64,000 nucleotides of DNA from an uncultured Spirochaetaceae bacterium. GTDB lineage: Bacteria > Spirochaetota > Spirochaetia > Treponematales > Treponemataceae. This document shows, in pieces, positions 1 to 64,000 of this stretch. Each line of letters opens with the position of its first letter. Within the stretch, counting starts at the first letter, position 1. The stretch lies in the NCBI GenBank assembly GCA_902778325.1, contig CACYWZ010000007.1, forward strand, positions 1 to 64,000. The letters run 5' to 3'. A program made the position numbers and the translations under genes. The notes under the pieces are model-generated. The model was not told the DNA's origin. It saw only the letters and a list, made by a program, of their open reading frames with translations, and ran no database searches.

Positions 1-19
1 GCGTTTATTTGTGCAGAGT

Positions 20-70
20 AGATTCTTCGACTTCGTTCGTATTCACTCACTACGCTCAGAATGACAATAT
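20..70. repeat. Dispersed REP-like repeat fragment
   Basis: The stretch contains the words TTCGACTTCG and TACGCTCAGAATGACA. These match fragments of a dispersed intergenic family also seen near 8.44, 8.66-8.81, 9.66, 17.74 and 22.59 kb. The family combines GTCATGCTGAACTTG-TTTCAGCATC and GCTGAGCGAAGTCGAAGCA words. It is non-coding and its function is unknown. Confidence 0.6.
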
Positions 71-104
71 GTTTTAGCATACTTATTGTAACATCACCAC
101 ATTT

Positions 105-338
105 TCTCCTCACATTGTTTAATGCGGGGTCGACTTTTTGATTTTTCTTGCTCACAATATTTCTTGTGAGTGCGTCCAGAAGAAAAAATAAGCTCACATT
201 ATTTAATGCGAGCTCGTTTTTTAATTTTTCTTGCCCGCATTGTTTAATGCGACCTCGTCCAAAAGAAAAAACGCTCCCGCATTGTTTGATGTGAGAGCGC
301 TTTTGAGTTTTTCAAGCCCACATTGTTTAATGCGAGGC
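105..338. repeat. 41-bp tandem array 1 (CACATT...AATGCG heads)
   Basis: Six units begin with CACATTGTTTAATGCG-like heads at about 111, 152, 195, 236, 278 and 319 (steps 41, 43, 41, 42, 41). Each head is an imperfect palindrome (CGCATT...AATGCG), followed by a T-rich tail ending in TTTTTCTTGC. The last unit runs into the minus-strand ABC gene and encodes its last codons and stop. With the REP-like fragment before it, the array fills the otherwise gene-free first 326 bases. Confidence 0.85.
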
Positions 339-1205
339 TTTCTCTTTTTCATCGAGAAGGCGATTCATGTCGCTGATGGACTTTGACGTCTCGTTGAGGT
401 CGCGCAAAGTGTATTCCTCGCCCTTTTTGAGCATGGCGACAGGCACACCGTACGCTTTTTCCAAGTCCGCGTCGGTCAGCACCTCATCAGGAGTTCCAAA
501 ACTCATATCGCGGTTCGGATAGAAAAGCAGAACCTTTTCTGCGAAGCGCTTCGTGAGGTCAAGCTCGTGCATGCTGATGTAAATCGTCGTTCCCGTCTTT
601 TTGCAGTACTCGCGAAGATACGAGAGCGCCTTTTCTTTCTGCGCGTACTCCATCGCAAAAAGCGGCTCGTCCATGAAAATCGACACAGAGCCGTAAAGAA
701 TCGAAAACGCGAGAAGAACGCGCTGGATTTCGCCTTTGCTTATGCCCGTGAGCGTGTGCGAAAGGACGGCAGAGAGCTCGAAAACATCGATAGTTTCGTC
801 CAAAAGGCTCTTTGTGCCGTCGAGGATTCCCGTTTTCTTTCCCTGATGTGTGCCGCAGGAAAAGACTTGGCTCAGCAAATCAGCGACTTTGTCCTGTGTC
901 TCAAATTCCATATTCTGATAGATGACGGAAGCATACATGTTTTTTGCCTCTCCCGTCATTGCGCTGATGTCTTTTCCCATGAGCAGCACTTTGCCGCTTT
1001 CGCTCACGAGGCGACCGCTTGCAAGAAGCATGAATGTGGATTTTCCGCTGCCGTTCGGTCCTACAAGGCTGACAAAACCGCCTGGAAGGGTTGCGGTGAA
1101 ATGCTCGAAGACAGGGCGAGGAACGATTGCGTTTCCGTCTGCGTCTGTGTCGCCATCGACTGGCGGGTATGTGAATGTTACGTCGTTAAATTCTATGAAG
1201 TTCAT
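327..1205 (-). CDS. ABC transporter ATP-binding protein, stand-alone
   Basis: A 292-residue ABC ATPase. It shows a Walker A motif (GPNGSGKST), a divergent signature (ISKGEIQR in place of LSGGQ), a Walker B (SIFMDEP) and an H-loop (SMHE). The signature Gly-Glu arrangement resembles cytosolic ATP-binding components of cobalt- or energy-coupling-type importers, but no permease or binding protein is adjacent, so the substrate is unknown. The start at 1205 is chosen because a -35/-10 promoter (1212..1240) lies just upstream and would sit inside the longer reading frame. The last three codons and the stop lie within a unit of tandem array 1, so the C-terminus appears to have been redefined by the repeat. 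It is divergent from the PFOR-like gene. Confidence 0.85.
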   Translation of the reverse strand: MNFIEFNDVTFTYPPVDGDTDADGNAIVPRPVFEHFTATLPGGFVSLVGPNGSGKSTFMLLASGRLVSESGKVLLMGKDISAMTGEAKNMYASVIYQNMEFETQDKVADLLSQVFSCGTHQGKKTGILDGTKSLLDETIDVFELSAVLSHTLTGISKGEIQRVLLAFSILYGSVSIFMDEPLFAMEYAQKEKALSYLREYCKKTGTTIYISMHELDLTKRFAEKVLLFYPNRDMSFGTPDEVLTDADLEKAYGVPVAMLKKGEEYTLRDLNETSKSISDMNRLLDEKEKASH

Positions 1206-1211
1206 ATTTCT

Positions 1212-1240
1212 ACAATACCAAACAATGGGACAAAAGTCAA
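1212..1240 (-). promoter_or_regulatory. Promoter of the ABC ATPase gene, predicted leaderless
   Basis: On the minus strand, TTGACT (1235-1240), a 17-nt spacer and TATTGT (1212-1217) lie 6 nt before the ATG at 1205. No Shine-Dalgarno sequence is present, so transcription should begin at or next to the start codon. Confidence 0.65.
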
Positions 1241-1249
1241 AAATGACGC

Positions 1250-1279
1250 TTGAAATTGCCCGCCTTGTCATTGTATCAT
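1250..1279 (+). promoter_or_regulatory. Promoter of the PFOR-like gene
   Basis: TTGAAA (1250-1255), an 18-nt spacer and TATCAT (1274-1279). The gene start at 1303 follows a GAGGA ribosome-binding site, so this transcript has a normal short leader, unlike the divergent ABC gene. Confidence 0.5.
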
Positions 1280-1302
1280 TACAAAAAGCGAGGACAAAAT
1301 TA

Positions 1303-4300
1303 ATGTCAGAGACAACAGACTGCTCAAAGCAGATTTTTGCAAGCGCTCAAGATGCAGTTCTTCATGCAGCATATTCTTTGAGCGATGCCGTTTCCGTTTC
1401 GGGCGGCAATTTCAAGCTTTCAGCAGGTATGAGAAATGTATGGGACATGAGCGCCCCAACCAAAGTTTTTCCGACTCCAAGAGGAGCAATAGCAGCATTA
1501 AACGGACTTTTGTCTTCAGGCTGTCTTTCAAGCGCAATTCTTTGTGAGGGCGGCGTTTGTGAATCTTTTGCAGAACTTTCACGTCTTTCGGGTCTTCTTT
1601 CAGGCGGTGTCGTTCATGCCGCAACAGCGAGTGTCAGCACGAACGCGCACAGTGTCGACGGTGATTTGAGCGATGCGATGAGCGCTCGCGGAAGTGGTGC
1701 GGCGATTCTTTTTTCTGCGAACAACCAAGAAGCGTATGACTTTGCCGTAATCGCACATTTGGCGGCGCTAAAGACAAAAATCCCGTTCTTGCACATTTTT
1801 CAAAGCGAGAACGCCTCCCACGAAATAAACAAAATCTCTGTAATTCCTCAAGACAAGCTCAGGCAGCTGCTCGATGAGAGCGCAGTCCGCGAATTCCGCT
1901 CTTCTCTTTTGTCGCCAGAGCACCCGATTGCAAGCGGTCTTGTTTATGACTCTGAGACATATTTTCAAAGCCGCGAGTCAGTGAGCCGCTACTACGAGAC
2001 ACTCGGAGAGCTTTTGCAGCGCGAGATGGACAAGTTCGCAAAACTGACTGGAAGGCAGTATCACGCAATCGATTTTGAAGGCTCGAAGGAAGCGTCAAAG
2101 CTCATTATCATTTCGGGAAACGGAGCGGATACTGTTTCTGACACTGTCAATTATCTGAACCAAAAGGGCGAGAAAACAGCCGTCATAAAAGTGCGGCTTT
2201 TCCGTCCTTTATGCGCAAAAACTCTCGTCGGCGCGATTCCTAAGACTGTGCGCTTTGTTTCTGTTCTTGACTGCACGAAAGAGGCTGGGTCTGACGGAGA
2301 GCCGCTTTACAAAGACGTTTGCGCTTCAATTGCAGAATCTGCTCGTCGTTTCGCTGTCATTTCAGGCGGAAGGTTCGCAATCGGCGGAAAGTGCTTTACG
2401 CCTGCTTCTGTCGCTGCTGTGTTTGACAATATGACAGGAAAGGCGCTGAATCATTTTTCTGTCGGAATAAACGACGACGTCGGGAAATCAAGTCTTGATG
2501 TCGACAAGAACTTCAATCTTTCAAGAACGTCAGAAACTGAGGTTGCTTTTTACGGAACTCAGGGCGATTTGAGCATTGCAGAAAAAAAGATTGTCGAGAC
2601 TATTTCGAGCGCAAAGCCTGAATGGAAAGCAAATATTTTTATCAAAAAAGGCGCTTATGTTTGGGGCTCTCCAAAACTTTTTACGCTGAGAATGGGAAAG
2701 GAGGCAAAAAGTCTTCCGTATATGACTTCTTCGCCTGACTTTGTGATTTGCTCTCAAATGCGATTTGCGCTCTCTTCTGATTTGCTTTTGTCTGTAAGGG
2801 AAAACGCTGTTTTCATCTTGAACTCGCCATATTCCTCAGACGAGGTTTGGAACTATCTTCCTTCCGCTGTTCAAAATCACATAATTGAGCGAAAGATGAA
2901 GTTCTTTGTGATAAATGCGGCAAAAATCGCAGAAAGCGAGAAAGCGAGAATCGGCGATATTATGCTTCTTGCATATTTCAAGACAGCAAACGAGTTTTCG
3001 GAAAATGAAATCGCTGAAAAACTGCAAGAGCCGTTTTCAAAAATTGCGCAGACAGTTTTTTCTTCAATCAGAGAAATAATGTATCCTGCAAAATCTGGCA
3101 GGGTGAAAATAAAGAGTGCGCTTGAGAAAGCAAATGCGCCTTATGTTCGTGATGTTTTGAGCCTTGCTGAATCATTTTCAGGCTCTTCTATCAGTGTCGG
3201 AAAACTCAACGCTGACGGAACTTGCCCGACAGGTGTTTCAAAATACGAAAAGAAAGGCGAAACGTCATCTGCTCCTGTCTGGAATGCTGAAAAATGCTCT
3301 CAATGCGGAGAATGCGCGTTCTTGTGTCCGCGCTCTGCAATCAGAATGAACATTTTGCCAGAAACGCCAGGAAAGCACATGCCGAAAAACTTCCCAATGA
3401 CAACGATAAAGCCTCGCTCTGTTTCGGGAAAGAAAATCACGCTTCAAGTTTCGATTGACGATTGTACGGCTTGCGGCGCTTGTGCTTCTGCTTGCAAAGA
3501 AGATGCGATAACTCTGACAGAACTCACGCCAGAGCTAAAAGATTCAATTCGCGAAAATTGGCAATACTTCCAGAAGCAAAGCGAAACGGATTCGTTAACG
3601 CTCGACTTGGGAGCGGTGAGGGATATTGCGCTGAAAACTCCGCTTTTTGAATATGTTTCAACAGCAGAGCCGTCTTTTTCAACGACGTATCTGAAACTTT
3701 TGTCGCAACTTTTTGGAAATCGCGCAATTATTACAGGCGCACACGACGGAACAGATATGCTTTGTGCTTTTCTTCCATCAATTCCGTTCGCGTCTGACGA
3801 AGAAAATCATGGAATCGCGTGGGGAACTGGAAACGCCCGAAGCGAAGCAGAATATGCGCTTTCCCTTCGCATCGCATACGATTCGCTTCAGGATTATGCG
3901 AAAAACCTTGCAGAGAGAGTTCTTGTTGAAGGCATTTCGGTCAACTCAATCCGCGCTGTTCTTGACGGAACTCAGAAAAGTGAATCAGAAATCGACAAAA
4001 TGCGAAAAAACATCGCGGTCTTGAAAAAGTATCTTTCAAAGAGCAAAAACCAAGATGCTTGTGAGCTCTCTTGTGTCGCGGACAACTTTATAAGACGAAG
4101 CATTTGGCTTGTTTGCACGCAGCAATGGGCTGAAACAACGGGTTTTTCTGGCTTGAACGAAATCTTTGAATCTGCTCGGAACATCAATATTTTAGTGCTT
4201 TCAGACGGCAAGAAACAGCGCAAGAATCTCATTGAAATTGCAATGACTTATCCTGATGTTTATGTCGCATCTATTTCAGCGTGCGCTTCTTCATCACACA

Positions 4301-4551
4301 CACTAAAAGCGCTTCGTGAAGCCGATGATTTTGAGGGAACATCAATTGTGATTGCTGATTGCCGCTGGGATTTTGAGGCACAAAAAGACGCAGTAAAGCG
4401 CGGAGAATGGGCATTACTGCGCTTTGACCCACGCCGAAAAGCAGAGAGCAAAAATCCGCTTCAATTAGACAGTCAATCTCCTATGCTGCCATCTCCAGAA
4501 GTCGCAGCGGTATGGAAAAAACTAAAATATCTTGCAGACCAAAAATGGTAG
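1303..4551 (+). CDS. Degenerate pyruvate:ferredoxin oxidoreductase-like protein
   Basis: 1082 residues, colinear with the single-chain PFOR/NifJ family (about 1170-1200). The start follows a GAGGA ribosome-binding site; an upstream in-frame extension is rejected because it overlaps the ABC gene. The early domains are recognisable (SHEINKI, VIKVRLFRPL, VLDCTKEAG, PLYKDVC), and a two-cluster ferredoxin domain is intact near residues 664-728 (CSQCGECAFLCP and CTACGACASAC). The catalytic parts are missing. No YPITPS motif is present at the N-terminus. The GACxGCGETPY segment that carries proximal-cluster cysteines reads STAEPSFSTTY. NATGCSSIWG reads TGAHDGTDML. The thiamine-diphosphate motif GDGWAYDIG reads TQQWAETTG, and the following DTEVYSNTGGQ region is deleted. 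This is probably an electron-transfer or scaffold pseudoenzyme rather than a working PFOR. The reading frame is undamaged over 3.2 kb, so the protein appears to be under selection. Confidence 0.85.
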   Translation: MSETTDCSKQIFASAQDAVLHAAYSLSDAVSVSGGNFKLSAGMRNVWDMSAPTKVFPTPRGAIAALNGLLSSGCLSSAILCEGGVCESFAELSRLSGLLSGGVVHAATASVSTNAHSVDGDLSDAMSARGSGAAILFSANNQEAYDFAVIAHLAALKTKIPFLHIFQSENASHEINKISVIPQDKLRQLLDESAVREFRSSLLSPEHPIASGLVYDSETYFQSRESVSRYYETLGELLQREMDKFAKLTGRQYHAIDFEGSKEASKLIIISGNGADTVSDTVNYLNQKGEKTAVIKVRLFRPLCAKTLVGAIPKTVRFVSVLDCTKEAGSDGEPLYKDVCASIAESARRFAVISGGRFAIGGKCFTPASVAAVFDNMTGKALNHFSVGINDDVGKSSLDVDKNFNLSRTSETEVAFYGTQGDLSIAEKKIVETISSAKPEWKANIFIKKGAYVWGSPKLFTLRMGKEAKSLPYMTSSPDFVICSQMRFALSSDLLLSVRENAVFILNSPYSSDEVWNYLPSAVQNHIIERKMKFFVINAAKIAESEKARIGDIMLLAYFKTANEFSENEIAEKLQEPFSKIAQTVFSSIREIMYPAKSGRVKIKSALEKANAPYVRDVLSLAESFSGSSISVGKLNADGTCPTGVSKYEKKGETSSAPVWNAEKCSQCGECAFLCPRSAIRMNILPETPGKHMPKNFPMTTIKPRSVSGKKITLQVSIDDCTACGACASACKEDAITLTELTPELKDSIRENWQYFQKQSETDSLTLDLGAVRDIALKTPLFEYVSTAEPSFSTTYLKLLSQLFGNRAIITGAHDGTDMLCAFLPSIPFASDEENHGIAWGTGNARSEAEYALSLRIAYDSLQDYAKNLAERVLVEGISVNSIRAVLDGTQKSESEIDKMRKNIAVLKKYLSKSKNQDACELSCVADNFIRRSIWLVCTQQWAETTGFSGLNEIFESARNINILVLSDGKKQRKNLIEIAMTYPDVYVASISACASSSHTLKALREADDFEGTSIVIADCRWDFEAQKDAVKRGEWALLRFDPRRKAESKNPLQLDSQSPMLPSPEVAAVWKKLKYLADQKW

Positions 4552-4569
4552 TAATAACCGAGGATAATC

Positions 4570-5280
4570 ATGAAAAAACGTTTGTTTTTTTTGCCTTTTT
4601 TAATAATGGCTGTGCTTTTTTTATTGCTTAGGCTTCTTTTGTCAAAAATATTTACGACAGCGCCGACTGTTCCGCATGGAGCAAAGTTTTTTCTTATTGC
4701 GGACATTGTGCTTATTTCACTTGCAATATCAGTTCCTGTGATTTTGCCAGAAATCGGAAAAACCATTGAAGGAAAAAAGCAATTCAGACATGCGCTTTTT
4801 ATTTTTTCAGCAATATACATTCCTATTGCGTCTCTTCTTGTTTTGGGTATTCCGACATCTGCTCTTCGTGTTGATGTTGGGTGTCTCATTCTTTTTATGA
4901 TTTCATTCTTGTATTGTCTGAACGTTTATCTTTCAATGATGTGGCTTCATCGTTTGCCAGCAAAAAATAAAATCGCCTCAGACCTTCAGAGCCAAATTAT
5001 TCGTGCAATGGATTCTCTTGCAGAACGCGCAGACTCTCTTACGAGCGCTTATGATGCAGAAAAGGAGCGGATTTTGCGTCTTCCGTCTCTTGCACGCGAA
5101 ATCAAAGGGGCAAAAGCAATAGAAGCCGCTGTTATGGAGCAAAATATAATGAGCAGGATTTCGGCTTTTACTGCGGCATATGAAAATGTGCTTGCGGGAA
5201 CGATGCCTGACACAAAAAAGTTTGTTCAAACACTTTCAGAACTAGAATCACTTGTGCAACAGCGCATAAAAATGAACTAG
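4570..5280 (+). CDS. Hypothetical membrane protein with cytoplasmic tail
   Basis: 236 residues. Four hydrophobic segments lie at about 3-23, 40-58, 73-92 and 101-121, followed by a soluble, mostly helical tail (about 130-236) rich in Ala, Glu and Arg that may form a coiled coil. A GAGGA ribosome-binding site precedes the ATG. It lies 18 bases after the PFOR-like gene on the same strand, so the two are probably co-transcribed and may act together, for example as a membrane anchor for the ferredoxin-bearing protein (inference). The family is not recognised. Confidence 0.75.
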   Translation: MKKRLFFLPFLIMAVLFLLLRLLLSKIFTTAPTVPHGAKFFLIADIVLISLAISVPVILPEIGKTIEGKKQFRHALFIFSAIYIPIASLLVLGIPTSALRVDVGCLILFMISFLYCLNVYLSMMWLHRLPAKNKIASDLQSQIIRAMDSLAERADSLTSAYDAEKERILRLPSLAREIKGAKAIEAAVMEQNIMSRISAFTAAYENVLAGTMPDTKKFVQTLSELESLVQQRIKMN

Positions 5281-5335
5281 GCAAACACAGTTTCTCAGTT
5301 TTAGCAAAATAAATCTGTTTTTTTTCAAAATGCAC

Positions 5336-5364
5336 TAGACATAAAAATGATAATTTGATAATAT
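5336..5364 (+). promoter_or_regulatory. tRNA-Asp promoter
   Basis: TAGACA (5336-5341), a 17-nt spacer and TAATAT (5359-5364). The predicted start lies about 6 nt before the mature tRNA 5' end. Confidence 0.6.
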
Positions 5365-5376
5365 ACTAAACATCAC

Positions 5377-5451
5377 GGGGGCGTAGCGAAGCTGGTTTAT
5401 CGCGCTGGCCTGTCACGCCGGAGATCGAGGGTTCGAGCCCCTTCGCTCCCG
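5377..5451 (+). tRNA. tRNA-Asp (GTC)
   Basis: The cloverleaf can be folded by eye. The acceptor GGGGGCG pairs with CGCTCCC with one G-U pair. The anticodon stem CTGGC/GCCGG encloses loop CTGTCAC with anticodon GTC. The T arm has GAGGG/CCCTT around loop TTCGAGC. The discriminator is G, and CCA is not encoded. A terminator follows directly. Confidence 0.95.
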
Positions 5452-5456
5452 CTAAA

Positions 5457-5488
5457 AGCAGTTACTGGTTTCAGTAGCTGCTTTTTTT
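5457..5488 (+). terminator. Rho-independent terminator of tRNA-Asp
   Basis: AGCAGTTACTG (5457-5467) pairs with CAGTAGCTGCT (5472-5482) across a 4-nt loop and is followed by a run of seven T. Confidence 0.85.
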
Positions 5489-5502
5489 ATGCGAGGTCAA
5501 AA

Positions 5503-6039
5503 GTGTCTAACGATTTTGCTTTCTGTCCAGCATGCGGCGGAAAAAATATCCAGAACATAAACAATAGAAAATGGATTTGCACAGATTGCGGTTTTGATTT
5601 ATACAACAACACCGCTGCAGCAGTCGGTTGCATAATATGCAATGCCAATAGCGAAGTGCTTTTTGAAGTTCGTGAAAAAGAGCCCCGAAAAGGATTCCTT
5701 GCACTCCCAGGCGGCTTTATTGACCCTGATGAAAGCGCAGAAGATGCAGCAGTTCGTGAGTGCAAAGAAGAACTTGATGCGAAAATAAAAAGCACAGAGT
5801 ATCTTTGCAGTTTTCCAAACACATATCTTTATCGAGGAATAACATACAAAACATGTGATTTGTTTTTCACGGCAGATTTAAGCGAAGACACAGTTTTTCA
5901 CACACAAAAAAAAGAAGTGCAAAGTGTTACATGGAAAAAAATCACTTCAAAGGCAGATTTAGATGCGCTACCGTTGGCTTTTGAGTCCGCAAGATTTGCT
6001 CTTGAAAAGTGGCTTTTGAAAAAAGGAGTACAACAATGA
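5503..6039 (+). CDS. NUDIX hydrolase with N-terminal zinc ribbon
   Basis: 178 residues from a GTG start with a GAGG ribbon-proximal ribosome-binding site. Residues 8-33 form a CPxC...CxxC zinc ribbon. The NUDIX box follows as GGFIDPDESAEDAAVRE then CKEEL, with the usual glycine near its end replaced by Asp. The family hydrolyses nucleoside diphosphates linked to another group, such as NADH, ADP-ribose or damaged nucleotides. The zinc ribbon recalls NudC, but the NudC-specific SQPWPFPxS motif is absent, so the substrate cannot be named. Its stop overlaps the start of the next gene (ATGA), so translation is coupled. Confidence 0.85.
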   Translation: MSNDFAFCPACGGKNIQNINNRKWICTDCGFDLYNNTAAAVGCIICNANSEVLFEVREKEPRKGFLALPGGFIDPDESAEDAAVRECKEELDAKIKSTEYLCSFPNTYLYRGITYKTCDLFFTADLSEDTVFHTQKKEVQSVTWKKITSKADLDALPLAFESARFALEKWLLKKGVQQ

Positions 6040-6548
6040 GCATATCTGTTTTTATTTGCATTGTTTCTTATATTGCTGTCGTTTCACTTTGCGCATTTTA
6101 TCCTATCAGAAAGAAAAATATATTGCAGTCAGTTGGAAAAATCATTCTACCAATAAAACGAAGAGCCTCGCCTTTGTTCTTTGCAATCGTAGCAATCGCT
6201 CCAATCATCATTACACTGGTTTTTCTCGGAGCATTCAGCACATTTATAAAATTTATTCTTTGCGCATGTGCTGTTCTTGCAGTCGAGATAACTTCAAAAG
6301 AGAGAATCTCAACAATTCTTGCAGGCGTATATGAAAACGCATTGATAGCAGACGGGAAAGTCATTCCATACAGCGAGATTATGTCACTTCCGACACTTGC
6401 ATACGAAGAAGATGCAACTGTAAGCACACTCAAGATTGTAACAAAAAAAGAAGGCGAGTTCTTTATCGGATTTGAAAATGGAGAAGAAAGAGCATCTGTC
6501 GTCAGCGAAGTTCTGAAACAAGCGCCATTCTTGAAGCCAGAAGAATAA
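6036..6548 (+). CDS. Hypothetical membrane protein
   Basis: 170 residues from the ATG at 6036, preceded by AAAGGAG 8 nt upstream. The start overlaps the stop of the NUDIX gene as ATGA, which supports it over an earlier GTG. One hydrophobic segment lies at about residues 3-24 and a second long hydrophobic region at about 46-90. A soluble domain of about 80 residues follows, with alternating beta-like strands that could be PH-like. The family is not recognised. Co-translation with the NUDIX hydrolase is the only functional hint. Confidence 0.7.
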   Translation: MSISVFICIVSYIAVVSLCAFYPIRKKNILQSVGKIILPIKRRASPLFFAIVAIAPIIITLVFLGAFSTFIKFILCACAVLAVEITSKERISTILAGVYENALIADGKVIPYSEIMSLPTLAYEEDATVSTLKIVTKKEGEFFIGFENGEERASVVSEVLKQAPFLKPEE

Positions 6549-6573
6549 AAAAACGCCTCCAAAAAAGAGGCGT
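6545..6573 (-). terminator. Rho-independent terminator of tRNA-Cys
   Basis: On the minus strand AACGCCTC (6566-6573) pairs with GAGGCGTT (6551-6558) and is followed by a run of T (6545-6550 on the complement). The plus-strand reading has no T run, so it serves the tRNA. Confidence 0.85.
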
Positions 6574-6575
6574 TA

Positions 6576-6647
6576 CAGGCGTCTATCGGAATCGAACCGA
6601 TGCATAGTGGTTTTGCAGACCAGTCCCTTACCACTTGGGTAAGACGC
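6576..6647 (-). tRNA. tRNA-Cys (GCA)
   Basis: On the minus strand the acceptor GGCGTCT (6641-6647) pairs with AGACGCC (6577-6583). The anticodon loop CTGCAAA carries GCA. The T loop is TTCGATT and the discriminator is T. CCA is not encoded. One mismatch (C-C) closes the anticodon stem on its outer side. Confidence 0.9.
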
Positions 6648-6706
6648 CGTATGTGAAGTATACTACCAAAAACAAAACAAAATGTCTAGTCCTTGGCAAA
6701 AAAATC

Positions 6707-7588
6707 TCACATAATGTTTTCAACAAATGACATGCAAACTCTAAAGCCCAAGTTTGAACTCTTTCCTGTTGGAGCGCTTCCAGAGCGATAAAACACCGTG
6801 CATTGCTGTAAATCATCAAGCCAACTGCCACCACGCTTTACATGCATAGAGCCGATTTGAGGGCCGTGCGGGTTCGTTTGCGGCTGAGAAGGAAGCTCGC
6901 CGATGTAATCCCAGCACCACTCAGCAACATTGCCACACATATCATAAAGCCCTAAAGCATTAGGAAGCTTTGAGCTTACATCGTGCGTTCTCACATCGCT
7001 GTTTTCGCCATACCAGCCAAACTCATCAAGATTGTCCCCTCCAGAAAACTGTGCACCGTCTTGCCGTCTGCCACCACGAGCAGCATATTCCCATTCTGCT
7101 TCAGTCGGAAGTCGGAAACCGTTTGCAGTGAAATTGCATACCACGCGCTTCCAAACAGGACTTGCGCTGTCAAACGTTGTCAAATCCGTAGCATTTCCAA
7201 TGCTGTAGCACGGAGTCAACTTCTTTGACATGCTCAAGCAGTTGCAAAAAATGAGCGCATCGCACCAGTTCACACATTCAACAGGGCGATTATCACCTTT
7301 GAGCTTAGAAGGATTTTTTCCCATGACGAACTCATATTGAGATTGCGTAACGAGAGTTTCTGACATCAAAAACGGAGAAAGCGAAATCTTGCGGTTATAT
7401 TCATTTGTTCCCATCGTAAAAGTGCCACCGGCAATCTTTATCATGTTAGGAGAAGACGAAGATTTTACTCTCATAACATCTTCGCTTTTTTGTGCATCAG
7501 GCTTTTTGACACAAGGAACACTCTGTCCACAATTCGGGCAAAATTTGAAACTATCGGCGATTTCTGCGCCACATTTTGAACAAATCAT
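6707..7588 (-). CDS. SUMF1/FGE-fold protein with N-terminal zinc ribbon
   Basis: 293 residues. Residues 3-20 form a CxxC...CPNCG zinc ribbon, followed by a low-complexity linker and a formylglycine-generating-enzyme (SUMF1-like) domain. Diagnostic motifs are GGTFTMGT, RPVECVNW, FRLPTEAEWEYAARGG, NVAEWCWD and VKRGGSWLDD, with LGFRV near the end. The catalytic copper-binding cysteine pair of true sulfatase activators is not evident after RGGSW, so a carbohydrate-binding, structural or signalling role is more likely than formylglycine formation. No sulfatase gene is nearby. There is no signal peptide, so it should be cytoplasmic. Confidence 0.85.
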   Translation of the reverse strand: MICSKCGAEIADSFKFCPNCGQSVPCVKKPDAQKSEDVMRVKSSSSPNMIKIAGGTFTMGTNEYNRKISLSPFLMSETLVTQSQYEFVMGKNPSKLKGDNRPVECVNWCDALIFCNCLSMSKKLTPCYSIGNATDLTTFDSASPVWKRVVCNFTANGFRLPTEAEWEYAARGGRRQDGAQFSGGDNLDEFGWYGENSDVRTHDVSSKLPNALGLYDMCGNVAEWCWDYIGELPSQPQTNPHGPQIGSMHVKRGGSWLDDLQQCTVFYRSGSAPTGKSSNLGFRVCMSFVENIM

Positions 7589-7767
7589 AAATTAAACTCC
7601 ATCGCAGTTTCAAAAATTATACCACCGTTCCAAAAGAAAAGCATTTACTTTTTCACACAAAACGAAAAAACACTTGTTGCAGTACCTGTTTTTGCGTTTG
7701 CGCGCACGTGTCACACTCAAACTCATTTTCAGCGCCTGCGCCTTGATTGGCGATTGATTTTTGCTTT

Positions 7768-8064
7768 TTATACTCTTTGACTTGCACTTTCGTAAACTTC
7801 CAAATTCTCACGCTTGCCGATTGCGATGATATTTACGAGCAAAACATTTTCTACAACAGAATACACAATGCGGATTTGCTTTTTGCAAGCGTACATTTTT
7901 CTGTAACCTGACAAATCATAGCCGTTTTTGTTGCCAAGTTCCTCTCCAAGCAAAGGCGACGTTTTTAGTTTGTCCAGCTGCTTTTTTACGAGTTTCTTGA
8001 CACTCCCGTCCAAAGCGCAAAACTCTTTTAAGGCTTCTGGATGAAATTTGATTTCGTATTCCAA
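7768..8064 (-). CDS. RelE/ParE-family toxin
   Basis: 98 residues. The pattern (IKFHPEALKEF, LDGSVKKLVKKQLDKL, LSGYRKMYACKKQIRIVY, IIAIGKRENLEVY) is that of RelE/YoeB-like mRNA interferases or ParE-like toxins. The start is a TTG immediately after the antitoxin stop (TAA then TTG), with weak GGA upstream. No nearer ATG would leave an intact fold. A conserved basic residue and the C-terminal Tyr are present, consistent with ribosome-dependent RNA cleavage (family knowledge). Translation is coupled to the antitoxin gene. Confidence 0.85.
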   Translation of the reverse strand: MEYEIKFHPEALKEFCALDGSVKKLVKKQLDKLKTSPLLGEELGNKNGYDLSGYRKMYACKKQIRIVYSVVENVLLVNIIAIGKRENLEVYESASQRV

Positions 8065-8349
8065 TTAAAGTCCAGCCTGCTTCAATGCGTCTTCATAAGA
8101 AACATAATCTTTTGCGGGTGTGTTTTTTCTTGCCTGCACAGTCTCATAAATCTCTTTGCGTTCGCTCATATCGTCCAAAGCCTTTAAGCGCTCGTATTCA
8201 TCAATTGGAATCATGACAGCCTGCATCTGGTTGTTTTTAAGGACTACGACTTTTTCGTCATTGGATTTTGACATCCTTTGCAAAAAAGTTGCAAAACCGC
8301 GTACAAACTGAGAACTTGAAACCATTTCATTGCGTGCAAATGATACCAT
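8065..8349 (-). CDS. Phd/YefM-family antitoxin
   Basis: 94 residues. The N-terminal part (VSSSQFVRGFATFLQRMSK, then VVVLKNNQMQAVMIPIDEYERL) is the Phd/YefM DNA-binding fold. The C-terminal region is the acidic, disordered toxin-neutralising tail. The start at 8349 follows AGGAG, and the longer frame upstream lacks a ribosome-binding site. It sits first in the toxin-antitoxin operon and should repress its own promoter together with the toxin (family knowledge). Confidence 0.85.
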   Translation of the reverse strand: MVSFARNEMVSSSQFVRGFATFLQRMSKSNDEKVVVLKNNQMQAVMIPIDEYERLKALDDMSERKEIYETVQARKNTPAKDYVSYEDALKQAGL

Positions 8350-8432
8350 ACAAATCTCCTTGTGTAAGATTTTACATAAAGCATTACACAAAATCAACCA
8401 AAATATTTTTGCATTAACGCCTTGTATATCCT

Positions 8433-8471
8433 TGCCCGTCATGCTCAAACTCGTTTTATCATCTGAGTGCC
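8433..8471. repeat. Dispersed REP-like repeat
   Basis: Contains GTCATGCTCAAACTCG, very similar to the copy at 9.66 kb. It lies in the gap upstream of the toxin-antitoxin operon. Confidence 0.55.
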
Positions 8472-8472
8472 T

Positions 8473-8657
8473 TTCCTTATTTTGAGGAAAGTCGCTTTCA
8501 ATGAAGTCAGCATTCCTTATTTTGAGGAAACTCGTCTTTCGATGAAGTCAGTCTTCCTTATTTTGAGGAAAGTTGTCTTTCGATAAGGTCAGCATTCCTT
8601 ATTTTAAGGAAACTCGTCTTTCAATAAAGTCAGCCTTCCTTATTTCGTGGAAGTTCG
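8473..8657. repeat. 41-bp tandem array 2 (TTCCTTATTTTGAGGAA heads)
   Basis: Heads start at 8473, 8513, 8554, 8595 and 8636 (steps 40, 41, 41, 41). Each head is the palindrome TTCCT...AGGAA, followed by a tail resembling CTCGTCTTTCGATGAAGTCAG. The last copy is degenerate and runs into dispersed repeat sequence. The array lies between the toxin-antitoxin operon and the GNAT gene. Confidence 0.9.
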
Positions 8658-8658
8658 T

Positions 8659-8815
8659 GTGCCCGTCATGCTGAACTTGTTTCAGTATCTACTCTTTTAC
8701 AAATTGACATGGATTCCGAAACGAGTTCGGAATGACATTTTCTCTGTCATGCTGAGCGAAGTCGAAGGGAAGCCGAAGCACAGACCCCGAAACAAGTTCG
8801 CCCGTGACGGGGTGG
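8659..8815. repeat. Cluster of dispersed REP-like repeats
   Basis: Contains GTCATGCTGAACTTGTTTCA, the palindrome ATTCCGAAACGAGTTCGGAAT and GTCATGCTGAGCGAAGTCG in succession. Only repeat sequence is seen here. It ends next to the stop codon of the GNAT gene. Confidence 0.7.
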
Positions 8816-8818
8816 CTT

Positions 8819-9394
8819 TTAGAGCGTCTGATACATAAAAATACAGCCTTCATCGTATTTTGGCTTTACATGATTCTGCACGAATTTTTCCTGCTCCTCT
8901 GGAAGTCGCGAAAAGCCCATCTTTTTGTAATGGTTCATCAGTCTCTCTTCTGGCAAAGCGTAAATGTAGAGCGTGCTCACCCCAACATATTCCGAAACGA
9001 ACTGCGCCAACGGCAGAATGAACCGCTTAAAAAAATAAGAACCAAGTCGTTTTGCGTTTGGGTGATTGGCTTTGTAAACTTGATTCATCGCAAAGTTTGA
9101 AAGTTCCACAGCCGAAAGCGAATCAAAAGCGTCGCCGTCAACTTGAAGCGTAACAAGCCCTGTGCGCATTGAAAAATAGCAGGCAAGCTCGCCTGTAATT
9201 CGGTCTTTTATCAAATAGGTTCTGGTTTGTTTTTCGCTTTCTTCGCGCCAAGCCGCTTCTTTTAGGAAAATCTCCAACCCCATAGCAGCGTTTCCAACAC
9301 AAAAAGACTGAATGAGGTCAGAGTTTTCAGGAGAATCAAACAAGTGCTCAACAATAAAGTCTTCGTCGGCAAAAAGATTCTCATAATCTGCCAT
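8819..9394 (-). CDS. GNAT-family acetyltransferase, TacT-like
   Basis: 191 residues. An N-terminal segment (SFCVGNAAMGLEIFLKEAA then RTYLIKD) matches the layout of GNAT proteins related to tRNA-acetylating toxins, in which a short [L/F]xCG word precedes a helix and a TYLI strand. Further on are AVELSNFAMN and HYKKMGF, typical of the acetyl-CoA fold. The pyrophosphate-binding loop is degenerate (RLGSYF). The ATG at 9394 lies inside the end of the upstream 65-residue gene (14-nt overlap), so expression is coupled. It could be a toxin or an ordinary acetyltransferase. Confidence 0.75.
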   Translation of the reverse strand: MADYENLFADEDFIVEHLFDSPENSDLIQSFCVGNAAMGLEIFLKEAAWREESEKQTRTYLIKDRITGELACYFSMRTGLVTLQVDGDAFDSLSAVELSNFAMNQVYKANHPNAKRLGSYFFKRFILPLAQFVSEYVGVSTLYIYALPEERLMNHYKKMGFSRLPEEQEKFVQNHVKPKYDEGCIFMYQTL

Positions 9395-9578
9395 TTGCTT
9401 TCAAAGCCTCCTTCATAATCTCTTTGTCTTTTTTGTGCTCTTCCGTAATCCACGCCTTCAACTCGGCACATTCCTTGTCGAGTTCGGTAAAGTCTGGTTT
9501 TGGAGTATGAAGAATGAAATTGTAAACGCTGTTTGCGGCGTCTCTCTTTTCTAGCATTTCTTTTGTAATACATCGCAT
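9381..9578 (-). CDS. Small charged protein upstream of GNAT, possible antitoxin
   Basis: 65 residues, rich in Lys and Glu, predicted mostly helical, with no recognised family. The start at 9578 is supported by AGGAGG about 7 nt upstream. An alternative GTG at 9596 lies inside the ribosome-binding region. The gene ends 14 nt inside the GNAT gene. The size, charge and position before a TacT-like GNAT are what an antitoxin would show, but no ribbon-helix-helix motif is visible. Confidence 0.6.
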   Translation of the reverse strand: MRCITKEMLEKRDAANSVYNFILHTPKPDFTELDKECAELKAWITEEHKKDKEIMKEALKANGRL

Positions 9579-9596
9579 ATGAATACCTCCTCGCAC

Positions 9597-9924
9597 TTTA
9601 TTTTATCACATTTATCAAGAAAATAGTATTGCATTAGCGCCTTGTGCAGTCTTGTCCGTCCGTGCCCGCGTGTCATGCTCAAACTCGATTCAGCATCTGC
9701 ATTTTTCTGAGCGGAGTCGAAGCACGGCATACAAAAAGATTATAGCATAAAGCGCTGATTGTGTACTCTTTTTCAAACCATTACTATGTACCGATATGCA
9801 CATAGGCTTTGTGCACATTTATCTCTTGGGTAGCAAATAATTGATATTTCAACAAAATATTTGATAGAGAAACACTGTTCTCTGCCATAGAATTTGCATA
9901 GACAGTTTTAATTAGGAGATTTAT
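9597..9924. other. Intergenic region before cellobiose phosphorylase
   Basis: About 330 bases without a gene. A dispersed REP-like copy (about 9655-9730, GTGTCATGCTCAAACTCG and CTGAGCGGAGTCGAAGCAC) occupies the left part. The right part is AT-rich and presumably carries the promoter. An inverted repeat GAGAA-N6-TTCTC (9867-9882) is a possible operator. No other structure was seen. Confidence 0.5.
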
Positions 9925-12402
9925 ATGAAATTCGGTCATTTTGACGATGTCAAACGCGAGTATGTGATTGAAACACCTCGCACACCGTATCCTTGGATTA
10001 ACTATCTTGGTACTCAAGGATTTTTCTCGCTGATTTCAAACACGGCAGGCGGATACTCTTTCTACAAAGACGCACGTCTTCGCCGCATCACACGATACCG
10101 CTACAACAACGTGCCTATCGATATGGGCGGACGCTATTTCTACATCAACGACAACGGCACAATCTGGAACCCGGGCTGGTCTCCTGTTAAGACTGAGCTT
10201 GATTCTTACGAGTGCCGACACGGTATGGGCTACACCATAATCAAGGGCAAAAAGAACGACCTCAAAGCAGAAGTCACATTCTTTGTTCCTCAGGACTTTG
10301 ACGGAGAGGTTCAGCAGGTTGTTCTTACGAACGAAGGAAAGTCAGACAAGACGTTCAAGTTCTGGTCATTTGCGGAATGGTGTCTTTGGGACGCTCAGGA
10401 CGACTGCACGAACTTCCAGCGAAACTTTTCGACAGGACGCGTTGAAATCAAAGACTCTGTAATCTATCACAAGACAGAATACCGCGACCGCCGAAATCAC
10501 TACGCATTCTATTCAGTGAACGACAAAATCGACGGCTACGACACAGACCGCGACGCATTCATCGGTCTTTACAACGGCTTCCACAATCCACAGGCAGTTC
10601 TTGACGGAAAGTGTACAAACTCACTGGCAGACGGTTGGTCTCCAATCGCTTCACATTTCAAAGAAATCACACTCAAGGCTGGCGAGAGCAAAACGCTCGT
10701 TTTTGTTTTGGGCTATGTTGAAATGCCTGTCGAAAAGAAGTTCGAGGCTGACGGAAAGACAATCAACAAGGAAAAAGCCCTTGCCATGATTGAAAAATAC
10801 AACACACCAGAAAAGTTCGCTTCTGGTATGGCTGAGCTCCGCGCTTACTGGGATAAACTCCTCGGTATCCTCAACGTAAACACACCGGAAGACAAAGTGA
10901 ACCGTATGGTAAACATCTGGAACCAGTATCAGTGTATGGTTACTTTCAACCTCTCACGCTCTGCTTCATACTTTGAAAGCGGCATTGGACGAGGAATGGG
11001 CTTCCGCGATTCAAATCAGGACATCTTGGGCTTCGTTCACCAGATTCCAGACCGAGCACGCGAGCGCCTGATTGACATCGCGTCAACTCAGCTTGAGGAC
11101 GGCGGCTGCTATCACCAGTATCAGCCACTCACGAAGAAGGGCAACGCAGACATCGGCGGCGACTTCTCGGACGACCCGCTCTGGATGATTCTCTCGGTTT
11201 CTGCATACATCAAGGAAACAGGCGACTGGTCAATTCTTGACGCAAAAGTTCCTTACGACAACGATGAGTCAAAAGCAAAATCAATGCTCGACCACCTCAC
11301 AGTAAGCTTCTATCACATTGTAAACAACTTAGGTCCTCACGGACTTCCGCTCGCAATGCGTGCAGACTGGAACGACTGTATCAATCTTTCGTGCTTCTCT
11401 GACACACCGGGTGAAAGTTTCCAGACTTACACAAATCCAAAATTCAAGGCAGAGGGCGGATATTCAAAGGTTGCAGAGTCCGTGTTTGTTGCAGCACTCT
11501 TTACTTACGTTGGTCCGAACTTCGTTGGCATCTTGAACCATTTGGGCAAAAAAGACGAGGCAGCAAAGGCGCAGGCAGAAATCGACAAGATGAAGAAAAC
11601 TATTATGGATTCAGCTTGGGACGGCAACTGGTTCATGCGCGCTTATGACGCTTACGGCAAGAAGATGGGTTCAAACGAGTGCGAAGAGGGAAAAATCTTT
11701 ATTGAGCCACAGGGCTTTGCAATTATGTCTGACATCGACAAGGACGCTACAAAGAAGACTCTCGCTGCAATCGATGAGAGATTGAACACAAAGCACGGTC
11801 TTGTTTTGAACAACCCTGCTTTCACAAAATACTATGTTCAGTATGGCGAAATCTCAACATATCCGGGCGGATACAAAGAGAACGCTGGTATCTTCACGCA
11901 CAACAACGCCTGGATTATCTGTGCTGCGGCTTATGCTGGCGAAGGAAATCAGGCTTTCAAATATTACTCAGAAATCGCACCTGCTTACACTGAAGAGACT
12001 TCTGACTTGCACAAGACAGAGCCTTATGTTTATGGTCAGATGATTGGCGGAAAAGACGCCGGAAGCGACATCGGGCAGACTGGAAAGAACTTTGGTCAGG
12101 GCAAGAACTCTTGGCTTACGGGAACGGCTGCATGGAACATGGTTGCAATCAGCCAGTACATTCTTGGTATTCAGCCGGACTTCGACGGTCTCAAGGTTGA
12201 CCCGTCAATTCCATCAAGCTGGGACGGCTTTACTGCGACAAGATTGTTCCGCGGTGCAAAGTACAACATCACGATTAAAAACCCAAGCCACGTTTGCAAG
12301 GGCGTAAAATCGCTGATTGTTGACGGAAAGGCGATTGACGGCTGTGTTGTTCCTGTTGTTGAGGGCAAAAAAGAAGTCAATGTTGAAATCACATTAGGCT
12401 AA
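9925..12402 (+). CDS. Cellobiose phosphorylase (GH94)
   Basis: 825 residues, the usual length for GH94 phosphorylases. It reads like cellobiose phosphorylase throughout: N-terminal beta-sandwich with [13 protein letters not shown] and RYYxxDNGTxW-type motifs, a central (alpha/alpha)6 barrel with [14 protein letters not shown] and [15 protein letters not shown], and the catalytic-acid loop [10 protein letters not shown]. It phosphorolyses cellobiose to glucose 1-phosphate and glucose in the cytoplasm, which saves ATP compared with hydrolysis. The start follows TAGGAGAT. It is a single-gene unit ending in a strong terminator. There is no cellobiose importer in this window. The alternative, cellodextrin phosphorylase, is less likely at this length. 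Confidence 0.93.
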
Positions 12403-12433
12403 GCAAACAGTTTTCAAACGCAATTTATTAAAA

Positions 12434-12466
12434 AACAGCTCGTCGTTTTGGCGGGCTGTTTTCTTT
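12434..12466 (+). terminator. Terminator of cellobiose phosphorylase
   Basis: AACAGCTCGTC (12434-12444) pairs with GGCGGGCTGTT (12450-12460) with two G-U pairs, followed by TTTTCTTTT. Confidence 0.85.
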
Positions 12467-12499
12467 TGCGATAGGAACTTTTCTGATTATGTCTTTTAT

Positions 12500-13384
12500 T
12501 TATAGATTCTCACTTTCCATAAGAGCATTCAGGTAATTTTTGTCTTTTGTAGCACGCTCAACATCTGCACTTCGTCCCTCTGCATAAAGTTTTGAGAACA
12601 GTGCAAATATATTGTTGCGCTCCTCATTTCTGCCGATTGAAAAGCCTTCACTTCGCCCTTCGTTTTTCATTTTCTGTACAAATTCACACACGTTCACACC
12701 TCCTTTTTCGCTCTGAGTCTCTTCGATGAACTCCGCCATATCATCAAAAATATCGTCGTCAGAAATAACTCGCATTAAATCGATTATCTCTGAGACATAT
12801 TTGAGTTTCTGTCTGCTCCAGTTCTCTGCTTGTCCAATGCGCAACGCCCGCAAGTATTCCGCAACAATGCGAAAATCGCTCTTGAAACTGTTTATCTGCT
12901 CGTCAGTCAGCCAAGCCAGATTTATCACTTTGATTTTATAATCGCTCACAAAATCTTTCAATCGCTCGTCAATTTTCAGAGATTCTTTCAGCGTCGTATG
13001 ATTTTCCCACTTGCTTTTTGTTCCAAAATACAAAACTAGCGTTATCACAGGATAAAAATCAGTGCGATCTTCGTTCAACTGACTTCTGTATGCCACACCG
13101 TCGTAGCCCATAACACGAAGCGGCATTGATTTTTCCTTTTTGGTCTGATTCTCAAAACCGAACAAACTCAAGCAAAAATCGCCTTTTATCCATTTTTTAG
13201 CAACATCTCGCTCTTGATTGTGCAAAACATTTTCTGAATCTTTGTACTGCGAAAAAGTCTGCGCGTCCGTCAAAGAATCCGCTTCAACAACCTGCTCACC
13301 ACTGAAAACAAGTACATTCACAATATCCGCAAAAACATCATTGTATGATTCCAGCGTTTTTTGCGTTATATCTCTCTCACCCAT
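12500..13384 (-). CDS. Rpn-family recombination-promoting nuclease
   Basis: 294 residues of the Rpn/Transposase_31 type (PD-(D/E)XK fold). Recognisable pieces are the N-terminal TQKTLESYNDVFADIVNVL, the core ENQTKKEKSMPLRVMGYDG, and YPVITLVLYFG with its characteristic strand. A helical C-terminal region follows, with a repeated charged segment (SEGFSIGRNEERNN). Members cut DNA and promote RecA-independent recombination (family knowledge). The family is often found in many variable copies per genome. A leaderless-type promoter sits 6 nt before the ATG. It marks the left edge of the AT-rich accessory island. Confidence 0.85.
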   Translation of the reverse strand: MGERDITQKTLESYNDVFADIVNVLVFSGEQVVEADSLTDAQTFSQYKDSENVLHNQERDVAKKWIKGDFCLSLFGFENQTKKEKSMPLRVMGYDGVAYRSQLNEDRTDFYPVITLVLYFGTKSKWENHTTLKESLKIDERLKDFVSDYKIKVINLAWLTDEQINSFKSDFRIVAEYLRALRIGQAENWSRQKLKYVSEIIDLMRVISDDDIFDDMAEFIEETQSEKGGVNVCEFVQKMKNEGRSEGFSIGRNEERNNIFALFSKLYAEGRSADVERATKDKNYLNALMESENL

Positions 13385-13390
13385 ATTTTT

Positions 13391-13419
13391 ATTATAGATT
13401 GTCTAAATTTAATTGTCTA
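13391..13419 (-). promoter_or_regulatory. Promoter of the Rpn gene, predicted leaderless
   Basis: On the minus strand, TAGACA (13414-13419), a 17-nt spacer and a perfect TATAAT (13391-13396) lie 6 nt before the ATG at 13384. No ribosome-binding site is present. Confidence 0.75.
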
Positions 13420-13425
13420 CTGAAG

Positions 13426-13746
13426 TTAATTTGAAAGGGCTTGTGCTATGCGCTCAACAACGTCTTTGTCTTTTTTGGGCAGATTTTGATATATTTTCGC
13501 GATTTGAATTGCCTCTTTTGAAAAGCACTGATTTTCTACTGATTCTCCATTCACAAGAAACTCCACTGATGTGCCCAATGCTTTTGCGATTTTGCAAGCG
13601 TAATCTGCTGGAGGCATTGAGGCTCGTGCATTCAAGTAATTCTCGATTGACCGCTTTGGAACACCAGACGCAAATGCAAGTTCTTTTACGGTTAAATCTT
13701 TGTAATCTAAAAACTTTCTCAGATTTTCTTTGAATGAAGTTTGCAT
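13426..13746 (-). CDS. XRE-family HTH regulator (repressor-like)
   Basis: 106 residues. The helix-turn-helix spans about residues 14-60 (LTVKELAFASGVPKRSIENY and MPPADYACKIAKALGTSVEFL). It is followed by a short C-terminal region and a helix (LPKKDKDVVERIAQAL) that may dimerise. The start at 13746 is preferred because a promoter lies just upstream. A longer frame from a TTG at 13818 would enclose that promoter and overlap the neighbouring regulator. It is related in form to phage CI-like repressors without a peptidase domain. Its target is unknown. Confidence 0.8.
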   Translation of the reverse strand: MQTSFKENLRKFLDYKDLTVKELAFASGVPKRSIENYLNARASMPPADYACKIAKALGTSVEFLVNGESVENQCFSKEAIQIAKIYQNLPKKDKDVVERIAQALSN

Positions 13747-13753
13747 AGTCGCG

Positions 13754-13781
13754 ATTATACTAAAAAGCGTATAAGTGTCAT
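13754..13781 (-). promoter_or_regulatory. Promoter of the XRE gene, predicted leaderless
   Basis: On the minus strand, ATGACA (13776-13781), a 16-nt spacer and TATAAT (13754-13759) lie exactly 7 nt before the ATG at 13746. No Shine-Dalgarno sequence. Confidence 0.7.
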
Positions 13782-13804
13782 TATTTGAAAATACAGGATT
13801 ATTT

Positions 13805-14083
13805 TTATTTTTTAACAATGTCGTTTATCAAGGCTTGAATGTGCGCGATTTGTAGTTCAGTCAGCCCGTCAGTTTTGAGAGCATAGTTTTCGCTCAATCC
13901 CAAGAGATAATCCGCAGACACATTGAAATAATCCGCGATTTTTACAAGCATATCCACAGACGGCATAATATTTTCGTTTTCCCAATTCGAAACACATTGT
14001 TTTGTAACATCAAAAACTTTTGCTATTTCTACTTGATTCAATCCTTTGTTTGTTCTCAAGTTCTTGAATCGTTCTCCAAACAT
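13805..14083 (-). CDS. XRE-family HTH regulator
   Basis: 92 residues. A complete Cro/CI-type helix-turn-helix covers residues 5-62 (FKNLRTNKGLNQVEIAKVF, CVSNWENENIMPSVDMLVKI, FNVSADYLLG). A short helical tail follows. An AGAGGA ribosome-binding site precedes the ATG. It is divergent from the small zinc-ribbon gene at 14243. The intergenic region carries direct repeats and a palindrome that are natural operator candidates, so auto-regulation and control of the divergent gene are likely (inference). Confidence 0.85.
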   Translation of the reverse strand: MFGERFKNLRTNKGLNQVEIAKVFDVTKQCVSNWENENIMPSVDMLVKIADYFNVSADYLLGLSENYALKTDGLTELQIAHIQALINDIVKK

Positions 14084-14104
14084 AAAAATCCTCTAAAGTA
14101 CTCT

Positions 14105-14141
14105 ATCGTAAACATTTATTTTACTTGGTCAAATTTTACTT
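14105..14141 (-). promoter_or_regulatory. Promoter with flanking direct repeats before XRE gene
   Basis: The minus-strand promoter has TTGACC (14127-14132), a 16-nt spacer and TACGAT (14105-14110). Two identical 9-bp words ATTTTACTT (14118-14126 and 14133-14141, plus strand) flank the -35 box, 15 bp apart. That placement suits an autoregulatory XRE operator. Confidence 0.5.
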
Positions 14142-14161
14142 TACTAGTGTACAAATATTTA

Positions 14162-14211
14162 TTGACGAACAGAAAATACTGAAATACAATAATAATTGAC
14201 CAGTGCTGGTC
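14162..14211 (+). promoter_or_regulatory. Promoter and palindromic operator before zinc-ribbon gene
   Basis: TTGACG (14162-14167), a 17-nt spacer and TACAAT (14185-14190). The palindrome GACCAG-TG-CTGGTC (14198-14211) lies at the predicted transcription start, a classic repressor position. Confidence 0.55.
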
Positions 14212-14242
14212 TACAATTTTTTCAGACAGAGAGGATTTTGTT

Positions 14243-14419
14243 ATGAAATCAATGAAGAACATAAAACCTGCTTATGCAATGAAATTGGGAAGTGGAGTGT
14301 TTGCAGCAGATGACGGAGAATGCCCAAAATGTGGACGAGATGGAGTTTATTACTTTGATGCTGGAATGGGGTGCTATCGATGCTCAGCTTGTGGCTACGA
14401 AAGTAAAGGTTATTATTGA
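14243..14419 (+). CDS. Small zinc-ribbon protein
   Basis: 58 residues. The ATG at 14243 follows a GAGGA ribosome-binding site. Two cysteine pairs (CPKC and CSAC, plus one further Cys in GCYRC) about 20 residues apart give a rubredoxin-like zinc ribbon, followed by GYESKGYY. The family is not recognised. It is controlled by a promoter with a palindromic operator and is divergent from an XRE regulator. It may be a transcription- or RNA-binding accessory factor of the island (inference). Confidence 0.65.
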   Translation: MKSMKNIKPAYAMKLGSGVFAADDGECPKCGRDGVYYFDAGMGCYRCSACGYESKGYY

Positions 14420-14454
14420 AAGAGTCTTTTTCAGCTTGGGAACCTCTCAAATCT

Positions 14455-14536
14455 AGGAAATAGAACATCTATAGTATATCGTGTTAGTTAAAAGTGGAAA
14501 AAGCCCTCGAAAATACAGAATAGATGTTCTATTCCT
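14455..14536. repeat. Long near-perfect inverted repeat
   Basis: The arm AGGAAATAGAACATCTAT (14455-14472) is the near-exact reverse complement of ATAGATGTTCTATTCCT (14520-14536), with one base missing. The 47-bp centre includes a T/A-rich stretch. It lies between two small island genes. It could be a large hairpin, a regulator site or the ends of a tiny non-autonomous element. Confidence 0.7.
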
Positions 14537-14579
14537 ATCACAAAGGAAGGTATATGGCTAAATATGGGAAGCATATTTT

Positions 14580-14966
14580 ATGTATTTTGCTTATGATAAT
14601 AGCAGCACATATGAAGAAGAACACGGCAAATCTGCAGAAGAAGAAATAGAATTTATCAAGAAAATTAAGTTTGCTGATGGCGGAGAATTAGCTATTGTCT
14701 ACAATAATGGTAGTTATGGAGAGCGCTATGATGATGACGAAGAATATGATTCAGATAAAGATAATTATGTTTTTCTAAAAGGCGATGGTTGCTATACTTG
14801 CGTTACTAATGGGTACAATATTTTATTGGTAGGTTCTTCAAATAGATATGTTAGTAGATGGAATGAAGAAGATTTTGGAGAAAGTGGATTAAGTCCAAAA
14901 ATGATGGATTTCTTTCAACAGCTTTATAAAACTATGAGTCTTGGAACTTCGGTAGTTGATAGGTAA
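14580..14966 (+). CDS. Acidic hypothetical protein, possibly 5'-frameshifted
   Basis: 128 residues, strongly acidic (runs such as YDDDEEYDSDKDNY), with alternating beta-like strands. No family is recognised. The start is uncertain: the best ribosome-binding site (AAGGAAGG) is placed for the ATG at 14554 in another frame. That frame reads MAKYGKHIL and then soon terminates, whereas the present frame opens as MYFAYDNSS. A one-base slip near 14578-14582 would join them into MAKYGKHI..FAYDNSS. So the gene may be mutated at its 5' end, or the short frame may be a leader. It lies in the AT-rich island. Confidence 0.55.
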   Translation: MYFAYDNSSTYEEEHGKSAEEEIEFIKKIKFADGGELAIVYNNGSYGERYDDDEEYDSDKDNYVFLKGDGCYTCVTNGYNILLVGSSNRYVSRWNEEDFGESGLSPKMMDFFQQLYKTMSLGTSVVDR

Positions 14967-15257
14967 GTTAACTGGTACAGGCAATTTATTTAGTCACTAT
15001 GTGATATGAGAAAAAACTGTGAGATGTCAAGAAAAATATGCACATATCATATTTTGTCCAAGATGCGAATGTCAGATGAATTGAATAAGATGCTTTGTTA
15101 AAAATTTGATAAAAAAAGGAAAAGAGAAATTATTGATCTTTGACGCCTTTACCAGTATCAGTATAATATTTTATACTAATGTTAAACATGTAATCCCATA
15201 TTAGTGTTTTTATTTCTCTACGATGGGATTCAAATCTAAGTATTTATCAGAGGTTTT
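14967..15257. other. Intergenic stretch with possible small-gene remnant
   Basis: AT-rich. A readable segment near 15021-15082 contains a zinc-ribbon-like end (FCPRCECQMN) with no open start, suggesting a decayed small gene. The rest is the promoter and leader of the next gene. Confidence 0.3.
15140..15230 (+). promoter_or_regulatory. Promoter and folded leader of the P-loop gene
   Basis: TTGACG (15140-15145), a 16-nt spacer and TATAAT (15162-15167). The leader can form two exclusive pairings: ACTAAT (15175-15180) with ATTAGT (15200-15205) followed by a T-rich run, or AATCCCAT (15192-15199) with ATGGGATT (15223-15230). Confidence 0.45.
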
Positions 15258-15623
15258 ATGAAAATAATAGTCTTATATGGTGATTCAAATTCTGGCAAAA
15301 CAACAACTTTGACAACTCTTTTTAATAAAATAAGTCCTCAGAACACAAAAACAACTTCTATAAACAAATACGGAGATTTTGAAAGCGATCCTTTTAGTTA
15401 TAAGAATAAACAGATTGTAGTTTATACTTGTGGAGATGAATTACAATACGTTGGAAATGGTATAATCAGCAATATTGCAAAAGCTGATGTTTTAATTATA
15501 GCGTGTAGCAAAAAATTTAAAAAATATCTTCCTGTTCAATTATTTTTGGCAAGAGAGATTGTGGTTATAACTAAAACTCAAAACAATCAAAATGATATAA
15601 ATCAAATTATTGCTTCAATATAA
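15258..15623 (+). CDS. Small P-loop NTPase-like protein
   Basis: 121 residues. The N-terminal MKIIVLYGDSNSGKTTTL contains a Walker A motif (GDSNSGKTT). Hydrophobic strands follow (IVVYTCGDE and ADVLIIACS, the latter Walker B-like but lacking an acidic end), and then REIVVITKT. A GAGG ribosome-binding site precedes the ATG. The size suggests a minimal nucleotide-binding domain. No family is recognised. Its stop codon is directly followed by a truncated copy of the start of the amidohydrolase gene found 0.9 kb downstream. Confidence 0.65.
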   Translation: MKIIVLYGDSNSGKTTTLTTLFNKISPQNTKTTSINKYGDFESDPFSYKNKQIVVYTCGDELQYVGNGIISNIAKADVLIIACSKKFKKYLPVQLFLAREIVVITKTQNNQNDINQIIASI

Positions 15624-15725
15624 ATGACCGATTACCATGTTCATATCAGGGCATTCAATAAAAACACCATTGACATTTTTATTTCTTCTGATAAAATTAT
15701 AGTTGAAATTTTAACAGACTTGTAA
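15624..15725 (+). pseudogene. Truncated duplicate of the amidohydrolase 5' end
   Basis: Begins right after the preceding stop codon and reads MTDYHVHIRAFN, matching the first residues of the amidohydrolase at 16514 (MTDYHIHIGQFN). It then diverges and stops after 33 codons. This looks like a remnant of a tandem duplication in which the amidohydrolase start followed the P-loop gene, later replaced or decayed. Possible expression as a short peptide cannot be excluded. Confidence 0.65.
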
Positions 15726-15785
15726 TGAAAAAGCCTCCCATTATAAGGGACGTGCCAAGATTACAGGTCTTTTTTTTGGAGTTAT

Positions 15786-16508
15786 ATGAAAACAGCGATT
15801 TTAGTAGATGGCGGATATTATAGAAAACTGGCGAAACATCACGTTGGAGAAAAAACTCCAGAAGAAAGAGCAAAAGAACTAATTCAGTATTGTAAATTTC
15901 ACTTGCGCAATCGTGAGTCATACACAATTGAAAACGGAAAACGCATTTACGATTATAATGAACTTTATAGAATCTTTTATTATGACTGTGAACCTGTTGA
16001 TAAAAAAGTTTTCCACCCGCTTTTACAAAAAACAATAGATTTATCAAAACAACCTACTTACAAATGGACAAAAGATTTTCTTGAGCAATTAAAGCAAAAA
16101 AGAAAAGTTGCAATACGCCTTGGATTTCTGGCAGCAGAAGAAGCTTCATACAATCTTAATCAACAAACTGTTAAAAAGCTGTTCAGAAAAGAAATGTCAA
16201 TTGATGATGTTGTAATGGAAAATTTCCAGCTATCAATGAAGCAAAAAGGCGTTGATATGAAAATCGGTGTTGATATTGCATCTCTTGCATTTAAAAAGCA
16301 AGTTGACCAGATTGTTCTGATAGCAGGAGACAGTGATTTTGTTCCTGCTGCAAAACTTGCTCGACGAGAGGGAATCGATTTTATACTTGATCCAATGGGG
16401 AACAAAATAAATGCAGAATTGTTTGAACACATTGACGGCTTGAGAACTTATTACACAAAATTGAAAAATATTGAAGCAGAAACTTCTAATATTTTTGATG
16501 ATAATTAG
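15786..16508 (+). CDS. NYN-domain ribonuclease (LabA/DUF88 family)
   Basis: 240 residues. The NYN (PIN-like) fold is shown by its acidic active-site residues: Asp in AILVDGGYY at the N-terminus, the Asp pair in GVDMKIGVDI in the middle, and AGDSDFVPA near residue 180. The sequence ends with a basic-acidic tail. The family cleaves RNA in a metal-dependent way (family knowledge). It lies just before the amidohydrolase (5-nt gap after the stop), so the two are probably one unit. A role in RNA turnover or island defence is inference. Confidence 0.88.
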   Translation: MKTAILVDGGYYRKLAKHHVGEKTPEERAKELIQYCKFHLRNRESYTIENGKRIYDYNELYRIFYYDCEPVDKKVFHPLLQKTIDLSKQPTYKWTKDFLEQLKQKRKVAIRLGFLAAEEASYNLNQQTVKKLFRKEMSIDDVVMENFQLSMKQKGVDMKIGVDIASLAFKKQVDQIVLIAGDSDFVPAAKLARREGIDFILDPMGNKINAELFEHIDGLRTYYTKLKNIEAETSNIFDDN

Positions 16509-16513
16509 TTAAA

Positions 16514-17248
16514 ATGACCGACTATCACATTCACATCGGGCAGTTCAATGAAGTCTATTATGACGCTCTTGAGCTGTTCGAGTTAATCGAATCTGTTTCA
16601 GAACAAACCAAAATCACAGAAATCCGATATTCTTCCACTTCAAGCTGCCGAGATGACGCAGAACTAAAAGGCGTAGAAGAAGAAATCGCATATGCACAAA
16701 GCTACAAGTCAGATATTCTAACCGCAAAGCCATATCTTTGGTTTATTCCCAAATATGCAGAACAAAATATCAAAGTTGAATCCGCAGCAAGTTCGTTCGA
16801 TTATTGCGGTATAAAGCTACATCCAGCAGGACAAAACTGGGACGAAACAAACAAAGAACACTTGAAAGCATTACACCAGATTTTCGCATGGGCAGACGAC
16901 AAAAAGAAATCCGTTTTAATCCATTGCGGCACACAAAAATGCGACTTGCCCACAAGATTCGAGCCATTTTTCTCTGAATACAAAAATGCAAAAGTTATTT
17001 TAGCACACTCCAATCCAGTCCGCGAAACTGCCCAAATGGTCAACAAATACAAAAATGTCTTTTGCGACACGGCTTGCATTTCTCAAGAATCATTGAATGC
17101 CTTAAAAACGAAAGTCAATGACACAAACAAAATTCTTTTCGGCTCTGATTTCCCCGTATCGCATTACTTTGCAACACATCTTTTTGACAAATCTTTAACA
17201 TTGAAAGAGCAATATTATATAGATTGCGAAAGTAATGTTGAAAAATAA
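16514..17248 (+). CDS. Amidohydrolase-family metal hydrolase
   Basis: 244 residues with a TIM-barrel amidohydrolase pattern. The metal-binding HxH is at residues 4-6 (DYHIHI). It is followed by GIKLHPAG with the bridging-type Lys and His, LIHCG, ILAHSNP and the late Asp in LFGSDFPV. The layout fits the Amidohydrolase_2/TatD-like superfamily, but the substrate is unknown. It appears to be the second gene after the NYN nuclease and ends at a strong terminator. A truncated copy of its start occurs at 15624. Confidence 0.82.
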   Translation: MTDYHIHIGQFNEVYYDALELFELIESVSEQTKITEIRYSSTSSCRDDAELKGVEEEIAYAQSYKSDILTAKPYLWFIPKYAEQNIKVESAASSFDYCGIKLHPAGQNWDETNKEHLKALHQIFAWADDKKKSVLIHCGTQKCDLPTRFEPFFSEYKNAKVILAHSNPVRETAQMVNKYKNVFCDTACISQESLNALKTKVNDTNKILFGSDFPVSHYFATHLFDKSLTLKEQYYIDCESNVEK

Positions 17249-17296
17249 AAACGCTGAAAAACTCAATAATCACTCTTGAGTTCTTCAGCGTTTTTT
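17247..17296 (+). terminator. Terminator of the NYN-amidohydrolase unit
   Basis: A long stem with AAAACGCTGAA and ACTCAA on the left, and TTGAGTT and TTCAGCGTTTT on the right, then TTTT. Strong and well formed. Confidence 0.9.
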
Positions 17297-17395
17297 CTCT
17301 AAGGCTGTATATTGATATGCAAAAAAAAACATTGACTTTTTGCAAGAAAGCGCAAAAAATATAAAAAACAATCTTAGCAATACTTCGGAGATAAA

Positions 17396-17695
17396 ATGAC
17401 AGTTAGCGAAAACAAAAATAAAGACACAACAGAACTCGCAGTCTCAGGACGATTAGACACAACGACAGCGCCACAACTTGAATCAAAGCTCAAAGAAGTC
17501 GCAAAATCTTGTCGCACGCTGATTCTTAATCTTTCAGCCGTTGAATACATCTCAAGCGCCGGTCTTCGCGTTGTTCTTCTTGCGCACAAACTCATGCAAG
17601 GCTCAAGCGGCAAAATGGTGATAAAAAGCCCGTCAGATTTTTGCCGTCAGGTTTTTGAGGCGACAGGAATGGACGGCGTTCTTTCAATCGTCTGA
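17396..17695 (+). CDS. STAS-domain anti-sigma-factor antagonist
   Basis: 99 residues forming a complete STAS domain (SpoIIAA/RsbV-like). The sequence LAVSGRLDTTTAPQLESKL starts the fold, and the phosphorylation loop is YISSAGLRVVLLAHK. The serine pair in this loop is the site switched by a kinase and a PP2C phosphatase in this family. A GGAG site precedes the ATG. The HATPase and SpoIIE-type phosphatase genes converge from the other side, so the three probably form one partner-switching system. Confidence 0.92.
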   Translation: MTVSENKNKDTTELAVSGRLDTTTAPQLESKLKEVAKSCRTLILNLSAVEYISSAGLRVVLLAHKLMQGSSGKMVIKSPSDFCRQVFEATGMDGVLSIV

Positions 17696-17710
17696 TTTTA
17701 TTTGTGAGTC

Positions 17711-17848
17711 AAAAAAGGTGCTGTCCAATAAGTTCGTTGCATAGTGTCATTCCAAACTCGTTTCGGAATCTATGCTTCGACTACGCTCAGCAACCGAAGA
17801 TGCTGAAACAAGTTCAGCATGGCAATACTTTTAGGACAGCACTTTTTT
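17711..17848. repeat. Terminator-like inverted repeat enclosing REP-like element
   Basis: A-run plus GTGCTGTCC (17718-17726) and GGACAGCAC (17834-17842) plus T-run form a 9-bp inverted repeat with terminator tails in both directions. The 107-bp centre is the dispersed REP-like element (TCATTCCAAACTCG, ATGCTTCGACTACGCTCAGC, GATGCTGAAACAAG). It reads like an element inserted into the loop of a bidirectional terminator between the convergent STAS and HATPase genes. Confidence 0.75.
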
Positions 17849-17854
17849 GCAAAA

Positions 17855-18286
17855 TCAAAGTTTTTTCGTAATTGCAAGAATGTTTCTGCCGTCTTTGTAT
17901 TCATAATCAACGCTCGTCATAAACTTTTTCGTCAAGAAAATGCCAAGCCCTCCAATCTCTCGCTCCTCAGCGCTAAGCGTTATGTCGGGGTCTTCACGCT
18001 CTAAAGGATTGAAAGGCGTTCCGCTGTCCGAGAACACGATGCGCAAAACACCATCAGAAACAATTGCTGAAATCTCCGCGTCGCCTTGATTTTCGCCATA
18101 AGCATAATGGGCGATATTAACAAAAATCTCCTCAACAGCAACATCGATTTTGTACTTCTCGCACTCAGGATAATCAGAAGGGAGAACAGAATGCACAAAA
18201 TCGTTCACTTTTTCCATATTTTCGTCACAGGCAAGAAAAACCTTTTTCAAAAGCCTTTCTTGCATATCGCTTTTTGCATTTTCCAT
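17855..18286 (-). CDS. HATPase anti-sigma kinase (RsbW/SpoIIAB-like)
   Basis: 143 residues, one GHKL ATPase domain. The N box is VEEIFVNIAHYAYG, the G1 box FSDSGTPFNP and the G2 box GGLGIFL. This is a serine-kinase or anti-sigma type protein rather than a sensor histidine kinase, because no dimerisation or receiver domain is present. It is co-directional with and 14 bases downstream of the PP2C phosphatase gene, with an AGGAGGG ribosome-binding site. It should phosphorylate the STAS protein encoded at 17396 (inference from family and context). Confidence 0.9.
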   Translation of the reverse strand: MENAKSDMQERLLKKVFLACDENMEKVNDFVHSVLPSDYPECEKYKIDVAVEEIFVNIAHYAYGENQGDAEISAIVSDGVLRIVFSDSGTPFNPLEREDPDITLSAEEREIGGLGIFLTKKFMTSVDYEYKDGRNILAITKKL

Positions 18287-18300
18287 TATGCCCTCCTGCT

Positions 18301-19908
18301 TTATTTTTTGAGAGAGAACTCAAGCATTGTGATATCGTCGAATTGAGGAGCGAGCGCGACAAACTCATCGATGTCCTTTTGCACTTGCGAAAGGATTTCT
18401 TTTGATGAAAGAGCTGAAGTGTGATTAAGCACAGACAAGAGCCGCTCTTCACCGTAAAGCTCGTTTTTCGCATTCATCGCCTCTGTGATGCCGTCGGTGT
18501 AAACAAACATTCTGTCACCCTTTTCGAGCTTTATCTTATGCTCCTTGTACAAAATGCCCTCCATGCCCGCAAGCATTAAGTTCGGCTTTGACACAAGAAA
18601 CTCAGCATTTCCCCCGTGCTTTATGACAGGAGAAGTGTGCCCGGCGTTTGCAAAAACAAGCTCCCCCGTCGAAAGCGTCAGGATTCCAGCCCAGCACGTA
18701 ACAAAAAGCCCCGCATCATTTCCTTCGCAAAGCTGGTTGTTAACGCTCGTGAAAACTTCGGCAGGGCTCTTTCCTTGCATAATCACGTTTTTGATGAGCG
18801 TCTTTGCAATGACCATGAAAAGCGCCGCAGGAACGCCCTTTCCGGAGACATCTCCGACAACGACAGCAAAATGGTCTCTGTCCACAATGAAAAAGTCATA
18901 AAAATCGCCTCCGACTTCCTTTGCAGGCGTCATGCTTGCGAAAAGTTCTATTTCGGGGTGGTCTTCATAAGGAGGGAAAATGCGCGGGAGCATATTCGCC
19001 TGAATTTGCGTCGCAACATCAAGCTCAGCGCTCAATCGCTCCTTTTCGGCAGTCGTGTGAGTGAGGTCTTCGATGTATTGGTTCATCTCGACGCTCATTT
19101 TTTCAACCGAGCGCGCAAGAACAGCAAGCTCGTCAGAGCCTTTGACCTTCACAAGTTTTCCGCCAAGCTTTCCGCCGTGCTCTGCAAAATGAGCCGTTTC
19201 GTGAGTGATAAGCTTTATTGGACGAACAACTCGGAAAATAAGAATCACGACAAATATGCACACAAAAAGCGCTGTGATTGCCGCAGACGACAAAAGAACG
19301 GCATTTCGATAACTTTGCTTGAACTCCCTTATCTCGCTCATCGGCTTCACAACGCTCATAATCGCGACACTGTTTCCGAATCTGTCTTTGACAGGAACAG
19401 AAGTCGTAACGTGTCCGCCAGCCTTCGTGTAAACAAAGTGAATCGTTGATTTTCCCTCGCTCATAACAAGTTTCATCTCGCAGATTCGCTCCTCAGGATA
19501 ATGCTTCAGCGAGTTGACCTTGCCCAGCTCATACTTTTTTCCGTTTTCGACAGCGGAGTTCACAGTATCGAAAATATAAACGCGGCTTTCATAAGAGTCG
19601 TCAGGCACTGTCACATAAATAAAGGCAAGTTGCGCCGTTTCAGTGAGAAGCTCAAGGCGCGAATCGCTTTCACGCCACTCATCATCTTCCGTTCTTTCTT
19701 TTTCGTAATATCTGATTTTGTCGCCATCGATGTACGAAAGAGCCGTGTTCGCGACTTGCTCCGTGACATCTTTGTACTGCCTCTCAAAAAGGGATTTGAA
19801 CACGCGATATCCAATCATTCCGTTCGCAATGCTCAAAATCGCACAAAAAAGCGCAAGACAAATTGGCAATTTCACGCCAATACTCGTTATTCCCGTTCGT
19901 GTTTTCAT
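18301..19908 (-). CDS. SpoIIE-type PP2C phosphatase with HAMP sensor
   Basis: 535 residues. A signal anchor at about 12-34 is followed by an extracytoplasmic sensor domain (about 40-205), a second membrane segment (about 207-230), and a HAMP domain ending near 285. A coiled-coil linker (AELDVATQIQANMLPR) leads into a SpoIIE-type PP2C domain (about 300-535). The metal-binding aspartates are in GGDFYDFF and VGDVSGKGVPAALFM, with FVYTDGITEAMN and QFDDITML near the end. It should dephosphorylate the STAS antagonist in response to an external signal. It heads the operon with the HATPase. Confidence 0.92.
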   Translation of the reverse strand: MKTRTGITSIGVKLPICLALFCAILSIANGMIGYRVFKSLFERQYKDVTEQVANTALSYIDGDKIRYYEKERTEDDEWRESDSRLELLTETAQLAFIYVTVPDDSYESRVYIFDTVNSAVENGKKYELGKVNSLKHYPEERICEMKLVMSEGKSTIHFVYTKAGGHVTTSVPVKDRFGNSVAIMSVVKPMSEIREFKQSYRNAVLLSSAAITALFVCIFVVILIFRVVRPIKLITHETAHFAEHGGKLGGKLVKVKGSDELAVLARSVEKMSVEMNQYIEDLTHTTAEKERLSAELDVATQIQANMLPRIFPPYEDHPEIELFASMTPAKEVGGDFYDFFIVDRDHFAVVVGDVSGKGVPAALFMVIAKTLIKNVIMQGKSPAEVFTSVNNQLCEGNDAGLFVTCWAGILTLSTGELVFANAGHTSPVIKHGGNAEFLVSKPNLMLAGMEGILYKEHKIKLEKGDRMFVYTDGITEAMNAKNELYGEERLLSVLNHTSALSSKEILSQVQKDIDEFVALAPQFDDITMLEFSLKK

Positions 19909-19915
19909 AAAAACA

Positions 19916-19921
19916 ATTATA
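19916..19921 (-). promoter_or_regulatory. -10 box of the PP2C operon, predicted leaderless
   Basis: A perfect TATAAT on the minus strand lies 7 nt before the ATG at 19908, and there is no ribosome-binding site. The -35 region is weak (TAGATT). Confidence 0.55.
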
Positions 19922-20018
19922 AATCACTATTTTTGCAAAATCTACTTTCTTTTCTTGCTCAAAAATATGCTTCGGGTATTTGCCCGAAAGAGAAAACGCG
20001 ATAAGTTTTGAAAAAAAT

Positions 20019-20047
20019 TAGACGGAAGCGATTTTGGTGTATATAAT
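20019..20047 (+). promoter_or_regulatory. Promoter of the GGDEF-EAL gene
   Basis: TAGACG (20019-20024), a 17-nt spacer and TATAAT (20042-20047). A leader of about 32 nt includes the AAGGA ribosome-binding site before the ATG at 20086. Confidence 0.55.
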
Positions 20048-20085
20048 TTTGATAAAGAACACTTTGCACTGGTTAAGGATTTTCT

Positions 20086-22593
20086 ATGGACAAACGGGTT
20101 TTTCTTCAAAAGATAAGAGCAATATTCATTTATCTTGGCTTTGTCTGCCTCGTTACATCAGCAATTATGATAATTCGAGTGTTCTCACAGCTTCGTCCAA
20201 AGACAGTGCAAGCGTTCCACATTCCAGCCGAAGCAAATCACCGCGTCTTGTTTTTGTGTTCCTATGACCCGCTCTATTTTACTTACGAAGCGCAAAGAAA
20301 AGGGCTTGAGAAAGTTTTGTACCCAAGAGGCATTGAGTACGATGTCATTTTTATGAACTCGCGCGAATGGAACACAGGCAGCGATATGGCGTTCTACAGG
20401 ACTTTTTTGGAGTCGCACCTTTCTGGGAAAAAGCACTACGACGGTATTTTTGCGGGCGATGATGCGGCGCTGAAGTTTGTCCTTGAATATCAGGATGTGT
20501 TTTTCAAAGACCTTCCGATTGTCTTTTTTGGCATAAACGACCTTGAACTAGCAGAAAAGGGTGCAAAGAACCCTTTTATCACAGGCTATTTTGAATATTC
20601 GTATTTCGTCGACACGCTGAACTTGGCGCGAAAGATTTTCCCTGAGAGAAATCGCATTGTGGCTCTTCGTGACAAAACAAACACTGGCATAGTCGAAGAA
20701 AACATCTTCAAAGAGCAAAAGGACAATTATCCTGATTGCATTTTCGTCAACATCGATACTTCAAGCCTCAGCCACGCGGAACTTTCGGAGCGCCTTGAAA
20801 TGTTCGGCAATGACGCTGTCATTTTTTACATGACGTGCTTCAGCGACAAGAACGGTCTTATCTCGATGGCGACAAGAACGAACATTCTTGCCAAGCACGC
20901 GAAAGTCCCGATTTTCAGAAGCTACATCGGAGCGGAAGGCGAGGGCGTCTTCGGCGGAGTCGCGCTTGATTTTGAGAAGCACTGTGAACTGGCTGCCAAA
21001 ACGATGGCAGATGTGCTTTCGGGCGATGATATTTCCAAAATCCCGCTCAACAAAGACTCTCCTGCCCGCATTTCGTTTGATTATATGCTCGCAAAAAAAT
21101 ACGGCGTTGATTTTTCGCTTATTCCAAAGAACGCCGTTTTCTTCAACAAGCCAGAATCCTTCCTTGAGCATTACGGAAGCCTTATCCCGCCAATTTCGCT
21201 TTTGGCGCTTTCATTCTTGTTTTTCCTCGGCGCTCTTCAAGCGTCCGCTGAAAACCTGCAGCTTTCAAACAAAGAACTCACTATCTCCCACGACAATCTT
21301 GCAAAATCACAGGCGGAGCTTCTTTACAAAACAGAGCACGATGAAGTCTTGGACATTTACAACAGACGCACCTCTCTTGAACTTATCGCAAAAAACTTTT
21401 CGCAGTCCGACGTATATTCCGTCGTTGTCTTCGACATCGACGGCTTCAAGGAGCTCAACGAAAACTATGGGCATCAGGTCGCCGACAGCGTTCTTCAGTA
21501 CCTCGTGGCAGAGTTCAAGGAAATGGAAAAAAAGAGAGGCTGGTTTCTTGCAAGATTTGGAGGCGACGAGTTTTTGATTGTCATCAGAAACGAGCATCTT
21601 AGCGTTTCTGAAGGAAGCGTCAAGGAGATTTTCGACATCGTGAGAACGCCTGTCCCGCTAGGCGACGAAAGCATCAGCATCACAGTCAGCATGGGCATCT
21701 CGAACTCTGACGGCATCACGAAGCCCGTTCAGCACGTCATCAACGCCGAAGTCGCCATGTATGAGGCGAAAGACAGAGGAAAAAACGGCGCTTTTATCTA
21801 CGGCGAAGAGATGAAAGAGCGAATGAGAGAGGAAGGGCGCATAAAAGACAAGCTGCTCGAAGCGTTCGACAACAACGGTTTTTATATGCTCTATCAGCCG
21901 CAGATAAACGCCGAAACAAAAGAGGTTTCAGGCTACGAGGCGCTTGTCCGAATGAAAACGCCGGGGATTTTTCCAGGTCAATTCATTCCCGTCGCAGAGC
22001 GCTCAGGCTGGATTTGGCGAATCGGTCGCATAACGACAGAACTCGTCATAAAGCAGCTCTCAGAATGGAAAGCGCAAGGAAAAACGCTCCACCCTGTCTC
22101 CGTCAACTTTTCGAGCAACCAGCTAAACGATTACGGCTATATCGGCTTCGTCGAAGATTTGCTGAAAAAATACGACGTTGAGCCAAGCCTTCTTGAAATC
22201 GAAATCACGGAAGGACTTTTCCTTGAAAAAAGCGTTCTTGCCGACCAGATTTTCAAGCGCTTCAAGGAAAAAGGCATCAGGCTTTTGATGGACGACTTTG
22301 GAACGGGCTACTCCTCGCTCGGCTATCTCACATACATTCCTGTCGACGTCATAAAGCTCGACAAATCGCTCGTTGACACATATCTCGTCGAAGGAAAAGA
22401 CTCGTTTATCCGAAACATCATAAATCTCATGCACGACCTCGGAAAAGAAATGATAATCGAAGGCGTCGAGCACTCATGGCAGTTCAATCGCCTGCGTGAG
22501 TTCGGCGCAGACGTAATTCAGGGCTACTATTTCTCAAAGCCAATCAGCGCAGAAGAAGCGATTGACTTCGCAGTCAAAACAGACGGTTGCTGA
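20086..22593 (+). CDS. GGDEF-EAL c-di-GMP enzyme with periplasmic sensor
   Basis: 835 residues. A signal anchor (about 10-32) and an extracytoplasmic domain (about 50-350) resembling an ABC-type substrate-binding sensor (VLFLCSYDPLYFTYEAQRKG, VIFYMTCFSDKNG) precede a second membrane segment (about 367-388). The GGDEF domain has an intact FGGDEF near residue 490. The EAL domain has an intact YEALVRM near 617 and DDFGTGYSSL near 735. Both synthesis and breakdown of c-di-GMP are therefore possible, with direction set by the sensor. It neighbours a second diguanylate cyclase (22830) and an MCP, and the window also has a PilZ receptor at 60323. Confidence 0.92.
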   Translation: MDKRVFLQKIRAIFIYLGFVCLVTSAIMIIRVFSQLRPKTVQAFHIPAEANHRVLFLCSYDPLYFTYEAQRKGLEKVLYPRGIEYDVIFMNSREWNTGSDMAFYRTFLESHLSGKKHYDGIFAGDDAALKFVLEYQDVFFKDLPIVFFGINDLELAEKGAKNPFITGYFEYSYFVDTLNLARKIFPERNRIVALRDKTNTGIVEENIFKEQKDNYPDCIFVNIDTSSLSHAELSERLEMFGNDAVIFYMTCFSDKNGLISMATRTNILAKHAKVPIFRSYIGAEGEGVFGGVALDFEKHCELAAKTMADVLSGDDISKIPLNKDSPARISFDYMLAKKYGVDFSLIPKNAVFFNKPESFLEHYGSLIPPISLLALSFLFFLGALQASAENLQLSNKELTISHDNLAKSQAELLYKTEHDEVLDIYNRRTSLELIAKNFSQSDVYSVVVFDIDGFKELNENYGHQVADSVLQYLVAEFKEMEKKRGWFLARFGGDEFLIVIRNEHLSVSEGSVKEIFDIVRTPVPLGDESISITVSMGISNSDGITKPVQHVINAEVAMYEAKDRGKNGAFIYGEEMKERMREEGRIKDKLLEAFDNNGFYMLYQPQINAETKEVSGYEALVRMKTPGIFPGQFIPVAERSGWIWRIGRITTELVIKQLSEWKAQGKTLHPVSVNFSSNQLNDYGYIGFVEDLLKKYDVEPSLLEIEITEGLFLEKSVLADQIFKRFKEKGIRLLMDDFGTGYSSLGYLTYIPVDVIKLDKSLVDTYLVEGKDSFIRNIINLMHDLGKEMIIEGVEHSWQFNRLREFGADVIQGYYFSKPISAEEAIDFAVKTDGC

Positions 22594-22640
22594 GCGAAGC
22601 CGAAGCACGGTTGCTGAGCGCAGTCGAAGCACGCTTGTTT
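22585..22640. repeat. Dispersed REP-like repeat, two copies
   Basis: GCTGAGCGAAGCCGAAGCAC and GCTGAGCGCAGTCGAAGCAC lie in tandem directly after, and overlapping, the stop of the GGDEF-EAL gene. Confidence 0.6.
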
Positions 22641-22667
22641 TTTGCCTTTTCTTAAATAGGAATTGAA

Positions 22668-22822
22668 GAAAACATTTGTTTTTTGCCAATTCTACGTAGA
22701 AATGACGGACTTTGATTGTTTTTGCTCATTTCTACGCGAAAATTGACAGAATTTGACTGATTTTGCTCATTTCTACGTAGAACAAGCCGACTTCAGTTGT
22801 TTTCGCTCATTTTGCATTGAAA
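22668..22822. repeat. 41-bp tandem array 3 (TTCTACGTAGAA heads)
   Basis: Perfect palindromic heads TTCTACGTAGAA at 22690 and 22771, with degenerate copies at 22730 and near 22811 (steps 40, 41, 40). The tails are T-rich (TTTGATTGTTTTTGCTCAT). The first tail, GAAAACATTTGTTTTTTGC at 22668-22686, is identical over 19 bases to a tail of array 7 at 47199-47217, although the heads differ. Confidence 0.88.
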
Positions 22823-22829
22823 GACACTT

Positions 22830-24638
22830 TTATTTTTCTTGGACTTGGAACGTAAAAGCGTTTCCCTCGCTCTTTTTGCTCACATATGTGCCGCTGTCGG
22901 CTCGCTTGTAGAGAGCCTCGAACGAATCTTCTCTTGTTGCAGGATAGAACGACGCGCCGACCGAAAGAGCAATCTTTCGACCTTCAAGTTCAGGAATGTC
23001 GACTTTTGAGATATTGTCAAAAAGGCGCTCAATGATTTTCTCGCCGATTTCCTCGCTCACGACGCCTTCCGAAAACGCCGCAAACTCGTCCCCGCCGAGC
23101 CTAAAAACGATGTCAGAGCCACGGAACGTCTTTTCCATGCATTTTGCAATCGCGCAAATCACTTTGTCGCCGACACTGTGACCGAAATTGTCGTTGATGC
23201 TCTTGAACTTGTCGGCGTCAAGAAGGCAAAACATTCCCTTCCGACCTTCCGCCATCGCTTTTCTGATGAGCGCCTCGCCTGAGCCGCGGTTTCTGATTCC
23301 CGTCATCATATCGGTTTCGGCGCGCTTTCGAAGCTTTTCCTGCTGCTTTTTGTCCTCGTCGATTGACTCTGCGACAAGAAGGATATTGTTTATATTCGTC
23401 ATGTCATCGCGGTCAATGACGATAAAGCGAAGGCGAATCCATCTGTTTTTTGTGTCCATAAACTCGTTCGAGACGGATTTCAGCTCGCAAAGGCGCTTTT
23501 CGAGCGTGGAGAAATCAACGAAGCTCTTTGTGACTTCCCGCGACTGTTCTGCCGCAATTTTTTCGACATACTCGCGATAATTCTCGCAAAAGTCCGAAAA
23601 CGTGCCGGGGAAAAGTTTATCCGTAAGCTCGTTCTTTCGGATTATGTCAAAAGAGGATTTTCTCAAATTGATTTTCACGACTGCCTCATAAATGTCCGCA
23701 ATCGCACGGATTTCGCGGGAGAGCATTTCGGCTTCCTCGTATTTTTGGGCGATGCTCGAAAACACCAGAAGAGAGGCGGCAGAAAACAAGATTATAATGA
23801 GGCTTGCGACGATATAAATGAGCGACATCGAATTATAAAGCCCAGAGTTTTCAAGAACAAACACAGTTTTCCAGTTGTTGGCGGTGTTTTCAGAGAACAC
23901 GGTGCAGTATTTGTTGTCGTATTTTATCGTGAACTGGTTGTCGCTTCGGCTTTTGATGATTTCGGGCCTCTCAACGAACGAAGCGACTTTTGAGCGCTCG
24001 GAATGAGCGATGACAAAACCATTTTCATTCAAAACGAGGACGGCTTTTACATTTTTCCTTTTCGCCGCTTTTTCCGCCATCGCCTGAATGCTGTCAAGAA
24101 AGATGTCCATCGAAACGACGCTTTCGCCGTCGTCCAAAAGGCGGCTCACGCTTATCATCAGCGTTTGGGTCTGCAAGTTCAGATACGGATGGGCAAACGC
24201 AATATTCCCGGCGCTTTCCATCGCTGCTGTGTACCATGGGCGCTTTTTTGGCTCATAATCGTCGTCTGGAATCCAGCCAGAGCCGTCAAGATACTCTCCG
24301 CGAAAAAAACTGTACACGCCTGTTTCGTTGTCGCTTATGACGGCGGAATATATTTCTGTTTCGTTTCTGAGATAAGTAAGCGCTTCTTCATTGCTCTTTC
24401 CTGTGAAAAGCATGTCGTTCAGCGTCTCGGCGCTGATTGCGACGGCGTCTTCTGACATCTTGAAATAGTGGCTCACGCTTTGGGCAAACTGGGCGGTATC
24501 GTTTTGCCATTTGCTCAAGACATTTTGTTTTGTGACGTTATAAAGCCACGCAAATGTTCCTGAAACGGCACTTGCTACGATAAAAAGCACTCCGAGAAAA
24601 GTGACAATAAGTTTTTTGTTTTTGGCACTATAGAGCAT
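22830..24638 (-). CDS. Cache-GGDEF diguanylate cyclase
   Basis: 602 residues from the ATG at 24638, which follows an AGAGG site; a longer frame from 24680 lacks one. A signal anchor (about 10-32) and a dCache extracytoplasmic domain (with the typical KKRPWYTAAMES and LMISVSRLL motifs) precede a second membrane segment near 270-290. A PAS-like linker region follows. The C-terminal GGDEF domain carries an intact RLGGDEFAAF and GHSVGDKVI. It makes c-di-GMP in response to small extracellular ligands (family knowledge). It is convergent with the GGDEF-EAL gene. Confidence 0.92.
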   Translation of the reverse strand: MLYSAKNKKLIVTFLGVLFIVASAVSGTFAWLYNVTKQNVLSKWQNDTAQFAQSVSHYFKMSEDAVAISAETLNDMLFTGKSNEEALTYLRNETEIYSAVISDNETGVYSFFRGEYLDGSGWIPDDDYEPKKRPWYTAAMESAGNIAFAHPYLNLQTQTLMISVSRLLDDGESVVSMDIFLDSIQAMAEKAAKRKNVKAVLVLNENGFVIAHSERSKVASFVERPEIIKSRSDNQFTIKYDNKYCTVFSENTANNWKTVFVLENSGLYNSMSLIYIVASLIIILFSAASLLVFSSIAQKYEEAEMLSREIRAIADIYEAVVKINLRKSSFDIIRKNELTDKLFPGTFSDFCENYREYVEKIAAEQSREVTKSFVDFSTLEKRLCELKSVSNEFMDTKNRWIRLRFIVIDRDDMTNINNILLVAESIDEDKKQQEKLRKRAETDMMTGIRNRGSGEALIRKAMAEGRKGMFCLLDADKFKSINDNFGHSVGDKVICAIAKCMEKTFRGSDIVFRLGGDEFAAFSEGVVSEEIGEKIIERLFDNISKVDIPELEGRKIALSVGASFYPATREDSFEALYKRADSGTYVSKKSEGNAFTFQVQEK

Positions 24639-24742
24639 CAAAGCCTCTTTGCAGTAGTTTCTTATAAGTTTAACACGCAAAATAGCAGTTACAAATATTA
24701 TTTTTGAAATCCTTTTATTTGAACTTTCTTAATTGTGAAATA

Positions 24743-24751
24743 TGTTATAAT
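24743..24751 (+). promoter_or_regulatory. Extended -10 promoter of MCP, predicted leaderless
   Basis: TGTTATAAT forms an extended -10 (TG 24743-24744, TATAAT 24746-24751), 7 nt before the ATG at 24759. There is no Shine-Dalgarno sequence and no clear -35 box, as expected for extended -10 promoters. Confidence 0.7.
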
Positions 24752-24758
24752 GTAAATT

Positions 24759-26522
24759 ATGAACAAAAATGACTTCAGAAAGTTGCCTTTTGGCGCTATT
24801 GCTTCTTTTTTTGCTTTTGTGATTGCGGTTGTTCTTGTAATTAGTGCTTTTATTATAGCGAAAAGTGCAAGGTACAATTTTGAAAAATCAAGCCACAAAG
24901 AACTTTCTCAGCTTGCAAAGAATATGAAATTGCAATTTGAGATAGGCTTGAACGAGCAGATGGTACTTGCAAAACAGTTATCAAAATCACCGCTGATTAT
25001 TCGCTATTTTGAAGACCCAAGCGATGAAGAGTTAAAAAGCGAAGTATTTAGAGAAGTAAAAGAATATCAAAATTCATTTTTAAGTCATATCACTTTTATG
25101 ATTAACGACCGCGACCTAAAGTATTATTCAAACAACGAATATATTTACACGCTCGACAAAAAAGATTCTACAAGTAAGTGGTATACAAGCCTTGTGAACT
25201 CAAATAAGTCTTATGAGTTCAATGTGAATTACGATATTGGCTTGAAGCAAACTTTTATGTGGGTAAACTGCATTGTACGAAATGACTCTGGTGAGTTCTG
25301 CGGACTCATCGGCACAGGCATTCCTCTAACAGACTTTATTGACAAACTTTATGTAAATCTCGATAACAACACATACGAGATGTATATTTTCAATGACGCC
25401 CTTGAAACAACAGGTTCCACACAGCTGTATCATCTTGAGAAAAAGATGAAAATCAGCGAGGTTGTTAAGAACCTCAAAAAGAAAGAAGCAGAACTCACAA
25501 CTGCAAACTTCATCGATACAAAAACTTCGGTTTATGCATTTGAAGGACTTGATGAAATCGGCTGGCATATTATGGTGTCTAAAGATTACACGATGGCTTC
25601 TTTCTTGCACGAAGCGATTTTTCCTGCCTCCATTTGCCTTGTCGTTCTAGTCTTTATCTTCTTGATTTTCTTTATCTTCATCAGAATACATCTTCTTCAT
25701 TCTGCAGAACGAAAAATCGGTAACAGTATTTTGGCTCAAATACAAAATCTCGCCGTTTCAGCAAAAGAAAACACAGCGACAGCACAAGACCAAAGTGCAG
25801 CTGTCAAAGAAATTGTCACAACCATGGAAGACAATAATACACTTTCCGAGAGCATTTCTGAGAAAATCAAAGACGTTTCAAAAATCGCATCAAACACGAG
25901 TGCCAACGTTGCAGAGGGTGTTTCTTATCTCGAAGCAAACGTAAAACAACTGCATGAAATCGAGAAAGCCAACCTCAACACTATCGACGGCATAAAAGCA
26001 CTTGGCAGCAAAATCGAAAATATATGGGACATTGTTACATTGATTAACACAGTTGCAGACCAAGCCAAGATTATCGCATTCAATGCCGAACTTGAAGCAA
26101 GCAGCGCAGGAGAGGCAGGAAGGAATTTCCATATCGTTGCAACCGAAATCCGCCGCCTTGCAGACGGTATCATCGACGGAACAAAAGAGATTAAGGAGCG
26201 TATCACAGAAGTTCAAAAAAGCAGCGACAGTCTTATTCTGATGAGCGAAAATGGCACAGAGAAAATCAGCAAGGGTGTTGAAAGTGCCTCAGCATTGTCA
26301 GAAAGATTTGAAAGCATAAAAAACGCATCTGAAGCAACAGCGAGCAGTGCAGGCGACATCACAACGATTATACAGCAGCAAGCCGTTTCGAGCGAGCAAA
26401 TGCTCATTACCTTAAAGCAGATTTCCTCTGGCGTTGAAAACTTTAGCAGTGCGACAAAGCATATTTCCGAAGCCTCTCAAACTCTCACGAACATCGCTAA
26501 GAAACTGGGAGATGTTAAATAA
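24759..26522 (+). CDS. Methyl-accepting chemotaxis protein, divergent, no HAMP
   Basis: 587 residues. Signal anchor about 12-34, then a dCache-like sensor (WYTSLVNSN, FCGLIGTGIP) and a second membrane segment about 288-315. The cytoplasmic part begins directly with a coiled coil. No HAMP domain is visible, whereas the two other MCPs of the window have one. The signalling hairpin is divergent: ADQAKIIAFNAELEASSAGE and GRNFHIVATEIRRLADG replace the usual DQTNLLALNAAIEAARAGE. The key Glu and the hairpin geometry are kept, so CheA/CheW coupling may be altered rather than lost. It is divergent from the Cache-GGDEF gene. Confidence 0.9.
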   Translation: MNKNDFRKLPFGAIASFFAFVIAVVLVISAFIIAKSARYNFEKSSHKELSQLAKNMKLQFEIGLNEQMVLAKQLSKSPLIIRYFEDPSDEELKSEVFREVKEYQNSFLSHITFMINDRDLKYYSNNEYIYTLDKKDSTSKWYTSLVNSNKSYEFNVNYDIGLKQTFMWVNCIVRNDSGEFCGLIGTGIPLTDFIDKLYVNLDNNTYEMYIFNDALETTGSTQLYHLEKKMKISEVVKNLKKKEAELTTANFIDTKTSVYAFEGLDEIGWHIMVSKDYTMASFLHEAIFPASICLVVLVFIFLIFFIFIRIHLLHSAERKIGNSILAQIQNLAVSAKENTATAQDQSAAVKEIVTTMEDNNTLSESISEKIKDVSKIASNTSANVAEGVSYLEANVKQLHEIEKANLNTIDGIKALGSKIENIWDIVTLINTVADQAKIIAFNAELEASSAGEAGRNFHIVATEIRRLADGIIDGTKEIKERITEVQKSSDSLILMSENGTEKISKGVESASALSERFESIKNASEATASSAGDITTIIQQQAVSSEQMLITLKQISSGVENFSSATKHISEASQTLTNIAKKLGDVK

Positions 26523-26557
26523 ATACTGTAATTTTTGCATAAATTTGCAGAAAAACA

Positions 26558-26587
26558 TTGCATAATTGAATAAATATATGTTACTAT
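26558..26587 (+). promoter_or_regulatory. gdhA promoter
   Basis: TTGCAT (26558-26563), an 18-nt spacer and TACTAT (26582-26587). The leader of about 55 nt carries a GAGGAG site before the ATG at 26650. Confidence 0.5.
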
Positions 26588-26649
26588 GCGTTAAATGCTG
26601 AATGGCAATAGATGAATTAATCTCACATTCAGCGAGGAGTTCGTAAAAA

Positions 26650-28011
26650 ATGGCTTTTGACTTCAACATCAAGAATGCTTATTGTAAGCGCGTATGGGAC
26701 GATGTTAGCACACGTTATGCTGACCAGGAGCACTTTCTTCAGGCTGCAGGGCTTGTTCTCGAAACAATCTCTCCTGTAGTTGACACAATGCCAGAGCTTG
26801 AGTCTATGGCTGTGCTTGAGCGCTTCGTAGAACCAGAGCGCATTATTATGTTCCGCGTTCCGTGGACAGATGACCAGGGCAAGCCGCACGTCAACCGTGG
26901 TTTCCGCGTTCAGTTCAACTCTGCAATCGGACCTTACAAAGGTGGTCTTCGCTTCAGCCCAGAAGTTGGTCTTGATGTTTTGAAGTTCTTGGGATTCGAG
27001 CAGGTTTTGAAGAACTCCCTCACAACTCTCCCAATGGGCGGTGGAAAAGGCGGTTCAGACTTCGACGCACACGGAAAATCAGACGGTGAAGTAATGCGCT
27101 TCTGCCAGAGCTTCATGACTGAGCTTTATCGCCACATCGGACCTGACACAGACGTTCCAGCAGGCGACAAGGGCGTTGGCGGACGCGAAGTTGCTTGGAT
27201 GTTCGGACAGTACAAGAGAATCAAGAACGAGTTCACAGGCGTTCTCACAGGAAAGGGCTTGGACTTCGGCGGTTCTCTCATTCGCCCAGAGGCTACAGGC
27301 TACGGCTTGATTTACTTTGCAGAGTGCATGCTTGCAAAGATGGGAACAGACTTCAAAGGAAAGACAGCCCTCATCTCTGGCGACGGAAACGTCGCGCAGT
27401 ATGCTTGCGAAAAGGCAACACAGCTCGGAGCAAAAGTTATCACACTTTCTGACTCATCAGGATATATCCTCGACGAAGACGGAATCGACGCAGAGAAGCT
27501 CGCATATGTCATGGAGTTCCGCGCAGCACACAAGAAGATTGACGAGTACGTCAAAAAGTATCCAAAAGCAAAGTTCTTCAAGGGCGAAAAGCCATGGGGA
27601 GTCAAGGCTGACCTCGCATTCCCTTGCGCAACACAGGACGAAATCTATCTTCAAGACGCAGAGAAGCTCGTTGCTAACGGCGTTAAGCTCGTTGCAGAGG
27701 GCGCAAATATGCCAACTCGCGAGGACGCAATCAAGTTCTTGCAGAAGAGCGGCGTAATCTTCGCGCCAGGAAAGGCTTCAAACGCTGGTGGCGTTGCAGT
27801 CAGCGGTCTTGAGATGAGCCAGAACTCAGAGCGTTTGTCTTGGACACGCGAAGAGGTTGACGCAAAGCTCAAGCAGATTATGACAAACATTCACGACAAT
27901 GCTTACGAGACAGCAGAGAAGTATGCGACAAAGCAGGATTATGTTTCTGGCGCAAACATCTACGGCTTCCTCAAGGTTGCTCGCGCAATGATGGCACAGG
28001 GCTTGGTGTGA
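26650..28011 (+). CDS. gdhA: NADP-type glutamate dehydrogenase
   Basis: 453 residues, the length of hexameric bacterial GDH. Motifs include RVQFNSAIGPYKGGLRF, the catalytic-lysine region LPMGGGKGGSDFD, VPAGDKGVGGREV, the cofactor-binding glycines in ALISGDGNVAQYA and the C-terminal PGKASNAGGVAVSGLEMSQN. It interconverts 2-oxoglutarate plus ammonia and glutamate in the cytoplasm, probably assimilating ammonia with NADPH. It uses a GAGGAG site and its codon usage is biased, suggesting high expression. It is a single-gene unit with its own promoter and terminator. Confidence 0.96.
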   Translation: MAFDFNIKNAYCKRVWDDVSTRYADQEHFLQAAGLVLETISPVVDTMPELESMAVLERFVEPERIIMFRVPWTDDQGKPHVNRGFRVQFNSAIGPYKGGLRFSPEVGLDVLKFLGFEQVLKNSLTTLPMGGGKGGSDFDAHGKSDGEVMRFCQSFMTELYRHIGPDTDVPAGDKGVGGREVAWMFGQYKRIKNEFTGVLTGKGLDFGGSLIRPEATGYGLIYFAECMLAKMGTDFKGKTALISGDGNVAQYACEKATQLGAKVITLSDSSGYILDEDGIDAEKLAYVMEFRAAHKKIDEYVKKYPKAKFFKGEKPWGVKADLAFPCATQDEIYLQDAEKLVANGVKLVAEGANMPTREDAIKFLQKSGVIFAPGKASNAGGVAVSGLEMSQNSERLSWTREEVDAKLKQIMTNIHDNAYETAEKYATKQDYVSGANIYGFLKVARAMMAQGLV

Positions 28012-28037
28012 TTTAATCTTTAATAATTGAAAAATAG

Positions 28038-28072
28038 GGCGCTGGTGATTTTTTCATCAGCGCTTTTTTTTT
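28038..28072 (+). terminator. gdhA terminator
   Basis: GCGCTGGTGA (28039-28048) pairs with TCATCAGCGC (28054-28063), followed by nine T. A near-identical hairpin terminates the MCP gene at 30592. Confidence 0.92.
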
Positions 28073-28100
28073 GCTTTTCGCTTCTTTGGCGCAAAAAAAC

Positions 28101-28362
28101 TGTATACGAGCAAAAAATGCGCTGGGCGGCTCATGTACAATTTGTATACGAGGAGAAAACACTCAAAGTCGGCTCGTATACAATATGTATATGAGGGGAA
28201 AACGCGCTGGGCGACTCGTATACAAACTGTATACGAGGAGAAAACGCTCCAAGTCGAGCCGTATACAATATGTATATGAGTCAAAAACACGCTGGCGAGG
28301 TCGTATACAATATGTATACGGCTTACTTTTTCTATTGAAAGAAGCGTATACAATTTTTTATC
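28101..28362. repeat. 42-bp tandem array 4 (GTATACAATATGTATAC heads)
   Basis: Palindromic heads start at about 28135, 28176, 28218, 28261, 28303 and 28346 (steps 41, 42, 43, 42, 43), with a partial copy at 28101. Tails read like GAGGAGAAAACGCTCCAAGT. The right end, through CTATTGAAAGAAGCGTATAC, is nearly identical to the right end of array 8 at 52.1 kb. It fills most of the gap between gdhA and the next MCP. Confidence 0.92.
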
Positions 28363-28482
28363 GCTCCTCTTTGCGTCCACGCTTTAGATTTTTGTTGAAA
28401 TCGATGGAGATTTTAGACATTTTGCTTGAAAATCTTTACATTTTTTGACATTTTAAATATTGTATTGAGAGAGGTACTGCCA

Positions 28483-30561
28483 ATGCAACTTGGAATCAAA
28501 CAAAAGATTACAATTTCTTCTATATTGTTAATCTTCGCAACGGCTTCAATAATCGTTTTGTTGAGCTATCAGAAATCTAAAAAAGAACTCACTGCAGCAG
28601 TCGAAGCGCAAAACTTGAGCATTGCTGAGAAAGTCGCCGCAGAAATCAAGGTCTTGAACAGCCGCGACTCAAAGATTCTTGAAACGCTTTCAAATCTCTC
28701 TGTAATCCGCGACCCAAACGTTGATATGTATGAAAAATGGAAGCTGATAAACACCGCGACTGGCGACAGCAAGAAGTTCTTCGGTCTTGGTATTTTTGAC
28801 ACGACAGGCTCTGGCTACGGCACAACTGGAGAATGGAACGATCTCCATGACCGCGAATACATCAAGAATGCAATGCAGGGCAAGCAGACAATAATGGACC
28901 CGAACTTTTCGCCGATAAACGGGCAGCTATGCACATTCCACGCTCTTCCTGTAAAAGACACGCGCGGAAGGCAGATTGGCGAAATGTCGCTTGTTGTCGA
29001 CTCTACGGACTTGTGCACTGAATTGACAAAAATCATTGTCGGCAAGGGAACACACCCGTTTATCATGAGCCGCAAAACTGGAAAATATGTTGCGCACACA
29101 AACAAGCAGAACGTAATCGACGGCAAAGTTGTTATCGATGTTGTTTCTGACGGGTTTGATGAAGTTATCAGAAAGGTGCTTACGGGCGCTTCTGGAACGG
29201 GTGTCTTTTTTGACCAGAACTCAAATCAAAAATACGCTGTTTCATACACTCCGATTGAGCGCACTGAGTGGAGTGTTGTCTGCTATGCGCCATACAAGGA
29301 CTTTTACAGCGGACTTGAAAGTCTTCTTAATACTACGCTTATCATCACGATTTTGGCATTGGTAGCGGCAATTTTGACTGTCTTTGTTGTTATAAACAAT
29401 GCTGTAAAGCCGCTCAAAGTCGTAAGCAAGGCAATCAACGGCATTGCGTCGGGCGAGGCGGACTTGACGAAGCGCATTGTCGCGACGACGAAAGACGAAA
29501 TCGGCAACGTTGTCGAGGGCTTCAACGCATTCAGCGCAAAATTGCAGAACATTATCGGCGACGTTAAGAACTCGAAGAACGAGCTTCTTGTTGCGGGCGA
29601 GGATATGAGCGCGATTTCAGAGGACACGGCGAGTTCTATCACCGAGATTATCGCAAATATCGAAAGCGTTCACAAACAGATTGTGGGGCAAACTGAAAGC
29701 GTTAGTCAGACGGCGGGCGCTGTCAACGAGATTGCTTCTAACATCGACTCTTTGGAGCGTATGATTGAAACGCAGTCTTCAGGCGTCACTCAGGCGAGCG
29801 CGGCTGTTGAGGAGATGGTTGGAAATATTTCTGCGGTTAGTGCTTCGATGGACAAGATGACGAAATCGTTTAAGGAGCTTCTTGTTAATTCTCAGGAGGG
29901 ATTTTCAAAGCAGCAGACTGTGAACGATTATGTTCAGCAGATTGAAATGCAATCGGCAATGCTTCAGGAAGCGAACAGTGCGATTTCCGACATCGCATCT
30001 CAGACGAATCTTCTTGCGATGAATGCGGCGATTGAAGCGGCTCACGCAGGGGATGCTGGAAAGGGCTTTGCTGTTGTTGCGGACGAAATCCGAAAGCTTT
30101 CGGAGACTTCGACGGCACAGTCAAAGACAATCGGAAATCAGCTCTCAAACATTAAGGAATCGATTCAGAATGTGGTTTCTGCGTCTGGTGAGGCGAGTGT
30201 TGTTTTCAAAACTGTGTCTGGAAAGCTCGAGGAGACAGACAATCTGGTTATGCAGATTAAATCGGCAATGGAGGAGCAGGAAGAGGGCTCAAAGCAGATT
30301 ATTGATGCTCTTCACAATATGAACGACAGCACTGTTGAGGTGCGCACTGCGTCTTCTGAGATGGCGGAGGGCAATCAGCTCATTCTTTCTGAGGTGAAGC
30401 AGTTGCAGAACGCGACTTTTGAGATGAAGAGCAGCATGGAAGAGATGTCGATTGGCGCAAAGAAGATTAATGACACAGGGGCTGCCTTGAGCACGGTTTC
30501 TTCTCGTGTTCAAGAGGCAATTATCTCTATTGGCTCTCAGGTTGACCAATTCACTGTTTAG
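28483..30561 (+). CDS. Methyl-accepting chemotaxis protein with dCache and HAMP
   Basis: 692 residues from the ATG at 28483, which follows GAGAGAGG. Membrane segment about 9-30; dCache sensor about 35-280 (with [20 protein letters not shown] and [18 protein letters not shown]); second segment about 285-307; HAMP 308-365 ([16 protein letters not shown]). The long cytoplasmic coiled coil carries a canonical tip, [20 protein letters not shown] and [16 protein letters not shown]. It probably senses an amino acid or similar small ligand and signals to CheA. The coding region is single-gene with a strong terminator. Confidence 0.95.
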
Positions 30562-30591
30562 TATTTTTTAGCATTTGCTTTTTCCTTATTT

Positions 30592-30624
30592 TGCGCTGGT
30601 GAGTTTTTCATCAGCACTTTTTTT
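30592..30624 (+). terminator. MCP terminator, twin of the gdhA terminator
   Basis: GCGCTGGTGA (30593-30602) pairs with TCATCAGCAC (30608-30617) and is followed by seven T. It differs from the gdhA hairpin by a single base in the stem. Confidence 0.9.
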
Positions 30625-30625
30625 G

Positions 30626-30634
30626 TGTTACAAT
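30626..30634 (+). promoter_or_regulatory. Extended -10 promoter before the McrBC operon
   Basis: TGTTACAAT (TG 30626-30627, TACAAT 30629-30634) lies 6 nt before an ATG at 30641. It starts within the tail of the preceding terminator. It probably drives the McrB operon. Confidence 0.5.
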
Positions 30635-30640
30635 AGTATT

Positions 30641-30760
30641 ATGGCAGAAGAAAAAGACCTGAATTCTATAGAATCTTGCTTTTCCCATTTAGTACTGATA
30701 AAATCTTTCGATGAAAATCTGAGGTACTTTGTAACAAAAGAGCTTGTAGTTGTAGTATAA
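30641..30760 (+). CDS. Short leader-like reading frame before McrB
   Basis: 39 codons beginning MAEEKDLNSIESCF and ending 13 bases before the McrB start. There is no ribosome-binding site, but an extended -10 lies 6 nt upstream, so it would be translated as a leaderless message. It may be a real small protein, a translation-coupling leader or the remnant of a larger gene. No family is recognised. Confidence 0.35.
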   Translation: MAEEKDLNSIESCFSHLVLIKSFDENLRYFVTKELVVVV

Positions 30761-30773
30761 AAGGAGTTTTTCA

Positions 30774-33224
30774 ATGTTGAATGCTACTATAGCAAAAAAG
30801 TCAAATGCAGAATTTTTGAAGTGGTTTAAGCCTGTTTTGGATGCATTGAAAGAGCTTGGTGGTTCTGCGACACCTTCAAAAGTAAGGGAGCAAATTATAA
30901 ATGATTTGCACTTGACTGATGATGTTGTAAATGAAACTTATGGAAAATCAAATACAAACAAATTTGCAAATCAAGTAGCTTTTGCTAGAAATTATCTTGT
31001 TTATGCAGGCTATATAGATAAATCACAAAGTGGAATGTGGTCACTTACTGAGAGCGGAAAAACAGTTGAAATGACAGATGAATTAGCAAGCGATATTTTT
31101 GTAACGAATGCGCCAAAACATGTAAGTAAAGAAATGTTCTCACATGATGAAAGAATAGAAAAGATTTTGGATTTTTATAAAAAGAGTTTCCCTAAACATT
31201 GGGAAGATGAAAAGTATAAGTGGCAGGCAGTAAAATCTTTTCAAGCTAATTTTGATATAGAGGCTAATAATTTTGCTGAAATGTTCAAAAGAGCGGTGAA
31301 GAAAGCTGATAATTTACTTGGTTCTGTAGGTTCTTATCCAGCTGGACAAATTCAAGATTTTGCGAAGGAATTTCCTGATGAAACTAGGAGCATGTTTAAA
31401 TCTCTTTATGATGAAAAGCTTGATTTAGAGAATCGTATTGAAGATTTTAAAAAAGCTTCTCTGGAATTAATTGAAAGACATAATAGTGCTCTAACGAAAG
31501 ATAATAATAAATATTGGAAGTCAAGTTATCAGAACGAAAACTCAATCAGCACATATCTATGGCTAAAATACCCAGATAATTATTACATCTATAAATTTGG
31601 TGAAATTGTAAAGGTTGAACGATTTCTATATGAAAAACCTACTATAAAGAAAGGCGAGGGAATAAAGAATTTTATCCGTGGAAAAGAAGTTTATGATGAA
31701 CTTTGCGAGTTCTTGGAAAAAGATGATGAAATTAAGAAACTGCTAAAGGATTCTCTTACGGACGACTGTTACGCTGATCCGAAATTAAGAACTCTAGCTA
31801 TAGATGTGGGATTTCAATTTAGCAGATATTATGATGATGAACAATCTGCGGCAATCGTTAATAATGATTCCGTGCATTATTGGCTGTATGCTCCAGGTGA
31901 AAAGGCAAATAAATGGGAAGAATTTTACCAAAAAGGAATAATGGCAATTGGCTGGAATGAATTGGGAGATTTAAAAGATTTTATTTCTCGTGATGAAATG
32001 AAAGAAAGTATGAAATCATTTTATGGGAACGATAAATCTTATACAAATGATTCATTAGCTACATGGCAATTTGCGCATGAAATAAATCAAGGTGATATTA
32101 TTTTTGTAAAGAAAGGAATGTCAAAGGTTCTTGGACGAGGTATTGTAGACTCTGATTACTATTTTGATTCTAATGAAAAAGAATATCCACATATTAGAAA
32201 AGTGAAATGGACTCACCATGAAGAACACGAGCATCCTGGTCAAGCAGTTATGAAAACGCTTACTGATATTACGGATTATACAGAGTATGTCAGTAAGTTA
32301 AATTCACTATTTGAAGTTGAAGATGAATCAGGCGAAATAAAAAGCGAATATGAACCTTATGACGAAGATTCGTTCTTCAATGAAGTTTTCATTTCTCCAG
32401 AAAAATATGAGACAATCGTAAATCTTTTGGAACGGAAGAAAAATATAATTCTGCAAGGTGCACCAGGTGTAGGAAAATCTTATGCGGCAAAACGACTTGC
32501 ATACTCTATAATTGGTGAGAAGAATGATACACAAGTAAAACTCGTTCAATTCCATCAAAGTTATAGTTATGAAGATTTTATCGTCGGTTTTCGTCCTTCT
32601 GAAAAAGAAAACAAGCAATTTGAAAAGAAGTATGGAGTTTTCTATGAGTTTTGTAAAAAAGCTATAGATGATAGTGATAATAAATATTTCTTTATTATTG
32701 ATGAAATCAACCGTGGCAATATGAGTAAGATTTTTGGTGAACTTTTATTGTTGATTGAAAGTGATAAACGAGGACCAAAAAATAAAATACAACTTCTGTA
32801 TTCAAATGAAGATTTTTATGTTCCTGAAAATGTTTACATAATCGGAATGATGAATACAGCAGACAGAAGTCTTGCAATGATAGATTATGCTTTACGTCGT
32901 CGTTTTGCATTTGTAGAATTTGAACCTGCTTTTGAAAATGAAGGATTTGAACAACTGCAAAAAGAAATATCAAGCGAAAAATATAATCGCTTAATTGATT
33001 GTGTTAAAGAATTGAATGAAAAAATAACTTCCGATGTTTCTTTAGGTAAAGGCTTTAGAATAGGTCATAGTTATTTCATTCCAAAAAATGCTTCTGATGT
33101 CGATGATGAATGGCTTTATGATGTTGTTCATTATGAATTAATTTCTTTGCTTGAAGAATACTGGTTTGATGAAACAGATAAATTGTCTGAATGGACAAGA
33201 AAGCTTGGGGATTCAATACGGTGA
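30774..33224 (+). CDS. mcrB: McrB-type AAA+ GTPase with EVE-like reader domain
   Basis: 816 residues. Residues 8-110 form a winged-helix Mrr-N-like domain (WFKPVLDALKELGGSATPSK). A middle region has charged helices. Residues about 360-500 look like an EVE/PUA-like fold (HYWLYAPGEKANKWEEF, GIMAIGWNELGDL, GDIIFVKKGMSKVLGRGIV), a type that binds modified bases. The AAA+ motor has Walker A GAPGVGKS (near 561), Walker B FFIIDEINRGN (near 641) and the McrB-specific MMNTADRSLAMIDYALRRRF (near 692). It should translocate on DNA with GTP and work with McrC to cut modified DNA. It is AT-rich compared with housekeeping genes. A GGAG site precedes it. Confidence 0.92.
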   Translation: MLNATIAKKSNAEFLKWFKPVLDALKELGGSATPSKVREQIINDLHLTDDVVNETYGKSNTNKFANQVAFARNYLVYAGYIDKSQSGMWSLTESGKTVEMTDELASDIFVTNAPKHVSKEMFSHDERIEKILDFYKKSFPKHWEDEKYKWQAVKSFQANFDIEANNFAEMFKRAVKKADNLLGSVGSYPAGQIQDFAKEFPDETRSMFKSLYDEKLDLENRIEDFKKASLELIERHNSALTKDNNKYWKSSYQNENSISTYLWLKYPDNYYIYKFGEIVKVERFLYEKPTIKKGEGIKNFIRGKEVYDELCEFLEKDDEIKKLLKDSLTDDCYADPKLRTLAIDVGFQFSRYYDDEQSAAIVNNDSVHYWLYAPGEKANKWEEFYQKGIMAIGWNELGDLKDFISRDEMKESMKSFYGNDKSYTNDSLATWQFAHEINQGDIIFVKKGMSKVLGRGIVDSDYYFDSNEKEYPHIRKVKWTHHEEHEHPGQAVMKTLTDITDYTEYVSKLNSLFEVEDESGEIKSEYEPYDEDSFFNEVFISPEKYETIVNLLERKKNIILQGAPGVGKSYAAKRLAYSIIGEKNDTQVKLVQFHQSYSYEDFIVGFRPSEKENKQFEKKYGVFYEFCKKAIDDSDNKYFFIIDEINRGNMSKIFGELLLLIESDKRGPKNKIQLLYSNEDFYVPENVYIIGMMNTADRSLAMIDYALRRRFAFVEFEPAFENEGFEQLQKEISSEKYNRLIDCVKELNEKITSDVSLGKGFRIGHSYFIPKNASDVDDEWLYDVVHYELISLLEEYWFDETDKLSEWTRKLGDSIR

Positions 33225-34276
33225 GTAATTCTATTCAGATAAGAAATGTGTATTATATGCTTTCTTATGCATATCAAGTGCTAAATCAGAACGGCTATAA
33301 ACACATTGAGACGGAATCATTTGAAAATAGTGCAGATATGTTCTCGGCTATAATTCAGAAGGGCGTGGAAATACAACTGAAAAAATATTTGAACCGTGAA
33401 TATGTCTCGGAAAACTCGGAGCTTTCAACTTTACGTGGAAAAATAGAAATCAATGATTCCATAAATCAAATGTCATTTCTCAAAAAGAAACTTGTTTGTT
33501 CTTATGATGAATTTTCTATTGATTCTTATATGAATAGAATTCTGAAATCAGTAATGCTCTTGTTATTAAAATCAGATATTTCTCGGAAACAAAAACAAGG
33601 GCTGAAATCTCTTTTGATATATTTTTCAAATGTCCAAGTTTTAGATTTGCATCATATAAATTGGAAAATCAGATACAATCAGAATACACAAAGCTATCAA
33701 ATGCTTATAGGGATATGCTATTTATTAGTTCAAGGTCTTTTACAAACTCAGAAAAACGGTTCATCGAAACTGATGGATTTTTTAGATGAGCAGAGAATGA
33801 GCCATTTATATGAGAAGTTTGTCCTAGAATATTACAGAAAACATTTCCCAGACTTGAACGCTTCTCCGTCTTATGTTGAATGGGCTGCTGACGGAGAATT
33901 ACAATATCTACCCGCAATGAAAACGGATATTACTTTAACCGACAAAAAGCAAAATAAGATTTTAATTATCGACACCAAGTTTTATACACATTCTATGCAG
34001 TATCAGTTTGATAAATATTCTTATCACAGCGGAAATATGTATCAGATTGTTTCTTATGTTAAGAATAAAGAGGCTCATTTTAGCGGTGAAGTTTCTGGAA
34101 TGTTGCTTTATGCGAAAACTGATGAAACTGTAACACCGAATCAAAAACTTAAAATCTTAGGAAATAATTTCTGTGTTAGGACTTTAGACTTGAATACAGA
34201 ATTTTCTCAGATAAAAAAAGAATTGGATGGAATTGTTAATTGTTTTTTCGATATATCTAAACTCGGAGTCTCATAA
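33221..34276 (+). CDS. mcrC: McrC-type nuclease subunit
   Basis: 351 residues from a GTG that overlaps the McrB stop (GTGA). An earlier ATG at 33191 lies deeper in McrB and has no better site. The N-terminal part (IRNVYYMLSYAYQVLN) is typical for McrC-like proteins. The PD-(D/E)XK nuclease core is near residues 235-265, with KTDITLTDKKQNKILIIDTKFY giving the Asp and the D-x-K pair. It cuts DNA when bound to the McrB ring (family knowledge). The overlap with McrB and with the next gene (TAATG) shows strict co-translation. Confidence 0.92.
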   Translation: MSNSIQIRNVYYMLSYAYQVLNQNGYKHIETESFENSADMFSAIIQKGVEIQLKKYLNREYVSENSELSTLRGKIEINDSINQMSFLKKKLVCSYDEFSIDSYMNRILKSVMLLLLKSDISRKQKQGLKSLLIYFSNVQVLDLHHINWKIRYNQNTQSYQMLIGICYLLVQGLLQTQKNGSSKLMDFLDEQRMSHLYEKFVLEYYRKHFPDLNASPSYVEWAADGELQYLPAMKTDITLTDKKQNKILIIDTKFYTHSMQYQFDKYSYHSGNMYQIVSYVKNKEAHFSGEVSGMLLYAKTDETVTPNQKLKILGNNFCVRTLDLNTEFSQIKKELDGIVNCFFDISKLGVS

Positions 34277-34713
34277 TGCTAACAATAATCTTTGGTGAAT
34301 ACAAAGACACAATTTACAACACATCGCTTTATTTCAAGAACACATATGAAGGTTCTTGGCTTTTGGAAAGTGACACAAAGCAGATGATTCTTGACATCGA
34401 CAAATCAAAAGTGCTTTCTGATGGCGCAGTCGAAAGTCCTGTACTTGGAATTATTCCGCCAACACAGCTTTCAGGAGGAGTGAAGACGCTTATTTTAATC
34501 AGCCATGTGGCAGACAAGATTTTTAATGCCTCAAACTGTGGCGACAACTGTGCGAAATGGCTCTTAAAAATCGGTTCGCAAAAAGATGTCACGGTCAATC
34601 TTCGGCACATAATGGACTTTGGCGACGGCGAGTTTGAAATCAAGATTCAGAACAACGGCAAAACTGTCCACAACATGAAAGAACTTCTTTTTGAAATCGG
34701 AGATTATGTATGA
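34276..34713 (+). CDS. DUF4869-type protein
   Basis: 145 residues. The start overlaps the McrC stop (TAATG). The pattern (MLTIIFGEYKDTIYN, VESPVLGIIPPTQLSGGVKT, FNASNCGDNCAKWLL) matches what I recall of DUF4869, a domain of unknown function usually next to a P-loop gene. Two conserved cysteines lie in NCGDNCAKW. It lies between McrC and an ATPase and overlaps the latter by ATGA, so it belongs to the same operon. Confidence 0.75.
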   Translation: MLTIIFGEYKDTIYNTSLYFKNTYEGSWLLESDTKQMILDIDKSKVLSDGAVESPVLGIIPPTQLSGGVKTLILISHVADKIFNASNCGDNCAKWLLKIGSQKDVTVNLRHIMDFGDGEFEIKIQNNGKTVHNMKELLFEIGDYV

Positions 34714-35699
34714 AAGGTCAGTATTCGGTTTCAGTTCAGAACAACAAAGTAAAATATGAGTTCACAATCAAAAGAAACATAACCATCATTCAAGGTGACA
34801 GTGCCACAGGGAAAACCACGCTCGTTGACTTGATTCGTGAATATCAGCTTGACGGAGCGGACAGCGGAATCAGTCTTTCTTGCAAGAAGAAATGTGTTGT
34901 GCTTGAAGGTGCGGATTGGGAACGAAATCTTTCTCTATATGATGACTGCATTGTTTTTGTTGATGAAGGAAACCGCTTTATTGCGACTCCTGAGTTTGCA
35001 CGAGCAATAAAGACGACAGACAATTATTATGTGCTCATAACGCGAGAAGGACTTGAAACACTTCCGTACAGCGTGAATGAGATTTACGGAATCCACACTT
35101 CTGGGAAATATGCAGACTTGAAACAGGTTTACCACGAATTTTATTCGATTTATGGTGTGGACAGCAAAAACTATAACGAAAAACAAGACTCCAAAGGTGG
35201 TATTGAAAAAGTTCTTTGTGAGGATTCAAACTCTGGATTCGATTTTTTCTCTGCAGTATTTGCACAAAAGTATGAATGTGAATCTGCAAACGGAAAATCG
35301 AACATCTACAAAAAATTGCTTGCAAGCTCAAAGAAATCTCTGGTTATCGCCGACGGAGCGGCATTTGGTTCTCAGATGGCAAAAGTAATGAAAATTGCAG
35401 AGAAGACAGACTGTGTTTTATTTTTGCCAGAATCATTTGAATATATTTTGCTTGCTTCTGTTTTTGCAAAAGATTCAGAAGTCGCGAAAGTTCTGGAACA
35501 TCCAGAAGATTTTATCGAAAGCAAAGATTTTTTCAGTTGGGAGCAGCTCTTCACGGCACTTCTTACAAAAATCTCTGACGGAACTTACCTAAAATATTCA
35601 AAGAAGAAGCTGAATCCAAATTATCTTTCTGAAAAGATTAGGAATGCGATTTTGAATTCCGAAATAATGAAGGGTGTTGAATTGTTTATCAGAGGATAA
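34710..35699 (+). CDS. P-loop ATPase partner of DUF4869
   Basis: 329 residues. The Walker A motif GDSATGKTTLV follows ITIIQ near residue 29, and a Walker B-like CIVFVDEG lies near 85. The second half (SKKSLVIADGAAFGSQM, VLFLPESFEYILL) resembles a Toprim-like acidic Rossmann fold, but this is uncertain. The start overlaps the DUF4869 stop (ATGA). The DUF4869-ATPase pair is known to me as an adjacent pair of unknown role; its placement behind McrBC suggests a function in modified-DNA or phage response (inference). Confidence 0.75.
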   Translation: MKGQYSVSVQNNKVKYEFTIKRNITIIQGDSATGKTTLVDLIREYQLDGADSGISLSCKKKCVVLEGADWERNLSLYDDCIVFVDEGNRFIATPEFARAIKTTDNYYVLITREGLETLPYSVNEIYGIHTSGKYADLKQVYHEFYSIYGVDSKNYNEKQDSKGGIEKVLCEDSNSGFDFFSAVFAQKYECESANGKSNIYKKLLASSKKSLVIADGAAFGSQMAKVMKIAEKTDCVLFLPESFEYILLASVFAKDSEVAKVLEHPEDFIESKDFFSWEQLFTALLTKISDGTYLKYSKKKLNPNYLSEKIRNAILNSEIMKGVELFIRG

Positions 35700-35862
35700 A
35701 TTGAAATGCAATTTGATATTGAAAAGTTTAGCAAGGCTCTTGAGTTTTGTTTAACTTTTGGAAGATGAATAATACAAATGAATTGCTGTAAAGCTTTTCC
35801 AATCCCTTTTGAGTCCGATATAAAGCCTTTCCGTACTCAGATGACGGAAGCAGAAAACCGCC
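35700..35862. other. Short gap with gene-remnant-like sequence
   Basis: A 20-codon plus-strand frame (35706-35768, MQFDIEKFSKALEF) looks like a truncated gene start. On the minus strand the frame of the downstream-reading glycosylase continues past its stop (LLPSSEYGKALYRTQKGLE) for about 40 codons. No family is recognised for either. Confidence 0.3.
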
Positions 35863-36387
35863 TTACATCGCTCTTATAGCCCTATACTCCGCAACGAGCC
35901 TATCCACACTCCACGCGGCATTTGCAGGACTGGTGCTCGGCAAACACACGCTTGTGAGAGAAAATCGCTTCTCGTATAATGGAGCGCATAACTTTTTCCA
36001 AAGCGAAAACGCGGTCTTTCCCGTGCAAAACACTCGGCGGATTTTGGATTTCGAGAAAATCTCTGTAAAATCATTCGGAACAGCATTCTTTATGCTTGCA
36101 TCTGCCGCGCCTTCAATATCGCAAGAAGAAAGCACGTCCCAAAGCGCAATATTATTCGACAGCAAAAAGTTCTTTCGCTCCTGAATCGCCTTTTCGACCT
36201 CAGAATCGCTATTCTTCATCGAAAGCTCTTCGCCAAAGACAGCCGGCAACACTTTCCAAAAGCGATTTTGCGGATGCATATAGAAAAATCCTCGCTCACG
36301 GCTTTTTGGAGACGGCATCGTTCCCAAAATCAAGACACGGCTTTCGCTGTTCCACACAGGAGCGATTTCGTGAACCACTTCTCCCAT
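35863..36387 (-). CDS. Family 6 DNA-deoxyinosine glycosylase
   Basis: 174 residues of the uracil-DNA-glycosylase superfamily, family 6 (hypoxanthine-DNA glycosylase). Diagnostic motifs are LGTMPSPKSRERGFFYMHPQNRFW at the N-terminus (motif A region), NIALWDVLSSC with DIEGAADASI, and LPSTSPANAAW near the C-terminus. It removes deaminated adenine from DNA (family knowledge). It lies 3 bases downstream of the tautomerase gene, so they are one operon; the pairing has no obvious functional logic. Confidence 0.88.
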   Translation of the reverse strand: MGEVVHEIAPVWNSESRVLILGTMPSPKSRERGFFYMHPQNRFWKVLPAVFGEELSMKNSDSEVEKAIQERKNFLLSNNIALWDVLSSCDIEGAADASIKNAVPNDFTEIFSKSKIRRVFCTGKTAFSLWKKLCAPLYEKRFSLTSVCLPSTSPANAAWSVDRLVAEYRAIRAM

Positions 36388-36390
36388 CTT

Positions 36391-36618
36391 TCACATCTCG
36401 TATTCAGGTTTTTTGAAAAGAAAATCGCGATCGGGCACAATGCACTTGTCCCAAACTTCCCCTTTCCAATCCTCTTCTGCAACATCCTTTATCGCGACAG
36501 AAACACTCGTCGTCTTGCAGCCCAAAGTCTCTGCAATCACATCAGCGATTTTCTCAGCGCAAAGCCTTTTCTGCTCATCAGTCCTGCCCTTGAAGCACTT
36601 TATCTCAACGTGTGGCAT
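36391..36618 (-). CDS. 4-oxalocrotonate tautomerase-family protein
   Basis: 75 residues from the ATG at 36618, preceded by AAAGGAGGAG. Removal of the initiator Met exposes Pro-2 (MPHVEIKCFKGR), the catalytic base of this superfamily. The pattern ADVIAETLGCKTTSVSV and EEDWKG fits a small tautomerase of about 60-75 residues. The start choice is essential, because the longer frame would bury the proline. Substrate unknown. Confidence 0.87.
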   Translation of the reverse strand: MPHVEIKCFKGRTDEQKRLCAEKIADVIAETLGCKTTSVSVAIKDVAEEDWKGEVWDKCIVPDRDFLFKKPEYEM

Positions 36619-36666
36619 TTCTCCTCCTTTGTGCTTGCATAAAATATCACGCAATTCATCAAAAAA

Positions 36667-38298
36667 TCAATGTTGAAGCCGCTCAGAAAGTTTTAGATTC
36701 TCCGCATAATCAACAGGACAATCAATAATCGCAGGAACATCTTGCGAAAACGCTTCTTTCAAGACAGGCACTAAGTCCTCTGCTTTCGTGATTCTGTAGC
36801 CCTTGAGATGCATACTCTCCGCCATCTTCACAAAGTCTGGATTAGAAAAATCAACGCAACAGCTAGAACCATAGCGCTCTTCCTGCTTCCACTTGATAAG
36901 CCCATAATGCGCATCGTTAAAAATCAACGTCACAAACGGAATCTTGTAGCGCAAAGCGGTTTCCAATTCCTGACTATTCATCATAAAACCACCGTCGCCG
37001 CTCACCGCAAGAACCTTTCGCTCAGGGCAGACAAGTTTTGCCGCAAGCGCGCCAGGAACAGCAATTCCCATTGTCGCAAAGCCGTTTGAAATAATGCAAG
37101 TGTTCGGATAATAGCAATGATAGTGACGCGCAATCCACATTTTGTGAGCGCCAACGTCCGAAATCAAAATATCATTTTCAGCCAAGACGCTTCTAATGTC
37201 GCTAAGGATTTTCTGCGGCTTCATCGGAAAAGAATTGTCATTTGCATAGCCATCTTCCTCCTGAACAATCTCGTTTCGGATTTTGAGCGCCCAAGTCGGC
37301 TCGGATTTTGGCTTGCAATACGATTCAATTTCGCGAAGGGCATAAGAAATATCGCCAATAACTTCCTCATCAGGCTGATAAAGTTTGTTGATGTGGTTTT
37401 CGTTTGCGTCAATGTGAATAATCTTGTGCTGGACTTTACTGTTCCATCTCGATGGCGCAAACTCCACGATATCGTAGCCCACAGCGATAACAAGGTCTGC
37501 CATCTCAATCGCCTTGTCTTGATAATCACGTTGCGGAATACCGATTGTGCGAAGCGAATACTCGCTCGTGAACGGAACGATACCCTTTGCCATCATCGTA
37601 TTGATAACGGGGATTTTCAACTTTGCCGAAAAGTCTCGAAGCGCGTCCGAAGCGTTATTTCGAACCGCGGAGTGTCCTGCAAGAATGATTGGATTTTTTG
37701 CCTTTTCAATCAAAGAAGCTGCGGCTCGAATGCAATCTTTGCTTGGAAGAACCTGATTTATCTTGTGGTGCTTGATTGGAATGCGTCCAGCGCCCTCAGG
37801 GACTTCCATTGCGGCGATATTGCACGGAAGGTCAACATAGCACGCGCCAGGCTTTTCGCTTTCTGCATATTTGAACGCAAGGCGTATGATTTCGTTTACT
37901 GTGTCAGGGCGAACAATCTGCTTGCTCCGTTTTGTGATTGGCGTGAACATTCCAACCAAATCAAGAAACTGATGAGATGTGATGTGCATTCTGTCCGTTC
38001 CGACTTGCCCCGTAATCGCAACAAGAGGAGCGCCGTCAGAGTTCGCGTCAGCCACTCCTGTAACAAGGTTCGTCGCTCCTGGTCCTAAAGTCGAAAGACA
38101 AACGCCCGCTTTCCCCGTAAGCCGCCCGTAGACGTCCGCCATAAAAGCCGCGCCCTGCTCGTGTCGAACAGTTATAAAGCGAATCGAAGATTTCTCAAGC
38201 GCTTTTATGACCTCAAGGTTTTCTTCGCCTGGGATTCCAAAAATATATGTGACGCCCTCATTTTCAAGGCACGCAACTAAAACTTCTGCTGTATTCAT
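36667..38298 (-). CDS. alsS: Acetolactate synthase, catabolic AlsS-type
   Basis: 543 residues, thiamine-diphosphate dependent. Motifs: FGIPGEENLEVI, catalytic Glu in VRHEQGAAFMADVYG, STLGPGATNLVTG, the ThDP-binding GDGGFMMNSQELETA with FNDAHYGLI, and SNGFATMGIAVPGALAAK. It condenses two pyruvates to acetolactate. No ilvN regulatory subunit follows and the FAD-binding region looks short, so the AlsS type (acetoin-forming) is likelier than anabolic IlvB; IlvB remains possible. An intrinsic terminator lies in its leader. The ATG follows an AGGAGC site. Confidence 0.88.
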   Translation of the reverse strand: MNTAEVLVACLENEGVTYIFGIPGEENLEVIKALEKSSIRFITVRHEQGAAFMADVYGRLTGKAGVCLSTLGPGATNLVTGVADANSDGAPLVAITGQVGTDRMHITSHQFLDLVGMFTPITKRSKQIVRPDTVNEIIRLAFKYAESEKPGACYVDLPCNIAAMEVPEGAGRIPIKHHKINQVLPSKDCIRAAASLIEKAKNPIILAGHSAVRNNASDALRDFSAKLKIPVINTMMAKGIVPFTSEYSLRTIGIPQRDYQDKAIEMADLVIAVGYDIVEFAPSRWNSKVQHKIIHIDANENHINKLYQPDEEVIGDISYALREIESYCKPKSEPTWALKIRNEIVQEEDGYANDNSFPMKPQKILSDIRSVLAENDILISDVGAHKMWIARHYHCYYPNTCIISNGFATMGIAVPGALAAKLVCPERKVLAVSGDGGFMMNSQELETALRYKIPFVTLIFNDAHYGLIKWKQEERYGSSCCVDFSNPDFVKMAESMHLKGYRITKAEDLVPVLKEAFSQDVPAIIDCPVDYAENLKLSERLQH

Positions 38299-38378
38299 CT
38301 TGCTCCTCGTGAAAAAAAAGAGGCTGCACAGAGAATATCCCTATGCAACCTCATTGTTATGAAACAGATAAATACCAT
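38295..38378 (-). CDS. Possible leader peptide of alsS
   Basis: 27 codons from an ATG at 38378, opening MVFICFITMRLHRDILC. The frame runs through the terminator hairpin and its TGA overlaps the alsS ATG. Val, Ile and Leu make up a third of the first 16 residues, as in branched-chain amino-acid leaders. There is no ribosome-binding site, so this is tentative. Confidence 0.3.
   Translation of the reverse strand: MVFICFITMRLHRDILCAASFFSRGAR
38312..38352 (-). terminator. Leader terminator (attenuator) of alsS
   Basis: As minus-strand RNA, GAGGUUGCAUAGGG pairs with CUCUGUGCAGCCUC over 14 positions, with three G-U pairs, and is followed by eight U. Pairing works only for the minus-strand transcript (the plus strand would have C-A mismatches). 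It ends 14 bases before the alsS ATG and has no other upstream gene to terminate. Confidence 0.8.
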
Positions 38379-38409
38379 TTTTTGTTTTTTTATTCAAGCG
38401 TCATTCCGC

Positions 38410-38640
38410 TTTGGGAAAAGTCGGATTTTAAAAAAACAGCGCTTTCCTGTTTTGGGCAAAGCCAAATTTTTAAAAAATAGCGTTTTTCCGTTTTGGGCAA
38501 AGCCAAATTTTTAAAAAACAGCCTTTTTCCATTTTGGGCAGAGTCATTTTTTAAAAAAACAGCCTTTTTCCGTTTTGGGCAGAGTCATTTTTTTTAAAAG
38601 CAGGTTTTTCTGTTTTGGGTAAAGCCATTTTTAATTTTTG
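38410..38640. repeat. 41-bp tandem array 5 (CCGTTTTGGGCAAAG heads)
   Basis: TTGGG words at 38411, 38452, 38493, 38534, 38575 and 38615 (steps 41, 41, 41, 41, 40). The head is CCGTTTTGG-like and the tail TTTTTAAAAAACAGCCTTTTT. It fills the space between the alsS leader and the amino-acid transporter promoter, i.e. between divergent operons. Confidence 0.93.
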
Positions 38641-38671
38641 AAGCACCACAAAAATTTTTTTGAAAAATATA

Positions 38672-38700
38672 TTGACTATTTTTTTGCAGTTTTTTATTCT
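38672..38700 (+). promoter_or_regulatory. Promoter of the amino-acid ABC operon
   Basis: TTGACT (38672-38677), a 17-nt spacer and TATTCT (38695-38700). Transcription should begin about 38707, only 11 bases before the leader terminator. Confidence 0.65.
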
Positions 38701-38717
38701 TAGCCCAACAACGACGA

Positions 38718-38759
38718 AGAGGTCGGAAATTGCAATCGCAGTTTCTGACCTCTTTTTTT
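38718..38759 (+). terminator. Leader terminator (attenuator) of the amino-acid ABC operon
   Basis: AGAGGTCGGAAATTGC (38718-38733) pairs with GCAGTTTCTGACCTCT (38738-38753) over 16 positions with two G-U pairs, then seven T. It lies between the promoter and the first gene (SD TGGAGG at 38765). It must be bypassed for expression. Confidence 0.88.
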
Positions 38760-38777
38760 GTTTCTGGAGGTTTTTGT

Positions 38778-39530
38778 ATGTCTGAGCAGAAAGTAATGAT
38801 AGATATGCAGCATATCACAATGAAATACGGTGAACTTACTGTTCTGGACGATATTTCGCTCCAGATTGCAGAAGGGAGCAAAACCGTTATCATTGGTCCA
38901 AGCGGAGCGGGAAAAAGCACACTGTTGCGCTGTATGAATCTGTTTGAAAAGCCTTGTGGTGGAACGGTTTGTGTGGGCGGTCAAGTTCTCACGAACCAAA
39001 AGAACAAGGTGCTTTACAAAGCGCGACAGGAAATCGGAATGGTTTTTCAGGGCTTCAATCTTTATGCGCACAAGACTGTCCTTGAGAATCTGACGTTTGC
39101 ACCAATTCTTTTGCGGCACGAGCCAAAGGAAAGCGTGATTGAGCGCGCAATGGAAAATCTTTCGAATGTTGGGCTTGCTGCAAAAAAGGATTCTTATCCG
39201 AGTCAACTTTCAGGCGGACAGCAGCAGCGTGTTGCGATTGCGAGGGCGCTGACAATGCGTCCAAAGGTGATTTTGTTTGATGAGCCAACGAGCGCGCTTG
39301 ATCCAGAAATGATTAGCGAGGTTCTTGGCATTATGGAGGATGTCGCAAAAGAAAACATCACGATGGTGTTTGTGACGCACGAAATGGGCTTTGCGCGTCA
39401 CATCGCAGACAGGCTTTTGTTCTTGGAAGGCGGTCACATTATCGAAGATGACACACCTGAAAACGTGATTGAAAACCCTAAGAACGAAAGAACAAAACAA
39501 TTCTTCAGTAAGATTTTGAAATCTAATTAG
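38778..39530 (+). CDS. Polar amino-acid ABC transporter, ATP-binding protein
   Basis: 250 residues from the ATG at 38778, which follows TGGAGG. Walker A GPSGAGKST, Q-loop MVFQGFNLY, signature LSGGQQQRVAIARAL, Walker B VILFDEPTSALDPEM and H-loop VTHEMGFA. The MVFQGFNLY and LDPEM words are typical of the GlnQ/HisP/ArtP group. It powers uptake by the two permeases encoded downstream. First gene of the operon, behind an attenuator. Confidence 0.93.
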   Translation: MSEQKVMIDMQHITMKYGELTVLDDISLQIAEGSKTVIIGPSGAGKSTLLRCMNLFEKPCGGTVCVGGQVLTNQKNKVLYKARQEIGMVFQGFNLYAHKTVLENLTFAPILLRHEPKESVIERAMENLSNVGLAAKKDSYPSQLSGGQQQRVAIARALTMRPKVILFDEPTSALDPEMISEVLGIMEDVAKENITMVFVTHEMGFARHIADRLLFLEGGHIIEDDTPENVIENPKNERTKQFFSKILKSN

Positions 39531-39607
39531 AAATCTTGTGTCAGTTTCTGGCATTTGATATAAAACCTGATTTTCAGGGCAAAAACTTTTGGCTTTTGGA
39601 GGCTAAT

Positions 39608-40396
39608 ATGAAAAAGACAGTTATGAAAATGGTTCTTGCAGGAATGGTTGCTCTTGCTTGTGTTTCAGCTTTGTCAGCAAAACCGAAGAAAACTGAAATC
39701 GACAAAATCAAAAAAGCAGGTGTTCTGAAAGTTGGTTGCAAGGAAGATGTTCCAGGTTATGGCTACTTAAATCCTGCAACAGGAAAGCACGAAGGCTTAG
39801 AAATTGAAATTGCAAAGGCTGTTTCAAAAAAGATTCTCGGAAAGGAAAGTGTCAAGTTCACAGGTGTCACAGCAAAGACTCGAGGTCCTCTCGTTGATAC
39901 AGGCGAAATCGATATGGTTGCCGCAACGTTCACTGTGACTGACGAAAGACGCAAGTTGTGGGATTTCTCTGAAATCTATATGCAAGACCCTGTTGCCATT
40001 ATGGTCAAGAAATCTTCAGGCATTGCTTCATTCAAGGACTTGGACGGAAAGACAATCGGTGTTTCGCAGGCTGCAACAAGCCAGAAGATTTTTGAAGCCG
40101 CAGCAAAAGAAGCGGGCATCACAATCAAGTTTAACAGCTATGCTTCTTATCCTGAAATCAAAACGGCTCTTGATTCTGGTCGTGTTGATGCTTTCGGTGT
40201 GGACTCTTCTATTCTTGCAGGCTATATGGAAGACAGCGTTGCTCTTTTGCCAGAGCGCTATGCTCCTCAGCAGTACGGCATTGCAGTCAAAAAGGGAAAC
40301 GCGGCTTTGCTTGCAATCATAAACGAAACGATTAGCGAAATGGAAAAGTCTGGCGAGATGGCAAAGATAAAAGCTAAGTTCAACTTGGACAAATAA
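39608..40396 (+). CDS. Polar amino-acid ABC transporter, substrate-binding protein
   Basis: 262 residues from the ATG at 39608 (TGGAGG site). An N-terminal signal peptide (VLAGMVALACVSALSA) is cleaved either at SALSA or, less likely, at a lipobox-like LAC. The mature part is a family 3 solute-binding protein: GVLKVGCKEDVPGYG, GLEIEIAKAV, GEIDMVAATFTVTDERRKLWDFSEIY, GKTIGVSQAATSQ. This layout fits glutamine, glutamate, arginine or cystine binding; the ligand cannot be fixed from sequence alone. Confidence 0.92.
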   Translation: MKKTVMKMVLAGMVALACVSALSAKPKKTEIDKIKKAGVLKVGCKEDVPGYGYLNPATGKHEGLEIEIAKAVSKKILGKESVKFTGVTAKTRGPLVDTGEIDMVAATFTVTDERRKLWDFSEIYMQDPVAIMVKKSSGIASFKDLDGKTIGVSQAATSQKIFEAAAKEAGITIKFNSYASYPEIKTALDSGRVDAFGVDSSILAGYMEDSVALLPERYAPQQYGIAVKKGNAALLAIINETISEMEKSGEMAKIKAKFNLDK

Positions 40397-40417
40397 AAAT
40401 AAGGTTAGGGGTGCGGT

Positions 40418-41077
40418 ATGTTCAATTTAAGCAGATGGGCATTGCTATTTTCTGACTGGCAAATCTTTGCACAGGGATTTTTGATTACACTCTCAGTTTC
40501 AGCAGTAAGCCTGTTTTTCACGCTCGTCATTAGTTTCGCAGTGGGTATTCTCCGCTGCACGCAGAGCGGGAAAATAAAAGGCGTGTGCAATGCTTATGTC
40601 ACTTTTTTCCAGAACACACCGCTCCTAGTTCAACTTTTGTTTATGTACAACGTTCTGCCACGCATTGGGATTGTTTTAAGTCCATTCGCTTGCGGTTGTC
40701 TTGGGCTTTCTCTATACACGGGTGCATTTGGAGCAAGCGTCATTGAAGCAGCGATAAAGGCAATTCCACACGGGCAGACAGAAGCCGCATTGAGTCAAGG
40801 AATGAGTTTTTCGCAATCTCTGTTTTTCATCATTATTCCGCAGGCAATCAGAATCGCCATTCCACCGATGACTAATCAGTGCGTGAATATGATAAAGAAC
40901 TCAGCAACGCTTACTGTTGTTACTGCGGGTGAACTTATGTACCGCGCTGATGGCTGGGCTTCTGATTATGGTTGTTACACGCAAGCATTCATTTTTTCAG
41001 CAGTTTTATATTTGATTTTGTGTCTTCCGCTCTCAAAGGTTGCGGAACATCTTGAAAAAAAGGCGGCAAGAGGATGA
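40418..41077 (+). CDS. Polar amino-acid ABC transporter permease
   Basis: 219 residues with about five membrane segments. The HisM/GlnP signature is present: FFQNTPLLVQLLFMYNVLP, AFGASVIEAAIKAIPHGQTEAALSQGMS (EAA loop) and IPPMTNQCVNMIKNSATLTVV. Its stop overlaps the start of the second permease (ATGA). The two form a heterodimeric channel. Confidence 0.93.
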   Translation: MFNLSRWALLFSDWQIFAQGFLITLSVSAVSLFFTLVISFAVGILRCTQSGKIKGVCNAYVTFFQNTPLLVQLLFMYNVLPRIGIVLSPFACGCLGLSLYTGAFGASVIEAAIKAIPHGQTEAALSQGMSFSQSLFFIIIPQAIRIAIPPMTNQCVNMIKNSATLTVVTAGELMYRADGWASDYGCYTQAFIFSAVLYLILCLPLSKVAEHLEKKAARG

Positions 41078-41709
41078 GCGAATTCTTTTCTATTACAACA
41101 GCATTGTTTCTTTTGCGTGGGCTTGGAATTACTTTGCTTATCGCGTTGTTCACGATTTTACTGAGTTTTGTTGTTGGCTCGGTGCTTGGTGTTGCCAAGT
41201 TTTTGCAAAAGGGGATTTTGGCAAAAATCGCAGCAATCTACATCGACATTGCACGAAATCTGCCTTTGCTTTTGGTGATTATCGGCTTTCGCTTCACGCT
41301 GCCGCTTCCGCCTCTTGCCAGCGCTGTTGCAGCATTGAGTTTCTTGAACATAGCGCTTATCGCAGAAATATTGCGCGGTGGTATGATTTCAATCTCAAAA
41401 GGTCAATGGGAAGCCGCTTATTCGCAAGGATTTAGTTTTGCAGGAACGCTGATTCACGTTGTCATTCCGCAGACGGTCAAAAAAATCCGAAAGCCTCTGA
41501 TGGGACAATTTATCACAATCGTGAAAGACACTTCGCTTTGTGCCGTGATTGCTGTTCACGAGTTGATGTATTCTGGTCAGATTGTAATGGGGAAATTTGT
41601 AAAATCATCATATATTATCGCGTTGTATGCGATTATTGCGCTTGTATATTTTGGTGTGAACTCACTTTTGCTATATATCTCAAAACGCGCAATCAAAGAA
41701 ATCCGCTAA
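41074..41709 (+). CDS. Polar amino-acid ABC transporter permease
   Basis: 211 residues, five membrane segments, paralogous to the preceding permease. It shows DIARNLPLLLVIIGFRF, AEILRGGMISISKGQWEAAYSQGFS (EAA loop) and KPLMGQFITIVKDTSLCAVIAVHEL. It overlaps the previous gene by ATGA and is followed 15 bases later by a kinase-like gene. Confidence 0.93.
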   Translation: MSEFFSITTALFLLRGLGITLLIALFTILLSFVVGSVLGVAKFLQKGILAKIAAIYIDIARNLPLLLVIIGFRFTLPLPPLASAVAALSFLNIALIAEILRGGMISISKGQWEAAYSQGFSFAGTLIHVVIPQTVKKIRKPLMGQFITIVKDTSLCAVIAVHELMYSGQIVMGKFVKSSYIIALYAIIALVYFGVNSLLLYISKRAIKEIR

Positions 41710-41724
41710 ACTCAGGAGGGAACT

Positions 41725-42333
41725 ATGAAGCGATTTGTCATAACGATTGGAAGAGAATTCGGTTGCAATGCTGGTGAGGTTGGAAGACGTCTCGCTGCAA
41801 AGTTGGGAGTGCGCTTTTATAACAAGTCGCTCGCGTGTGAAGCAGCGGCAATCGCGCATATCGATGAGAACACGGCGATAAATTTCGATAAGAATGCGTC
41901 AGAAAAAGAAAAACTCAAGAGTTTTCTTGAAGAATTTGGCTATGGCGCAAGCAAGGCGTTCTATACCGAGGAAGCGGTTGAAGCGCAGGCGTACGTAATT
42001 CGTCGAATCGCAAATACGGAAAGTTGCGTAATGTTTGGTCGTTGTGCTGATTATTTTCTTTCGGAGTTCGATTTTACGCTGAATGTGTTTTTGTATGCGC
42101 CAGACGAGTTCAGGATTAAGCACGTTGTTTCCGCGTACAATCTTGATGAAGCAGGCGCAAAGAAGTTGATTAAAAAAATCGACAGAGAGCGCCATAACTA
42201 TTACAAATTCGTCACAGGCAAAAACCGCGGAGACCGACACGGACGAAACTTGATGATTGATATGAATATGTTCTCTGTCGATGATGCTGTAGATTTAATT
42301 TACGAGGCTGCAAAGAAGCGATTTGGCTTATAA
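41725..42333 (+). CDS. Cytidylate-kinase-like protein
   Basis: 202 residues of the cytidylate_kin2 group. The N-terminal loop FVITIGREFGCNAGEVGRRLAAKLG has the family's IGRxFGxGGxxIG layout, with the glycine pair replaced by Asn-Ala. Conserved features downstream are MFGRCADYFL and DRERHNYYKFVTGKNRGDRHG. A GGAGG site and a 15-base gap place it as the last gene of the amino-acid ABC operon. The substrate is not certain to be CMP; many members are annotated only by similarity. Confidence 0.82.
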   Translation: MKRFVITIGREFGCNAGEVGRRLAAKLGVRFYNKSLACEAAAIAHIDENTAINFDKNASEKEKLKSFLEEFGYGASKAFYTEEAVEAQAYVIRRIANTESCVMFGRCADYFLSEFDFTLNVFLYAPDEFRIKHVVSAYNLDEAGAKKLIKKIDRERHNYYKFVTGKNRGDRHGRNLMIDMNMFSVDDAVDLIYEAAKKRFGL

Positions 42334-42590
42334 GGACGCTCGCTTTTCTAATTTTTTGCCCATTTCAATTCGTATATTGTGTTTTTCAATCGCGTCATTT
42401 GAATAGGCAAAAAGGTCAAAACCGATAATCTCAAAACCGTGCTTTTTGTAAAACGAAATCGCTTTGAAATTGTAACTCTGCGTTTCAAGTACTGCCATTC
42501 TTGCACTTGTGCGCGCTCCGCCAACAATCTCGCAAGAAGAAAATCTTTTCGCTGTTCCAGCATTTTTTTTCCGAAATTGCTTCCTGCAAA
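42328..42590 (-). pseudogene. GNAT acetyltransferase remnant, cut by tandem array 6
   Basis: The C-terminal part of a GNAT enzyme is readable on the minus strand (VLETQSYNFKAISFYKKHGF and EIIGFDLFAYSNDAIEK). The part just before it (GKKMLEQRKDF, the acetyl-CoA loop) is in another frame, so there is a frameshift. Further upstream the coding sequence is gone and 41-bp repeats begin exactly at this point. The gene's 5' part has been lost or replaced by the array. Confidence 0.8.
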
Positions 42591-42857
42591 CTGCGGCAGC
42601 CAATTTTTATTCCGAAATTGCCTCCTGCAAGTTGCGGCAGTCAATTTTTATTCCGAAATTGTTTCCTGCAAGTTGCGGCAGTCAATTTTTGTTCCGAAAT
42701 TGCTTCCTGCAAACTGCGGGAGCCAATTTTTATTCCGAAATTATTTCCTGCAAACTGCGGCAGTCAATTTTTATTCCGAAATTGCTTCCTGCAAGCTGCG
42801 GGAGTCAATTTTTGTTCCGAAATTGCTTTCTGCAAGCTGCGGCAGCCAATTTTTGCT
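42570..42857. repeat. 41-bp tandem array 6 (CCGAAATTG...CTGCGGCAG units)
   Basis: CCGAAATT words at 42571, 42612, 42653, 42694, 42735, 42776 and 42817, an exact 41-bp step six times. Each unit includes a near-palindrome around CTGCAAGCTGCGGCAG and the T-rich tail TCAATTTTTATT. Point variants are shared between non-adjacent units (CTGCGGGAG versus CTGCGGCAG), which suggests gene-conversion-like homogenisation. All three frames are open by chance because of the repeat. Confidence 0.95.
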
Positions 42858-42916
42858 CCTTCGCTGCTCCTATACTGCTCGAATACACTTTGTATACTGG
42901 TTATATATCCCCTGTT

Positions 42917-43567
42917 TTATGCAAAAAGGTGCTTTTGCATGAACTTCCCGATGGCTTGGATAACAGGTCCTAGCGCAAAAGCCATGATGAGAGAGCCTAA
43001 AAGAGATACTTTGAAGTCGCGGAATCCAAAAGAAAAGATGATACCGATAAGAATTGCCGTGATGTCCCAAGAGATGCGAACGACAAAGAACGGGATTTTT
43101 GAAAGTCTATTGCTCAAGATAACACAAAGTGCGTCATAAGGCGCCAAGCCCATATCGCTGTTCATATAGACTGCCGCACTCACCGCCATTCCAGCTATCG
43201 CAAGGGCAAAGATTACGATTTTGAGCGCAAGATAATCCGTCGTCAAAAAAACAGCGTCGGGAATTGTGCGCGCCCAGATTGCGTTGAAAAAGTCGGCAGT
43301 GTAGCCGATTAAAACCCAATTCGCAACCGTTCCCGCACCGATGAGCGAGCGATTGAAAATGACGACCAGAACGAACATTGCCGCATTCAAGATGAGCTGC
43401 CAGTTTCCAAAAGATATGCCTAAGCGAAGGCGAATGGAATCATTTTGGAATGTGCAAGGGTCAGTTCCCCAGCCGCAAGAGCGCAAGAACGAAAGGAAAA
43501 ATCCCATACACAAGATACCTGTGATCATAATAAAAAAGCGTTTCCAAAAGTTAGAATCGAGTTTCAT
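42917..43567 (-). CDS. YczE/YitT-like integral membrane protein
   Basis: 216 residues with about six hydrophobic segments. The N-terminal FFIMITGILCMGFFLSFLRSCGWGTDPCTF and later SAAVYMNSDMGLAPYDALC fit the YczE/YyaS/YitT-like family, whose function is poorly known. The start at 43567 is chosen because a well-formed promoter lies just upstream and inside the longer frame. No partner gene is adjacent. Confidence 0.8.
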   Translation of the reverse strand: MKLDSNFWKRFFIMITGILCMGFFLSFLRSCGWGTDPCTFQNDSIRLRLGISFGNWQLILNAAMFVLVVIFNRSLIGAGTVANWVLIGYTADFFNAIWARTIPDAVFLTTDYLALKIVIFALAIAGMAVSAAVYMNSDMGLAPYDALCVILSNRLSKIPFFVVRISWDITAILIGIIFSFGFRDFKVSLLGSLIMAFALGPVIQAIGKFMQKHLFA

Positions 43568-43574
43568 AAGCGTG

Positions 43575-43603
43575 ATTGTATACGCGCTAAAAACAAAATT
43601 CAA
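43575..43603 (-). promoter_or_regulatory. Promoter of the YczE-like gene, predicted leaderless
   Basis: On the minus strand, TTGAAT (43598-43603), a 17-nt spacer and TACAAT (43575-43580) lie exactly 7 nt before the ATG at 43567. No ribosome-binding site. Confidence 0.75.
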
Positions 43604-43697
43604 CATAAATTGTCAAAACAAAAGCACAGATAATTTCATTTTCGTGGATTGATATTTCTCGAAAAGCCAATACAATATACTTATCGAGGTTATTTAT

Positions 43698-45506
43698 ATG
43701 AAATTGTGTTCTCTAAAAGCGAAGTTTATTTTTGTATTTGCAGCATTCATCTTTTTATCTTGTCTTATTATGACTTGCATGGCTGTCTTTTCAATCAAGA
43801 AAACAGGAGAAAAGTTTGCTGCTATGCAAGGTGCTTCAATTACAGAAAAAGCGCTAGAATACGTAGACAAAGGCTGGTTCAATTCCATTGCAAACAATCC
43901 CGACCCAAACGACCCAAAACTCATTGAACTAAAAAAGCATTTTCAAAACCTTCGCGAAAGTGTTGGTTGCACATACCTTTACATAATGGCTCCCGTTTCA
44001 GGAACTACATTTCAGTATATCTTGGACGGCACTCCTGAATCAGACCCGAATTATTCTCCGACAGGCACTCATGAAGACATTTCAAGTTGGGGAAAAGCGC
44101 CTTTTAAGACGATGGAAGACTCATCGACAACAACTTCCGGGCTTCTCAAGCAGCAAGGCTGGGGATGGAATATCAGCACATACAAGGGGATTAAGACTTC
44201 TTCTGGAACAACAGGCTTTATCGGCTGCGATTTTGATGCTACAGCGCTATTCAAAATCATCTTCAACGAATCTGGCAAAATGATGATTGTCGGCTTTGCG
44301 TTTCTTATCCTAGGAAGTCTTATTGTTTATCAGTTTGCGCGCTCAATTTTCACCGCAATGAAATATGTCTCTACATCGATGAGCGCAATCGCACAGGGAA
44401 CAGCAGACCTGACAACACGCATTGAAACAAGCGGAAAAACAGAGATTGCAGAACTTGCAAACAGCTGCAACAACGTTATGGACAACATAAGCCGTATCGT
44501 CAAAAACGTTCAAAGCAATACCGATGTGCTGAAATCCACATCAAATGACCTTTTCACCAAGATGAGCGAGCATATAAAAGAAATCCACGCATCTTCGTCA
44601 GAAATAGGCGATATTAACACGCAGATTGACTCCCAGAACCGTGAAATCTCGGCGATTGCGGACTCAATGGACACAGTTGAGAGCGTTGTCAGCGATTTGG
44701 ATTCACGAATCAACGACCAGAGCGCCGCAATCGAACAGTCCTCTTCGGCAATTGAGCAGATTTCGTCAAATATACAGTCCGTCAATCGCAGCGTCGAAAT
44801 GATTTCAAAAGAATACGCTGCTCTTGTTGCCGAAGCAAAGCACGGAAACACGCTTCAAAACGAGATGACAGAGCAAATCGAAGCAATCGCACATCAAAGC
44901 GAGAACCTGAACGAAGCAAACAGCGCTATTGCGGCTATTGCAGAGCAGACAAACCTTCTTGCCATGAACGCGGCTATCGAAGCGGCGCACGCGGGAGATT
45001 TGGGAAAGGGCTTTGCTGTCGTTGCAAACGAAATCCGCGCCCTTGCGGAAACTTCCGCAGAGCAAACAAACGCAATCCGAGAGCTTTTGAACAGCATTTC
45101 GACTTCAATCCACAATATCGTATCTTCATCAGAGCAGTCTTCCGAAGCGTTTCAGGCTGTCGGAACGAAAATCAATTCGATGGACAGCGTTGTCAGCGAA
45201 ATCAAAACTGGTATGGTCGAAGAAAAGGCTGGCGTTCAGAATATCCTCGAAATGATGCAGCGCCTCGAAAACATCACGACCGCAATCACAGAAGCGGCGA
45301 CAACGATGAAAGGCGAGAGCAACAAACTTTTCTCAAGCATAAACTCGCTCAAAGAAACTTCAGAGTTAACACACGAAAAGTCAATGAATATCTCAGCAAA
45401 GATGAACTCAATGCTTTCAGTCGCAGAACAAGCAGTTACAGCAACTTCTCAAAACAAAGACGCCGCCGAGAAAGTTGTCGAAATGGTTGCCGGCTACAAC
45501 ATTTAG
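43698..45506 (+). CDS. Methyl-accepting chemotaxis protein with sCache and HAMP
   Basis: 602 residues, GAGG site. Membrane segment about 9-30; small extracytoplasmic Cache-like domain (about 40-190, with [15 protein letters not shown] and [12 protein letters not shown]); second segment about 195-215; HAMP 216-270 ([21 protein letters not shown]). The signalling tip is canonical: [20 protein letters not shown] and [16 protein letters not shown]. Only three bases separate its stop from the next start, so a conserved partner may be co-translated. Confidence 0.95.
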
Positions 45507-45509
45507 CAA

Positions 45510-47045
45510 GTGTTTTCGCTAAAAATAAAGCTCAATAATGTTTCGCTCAGGGCTTTTTTGTATCTCCTTGACCAGAAAAACCTGAAGCGGGAATTGAGCA
45601 ATACGACCGTCTGCGACTATATTCTCCAGTCTTATCCTTTTTTTATGAAAGGATACAAAGACACAGCCTCGTTCCGCTCAGGATATGCGGGAAATTTCTC
45701 GCTTCTCTTTGATGCATCGTGTCCGCAAGACGGCAAAATGAACAAACTCACAAAGACTCTTGAAAAAGCGCTCGAAAAAGCAATGAAACGCCTCTCTAGC
45801 GCCCGCGTCTCATTTTCCGAAAGCGAGAACGGACTGCCGTCGCACTGCACGATAAGTGGCATTCCAGACGAAGAGACGCTCAAGACACTTTGCGTTTTCT
45901 TTGTGCTAAAGCCAATAAACGCCACTCTCCGACTAAAAGCCGTGGACGAGAAAAGCGGCTGGATTCCGCTGCTGAAAAAGCGCCTTTCAATCACAGAGCC
46001 TTTCTTGCCGAACAGCGCAGTCTCAAGCGGACGCGGACAAACTGGAACAAGCGCCATCTTGAGCCGATACACAATCTTTAATTTTGGCGGAAACTGGTTC
46101 GACGTTCTAAAACCGTCGTATTTCAACTTTGAGAACCTCAGATACAAACTCTTTTTGCACTCGCTCATGATTGAGCAGCCAAATCTTTATTACGTGATTG
46201 TCAAAGCTGACCGCTACGACTTTAGCGTGGAGCGGGTCTTTGCCGAAGGCATCACGATGAAAGGCGAAGAGCCTGTGCTTAACACACAATGGATTTCGGA
46301 GAGTTTTTCGTTCAACGACGTTCTCGTCGTCAAAAAGGACGACTTCAAAAAACTAATCATCTCGCAAGTTTCTCTTCCCGAAAGCCTGCAATATCAGTTC
46401 ACAGTCGTCGGAAACACGCTCGTTTTCTCTGACGGAGCGATGATTGACCTCACGAGCGTCCTCGTTACGAAAAAAGAAATCCTCGAAAAAAGCGCGAGCA
46501 TCAATCCGAACATAACATTCGACCTCAAAGAAGAAAGCCTCATCAGAGAGCAGCACACAAAGCAAAAGGACGCTCCAAAAGCAGATTCTATGATGAGGCG
46601 CTTGGCAATAAACGGCGAAGAAAGCAATACTATAATGAAGTTTATCGAAAAGAGCTTCTTGGGAAAGCTGCTCATCAACGATTACAAGCGAAGCGAGAAC
46701 GGGCTTATCGTTACAGGCGAGCGAAAGACGTGCCTTATCTTGTATAATGGCACAAAGTTCCCTGACCTTGTTTGCATTTTTGCCGAAGACGCCGAGCGAA
46801 CTGAAAGCCGAGGAGGGCGGACGCTTCCTGAATACGCGTCTTACATTTGGAGAGAATATGACAAGTTCAAGCACAAGATGTTCATGGTGGAAGCGGAGTT
46901 CAATCTTTCTTCGTTCAAAAGCCACGATATTTCTGCTGATTATGTTATGCAAAGCCGATATATTTTTTGCGAAAACCGCACGAGCGAATGTTATGTCTCA
47001 AAGTTCGGTGTTCACATTCCAGCGGTGAGCATAAAAGATTTGTGA
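45510..47045 (+). CDS. Unrecognised protein coupled to MCP
   Basis: 511 residues from a GTG three bases after the MCP stop, without a clear ribosome-binding site, so translation is probably coupled. No membrane segment or signal peptide is evident and no family is recognised. The middle contains beta-rich stretches (YYVIVKADRYDFSVERVF, YQFTVVGNTLVFSDG) and a linker of charged residues. Because of its position it might act in the signalling of this receptor (inference). The 41-bp array 7 begins at its stop codon. Confidence 0.75.
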   Translation: MFSLKIKLNNVSLRAFLYLLDQKNLKRELSNTTVCDYILQSYPFFMKGYKDTASFRSGYAGNFSLLFDASCPQDGKMNKLTKTLEKALEKAMKRLSSARVSFSESENGLPSHCTISGIPDEETLKTLCVFFVLKPINATLRLKAVDEKSGWIPLLKKRLSITEPFLPNSAVSSGRGQTGTSAILSRYTIFNFGGNWFDVLKPSYFNFENLRYKLFLHSLMIEQPNLYYVIVKADRYDFSVERVFAEGITMKGEEPVLNTQWISESFSFNDVLVVKKDDFKKLIISQVSLPESLQYQFTVVGNTLVFSDGAMIDLTSVLVTKKEILEKSASINPNITFDLKEESLIREQHTKQKDAPKADSMMRRLAINGEESNTIMKFIEKSFLGKLLINDYKRSENGLIVTGERKTCLILYNGTKFPDLVCIFAEDAERTESRGGRTLPEYASYIWREYDKFKHKMFMVEAEFNLSSFKSHDISADYVMQSRYIFCENRTSECYVSKFGVHIPAVSIKDL

Positions 47046-47320
47046 TTTTTGCTTTTCCTGTTTTGGAAATGTTCAAAAACATTTGTTTTTCGCTTTTTCC
47101 CGTTTTGGAAAAGACCAAAAACTTTTGATTTTGCATTTTCCCGTTTTGGAAAAGTCCGAAAACACTTGTTTTTTGCTTTTCCCGTTTTGGAAAAGTCCGA
47201 AAACATTTGTTTTTTGCTTTTCCCGTTTTGGAAAAGTCCAAAAACACTTGATTTTGCTTTTTCCCGTTCTGGGAAAGTCCGAAAACATTTGTTTTTTGCT
47301 TTTCCCGTTTTGGAAAAGAG
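47045..47320. repeat. 41-bp tandem array 7 (CCCGTTTTGGAAAAG units)
   Basis: TTTTGG words at 47061, 47103, 47144, 47185, 47226, 47267 and 47308 (steps 42, then 41 five times). Units read CCCGTTTTGGAAAAGTCCGA then AAACATTTGTTTTTTGCTTT. The array starts directly at the stop codon of the preceding gene and ends about 50 bases before the adenine methylase. Its head resembles that of array 5 and its tail is shared with array 3. Confidence 0.95.
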
Positions 47321-47376
47321 AAAAAATGCGCTTTTTTGCAAAAATGCGAAAAAATTTTATAAGGAAAAAATGAAAG

Positions 47377-49065
47377 ATGGATTTTGAAACTCCATATTTG
47401 ACACGCCAGATTATCACATACATTGGGAACAAACGAAAACTTTTGTCGCTCATCTACAAGGCAATGAAGGCGGTCGGCGCACCCGTCAAAAACGGCACGA
47501 CTTTTTTGGATTTGTTTTCCGGAAGCGGCGTTGTTTCGCGGTTTGCAAAAAGCCTTGGGTTTGAAGTCTTTTCAAATGACTGGGAAGAGTATTCTTTTGT
47601 GATAAACAGCGCTTTTGTCGCGACGGATTTTAGCGAGATAAAATCGCTTTTCGGCAGCGTGGAAGCTCTTCAATCGCTTCTTGACGAGATTAACGCGCTC
47701 CCGCTTCCGATGGCGGACGAGCAGTATATGGCAAAATTTTACGCGCCGAAGGGTTTCGACGTGGACGCGGCGGACTTTCGGACTGAGCGTCTTTTTTACA
47801 CGCGGGACAATGCGCTGACTATCGACAAAATCCGAAACTACATCGAAAAGAACTTTCCGCTCAACAGCGCGGAAAACAAAAAAAAGCGCACTCTTTTGCT
47901 CTCGCTTTTGATTTACGAGGCAAGCACGCACACGAACACTTCTGGCGTGTTCAAATCGTTTCACAAGGGCTTTGGCGGGCACTCAAAAGACGCCCTGAAG
48001 CGTATTCTTTGCCCGATTCGATTGTCGCTTCCTGTTTTGATTGACGCAAAAGCGCCTCAGCACGTGTTTTGCGAGGACGCGAACGCACTCGTGGAAAAAC
48101 TTCCGCGTGTTGAAATCGTCTATCTTGACCCGCCATATAATCAGCATCAGTATGGCTCGAACTATCACATTCTCAACACGATTGCAAAATGGGACCACAT
48201 TCCCGCGCCTCTTGAGCTAAACGAAAAGGGCGTTCTCAAGGAAAAAGCCGCAATCCGAAAAGACTGGGTTCTGACGAAATCGGCTTATTGCTACAAGACG
48301 ACGGCTTTGGACTCTTTTTCGCAGCTGCTCGAAAAAATCAACGCGCACTACATTCTTGTCAGCTACAGCACCGACGGGATTATTCCGTTTTCCGAGATGG
48401 AGAAGCTTTGCATGAAAAAGGGCAAAGTGAGCATTGTTACGAACGAATACACGACGTTCCGCGGCGGAAAGCAAAGCACGAGCAAGGAAGTTTCGAATAT
48501 CGAGTTCATTTTGGCAATCGATACGACGAAAAAATCTTCCGAGAGGGCGGCGGCAACGATTGCAAATGTGCTTTTCAAGAAAAAGTTGTTTTTGATGTTC
48601 AAAAAGCGCTTTTCGCCTTCAAAATTTTTGGAAAACGGGTGCAAAATTGAGGAAGGCAATGTTTTTGTGAACATCGCGGACTCATCTCTTGCGCTTCCGC
48701 TCAAGAACGGAACAGAGCTTTCGCTTTTGGAGGAAGTCTTTTCGCTTTCGATTTCAAAGCAGAAGCGCCTTTTTGCTCTTCTTGAAAAGTGCGCTTTTCA
48801 GACGCGCGAAGAGGAGCTCGACGAGCATCTTTTGCTGCTGTCAGAAAACAGCCCGCTTTCGCTCTCGCCTTCTCAGCGAGTCAGCATTGTCAGAGATATT
48901 CCGAGCCTCTTGAAAAAGCTGGCGCAGAAAAAAACAAAGGCGCTTTTTCTTTCACGGCTTTCGGCTGTGAAGGCGCTCGAAGAGAAAAACGCCGAACTCT
49001 ACGCGATTATCAGCGACAAGGTTTTGGCTGTCGAAGAAGTCGCTTCTTTGCGCTTTTCGTCGTAA
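47377..49065 (+). CDS. Orphan D12-class N6-adenine DNA methyltransferase
   Basis: 562 residues. Motif I FLDLFSGSGVVSRF (SAM binding) lies near residue 43 and the catalytic motif IV VYLDPPYNQHQYGSNYH near 248, as in D12-class adenine methyltransferases. The C-terminal half (from about residue 400) has no recognised fold and may be a target-recognition or accessory domain. No restriction enzyme is adjacent, so it is an orphan or regulatory methylase. The ATG follows AAGGA at a loose 12-nt spacing. Confidence 0.88.
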   Translation: MDFETPYLTRQIITYIGNKRKLLSLIYKAMKAVGAPVKNGTTFLDLFSGSGVVSRFAKSLGFEVFSNDWEEYSFVINSAFVATDFSEIKSLFGSVEALQSLLDEINALPLPMADEQYMAKFYAPKGFDVDAADFRTERLFYTRDNALTIDKIRNYIEKNFPLNSAENKKKRTLLLSLLIYEASTHTNTSGVFKSFHKGFGGHSKDALKRILCPIRLSLPVLIDAKAPQHVFCEDANALVEKLPRVEIVYLDPPYNQHQYGSNYHILNTIAKWDHIPAPLELNEKGVLKEKAAIRKDWVLTKSAYCYKTTALDSFSQLLEKINAHYILVSYSTDGIIPFSEMEKLCMKKGKVSIVTNEYTTFRGGKQSTSKEVSNIEFILAIDTTKKSSERAAATIANVLFKKKLFLMFKKRFSPSKFLENGCKIEEGNVFVNIADSSLALPLKNGTELSLLEEVFSLSISKQKRLFALLEKCAFQTREEELDEHLLLLSENSPLSLSPSQRVSIVRDIPSLLKKLAQKKTKALFLSRLSAVKALEEKNAELYAIISDKVLAVEEVASLRFSS

Positions 49066-49084
49066 ATCAAGAAAAAGTGTTATA

Positions 49085-49130
49085 TTGACGGCTTTTTAAA
49101 TGACGTGTATTCTATATATGTCATTTAAAA
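49085..49130 (+). promoter_or_regulatory. fabV promoter with 11-bp inverted-repeat operator
   Basis: TTGACG (49085-49090), a 17-nt spacer and TATTCT (49108-49113). A perfect inverted repeat TTTTAAATGAC (49094-49104) and GTCATTTAAAA (49120-49130) brackets the -10 box. A repressor here would block RNA polymerase directly. Confidence 0.75.
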
Positions 49131-49159
49131 CCCGCCTATTGCGGTTAAAGGAGATATCT

Positions 49160-50362
49160 ATGGTCATTAAACCAATGATTCGTTCAAACATTTGTATCAA
49201 TGCTCACCCAGTAGGTTGTGCAAAAGACACAGAAAGACAGATTAACTATGTTTTGAGCCAGAAGGCAAAGCGCGGAGAGAGCGCAAAAGCACCGAAGACA
49301 GTTCTCGTTCTCGGCTGCTCAACAGGCTACGGTCTTGCAAGCCGCATTACTGCTGCATTCGAGTACGGAGCGGACACAATCGGCGTTTCATTCGAGAAAG
49401 AAGCTAGCGAGAAAAAGGCGGGAACACCGGGATTTTACAACAATCTCGCTTTTGACCGCGCTGCACAGAAAGCAGGAATGAAGTCATTCACTCTCAATAT
49501 GGACGCATTCAGCGATGAGTGCCGCACTGCTGTTATCGAAAAGGCAAAGGAATGGGGAGTGAAGTTCGACCTCATCGTTTATTCTTTGGCTTCTCCTGTT
49601 CGCACAGACCCAGACACAAAGGTGCTTTATCGCTCTGTCATCAAGGCAATCGGTCAGGAATACAAGGGAGCATCGCTTGATATGATGAGCGGAAAACTCA
49701 CAGGCGATATGGTTGCTCCAATCGCAGAAGGCAGCGACATCTTGAACACAATCAAGGTTATGGGCGGCGAAGACTGGGAAAGATGGATTGACGCACTCAA
49801 GGGCGCAGACCTCATCGCGGACGGCTGCAAGAGCGTGGCATATTCATACATCGGGCCAAAGCTCTCTCACCCGATTTATCGCGACGGCACAATCGGTATG
49901 GCAAAAAAAGACCTCGAAGCGCACTCACGCTCAATTTCCAAAAAGCTCGCAGAAACAGGAGGAGCGGCTTGGATTAGCGTAAACAAAGGCTTGATTACTC
50001 GCTCAAGTGCTGTTATCCCGATTATCGCGCTTTACTTGGGCTGCTTGTTCAAGGTTATGAAGGAAAAGGGAAATCACGAAGGCTGTATCGAGCAGATGGA
50101 GCGTCTTTTCGCTGAGCGTCTTTACACAGCTGACGGCGTTGTTCCGACAGACGACGAGGGCAGAATCCGCATCGACGATTGGGAATTGCAGGCAGACGTG
50201 CAGGCAAAAGTCGACGAGCTTATGGCAAAAGTCAACGAAAGCAATGTTGCCGAAGTTATCGACCTTGCAGGAATCCAGAAAGATTTCTTGAACATCAACG
50301 GATTTGCTGTTGACGGCGTTGACTACGAAAAAGACGTAGAGCGCATGGACGTTATCGACTAA
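49160..50362 (+). CDS. fabV: Trans-2-enoyl-CoA / enoyl-ACP reductase (FabV/Ter)
   Basis: 400 residues from the ATG at 49160 (AAAGGAG site). It reads very like T. denticola Ter: VLGCSTGYGLASRITAAFEY (NADH-binding), DLIVYSLASPVRTDPDT, and the catalytic Tyr-x8-Lys in IYRDGTIGMAKKDLE. It reduces crotonyl-CoA or enoyl-ACP irreversibly with NADH and is insensitive to triclosan in this family. It could serve fatty-acid synthesis or a butyrate-type pathway. The promoter carries a perfect palindromic operator. Single-gene unit with strong terminator. Confidence 0.96.
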   Translation: MVIKPMIRSNICINAHPVGCAKDTERQINYVLSQKAKRGESAKAPKTVLVLGCSTGYGLASRITAAFEYGADTIGVSFEKEASEKKAGTPGFYNNLAFDRAAQKAGMKSFTLNMDAFSDECRTAVIEKAKEWGVKFDLIVYSLASPVRTDPDTKVLYRSVIKAIGQEYKGASLDMMSGKLTGDMVAPIAEGSDILNTIKVMGGEDWERWIDALKGADLIADGCKSVAYSYIGPKLSHPIYRDGTIGMAKKDLEAHSRSISKKLAETGGAAWISVNKGLITRSSAVIPIIALYLGCLFKVMKEKGNHEGCIEQMERLFAERLYTADGVVPTDDEGRIRIDDWELQADVQAKVDELMAKVNESNVAEVIDLAGIQKDFLNINGFAVDGVDYEKDVERMDVID

Positions 50363-50378
50363 GCATTTTTGTAAAATC

Positions 50379-50416
50379 AAAACCCCGCTACAAACTCAAG
50401 AACGGCGGGGTTTTTT
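50379..50416 (+). terminator. fabV terminator
   Basis: AAAACCCCGC (50379-50388) pairs with GCGGGGTTTT (50405-50414) and ends in a T run. Confidence 0.92.
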
Positions 50417-50450
50417 GTTTGATAGCTAAAAATCAATTTTAGAGGAAAAA

Positions 50451-51227
50451 ATGATTGTTGCATTAGTTATGATATTTGCGATGCTTGCTTGCCTTGTTGG
50501 ACAAATGCTTTTCAATATTTCAAGGTCAATGAAAAAGAAAAAAGCGCTCTCGATTACATTGAAAATCATAGCGTCTGTTTTGTGCTTTCCGCTCGTGTTT
50601 CTTGCATTCATGGCGGTATTGAACGAAATCGATTCGCACAAGATAGTGAAAAATTACGAAAAAGAAAACGGCAAACTGTTCACAAAACTTGTTTATGGTG
50701 ACGAAAAAGCCGCAATCCGCGCACTTAAGAGCGAGAGCGATATGAATGTCGTGAACAAAGAAGGAGAGACGCCGCTTTTAATAGTTGCAAGACGAGGCGA
50801 CGGAGATAATTTTTTTGAAGCGCTGAAACTTTGCGTCGAAAAAGGCGCAGACATCAACAAAAGCGACAAGCACGGAAAAACAGCGCTTCACTATGCGCTC
50901 GAAAATATGATGACAAAAGAGGCAGTAAAATACCTAATCGAACACGGTGCGGACGTGAACAAAAAAGACGCGGACGGCTTTTCTCCGCTAATGACTTTAG
51001 CCCAGTCATTCACCTTTTATGAAAAAAGCACCCTCGAAGTCGCGGATATGCTTCTTGAAGCGGGCGCAGATGAGAGCGCGACGAACAACGACGGGCAGAG
51101 CGCAGCAGCGATAATCCAAAAACAACTGGACGACAGGAAAAAATGGGCGGAGCAACACCCCGATATTGATATTGAAAAAAACAACCTCTATATAACAGGA
51201 AAAGCATTGCTCGAAAAACTCAAATAA
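50451..51227 (+). CDS. Membrane-anchored ankyrin-repeat protein
   Basis: 258 residues, AGAGGA site. Two hydrophobic segments (about 1-22 and 34-56) precede a soluble part with about four ankyrin repeats: EGETPLLIVARRGDG, HGKTALHYALENMMT, DGFSPLMTLAQSF and a final partial repeat at ADESATNNDG. A basic stretch (SRSMKKKK) between the two segments suggests an inside loop. It should mediate protein-protein contacts at the membrane. The partner is unknown. Confidence 0.85.
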   Translation: MIVALVMIFAMLACLVGQMLFNISRSMKKKKALSITLKIIASVLCFPLVFLAFMAVLNEIDSHKIVKNYEKENGKLFTKLVYGDEKAAIRALKSESDMNVVNKEGETPLLIVARRGDGDNFFEALKLCVEKGADINKSDKHGKTALHYALENMMTKEAVKYLIEHGADVNKKDADGFSPLMTLAQSFTFYEKSTLEVADMLLEAGADESATNNDGQSAAAIIQKQLDDRKKWAEQHPDIDIEKNNLYITGKALLEKLK

Positions 51228-51259
51228 AAAATGGGCTTTGAAAAAAAGTCCCAAAGCCC
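51226..51259 (-). terminator. msrA terminator
   Basis: On the minus strand GGGCTTTG (51252-51259) pairs with CAAAGCCC (51233-51240) and is followed by a T run. It lies at the convergent end with the ankyrin gene. Confidence 0.75.
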
Positions 51260-51275
51260 AAGTGAAAAACACTTT

Positions 51276-51776
51276 TTAGTGAAGAGAGTTCACCAGACGG
51301 AATGTTTCCAAAGAAATATGGCAGTATCCCGTCGGGTTTTTCTCAAGATATTTCTGGTGATATTCCTCAGCGCTATAAAAGTTAGAAAGCGGCAAGACCT
51401 CAACAGCGAGTTTTTGTCCGACTTTCGCCTCTTCTTCCTTCACAGACTCCGCGATGTCGCTCTCCAATGTCGCATCGTCAAAATAAATGCCCGTGCGATA
51501 ATTTTCGCCCTCGTCCTCGCCCTGCTTGTTCACAGAAAGCGGGTCAATAATCATAAAATAATACTTCAAGAGCGTTTTTGTGCTCACAACCGACTCGTCG
51601 TACTTGATTCTCACCGCCTCCGTGTGCCCAGAGCCGTGATAGCGGACGTCCTCGTAACTCGGATTTTCAGTCTTTCCGTTTGCGTAGCCCGTCTCGGACT
51701 CAACAACGCCCCTCGTTTTGTCAAAAAACTTCTGGACGCCCCAAAAGCAGCCGCCTGCAAGATAAATCGTCTTCAT
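51276..51776 (-). CDS. msrA: Peptide methionine sulfoxide reductase A
   Basis: 166 residues from the ATG at 51776, preceded by AAGGAG. The active site GGCFWGVQKFF is intact with the catalytic Cys. Other family motifs are GYANGKTENPSYEDV, GHTEAV and EEYHQKYLEKNPTGYCHI. It repairs S-methionine sulfoxide in proteins. MsrB is not fused and not nearby. The longer frame to 51920 is rejected because it has no site and would add a non-family extension. Confidence 0.95.
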   Translation of the reverse strand: MKTIYLAGGCFWGVQKFFDKTRGVVESETGYANGKTENPSYEDVRYHGSGHTEAVRIKYDESVVSTKTLLKYYFMIIDPLSVNKQGEDEGENYRTGIYFDDATLESDIAESVKEEEAKVGQKLAVEVLPLSNFYSAEEYHQKYLEKNPTGYCHISLETFRLVNSLH

Positions 51777-51896
51777 AATTCTTTCTCCTTGAAAAAAGTT
51801 TTTCGCATAAAAATCGTTTTGCATTTTATTTATAGCGCAAAAATCATTGCATTGCCATAAACAACTTGTCATTTTCAAAAATTGTATATGATTTGT

Positions 51897-52140
51897 AGAA
51901 TTTTCTCCTCGTGTACACATTGTATACGAGGAGAAAACGCCTCAGGCAAGCAATATACAATATGTATACGGCTCGACTTTGCGTGTTTTTTGCAAATATA
52001 CATATTGTATATGACTAGATTTTTCTATTGATAGAAAATATACAGTTTGTATACGACTGGCTTTGAGCGTTTTCGGCTCATATACATATTGTATACGGCT
52101 CACTTTTTCTATTGAAAGAAGCGTATACAATTTTTCTCAA
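51897..52140. repeat. 42-bp tandem array 8 (GTATACAATATGTATAC heads)
   Basis: Palindromic heads begin at about 51912, 51954, 51997, 52039, 52081 and 52124 (steps 42, 43, 42, 42, 43). It belongs to the same sequence family as array 4, 24 kb away, and shares its right end (CACTTTTTCTATTGAAAGAA then GCGTATACAATTTTT). With the msrA leader it fills the 440-base gap between msrA and the HD-hydrolase gene. Confidence 0.92.
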
Positions 52141-52162
52141 GCCTTTTTCATTTTGGCAAAGC

Positions 52163-52195
52163 AAAAAAAATCCGCCAAGACTAGAATCTGGCGGA
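52163..52195 (-). terminator. Terminator of the nth-mscS-HD operon
   Basis: On the minus strand TCCGCCA (52189-52195) pairs with TGGCGGA (52171-52177) and is followed by eight T. Confidence 0.88.
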
Positions 52196-52215
52196 AAACT
52201 CAACTAAAAACAAAC

Positions 52216-53322
52216 CTAACTCACGAGAGGAACGCAGCCATAAGGCGAATCTTCATAGTGAAGAACCTCGTCTATGCACTCTGCGGCTTTTGCAGAAATC
52301 GTGTGAAGGCGCACTCCGCTGCGTGAATCGACGATTACGAGCGGGTCGATGTATCTTCGCTTCACGGCAAGGTTGACGCAAAAATGTCCGTCGAGGGCGC
52401 TGTCGCTTCGCTTTATTTCCTTCATCGTCCTGAAGGTGCGGAAGTAGCGCGAGAAAAGATTCTCGTCGGCATTGTCGCTGTCTTTCATCTTCTGCGCTTC
52501 TGTCTCAAACTTCTTTATCAAATCGGCTTCTCCGAACTTGAAAAAATCCCGCTCACCGAGGATTTTGAGCTTGACCGCAAGCGAGCAGATGTCCGCAAGG
52601 AGCTGCATTGCAACTTTGTTTTCGTTTTTCTGAACCAAAATCCCGACATGGCAAAACTTTTTGCAATAGATTTCTGCGATTTCTTTTGTGCAAAAGCCAA
52701 GCTCCGGCTTTTTGTTCTCGTCGAGCATAAGAGATATGTCGTCGTAGACATCGCGGATTTCGTCCAAGTTCCAAGTGCCGTCCAACGCCATTCCTGACGG
52801 AAACATATACTCAAGGCGGTCGGCGCTCAGAGAGGGAATCTCGTTGTCGGCAACAGGATAGCGGTGATAATCGCCGACTTCTGTTGAGTAAAGTCCGTCG
52901 CTGTTCAAAATCATTCCCAAGTCCACGTCATCGCGGACCATAAAATCGTTTGCGCCTTCTGTCGCGACTTGTGTCAGCGCATCTCCCACGCGAAAGTCGC
53001 CGACGTGGCTGAACGCAGGTGTCGAGACGTCGTGCAGAAGAGCCGCGAGCGTTTGCTTTCGGCTTTTCGTGAAGTTCCACGTTATGAGCGCGACTGCGAC
53101 ACTGTGGTCAAAGCGCGAATAGAAAAAACGGTTGTTGAAAAGCGGCGTCCAATCCGTCCCGCACAAAAGCCCAACGCCTTTGAGACGGCTCAAAAGCTCA
53201 AGCGAAAAGTATTTGTCGATGAAATACGGATAATCGCTCGACAGAATCTTGTAGTATTCCTCGAGGTTATCGAACAACGGCTTTCCTCCGCAAAAATCCG
53301 TATTCTTGTCATTCTTTGTCAT
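52216..53322 (-). CDS. HD-domain phosphohydrolase
   Basis: 368 residues from the ATG at 53322 (GGGGGA site). The HD motif reads RFDHSVAVALITWNF then AALLHDVSTPAFSHVGD, giving the His, HD and later Asp (SADRLEYMF) of the metal-dependent phosphohydrolase family. Similarity to dGTPase/SAMHD1-like proteins is plausible from FSHVGD, but the substrate is unknown. It is the last gene of an operon with nth and mscS. The C-terminal third is unrecognised. Confidence 0.8.
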   Translation of the reverse strand: MTKNDKNTDFCGGKPLFDNLEEYYKILSSDYPYFIDKYFSLELLSRLKGVGLLCGTDWTPLFNNRFFYSRFDHSVAVALITWNFTKSRKQTLAALLHDVSTPAFSHVGDFRVGDALTQVATEGANDFMVRDDVDLGMILNSDGLYSTEVGDYHRYPVADNEIPSLSADRLEYMFPSGMALDGTWNLDEIRDVYDDISLMLDENKKPELGFCTKEIAEIYCKKFCHVGILVQKNENKVAMQLLADICSLAVKLKILGERDFFKFGEADLIKKFETEAQKMKDSDNADENLFSRYFRTFRTMKEIKRSDSALDGHFCVNLAVKRRYIDPLVIVDSRSGVRLHTISAKAAECIDEVLHYEDSPYGCVPLVS

Positions 53323-53390
53323 TCTGTCCCCCTTATATATCGCGCTCAAAACTTTAGCAGCATTCGTTTCAGGCGCACTATTCCTCTCTC

Positions 53391-54296
53391 TCAAACGTCC
53401 TTTGCAGGCTTTCCAAGCGCAAGCGCCTCAACTGCGGGGTCTTTCACAATGCACACGTTCATTCTGTTGTACGGGATTGTGATTCCGGCATTGTTGAAGC
53501 TCTCGTATATCGCGATAAATGCGGCATTTTTCGTCTCCCTGAAATCATCTTTGTTGAACCACACGGCAAGAACAAGCTCGATTCCGCTGTCGCCAAAACC
53601 ATTGAGCCAAGCGGCTGGCTCTGGGTCTTTGAGCACTGTCGGGCAATTGTCGCAAGCGTGACTGAGCGTGTCGAGCGCAAGGCGCAAATCTGTGTTGTAA
53701 TCAACGCTGACGCTGATTGTCATTCGGCGAATCGGGTGATAACTCGTGTTGATGAGGTTCGTGTTTATGATGTTTGAGTTCGGGATTCTGACCATCTGAT
53801 TGTCGAGTGTGTGAATCTGAACGCTCAAAAGATGGATTTCGTCAACGATGCCCGTAACGTCCCCGACTGTGATTAAATCGCCTATTTTCAACGATTTTTC
53901 GCTCAAAACGAAAACACCGCTGATTATGTTGCTGACGCTCGTCTGTGCCGCAAATCCGATTGCGACTCCAGCGACTCCGGCCGCTCCCCAAATTGCCGTG
54001 AACTTCACGCCAAAGAGCGAAAGAATGTACATAATGCAACTGAGATAAAAAACGTATTTTATAACGCGCTCTATTATTGCAGATGTGTTTTTCTTGAGTT
54101 TGTCTTCTGGGATTTGACGCAAAATATGCCGCGCAAGACGGTAAAGTCCAAAAAAAATACAAAGCACGACAACCGCGCAAATCAAATTAAAAAGTGTATC
54201 AAATGTAAGTTTTGACTTTATAAATTCCCAAGTTTCACTTGTCTGGTTTGTTATTTCGCTTCTTGCTTTTTGTACTGCATCGATGGCATCGTCCAT
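53391..54296 (-). CDS. MscS-family mechanosensitive channel
   Basis: 301 residues with three membrane segments. The pore helix is glycine/alanine-rich (AIWGAAGVAGVAIGFAAQT then SVSNIISGVF), as in MscS. The cytoplasmic part has the typical FEVGDLITV-like KIGDLITVGDVTGIVDEI and VRIPNSNIINTNLINTS. It releases solutes on hypo-osmotic shock. The start follows GGGAG and lies 2 bases after the nth stop, so it is co-transcribed with nth. Confidence 0.93.
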   Translation of the reverse strand: MDDAIDAVQKARSEITNQTSETWEFIKSKLTFDTLFNLICAVVVLCIFFGLYRLARHILRQIPEDKLKKNTSAIIERVIKYVFYLSCIMYILSLFGVKFTAIWGAAGVAGVAIGFAAQTSVSNIISGVFVLSEKSLKIGDLITVGDVTGIVDEIHLLSVQIHTLDNQMVRIPNSNIINTNLINTSYHPIRRMTISVSVDYNTDLRLALDTLSHACDNCPTVLKDPEPAAWLNGFGDSGIELVLAVWFNKDDFRETKNAAFIAIYESFNNAGITIPYNRMNVCIVKDPAVEALALGKPAKDV

Positions 54297-54298
54297 TT

Positions 54299-54943
54299 TT
54301 ATACTCCCTTGCTTTCAGATGAAAGGCAGATGTCGTTTATAAAGCACTTTGCGCAATCCCTTTTCCGCGCTTTGCAAACATAGCGCCCATGAAGCAAAAG
54401 CCAGTGATGAGCGTGAAGCAAATACTTTTTGTCGATGCACGCCATCAAGTCTTCTTCGACTTCCTCAGGCGTTTTTCCTGTCGAAAGTCCGATAAGCGGG
54501 CTTATCCGAAGAATGTGCGTATCAACGGGCATTGTCTCTTTTTTGAACGCCGCATTCAAAACAACGTTCGCTGTTTTTCGCCCGACACCAGGAAGGCTCA
54601 TCAATTCTTCCCGTGTTTGAGGAACAACTCCGCCGAAATCCGAAAGCAATTTTTGGCTCAAGGCGATTATGTTTTTCGCCTTGTTATTGTAAAGCCCGAT
54701 TGACCGAATGTAGTCAATCAAGGCTTTCTCCCCAAGATTTGCCATTTTCTCAGGGGTATCATAAAGCGTGAACAAAGTAGATGTCGCTTTGTTCACGCTC
54801 TTGTCTGTGGCTTGGGCGGACAAGACGACGGCAACAAGCAGTGTAAACGGATTTTTCCATTCAAGTTCACTTTTTGGATTAGGATTGTGCTTTTTGAAGC
54901 GCTCCATTATCTGCGTTACTTCTGCTTCGCTAAGAACCGTCAT
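54299..54943 (-). CDS. nth: Endonuclease III
   Basis: 214 residues. It has the helix-hairpin-helix LPGVGRKTANVVL with the catalytic Lys, the catalytic Asp in VDTHILRIS, and the [4Fe-4S] cysteines in CKARKRDCAKCFINDIC (C-x6-C-x2-C-x5-C). It excises oxidised pyrimidines. The residues after the catalytic Asp (RISPLIGLS) differ slightly from the usual RVSNRLGL. GGCGGAGGAG precedes the ATG. First gene of an operon with mscS. Confidence 0.95.
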   Translation of the reverse strand: MTVLSEAEVTQIMERFKKHNPNPKSELEWKNPFTLLVAVVLSAQATDKSVNKATSTLFTLYDTPEKMANLGEKALIDYIRSIGLYNNKAKNIIALSQKLLSDFGGVVPQTREELMSLPGVGRKTANVVLNAAFKKETMPVDTHILRISPLIGLSTGKTPEEVEEDLMACIDKKYLLHAHHWLLLHGRYVCKARKRDCAKCFINDICLSSESKGV

Positions 54944-54978
54944 ACTCCTCCGCCCGCGAAAGAAATTTCGTCCAAAAA

Positions 54979-56145
54979 TTATATCTCAGCTCTCAAAGCG
55001 TCGACTTTGTCTGTCTTTTCCCATGGGAACTCTGAGCGGCCAAAATGTCCGTAAGCCGCAGTTGCAGAGTAAATCGGGCGCTTCAAATCGAGCGTGCGAA
55101 TAATTCCCGCTGGCGTGCAATCGAAGACCTTCTTCACAGCAGTCTCGATTTTCTCAACAGGAGCTTTCTCGCTTCCGAATGTCTCGACCATGATTGAGAC
55201 AGGGAAAGGAACGCCGATAGCATAAGCGAGTTGCACTTCAGCTCTGTCTGCCAAATCCGCAGCAACGATGTTTTTTGCAATGTAGCGCGCCATGTATGCG
55301 CCAGAGCGGTCAACTTTGCTCGGGTCTTTTCCGCTGAAAGCGCCGCCTCCGTGTCGTCCCATTCCGCCATAAGTGTCAACGATAATCTTTCGTCCAGTAA
55401 GACCTGTGTCGCCGAAAGGTCCGCCGATTTCAAAGTTGCCAGTCGGATTGATGAAGAACTTTGTGTTCTCGTCCAAAAGTCCAGTCGGGTCAAGAACAGG
55501 GTGAATAATCTGCTTGATAATCGTCTCGCGAATCTGCTCCTGTGTGACCTCAGGACCGTGCTGATGGCTAATGACGACAGTATCGATTCTCTTCGGCGTG
55601 TGTCCCTCGTATTCAACCGTAACCTGTCCCTTTGCGTCAGGTCTGAGCCAGCCGAGAGTGCCGCTCTTTCTCAATTCAGTCGCTTTGAGCATAAGTTTGT
55701 GAGAGTACATAATCGGAGCTGGCATAAGCTCAGGCGTTTCCTTGCAAGCAAAGCCGAACATCATTCCCTGGTCGCCTGCGCCCTGCTGCCCCTCATACTC
55801 TTTCAAGCCCTTTCCAACGACGCCCTGATTTATATCCTTTGACTGCTCGTGAATCATATTCAAAACAGCCATAGAATCGCAATCCAAGCCATAAGCGGCA
55901 TTCGTGTATCCGATTTTGCGAGCAACACTGCGCGCAATGTCCTGCACATCAACGTAGCCATTCGTTGTAACCTCGCCGCCTACCAAAACAAGAGCGGTTG
56001 AAGCGAAAGTTTCTACTGCAACGTGGCTTTCCGGGTCATTTTTCAGACAAGCGTCCAGAATAGCATCAGAAATCTGGTCGCAAAGTTTGTCAGGATGTCC
56101 CTCTCCGACAGACTCAGAAGTAAAAAGATAATGTCTGTTGTCCAT
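54979..56145 (-). CDS. metK: S-adenosylmethionine synthetase
   Basis: 388 residues, full length. It has [52 protein letters not shown] and a conserved C-terminal [12 protein letters not shown]. It makes SAM from methionine and ATP. Upstream, a short hairpin GTATCT-TC-AGATAC sits directly before the GAGGAG site. A recognisable SAM riboswitch was not seen. It lies in the direction of the nth operon, 35 bases away, but may have its own transcript. Confidence 0.97.
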
Positions 56146-56148
56146 TTT

Positions 56149-56172
56149 TTCTCCTCGTATCTGAAGATACTG
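56149..56172 (-). promoter_or_regulatory. Hairpin abutting the metK ribosome-binding site
   Basis: On the minus strand the 14-nt hairpin GTATCTTCAGATAC ends immediately before GAGGAG and the ATG. It might modulate ribosome access. No larger riboswitch fold was recognised. Confidence 0.35.
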
Positions 56173-56295
56173 AAAATCTTGAAAGTTGCGCTTCTAAAAA
56201 TCTCCAAAACCCAACAAATTTCGAGATTTTAATCTAATTTTTATGTACGAAACTTTCGCTTTATAGTATACTACAAATATCAAAATTAGCAACCG

Positions 56296-56312
56296 CCCAC
56301 CACACAAGTGGG
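56296..56312 (+). promoter_or_regulatory. Hairpin before the CBM48 gene
   Basis: CCCAC (56296-56300) and GTGGG (56308-56312) form a 5-bp stem with a 7-nt loop, ending 5 bases before the AAGGAG site. It may affect translation of the next gene. Confidence 0.35.
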
Positions 56313-56328
56313 GATAAAGGAGTTTTCT

Positions 56329-56676
56329 ATGGCTTTGAAAAAGTCGTTTTCGAAGGACAAAACGGAATGCACTGTAACCTTTACAGTGTCTCAGGAAGCC
56401 GCACATGGTGCTGAGCAAATCACCATCGCAGGCGATTGGAACAATTGGAGCAGCACAGAGAATCCTTTGAAGAAAGGAAAAGACGGCTCTTTTTCTATAA
56501 AGGTCAAACTGCCTGCTGGAAGGGAATATCAGTTCAGATATCTCCTAGACGGAAAAAACTGGGAAAACGAATGGGAAGCTGACAAATACATTCCAGCGCC
56601 ATTCAGCCACACAGATAACTCTGTGGTCGAGTGTTACGTCCCAGAAAAAGCCGAAAAGAAATCTGCAAAGAAATAA
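56329..56676 (+). CDS. CBM48/AMPK-beta-like glycogen-binding protein
   Basis: 115 residues from the ATG at 56329 (AAAGGAG site). A single carbohydrate-binding domain of the isoamylase-N/AMPK-beta type is shown by ITIAGDWNNWSSTENPLKK and YQFRYLLDGKNWENEWEADK, with the conserved Trp residues and Asn. Basic C-terminal tail (EKAEKKSAKK). It probably binds alpha-glucan or serves as a scaffold for a glycogen enzyme; no such enzyme lies nearby. There is no signal peptide. Confidence 0.88.
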   Translation: MALKKSFSKDKTECTVTFTVSQEAAHGAEQITIAGDWNNWSSTENPLKKGKDGSFSIKVKLPAGREYQFRYLLDGKNWENEWEADKYIPAPFSHTDNSVVECYVPEKAEKKSAKK

Positions 56677-56811
56677 ACAAGTCTTTCGGATTTTCTTACT
56701 TTCAAAAACTTCTATTATTATTAACTCTTTTCCATTGAAAAATGAAAATCCTGAAAGCACGCGTGTTTTTCAGGATTTGTTTTTCTTGTCTTTTTCACTT
56801 TTCAAAGTCAA

Positions 56812-57035
56812 ATCCTTGCTCCCACGCACTCACTTTTCGTTGGGGAGTTCTTGGGAGTGCTCCAAAGGCTTCCCTAAGTGATTTTCTTGTCGAGGGAGTG
56901 CTCCAAAGGCTTGCTTTTTTGTTAGGGAAGGCTTTTCCATTCTCCCAATAGAATCTTTTTCTTTAGGGAACGCTTGGGAGTGCTCCCACGAGCCAAAAAC
57001 AAAAATTTTGCTCTTTGGAGCGCTCCCACAAGCAA
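56812..57035. repeat. 41-bp tandem array 9 (GGGAGTGCTCC heads)
   Basis: Near-palindromic heads GGGAGTGCTCC at 56853, 56894, 56976 and 57017 (steps 41, 82, 41), with degenerate copies at 56812 and 56935. Tails include AAAGGCTTCCCTAAGTGATT. It is the least regular array. With short flanks it fills the 434-base gap between the CBM48 and rsmE genes. Confidence 0.75.
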
Positions 57036-57072
57036 AATCACTTTTTATGGCGCGCTTTATTCTAATCCCGTA

Positions 57073-57101
57073 TTGAAAACCGCGCATTTTCACGCTATTA
57101 T
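57073..57101 (+). promoter_or_regulatory. rsmE promoter
   Basis: TTGAAA (57073-57078), a 17-nt spacer and TATTAT (57096-57101). The ATG at 57111 follows 9 nt later without a ribosome-binding site, so the message would have a leader of 0-3 nt. Confidence 0.6.
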
Positions 57102-57110
57102 TTTATCGAA

Positions 57111-57839
57111 ATGAACATCTGCCTTTTTTCTGCTGACGAAGTTGCGTCAGGACGGCTTTGCGCTTCCGATGAGCGCGCGCAGCACATTATAAAAATCCTT
57201 CACAAAGTTTCAGGAGACATGTTTTCTGCTGGCATTATCGGCGGCAAAGCGGGGAGCGCTCTCATCACTGCGATAAACGACGGGGAAATATCGTTTTCAT
57301 TCACGCCTGAAAGCGACGGCAAGAGTCTTTATCCGCTTGATTTAATTATTGGCTTTCCGCGCCCGATTCAGTTGAAGCGGCTTTTGCGCGACGCTGCGGG
57401 CTTGGGCGTTCGCTCGGTGCATCTTACGGGAACGCAACTCGGCGAGAAATCGTATTTGCAAAGCAATGTCGTAAAAGACGGAGGCGCTCAAAAAATGCTT
57501 CTTGACGGCACTGTTCAAGCGGCAAGCACGCATGTTCCGTCTCTTTTTGTGCATGAAAATCTCAGAGCGTGTCTTTGCGAAGTGAGCGCAGAGGAAAAGA
57601 TTGCTCTCGACAATGTCGGCGCTTCAACTTCACTTTTATCTCTTTCACAAAAGATAAAGGGTGCGAAAAGTGTTGTTGCAGCAATCGGAAGCGAGCGAGG
57701 GTGGAGCGAGGAGGAGCGGAATCTTCTTGAGAGAGAAGGCTTTGTGCGCGCCTCGATGGGAAAGAGAGTCTTGCGAACGGAGACGGCTGCGACTGTGGCG
57801 ATGAGTCTTATTCTTGGCGAAATGGGATTTTTGGATTAA
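57111..57839 (+). CDS. rsmE: 16S rRNA m3U1498 methyltransferase
   Basis: 242 residues. The SPOUT-fold C-terminal signature is clear: AIGSERGWSEEE, and SMGKRVLRTETAATVAM forming the trefoil knot. The N-terminal PUA-like part starts MNICLFSADE. It methylates U1498 in 16S rRNA. First gene of a run (metallopeptidase, secreted protein, rsmG) with very short gaps, likely an operon. Confidence 0.93.
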   Translation: MNICLFSADEVASGRLCASDERAQHIIKILHKVSGDMFSAGIIGGKAGSALITAINDGEISFSFTPESDGKSLYPLDLIIGFPRPIQLKRLLRDAAGLGVRSVHLTGTQLGEKSYLQSNVVKDGGAQKMLLDGTVQAASTHVPSLFVHENLRACLCEVSAEEKIALDNVGASTSLLSLSQKIKGAKSVVAAIGSERGWSEEERNLLEREGFVRASMGKRVLRTETAATVAMSLILGEMGFLD

Positions 57840-57854
57840 ACGGGAGTAAAAGAA

Positions 57855-58664
57855 ATGGATAACGAGACAATAAAAGCACATCTTCTTGAAATTGAGGAGT
57901 CAAAACTAGATTTTACTGTTACTCTGACTGGAAAGGAAAGCAAAAGAGTGAACGGGCTTTACAAGCCTGAAACACGCGAGATTCTTTTGCACAACAAGAA
58001 CTTTCAGGACGACAACGAGCTCATGTACACGGCTATTCACGAATATACGCATCATCTTATCAACGAAAAGGCGATAGAAGAGGCGAACGGGAAAGAGCCG
58101 CTCAAGCAATCAAGGGTGCATAACACAGAATTTTGGGCACGCTTCCACTCTCTTTTGGACATCGCTGAGGAAAAGGGCTTTTACAAGATGGATATGACGG
58201 TCTCGCCTGAGCTTGAAAAACTCACTTCTGAAATCAAAACAGAATATCTTGAGGCAAACGGAAAACTCATGGTTGCTTTTGGAAAAAAGCTTGCCGAGGC
58301 GCATCGACTTTGCGAGGAGGCTCATGTTCGCTACGAGGACTATCTTGACCGCGTTTTGCGTCTTCCGCGCACTGCGGCGGCTTCAATCACAAAGGTTTCG
58401 GTTGTTCCTGTCAATCCTGCGCTCGGCTTTGAAAATATGAAGCTCATCTCATCGATAAAGGAAAGCGAAGACCGCGCAAAAGCCGAAGAAATGCTTTCGA
58501 ATGGAAAAAGTGCCGAAACTGTCCGAGAACTTATGAAGAGAAAATCAAAAGGCGAAGACGACCAAAAGGAGCGTCTTGAAAAGGAAAAGAATCGTCTGAC
58601 AAAAACAATCAGCGAACTTGAACATCGTCTCGAAATTGTGGAGGAACATCTTGCAAGCCTGTAA
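57855..58664 (+). CDS. Zinc-metallopeptidase-like protein
   Basis: 269 residues. The zinc site HEYTHHL near residue 62 (HExxH) is followed by HNTEFWARFH, giving the third ligand as in SprT-like or minigluzincin folds. The C-terminal half is a long helical region, with a final coiled coil (SELEHRLEIVEEHLASL). The substrate is unknown. Its end overlaps the next gene by 14 bases. No signal peptide, so cytoplasmic. Confidence 0.75.
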   Translation: MDNETIKAHLLEIEESKLDFTVTLTGKESKRVNGLYKPETREILLHNKNFQDDNELMYTAIHEYTHHLINEKAIEEANGKEPLKQSRVHNTEFWARFHSLLDIAEEKGFYKMDMTVSPELEKLTSEIKTEYLEANGKLMVAFGKKLAEAHRLCEEAHVRYEDYLDRVLRLPRTAAASITKVSVVPVNPALGFENMKLISSIKESEDRAKAEEMLSNGKSAETVRELMKRKSKGEDDQKERLEKEKNRLTKTISELEHRLEIVEEHLASL

Positions 58665-59577
58665 AATAATCACAGCAATCTCAGTTTTGGCGGCGCTTTG
58701 TAGCGCTTTTGGACAAGGAAGCACTTCTGCGCCTTCTATGCCTGTATCGCCATCTATGCCAGAGATGCCGAGCGTGTCGATTCCGACTTTCAGCGACACA
58801 TTCTATTCTCCTGGGTTTAACACGACAAAAACAAAGAAAAACACTCAAAGCACTGCCGAGGCGGTTACGACAGAAAAAAAGAGAGCGGAAAACACGCTTT
58901 CTGATTCGTCAAAATCAAATGTTCAGCTTTCTCTTTCGGCAACGGACATTTCGTCGCTCGGAAATATGGGGCTTTTGAGTCATTTGACAAGCACTTCGGA
59001 CGCTGGAGCGTCGTCAACGACAACGGCGCTTTTGCAGCAAATTCTTTCGGAACTTGCTGACTTGAAAAAGCAGGTTGCCGAAACGCAAGCGGCTCTGAAA
59101 TCGCAGAAAATCATCACGACTGCGGAAGACTCATCTTCTCAGGGCACTGTGCAAACAGAGAATGTCGCGCCAAGCATCGACGAAAAGCAAGAAAACTTAG
59201 TTCCAAAATCAGCAGCGTCGCTTCTTCGCTTCACGGTCAACGGCTACAGTCTTATCTCAACATGCCGCACTGTTTATGTCAGCGAAAAGCAAGCGGACGG
59301 CTCTTTTCTTGTGACAGGCGACAGGCGCTATATTTCAAACGGAACTTTCTTCACGGAGACGTTCTATCTTCTTTTCCGCCCGTCTGGAGCGAAAAACGGA
59401 ACTGAAACATACACGGTTGCCGCAAGTGTTTCGCAGGCAACGCCAAATCCGTATTCTTATGTTTACCGCCTTTCTGAGCGGCAAGGGCTTTCTGCTTCAA
59501 GAACAGGAAATCTCGTCGCGCTCATTGATTCAGGCGACAGATGGAACGTAGATTTGCTTTTGGACATCGGAGAATAA
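58651..59577 (+). CDS. Secreted hypothetical protein
   Basis: 308 residues from a TTG at 58651, chosen because GGAGG lies exactly 6 nt before it; the longer frame begins at a TTG without a site. A signal peptide (about 1-22, ITAISVLAALCSAFG) is followed by a Pro/Ser-rich segment (SAPSMPVSPSMPEMPS), a Ser/Thr-rich stretch with a coiled coil (about 130-155) and a beta-rich domain (LLRFTVNGYSLISTCRTVYV, YRLSERQGLSASRTGN). Not recognised. It probably lies in the periplasm or outer membrane. Confidence 0.7.
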   Translation: MQACKIITAISVLAALCSAFGQGSTSAPSMPVSPSMPEMPSVSIPTFSDTFYSPGFNTTKTKKNTQSTAEAVTTEKKRAENTLSDSSKSNVQLSLSATDISSLGNMGLLSHLTSTSDAGASSTTTALLQQILSELADLKKQVAETQAALKSQKIITTAEDSSSQGTVQTENVAPSIDEKQENLVPKSAASLLRFTVNGYSLISTCRTVYVSEKQADGSFLVTGDRRYISNGTFFTETFYLLFRPSGAKNGTETYTVAASVSQATPNPYSYVYRLSERQGLSASRTGNLVALIDSGDRWNVDLLLDIGE

Positions 59578-59579
59578 AA

Positions 59580-60263
59580 ATGGGAAAATTGGAAGACGGA
59601 ATTGCAAAGATAGGATTTACGGGCGAAAAAGCAGCCGAGATTCAGCGAAAGATGGACGCTTACATAAAGGAAATCCAGATTTTCAACAAGACTGCAAATC
59701 TCGTCGGCACAGATGATTACGATGAACTTGCTGTAAATCATGTTTTGGATTGTCTTTCGGGTGCGCCACATTTTGAGAAAATCGCCGAAGAAGCAAAAAA
59801 AAATCTTGGCGTCAGTAAACTTGTTGCAGGCGATTTTGGCTCAGGCTCAGGCTTTCCTGGTCTTGTTCTTGCCTCGGTTTTTCCAGAAATCGATTTTGTC
59901 TTGATTGAGCGCATGAAAAAAAGATGCGCCTTTCTTGAAAGCACAGCGGCTGTTCTTGGGCTAAAAAACGTGACGGTGGTGAACAAAAACGCAGAGCAAA
60001 TCAAGAAAAAAAGCCTTGATATTGCGACATTCCGTGCTTTCCGACCGCTAACACTCGATATGACAAAAACAATCCTTTGTGCGCTTAAAATCGGAGGCAT
60101 TGTTGCAGCCTATAAGGCGCGAAGTGAAAAAATCGAAGCCGAGATGGAAGGAATAAAAGAGCTTGTTCCGTCGTTTGAAAAAATCCCTCTTTGCGTTCCG
60201 TTCCTCACTGAAAACACAGAAGAAGTTCGCGAGCGCAATTTGGTAATCTTTCGAAAATCGTGA
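59580..60263 (+). CDS. rsmG: 16S rRNA m7G527 methyltransferase
   Basis: 227 residues. Motif I DFGSGSGFPGLVLA and the following VLIERMKKRCAFLES identify RsmG, with FNKTANLVG at the N-terminus and TFRAFRPL as the usual ASRA-like segment. It methylates G527 in 16S rRNA; its loss gives streptomycin resistance in other bacteria (family knowledge). A GGAGA site is used. Only 2 bases separate it from the preceding gene. Confidence 0.94.
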   Translation: MGKLEDGIAKIGFTGEKAAEIQRKMDAYIKEIQIFNKTANLVGTDDYDELAVNHVLDCLSGAPHFEKIAEEAKKNLGVSKLVAGDFGSGSGFPGLVLASVFPEIDFVLIERMKKRCAFLESTAAVLGLKNVTVVNKNAEQIKKKSLDIATFRAFRPLTLDMTKTILCALKIGGIVAAYKARSEKIEAEMEGIKELVPSFEKIPLCVPFLTENTEEVRERNLVIFRKS

Positions 60264-60286
60264 TTTTTGAGCAAACGCTATGCGCC

Positions 60287-60315
60287 TTGACGCAATGAGC
60301 AAAAAAAGCCATACT
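60287..60315 (+). promoter_or_regulatory. Promoter of the PilZ gene, predicted leaderless
   Basis: TTGACG (60287-60292), a 17-nt spacer and CATACT (60310-60315), exactly 7 nt before the ATG at 60323. No ribosome-binding site. Confidence 0.65.
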
Positions 60316-60322
60316 TTTTTAT

Positions 60323-60718
60323 ATGACAGAAGCTAGAAAAGACATTCGCTTTGAGGAAATAGGGCGTGTTGAAGCGCCAGAAATCTGCTCATTGCCGGGC
60401 GTTCTTGAAGACATCAGCATCAGCGGTTGCCGCGTGCGCTTTCCAGTTCCAATCGAATTGAGTACAGAAGACGAAGATAGAGAATACGAACTGAAAATCT
60501 ATCCGTCAAGGCAAAGCGCTGACGAAATTGAGCTTTTGTGTACGCCGTGTTGGGTGAAAAACGAGAACAACGAAAGTGCAGAAGCATCTCTTGGCTTCAA
60601 AATCCTACATTCGCCTGGAACTCAGCAACTTGAACACTATATCAAAGAGTTGAAAACAGAAAGCATTCAAGACGAATCTGTTTTTAAAATCGAAGAACCA
60701 GAATACAGTTTTATATAA
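60323..60718 (+). CDS. PilZ-domain c-di-GMP receptor
   Basis: 131 residues, a single PilZ domain. The N-terminal RxxxR (RKDIR, residues 5-9) and the DxSxxG motif (DISISGCRV, residues 31-36) together bind c-di-GMP. A beta-barrel follows (LLCTPCWVKNENNESAEASLGFKI) with a helical acidic tail. It is a plausible receptor for the two c-di-GMP enzymes of the window. The following rRNA methyltransferase gene lies 25 bases downstream. Confidence 0.92.
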   Translation: MTEARKDIRFEEIGRVEAPEICSLPGVLEDISISGCRVRFPVPIELSTEDEDREYELKIYPSRQSADEIELLCTPCWVKNENNESAEASLGFKILHSPGTQQLEHYIKELKTESIQDESVFKIEEPEYSFI

Positions 60719-60743
60719 ATACTTAAAACCACGGAAAATCCCT

Positions 60744-61730
60744 ATGACAAGAAAACTCTCAGGAAAGGCATTTCTCGCTTTTCCAGAAATGATGAATATG
60801 CTAAAAAGCGAGCTTAGTCGCCGTCTTGATTATGACACGTCGTCCTCAAAAGAATATGGCGACTTGCTTTATTGCCCTGACTATCCAGAAGAAAAAGAAG
60901 AGCCGTATTGGGCAAGCACGGTTATGCGAGAGCCGTTCGCTCTTGAGTTCGCGTCAATCAAGGAAGCCGCGTCTTCATTGAAAGCCTTGCAGCGAAACTG
61001 GGCGCCATATCAGTTTCAGTGTTTCCGCAGAGCCGCACTAATTCAAGACAATTTGCCATACATAAACTTGAAGGCACGTGCTTTTCCCCTTGAGATTCCA
61101 AAAAGCCCGGTGGGTCTTTACACGCTGACTTCAGAGCATTCTCTTATTGCTTCCTCTTCGACTTCAAGCCCGCTTCCTGCAGGACGACTCAATTTTGTTG
61201 AAGACCACGAAAACCCTCCGAGCCGCGCTTATTTGAAGATTCAAGAAAGCCTTTCGCTCGCTCACTTTTTCTTTGGAGTCAATTTTCCAAAAGCAGGGCA
61301 AAAATGCTTCGAAGCAGGTGCGTGTCCGGGAGGCTGGACTTGGGTTTTAGCAGAACTCGGTTCAGAGATTCTCGCTGTTGACAGAGCCGAACTTGCGCCA
61401 AAATTGATGAAAAATCCTCTTGTTACATTCCGCGCTCACGACGCTTTTACGCTAAAGCCTGAGGAACTTGGAGATTTTGACTGGGTTTTTAGCGATGTTA
61501 TCTGTTATCCAGAAAGGCTTTTGCAGTGGATAAAGATGTGGCTTGAAAGCGGTCGCACAAAAAATATGATTTGCACGATAAAAATGCAAGGAGAAATCGA
61601 TTGGAACATCGTCGCAGAATTTGCGAAAATTCCGAACAGCAAGATTGTTCATTTGAATTACAACAAGCATGAACTCACATGGATTCATTGCGAAAAAGCA
61701 ATAAACACAGAAAGAAGCGATGAAAAATAA
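60744..61730 (+). CDS. RlmM-like SAM-dependent rRNA ribose methyltransferase
   Basis: 328 residues. The FtsJ-like core has PSRAYLKIQESL (substrate Lys region), CFEAGACPGGWTWVLAELG (SAM-binding motif), VFSDVICYP and CTIKMQGEID (catalytic Lys), as in the 23S rRNA C2498 2'-O-methyltransferase group. The N-terminal third lacks a clear THUMP domain, so the exact target is uncertain. The C-terminus overlaps the ABC exporter by 11 bases. Confidence 0.82.
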   Translation: MTRKLSGKAFLAFPEMMNMLKSELSRRLDYDTSSSKEYGDLLYCPDYPEEKEEPYWASTVMREPFALEFASIKEAASSLKALQRNWAPYQFQCFRRAALIQDNLPYINLKARAFPLEIPKSPVGLYTLTSEHSLIASSSTSSPLPAGRLNFVEDHENPPSRAYLKIQESLSLAHFFFGVNFPKAGQKCFEAGACPGGWTWVLAELGSEILAVDRAELAPKLMKNPLVTFRAHDAFTLKPEELGDFDWVFSDVICYPERLLQWIKMWLESGRTKNMICTIKMQGEIDWNIVAEFAKIPNSKIVHLNYNKHELTWIHCEKAINTERSDEK

Positions 61731-63486
61731 AACAAAAAAACAACTTCCAGCGTCAAACCTTGCGCTTTTCTTGTCGTATTTCAAGCCGCACAAGGCTCTT
61801 TTTATCGCTGATATGATTTTCGCAGTCTTTGTCGCTGCTGTTGATGTGGCATTTCCAGTCGTATCGCGCTGGACAATAAACACGCTTTTGCCGCGTTACA
61901 ACGATTTTCCCGAAAAAACGCTGAAAATCTTCATCTGGGTAATTGTTCTCTGCGTCATCGCCTATATTTTGCACACGCTGGCAAATGTGTTTGTAACATA
62001 CTTTGGGCACATGTTCGGAGTTCACGTTGAAACTGATATGCGGCGCGATATTTTCCGCCATATCCAAAACCAGAGTTTCGCATTTTTCGATTCAAACCGA
62101 ACTGGAAAAATAATGAGCCGCATAACAACAGACCTTTTTGAAATAAGCGAAATGGCTCATCACGGACCTGAAGATTTGTTTATCTCGCTTCTTACTCTCA
62201 TTGGTTCTTTTGTGATTATGCTAAACGTAAGATGGCAAATGGCACTCATCATTTTTGTCGTGTTTCCCTCTCTTCTTTTCGCAATGCTTCTGTCGCGAAA
62301 AGCAATGATTGACACAAGCCGACGTGTCAAAGCGACGACAGCCGAAATAAACAGCGACATCGAAAGCGCAATATCTGGAATCCGCGTTACAAAAGCGTTC
62401 GCAAATGAAGAGTTCGAGCAAAAGAAATTCGACGAAAGCAACCTCCGATATTTCAAGTCAAAATCGCTTTATTATCGCGCAATGGCTGTCTTTTTGAGTC
62501 GCAAAGATTTTCTTTCAAGCATTATGGGTGTTATTGTGCTCGCAGCTGGAGGATATTTCGTGATGAAAGGCGAGATGTCGCTCGGCGATTTAGTCGCAGC
62601 AAATCTTTTCGTTGTAGCTTTTTTGCAACCTGTAAAAAGGCTCACTGGTCTTGTCGAGCAGTTTTCAACGGGAATTGCAGGCTTTCTTCGCTTTGCGGAA
62701 ATAATGCGAAGCGACAACAGCACTTTTGAAAAAAGCGACGCAGAAGAAATAAAGAGCGTTAAGGGCGATATCGAGTTCAAGAATGTGGATTTTTCGTATA
62801 TTGCAGAAGTTCCCGTTCTGAAAAACTTCTCGCTTAGCATAAAAGCAGGCGAAACTGTTGCTCTCGTGGGCTCATCTGGAAGCGGAAAAACAACAATCTG
62901 CAACCTTCTTCCTCGCTTTTACGACGCGAGTGCCGGCACTATTGAAATCGATGGACGCGACACAAGAGATTTCACGCTCTCATCGCTTCGAAAGCAAATC
63001 GGAATCGTGCAGCAAGACGTTTTCCTTTTTGCAGGCACAATCCGAGAAAATATCGCTTACGGCTCACCAGACGCCACAGAAGAGCAAATCATCGATGCCG
63101 CACGAAAAGCCGAAATCCTTGAGGACATCGAAAACCTCCCAGACGGACTTTCGACAATTGTCGGAGAGCGAGGAATAAAACTTTCAGGCGGGCAGAAACA
63201 GCGCATTTCAATCGCACGCATCTTTCTCAAAAATCCGCCGATTCTCATTTTGGACGAAGCAACGAGCGCCCTCGACAGCGCAACGGAAGCAAAGATTCAA
63301 AAGAGCTTTGAAGCTCTTTCAAAAGGTCGAACAACGTTCACGATAGCGCACCGGCTCAGCACAATCCGAAATGCAACGAAAATCGCAGTCATCAGCGAGG
63401 ACGGAATCGCCGAAATTGGCACGCACGAGGAACTTTGTGAAAAGGGAGGCATTTACGCTTCACTTTTGAAAGCACAAAAGGCGTAA
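61720..63486 (+). CDS. ABC exporter half-transporter (MsbA/LmrA-type)
   Basis: 588 residues. The N-terminal membrane domain (about 20-320) has six segments. The C-terminal ATPase has Walker A VALVGSSGSGKTT, Q-loop GIVQQDVFLF, signature GERGIKLSGGQKQR, Walker B ILILDEATSALDSATE and H-loop TIAHRLSTIRN. It works as a homodimer or with a second half-transporter. The substrate may be lipid or drug. The start overlaps the preceding gene by 11 bases. Confidence 0.93.
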   Translation: MKNKTKKQLPASNLALFLSYFKPHKALFIADMIFAVFVAAVDVAFPVVSRWTINTLLPRYNDFPEKTLKIFIWVIVLCVIAYILHTLANVFVTYFGHMFGVHVETDMRRDIFRHIQNQSFAFFDSNRTGKIMSRITTDLFEISEMAHHGPEDLFISLLTLIGSFVIMLNVRWQMALIIFVVFPSLLFAMLLSRKAMIDTSRRVKATTAEINSDIESAISGIRVTKAFANEEFEQKKFDESNLRYFKSKSLYYRAMAVFLSRKDFLSSIMGVIVLAAGGYFVMKGEMSLGDLVAANLFVVAFLQPVKRLTGLVEQFSTGIAGFLRFAEIMRSDNSTFEKSDAEEIKSVKGDIEFKNVDFSYIAEVPVLKNFSLSIKAGETVALVGSSGSGKTTICNLLPRFYDASAGTIEIDGRDTRDFTLSSLRKQIGIVQQDVFLFAGTIRENIAYGSPDATEEQIIDAARKAEILEDIENLPDGLSTIVGERGIKLSGGQKQRISIARIFLKNPPILILDEATSALDSATEAKIQKSFEALSKGRTTFTIAHRLSTIRNATKIAVISEDGIAEIGTHEELCEKGGIYASLLKAQKA

Positions 63487-63535
63487 AGAATGAACGGCAA
63501 AATTATTTTTTTAGCCGTCCGCATTTTTTTACGCC

Positions 63536-63564
63536 TTGACTTTACACTCTCTAAAAGCGAAAAT
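63536..63564 (+). promoter_or_regulatory. slyX promoter, predicted leaderless
   Basis: TTGACT (63536-63541), a 17-nt spacer and GAAAAT (63559-63564), exactly 7 nt before the ATG at 63572. No ribosome-binding site. A weak hairpin (ACGGC / GCCGT, about 63493-63519) just before it may end the exporter transcript. Confidence 0.6.
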
Positions 63565-63571
63565 ACGAACT

Positions 63572-63781
63572 ATGCAAGATAACAGCGAAGAGCGCCTTGT
63601 TGCGCTAGAAACAAAGCTTTCGTACCTTGAAGATTATGTCAACAAACTTCAGGACGTAGCAGTCAGTCAATCAAAGGAAATCGACGTTTTGCGAGAAGAA
63701 AACAGAGTGATTTCCGCACGTTTCCGAGAACTTTTGGACAGTCTCGAAGATATTCCTAACAGAAAACCGCCACACTATTGA
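63572..63781 (+). CDS. slyX: SlyX-family protein
   Basis: 69 residues from the ATG at 63572 (the upstream in-frame start would lie inside the promoter). It is a coiled coil (RLVALETKLSYLEDYVNKL) with a typical IPNRKPPHY end, as in SlyX proteins of unknown function. The stop lies 2 bases before the next gene. Confidence 0.8.
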   Translation: MQDNSEERLVALETKLSYLEDYVNKLQDVAVSQSKEIDVLREENRVISARFRELLDSLEDIPNRKPPHY

Positions 63782-63783
63782 TT

Positions 63784-64000
63784 ATGAAAGAGCAAAATAA
63801 TTTTCACCACGTCAAAGAAAGCACGCTTGAAAAACGCGCTCACAAAGCAGATTACGGAAAAGAGAAAATCCGTATTCTTTACAAAGACCGCGATATCGTA
63901 GTCATCGAAAAGCCGAGCGGAATGCTTTGCGTTCCATATCCGGGAAGCAAAGCGCGAACTGTCTTGAGCGTTCTCACGTCCCTTTTGTCGCACGAAAAAG
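63784..64000 (+). CDS. RluA-family pseudouridine synthase, partial
   Basis: The first 72 codons only; the window ends inside the gene. IRILYKDRDIVVIEKPSGML is the N-terminal signature of RluA-type pseudouridine synthases (usual DxxLxVIxKPxGLxxxP, here ending CVPYPGS). The catalytic Asp would lie beyond the window end. The ATG lies 2 bases after the slyX stop, so the two are co-transcribed. Confidence 0.85.
   Translation, partial: MKEQNNFHHVKESTLEKRAHKADYGKEKIRILYKDRDIVVIEKPSGMLCVPYPGSKARTVLSVLTSLLSHEK

Follow-up and report, generated by a model that had tools for sequence, protein, structure and literature searches.

Intergenic tandem arrays with 41-42-bp units, many sequences and a 3-kb spacing rule in a probable Treponema genome

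Results

Nine tandem arrays in a 64-kb window

We analysed a stretch of 64,000 nucleotides (hereafter the window) contained in a 3.35-Mb assembly with 173 contigs and a completeness of 94%. The best named match of FabV, with 78% amino-acid identity, was to Treponema zioleckii; most of the next-best matches were to Treponema of rumen and gut samples. Judged from these named relatives, the host is probably a rumen/gut-type Treponema. Genes were called with our own codon-score caller, and tandem arrays were located with Tandem Repeats Finder (TRF) and a lag scan. The arrays of the window are as follows, each with the method that detected it.

Array 1, 105..338, 3' of gene 327-1205 (minus strand): about 5.5 units with a period of 83 (42), CTCACATTGTTTAATGCGAG-type palindrome (TRF period 83)
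Array 2, 8473..8657, flanked by two called minus-strand genes: 41-bp units, TTCCT..AGGAA palindrome (TRF, lag scan)
Array 3, 22668..22822, at convergent gene ends: 40/41-bp units, CATTTCTACGTAGAAATG palindrome (TRF period 41)
Array 4, 28101..28362, neighboured by a glutamate-dehydrogenase-type gene (26650-28011) and a gene at 28483-30561, both on the plus strand: period 85 (42), TGTATACGAG palindromes (TRF, lag scan)
Array 5, 38397..38640, in the divergent intergenic region of genes 36667-38298 (minus) and 38778-39530 (plus): 41-bp units (TRF, lag scan)
Array 6, 42562..42857: seven 41-bp units (TRF, lag scan)
Array 7, 47033..47320, overlapping the final bases of gene 45558-47045: seven 41-bp units, CTTTTCCCGTTTTGGAAAAG palindrome (TRF, lag scan)
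Array 8, 51897..52140: period 42/84-85, TATACAATATGTATA-type palindromes (TRF, lag scan)
Array 9, 56812..57035, between two plus-strand genes: degenerate 41-bp units, GGGAGTGCTCC-type palindromes (lag scan)

The initial annotation had described nine tandem arrays with a step of 40-43 bp in all of them and of exactly 41 bp in most. TRF recovered eight of the nine; array 9 was missed at score 50 and is only partly contained in the merged array set. In the lag scan, the lag identity of each array was compared with the best of 200 Markov shuffles of that array, and the best lag exceeded the shuffles in all nine cases, with uneven clarity. Four arrays (8473, 38410, 42570 and 47045) had a clean 41-bp period with lag-41 identities of 0.77-0.89, and array 9 only just passed its shuffles (lag-41 identity 0.45, shuffle maximum 0.43). 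The remaining four did not show a clean 41-bp step. Array 1 reached an identity of 0.63 at lag 83 (shuffle maximum 0.43). Array 3 was best at lag 81 with 0.65, its values at lags 40 and 41 (0.47 and 0.49) not rising above the shuffle maximum of 0.53, and array 8 was about equal at lags 85 and 42 (0.47 and 0.46; shuffle maximum 0.42). The double period was dominant in arrays 1 and 4 (83 and 85), where by eye a non-palindromic module flips orientation alternately. The common step of 40-43 bp was therefore roughly right, with some best lags at 81, 83 and 85, and the value of exactly 41 bp applied to four arrays clearly and to the ninth weakly.

The view that the unit sequences of these arrays are mostly unrelated was partly wrong. 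Arrays 4 and 8 belonged to one sequence family, arrays 3 and 7 (22668 and 47045) had a 19-mer in common, and arrays 5 and 7 (38397 and 47033) fell into one similarity component in a comparison that included the flanks. Relatives were also found outside the window: array 2 had a homologous array at L119:6540-6799, array 3 a related unit at L098:12138, array 5 a relative on the opposite strand at L089:6215-6438, and array 6 had 17 further matches in its own genome, on both strands at some places. The T-rich tail ascribed to each unit was not a general feature, since array composition was 0.297 A and 0.290 T.

The unit length is locked across the genome, the unit sequence is not

We surveyed 864 kb of the same genome, made up of the window and 40 stretches of 20 kb each. 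Merging of TRF rows gave 106 arrays with a median length of 207 bp (interquartile range 158-239). On the chromosome contigs used for the spacing analysis below, the density was one array every 7.8 kb, and the whole genome holds well over a hundred arrays. Among TRF rows with a score of at least 80, period 41 accounted for 70 and period 42 for 52, followed by periods 82-84 (41), 21 (13), 123/126 (10) and 63 (4); other periods were fewer, for example 23 (7) and 24 (4). Taking all TRF rows with a period of at least 12, 195 of 216 lay near multiples of 20.75 bp, and these were retained. A genome-wide peak at 41 bp in the unit-length distribution had been set beforehand as a test of the initial annotation, and the peak was present. 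In 689 kb (contigs C1-C4 plus the window), lag 41 was found in 51 segments and lag 42 in 33, against a median of 1 for unrelated lags, a set in which one masked run raises every lag's count by about one. Lags 23 and 69 (nine segments each), 46 (six) and 105 (five) were present as well. After removal of one coding array with period 102, 105 arrays remained, with five as the most common unit count (30/105). A clear unit could be assigned in 92 of them: 41 bp in 48 arrays, 42 bp in 40 and 21 bp in four. These values support the early suggestion that the unit spans about four DNA turns.

We next grouped the 92 unit consensuses by single linkage. At SW>=20, a score reached by 0.13% of shuffled pairs, they formed 37 groups (17 groups and 20 singletons), the largest with 13 members, which bears out the notion of one unit length with many sequences. 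Lowering the threshold to SW 18, 16 and 14 reduced the number of groups to 25, 15 and 4, while the share of linking shuffled pairs was 0.2%, 0.33% and 1.4%. Because the groups merge in this way, there is room for a distant common descent. A compositional sub-period of 10-11 bp, including the helical 10.5 bp, was not found in the arrays, so there was no sign of intrinsic curvature.

Placement and stem mismatches point to DNA

The mostly intergenic placement seen in the window held genome-wide. The gene context of the 106 arrays was co-directional in 41 cases, convergent in 26 and divergent in 22, and 17 were unassigned (11 over low-scoring ORFs, three at stretch ends and three within high-scoring ORFs). 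Arrays in divergent regions lay at least 40 bp away from called starts. Coding repeats were rejected for most arrays, in agreement with the initial annotation, given that 41 cannot be divided by 3 and that 42-bp arrays showed no excess at third codon positions (mean z 0.08, n=28, two above 2). One of the two 21-bp arrays in the same test (L104:7469) had a z of 3.7. Stem mismatches on the sense strand of the 41 co-directional arrays comprised 27 G.T and 23 A.C, and the corresponding single stem changes in 57 arrays numbered 86 and 84. This lack of strand bias, together with the occurrence of arrays in all gene orientations, argues for DNA rather than RNA as the level of action. RNA hairpins and Rho-independent terminators were discarded on the same grounds, and with them the RNA role that the initial annotation had considered.

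Dyad symmetry is common among the arrays

The palindromes first noticed in the window units proved to be real by two comparisons. Per 41 bp, the 105 arrays contained 0.257 palindromes scoring at least 7; the rate was 0.088 in 137 intergenic regions elsewhere and 0.060 in shuffled sequence. In the best-controlled comparison, that of arrays with their own reverse complement (masked run excluded), 52 of 75 real arrays exceeded z=3, as did 11 of 150 synthetic controls, which were tandem arrays built of 41/42-mers from array-free intergenic DNA. In the window, dyad z was 4.7 for array 1, 9.1 for array 4 and 8.5 for array 7. Of the 92 unit consensuses, 58% matched their own complement at a z above 2. 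With 23 of 75 arrays missing the z>3 level, dyad symmetry is common among the arrays, not universal.

In a set of 76 that still included the masked run, lags of 82-85 stood clearly above 41-42 in nine arrays, and eight of these nine double-period arrays had a dyad z above 3. A double period combined with dyad symmetry is what would be expected of a module that alternates in orientation. By eye, the palindrome sequence switches within the array at L102:15802-16142 with the 41-bp register unbroken, and at L179:13382-13712 two 21-bp palindrome types are joined, bridged by a 42-bp row. Covariation at stem positions within 57 arrays gave a ratio of 1.06, against 0.96-1.06 in slid controls, and 33 double changes at stems were paired and 42 were not. 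Being no better than the slid controls, this result argues against strong maintenance of pairs inside arrays. In arrays of two congeneric genomes, G213 and G082, some variants pair by eye.

Few arrays lie within 3 kb of one another

The strongest new fact, absent from the initial annotation, is a 3-kb spacing rule. Spacing was simulated on 665 kb with the masked stretch excluded (85 arrays, 79 gaps), and the null model was a class-weighted random choice of intergenic regions. Five of the 79 gaps (6.3%) were under 3 kb, against 29.7+-4.3% expected, and none of 5000 simulations gave a value as low. An exponential with fitted mean described the gaps after subtraction of 3 kb (KS p 0.90), but not the gaps without the floor (3e-6). 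A minimum distance without a maximum is better explained by repulsion than by a need for regular service.

The same scarcity was seen region by region. Among convergent regions, none of the 25 within 3 kb of another array held one, compared with 27 of the 52 beyond. For all boundary regions (convergent, divergent, and those co-directional regions with at least 60 bp) the counts were 6/146 within 3 kb and 69/173 farther away. In 28 other stretches, which had not been used in setting the 3-kb value but had entered an initial, coarser test of spacing, 4 of 40 gaps were under 3 kb and arrays occupied 6/109 near and 53/139 far boundary regions. Since the Fisher tests on these region counts assume independent regions, which is not quite true here, the simulation serves as the formal test.

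All 23 pairs of neighbouring arrays separated by 3-5 kb were unrelated in sequence, and related pairs made up 6 of 81 adjacent pairs at any distance (masked run counted as one array). The unrelatedness of the 3-5-kb neighbours indicates that the exclusion is not sequence-specific. Local duplicates and paired 21-bp arrays are among the nine gaps under 3 kb. Another dispersed intergenic repeat (GTCAT type) had a CV of 1.05, and 7 of its 35 gaps lay below 3 kb, close to the expectation for an exponential of its own mean, with the masked run left in the contigs; its regularity is not in excess. Most of this evidence comes from one metagenome-type assembly, in which some contigs start or stop at arrays, as expected if near-identical copies break assembly. 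We see no way in which such breaks could produce the distance rule within contigs.

Arrays are dispersed within the genome and present in few relatives

Among the 105 arrays, 166 pairs were similar at E<=1e-8, in both orientations; this comparison took in 250-bp flanks, and flanking repeats may partly join its two largest components. Among the 45 pairs listed, homology stops at or near the array edges in many and reaches into the flanks in some. Ten pairs had between-locus identities of 0.80-0.92, a gapped value set against ungapped within-array identity. The arrays at L089:193 and L089:12202 were 0.92 identical between loci and 0.73/0.71 within, and by eye they were collinear copy by copy; for the window array at 8473 and L119:6540 the values were 0.91 between and 0.78/0.68 within. 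In the eight other pairs between-locus identity was similar to, mixed with or below the within-array values. A one-unit-shift control was not discriminating, because free end gaps allow realignment. Judged from these alignments, copying of whole arrays between loci is evident for some arrays, not for all, and amplification of local sequence, one mechanism proposed in the initial annotation, cannot have been the sole process.

TRF rows of 40-43 bp at score 80 were absent from 15-100-kb samples of 15 congeneric and five same-order genomes (one of these, G018, showed one 41-bp row when sampled again), and likewise from ten more congeneric genomes sampled at 20-40 kb each and three at about 2 kb each. 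A long array of our genome matched two of 201 genomes, its own included. With an array of the second carrier (G082) as query, four of 198 matched: G082 itself, our genome, G213 and G122. These three congeneric genomes carry 40/41-bp arrays with sequences that differ from ours, and the period differs by 1 (40, 41, 42) among groups and species. Arrays look sparser in these carriers; in G213 and in G122, two of three 20-kb stretches were without an array. A 21-bp array matched five of 392 genomes of the phylum, its own included; a genome of another family (G339) matched almost the entire array at two places with 76% identity, and in two other genomes the match was limited to 32-39 bases. No clean orthologous empty site was obtained in relatives, which match at just ~63-81% DNA identity. 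Protein similarity between the surroundings of the L218 and L204 arrays was absent beyond the array region, L204 being merely 3.1 kb long. Phage and plasmid collections gave no match with one array as query in each.

Candidate proteins

Y1_Tnp (PF01797) had no matches in the assembly (G000, 94% complete) and matches in 10 of 30 genomes searched, so RAYT-driven REP activity was set aside. The rve integrase core was found in none of G000, G082 and G213, and gave one sub-threshold match in G122. HU/IHF-family proteins are present in three copies, compared with 1-6 in 13 other genomes, and without a contrast their copy number was dropped as a distinguishing feature. Canonical ParA and ParB are missing from the assembly, in which neither PF02195 above cut-off nor a close ParA match was found. 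It does contain one perfect 16-bp copy of the canonical chromosomal parS, a pattern that is missing from two genomes with ParB (G017, G018) and is thus not a sure marker. The perfect parS makes an assembly gap likelier than a loss of ParABS, and the idea that the arrays are replacement centromeres after such a loss was abandoned.

Discussion

Our tentative reading, held with less than even confidence, is that the arrays are putative DNA docking sites, multi-site platforms read by geometry and not by letters. They would form a genome-wide set of DNA-level sites of about 200 bp, usually with about five units of 41-42 bp, and four helical turns per unit would place the dyad-symmetric sites on one helix face. 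The occupant may be an abundant dimeric or wrapping DNA-binding protein with low sequence specificity; candidates are DNA gyrase (as on E. coli BIME-2) and an HU-type or partition-type protein. Selection would retain the period and the dyads, the letters being free to drift and homogenised within each array, and occupied arrays would keep each other away over about 3 kb. In favour of docking sites are the locked period across many sequences, the dyad symmetry, the palindrome switch in register at L102:15802-16142, the stem mismatches without strand bias, the placement in all gene orientations and the spacing. Against them speak the HU/IHF copy number without contrast, the missing 10-11-bp sub-period and stem covariation, the 23 of 75 arrays below the dyad threshold, the lack of a maximum distance, the merging of sequence groups at lower thresholds, and sampled relatives that do without arrays, or nearly so. 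A broader and somewhat more doubtful version is a chromosome-wide reader of geometry: phased 41-42-bp dyads would be recognised regardless of letters by an architectural or transpositional machine that measures about 3 kb, so that unrelated arrays exclude each other. To our knowledge, the dispersed bacterial repeats described so far are recognised by sequence. In these arrays it is length, symmetry and mutual distance that are conserved, and not sequence, which suggests that the cell reads geometry. The distance rule is sharp enough for testing. Whether it stems from a geometry-reading architectural protein, a structure-recognising transposase or repulsion linked to replication, it provides a natural system for assaying how kilobase distances are measured on a bacterial chromosome.

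Internal repeats serve as transposase-binding sites in Tn7- or Mu-type ends. The arrays could likewise be small non-autonomous mobile elements, their 41-bp repeats binding a transposase and the 3-kb exclusion reflecting target immunity. Arrays are homologous to one another in both orientations, and in many pairs the similarity stops at or close to the array edges; this agrees with mobility, as do abundance in one lineage and random spacing with exclusion. Ordinary sequence-specific immunity, however, fails on the unrelated neighbours at 3-5 kb (0/23), and neither a Y1 transposase nor an rve integrase core was found in the 94%-complete assembly. Since exclusion holds between unrelated sequences, the transposase would need to recognise structure. 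The exponential tail past the floor favours repulsion, which makes a structure-recognising mobile element with immunity the main rival, although we consider mobile elements rather unlikely. Repulsion could also arise from recombination or hairpin processing, if two structure-forming arrays in one single-stranded replication gap were deleted or broken and survivors lay mainly more than ~3 kb apart. The sharp drop below 3 kb regardless of sequence and the exponential beyond it agree with this; the called stems, however, are by general knowledge short for stable extrusion, and we hold this to be very unlikely.

Neutral minisatellites would account for the shared length by descent: one ancestral 41-bp array would have spread and been homogenised within arrays, its sequences diverging and its length staying nearly constant because indels are rarer than substitutions. 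The chaining of 88 of the 92 consensuses at a low-stringency threshold that also links 1.4% of shuffled pairs, and period shifts of 1 across groups and species, are in keeping with such a history, which predicts neither dyad symmetry nor the 3-kb exclusion between unrelated arrays and seems to us improbable. The least probable proposal, highly unlikely in our judgement, places the arrays at the RNA level, as tandem terminators or stabilisers of mRNA 3' ends. It draws on the hairpin-capable units and the many arrays near stop codons, and it conflicts with the 22 of 106 arrays in divergent regions, with the near-equal sense-strand G.T and A.C counts, and with Rfam, which at gathering scores matched only two tRNAs over the window.

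Such arrays were not described in the titles and abstract openings of the literature searched, a coverage outside which most subscription journals lie. BIME-2 elements are tandem palindromic units that bind DNA gyrase (PMC2817692). Like BIME-2/REP elements of E. coli and Pseudomonas, the arrays consist of tandem units and occur as many intergenic palindromic arrays per genome, and nine of 76 have the double period expected of alternating modules, the alternation being seen by eye. REPs, in contrast, are conserved-sequence families tied to RAYT transposases. Here many groups share length and symmetry, Y1_Tnp was not found in the assembly, and arrays seldom lie within 3 kb of one another. With neither a RAYT nor a conserved sequence, the arrays do not qualify as REP/BIME elements. 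The F-plasmid centromere sopC (parS-F) is built from twelve tandem copies of a 43-bp unit and includes ten 16-bp inverted repeats to which ParB-F binds (PMC6238139). Its unit geometry is nearly the same, with tandem units of about four turns that carry an inverted repeat, as most of our arrays do, not all; sopC, however, is one site with one sequence on one plasmid, unlike an array every 7.8 kb with many sequences. BIME-2 and the sopC centromere, both of which work as multi-site DNA platforms, are the best analogues.

Bacterial intergenic minisatellites of the MIRU/VNTR type are also short tandem arrays between genes, with unit lengths that differ by locus. We know of no dyad or spacing rule for them. 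The arrays share their short tandem form and intergenic placement, and differ in the locked unit length.

A possible separate class of 21-bp arrays

Arrays with units of about 41 bp are scarce within ~3 kb of one another, and part of the exceptions to this rule were 21-bp arrays, found in the sampled stretches L095, L096, L104 and L105. These 21-bp arrays may constitute a separate class. A third-position signal was detected in one of the two that we tested. We also observed that the arrays of these four stretches are open in several frames and would encode heptad-like peptides such as FPKLGQ and LKESLLNIEE. A 21-bp array was matched at 76% identity over nearly its full length at two loci (C83:73108 and C42:3933) of G339, a genome from another family of the same phylum, and this sequence match suggests either transfer or convergence.

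Other repeats and partition elements in the genome

The genome assembly to which the window belongs (G000) carries a second dispersed intergenic repeat with ends of the GTCATxCTGA type, an example of which lies at window positions 8637-8760. Across the 689 kb comprising contigs C1-C4 and the window, the motif gave 54 matches, 47 of them extragenic. When co-occurrence was counted there over intergenic regions of at least 60 bp, the repeat was present in 18 of 80 array-bearing regions, compared with 11 of 225 array-free regions. A further short repeat lies beside array 3 (40/41-bp units, 22668-22822):

22583-22637: short 24-bp repeat, end of the EAL/GGDEF gene adjoining array 3

One perfect parS site, TGTTTCACGTGAAACA, is located at C2:127251, and despite its presence neither canonical ParA nor canonical ParB had a match in the G000 assembly. 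Canonical ParB was found in all 13 of the other genomes searched.

Tandem arrays in relatives

In Treponema saccharophilum there are tandem arrays with periods of 116 and 153 bp (L006, 9330-9965 and 16028-16505), inside which palindromes were discerned by eye; these are possibly a related phenomenon with a different unit length. On a Spirochaetaceae metagenome contig (L030, 2912-3148 and 4727-5071) we observed arrays with periods of 21/22, 44 and 88 bp, which are likewise close to whole helical turns.
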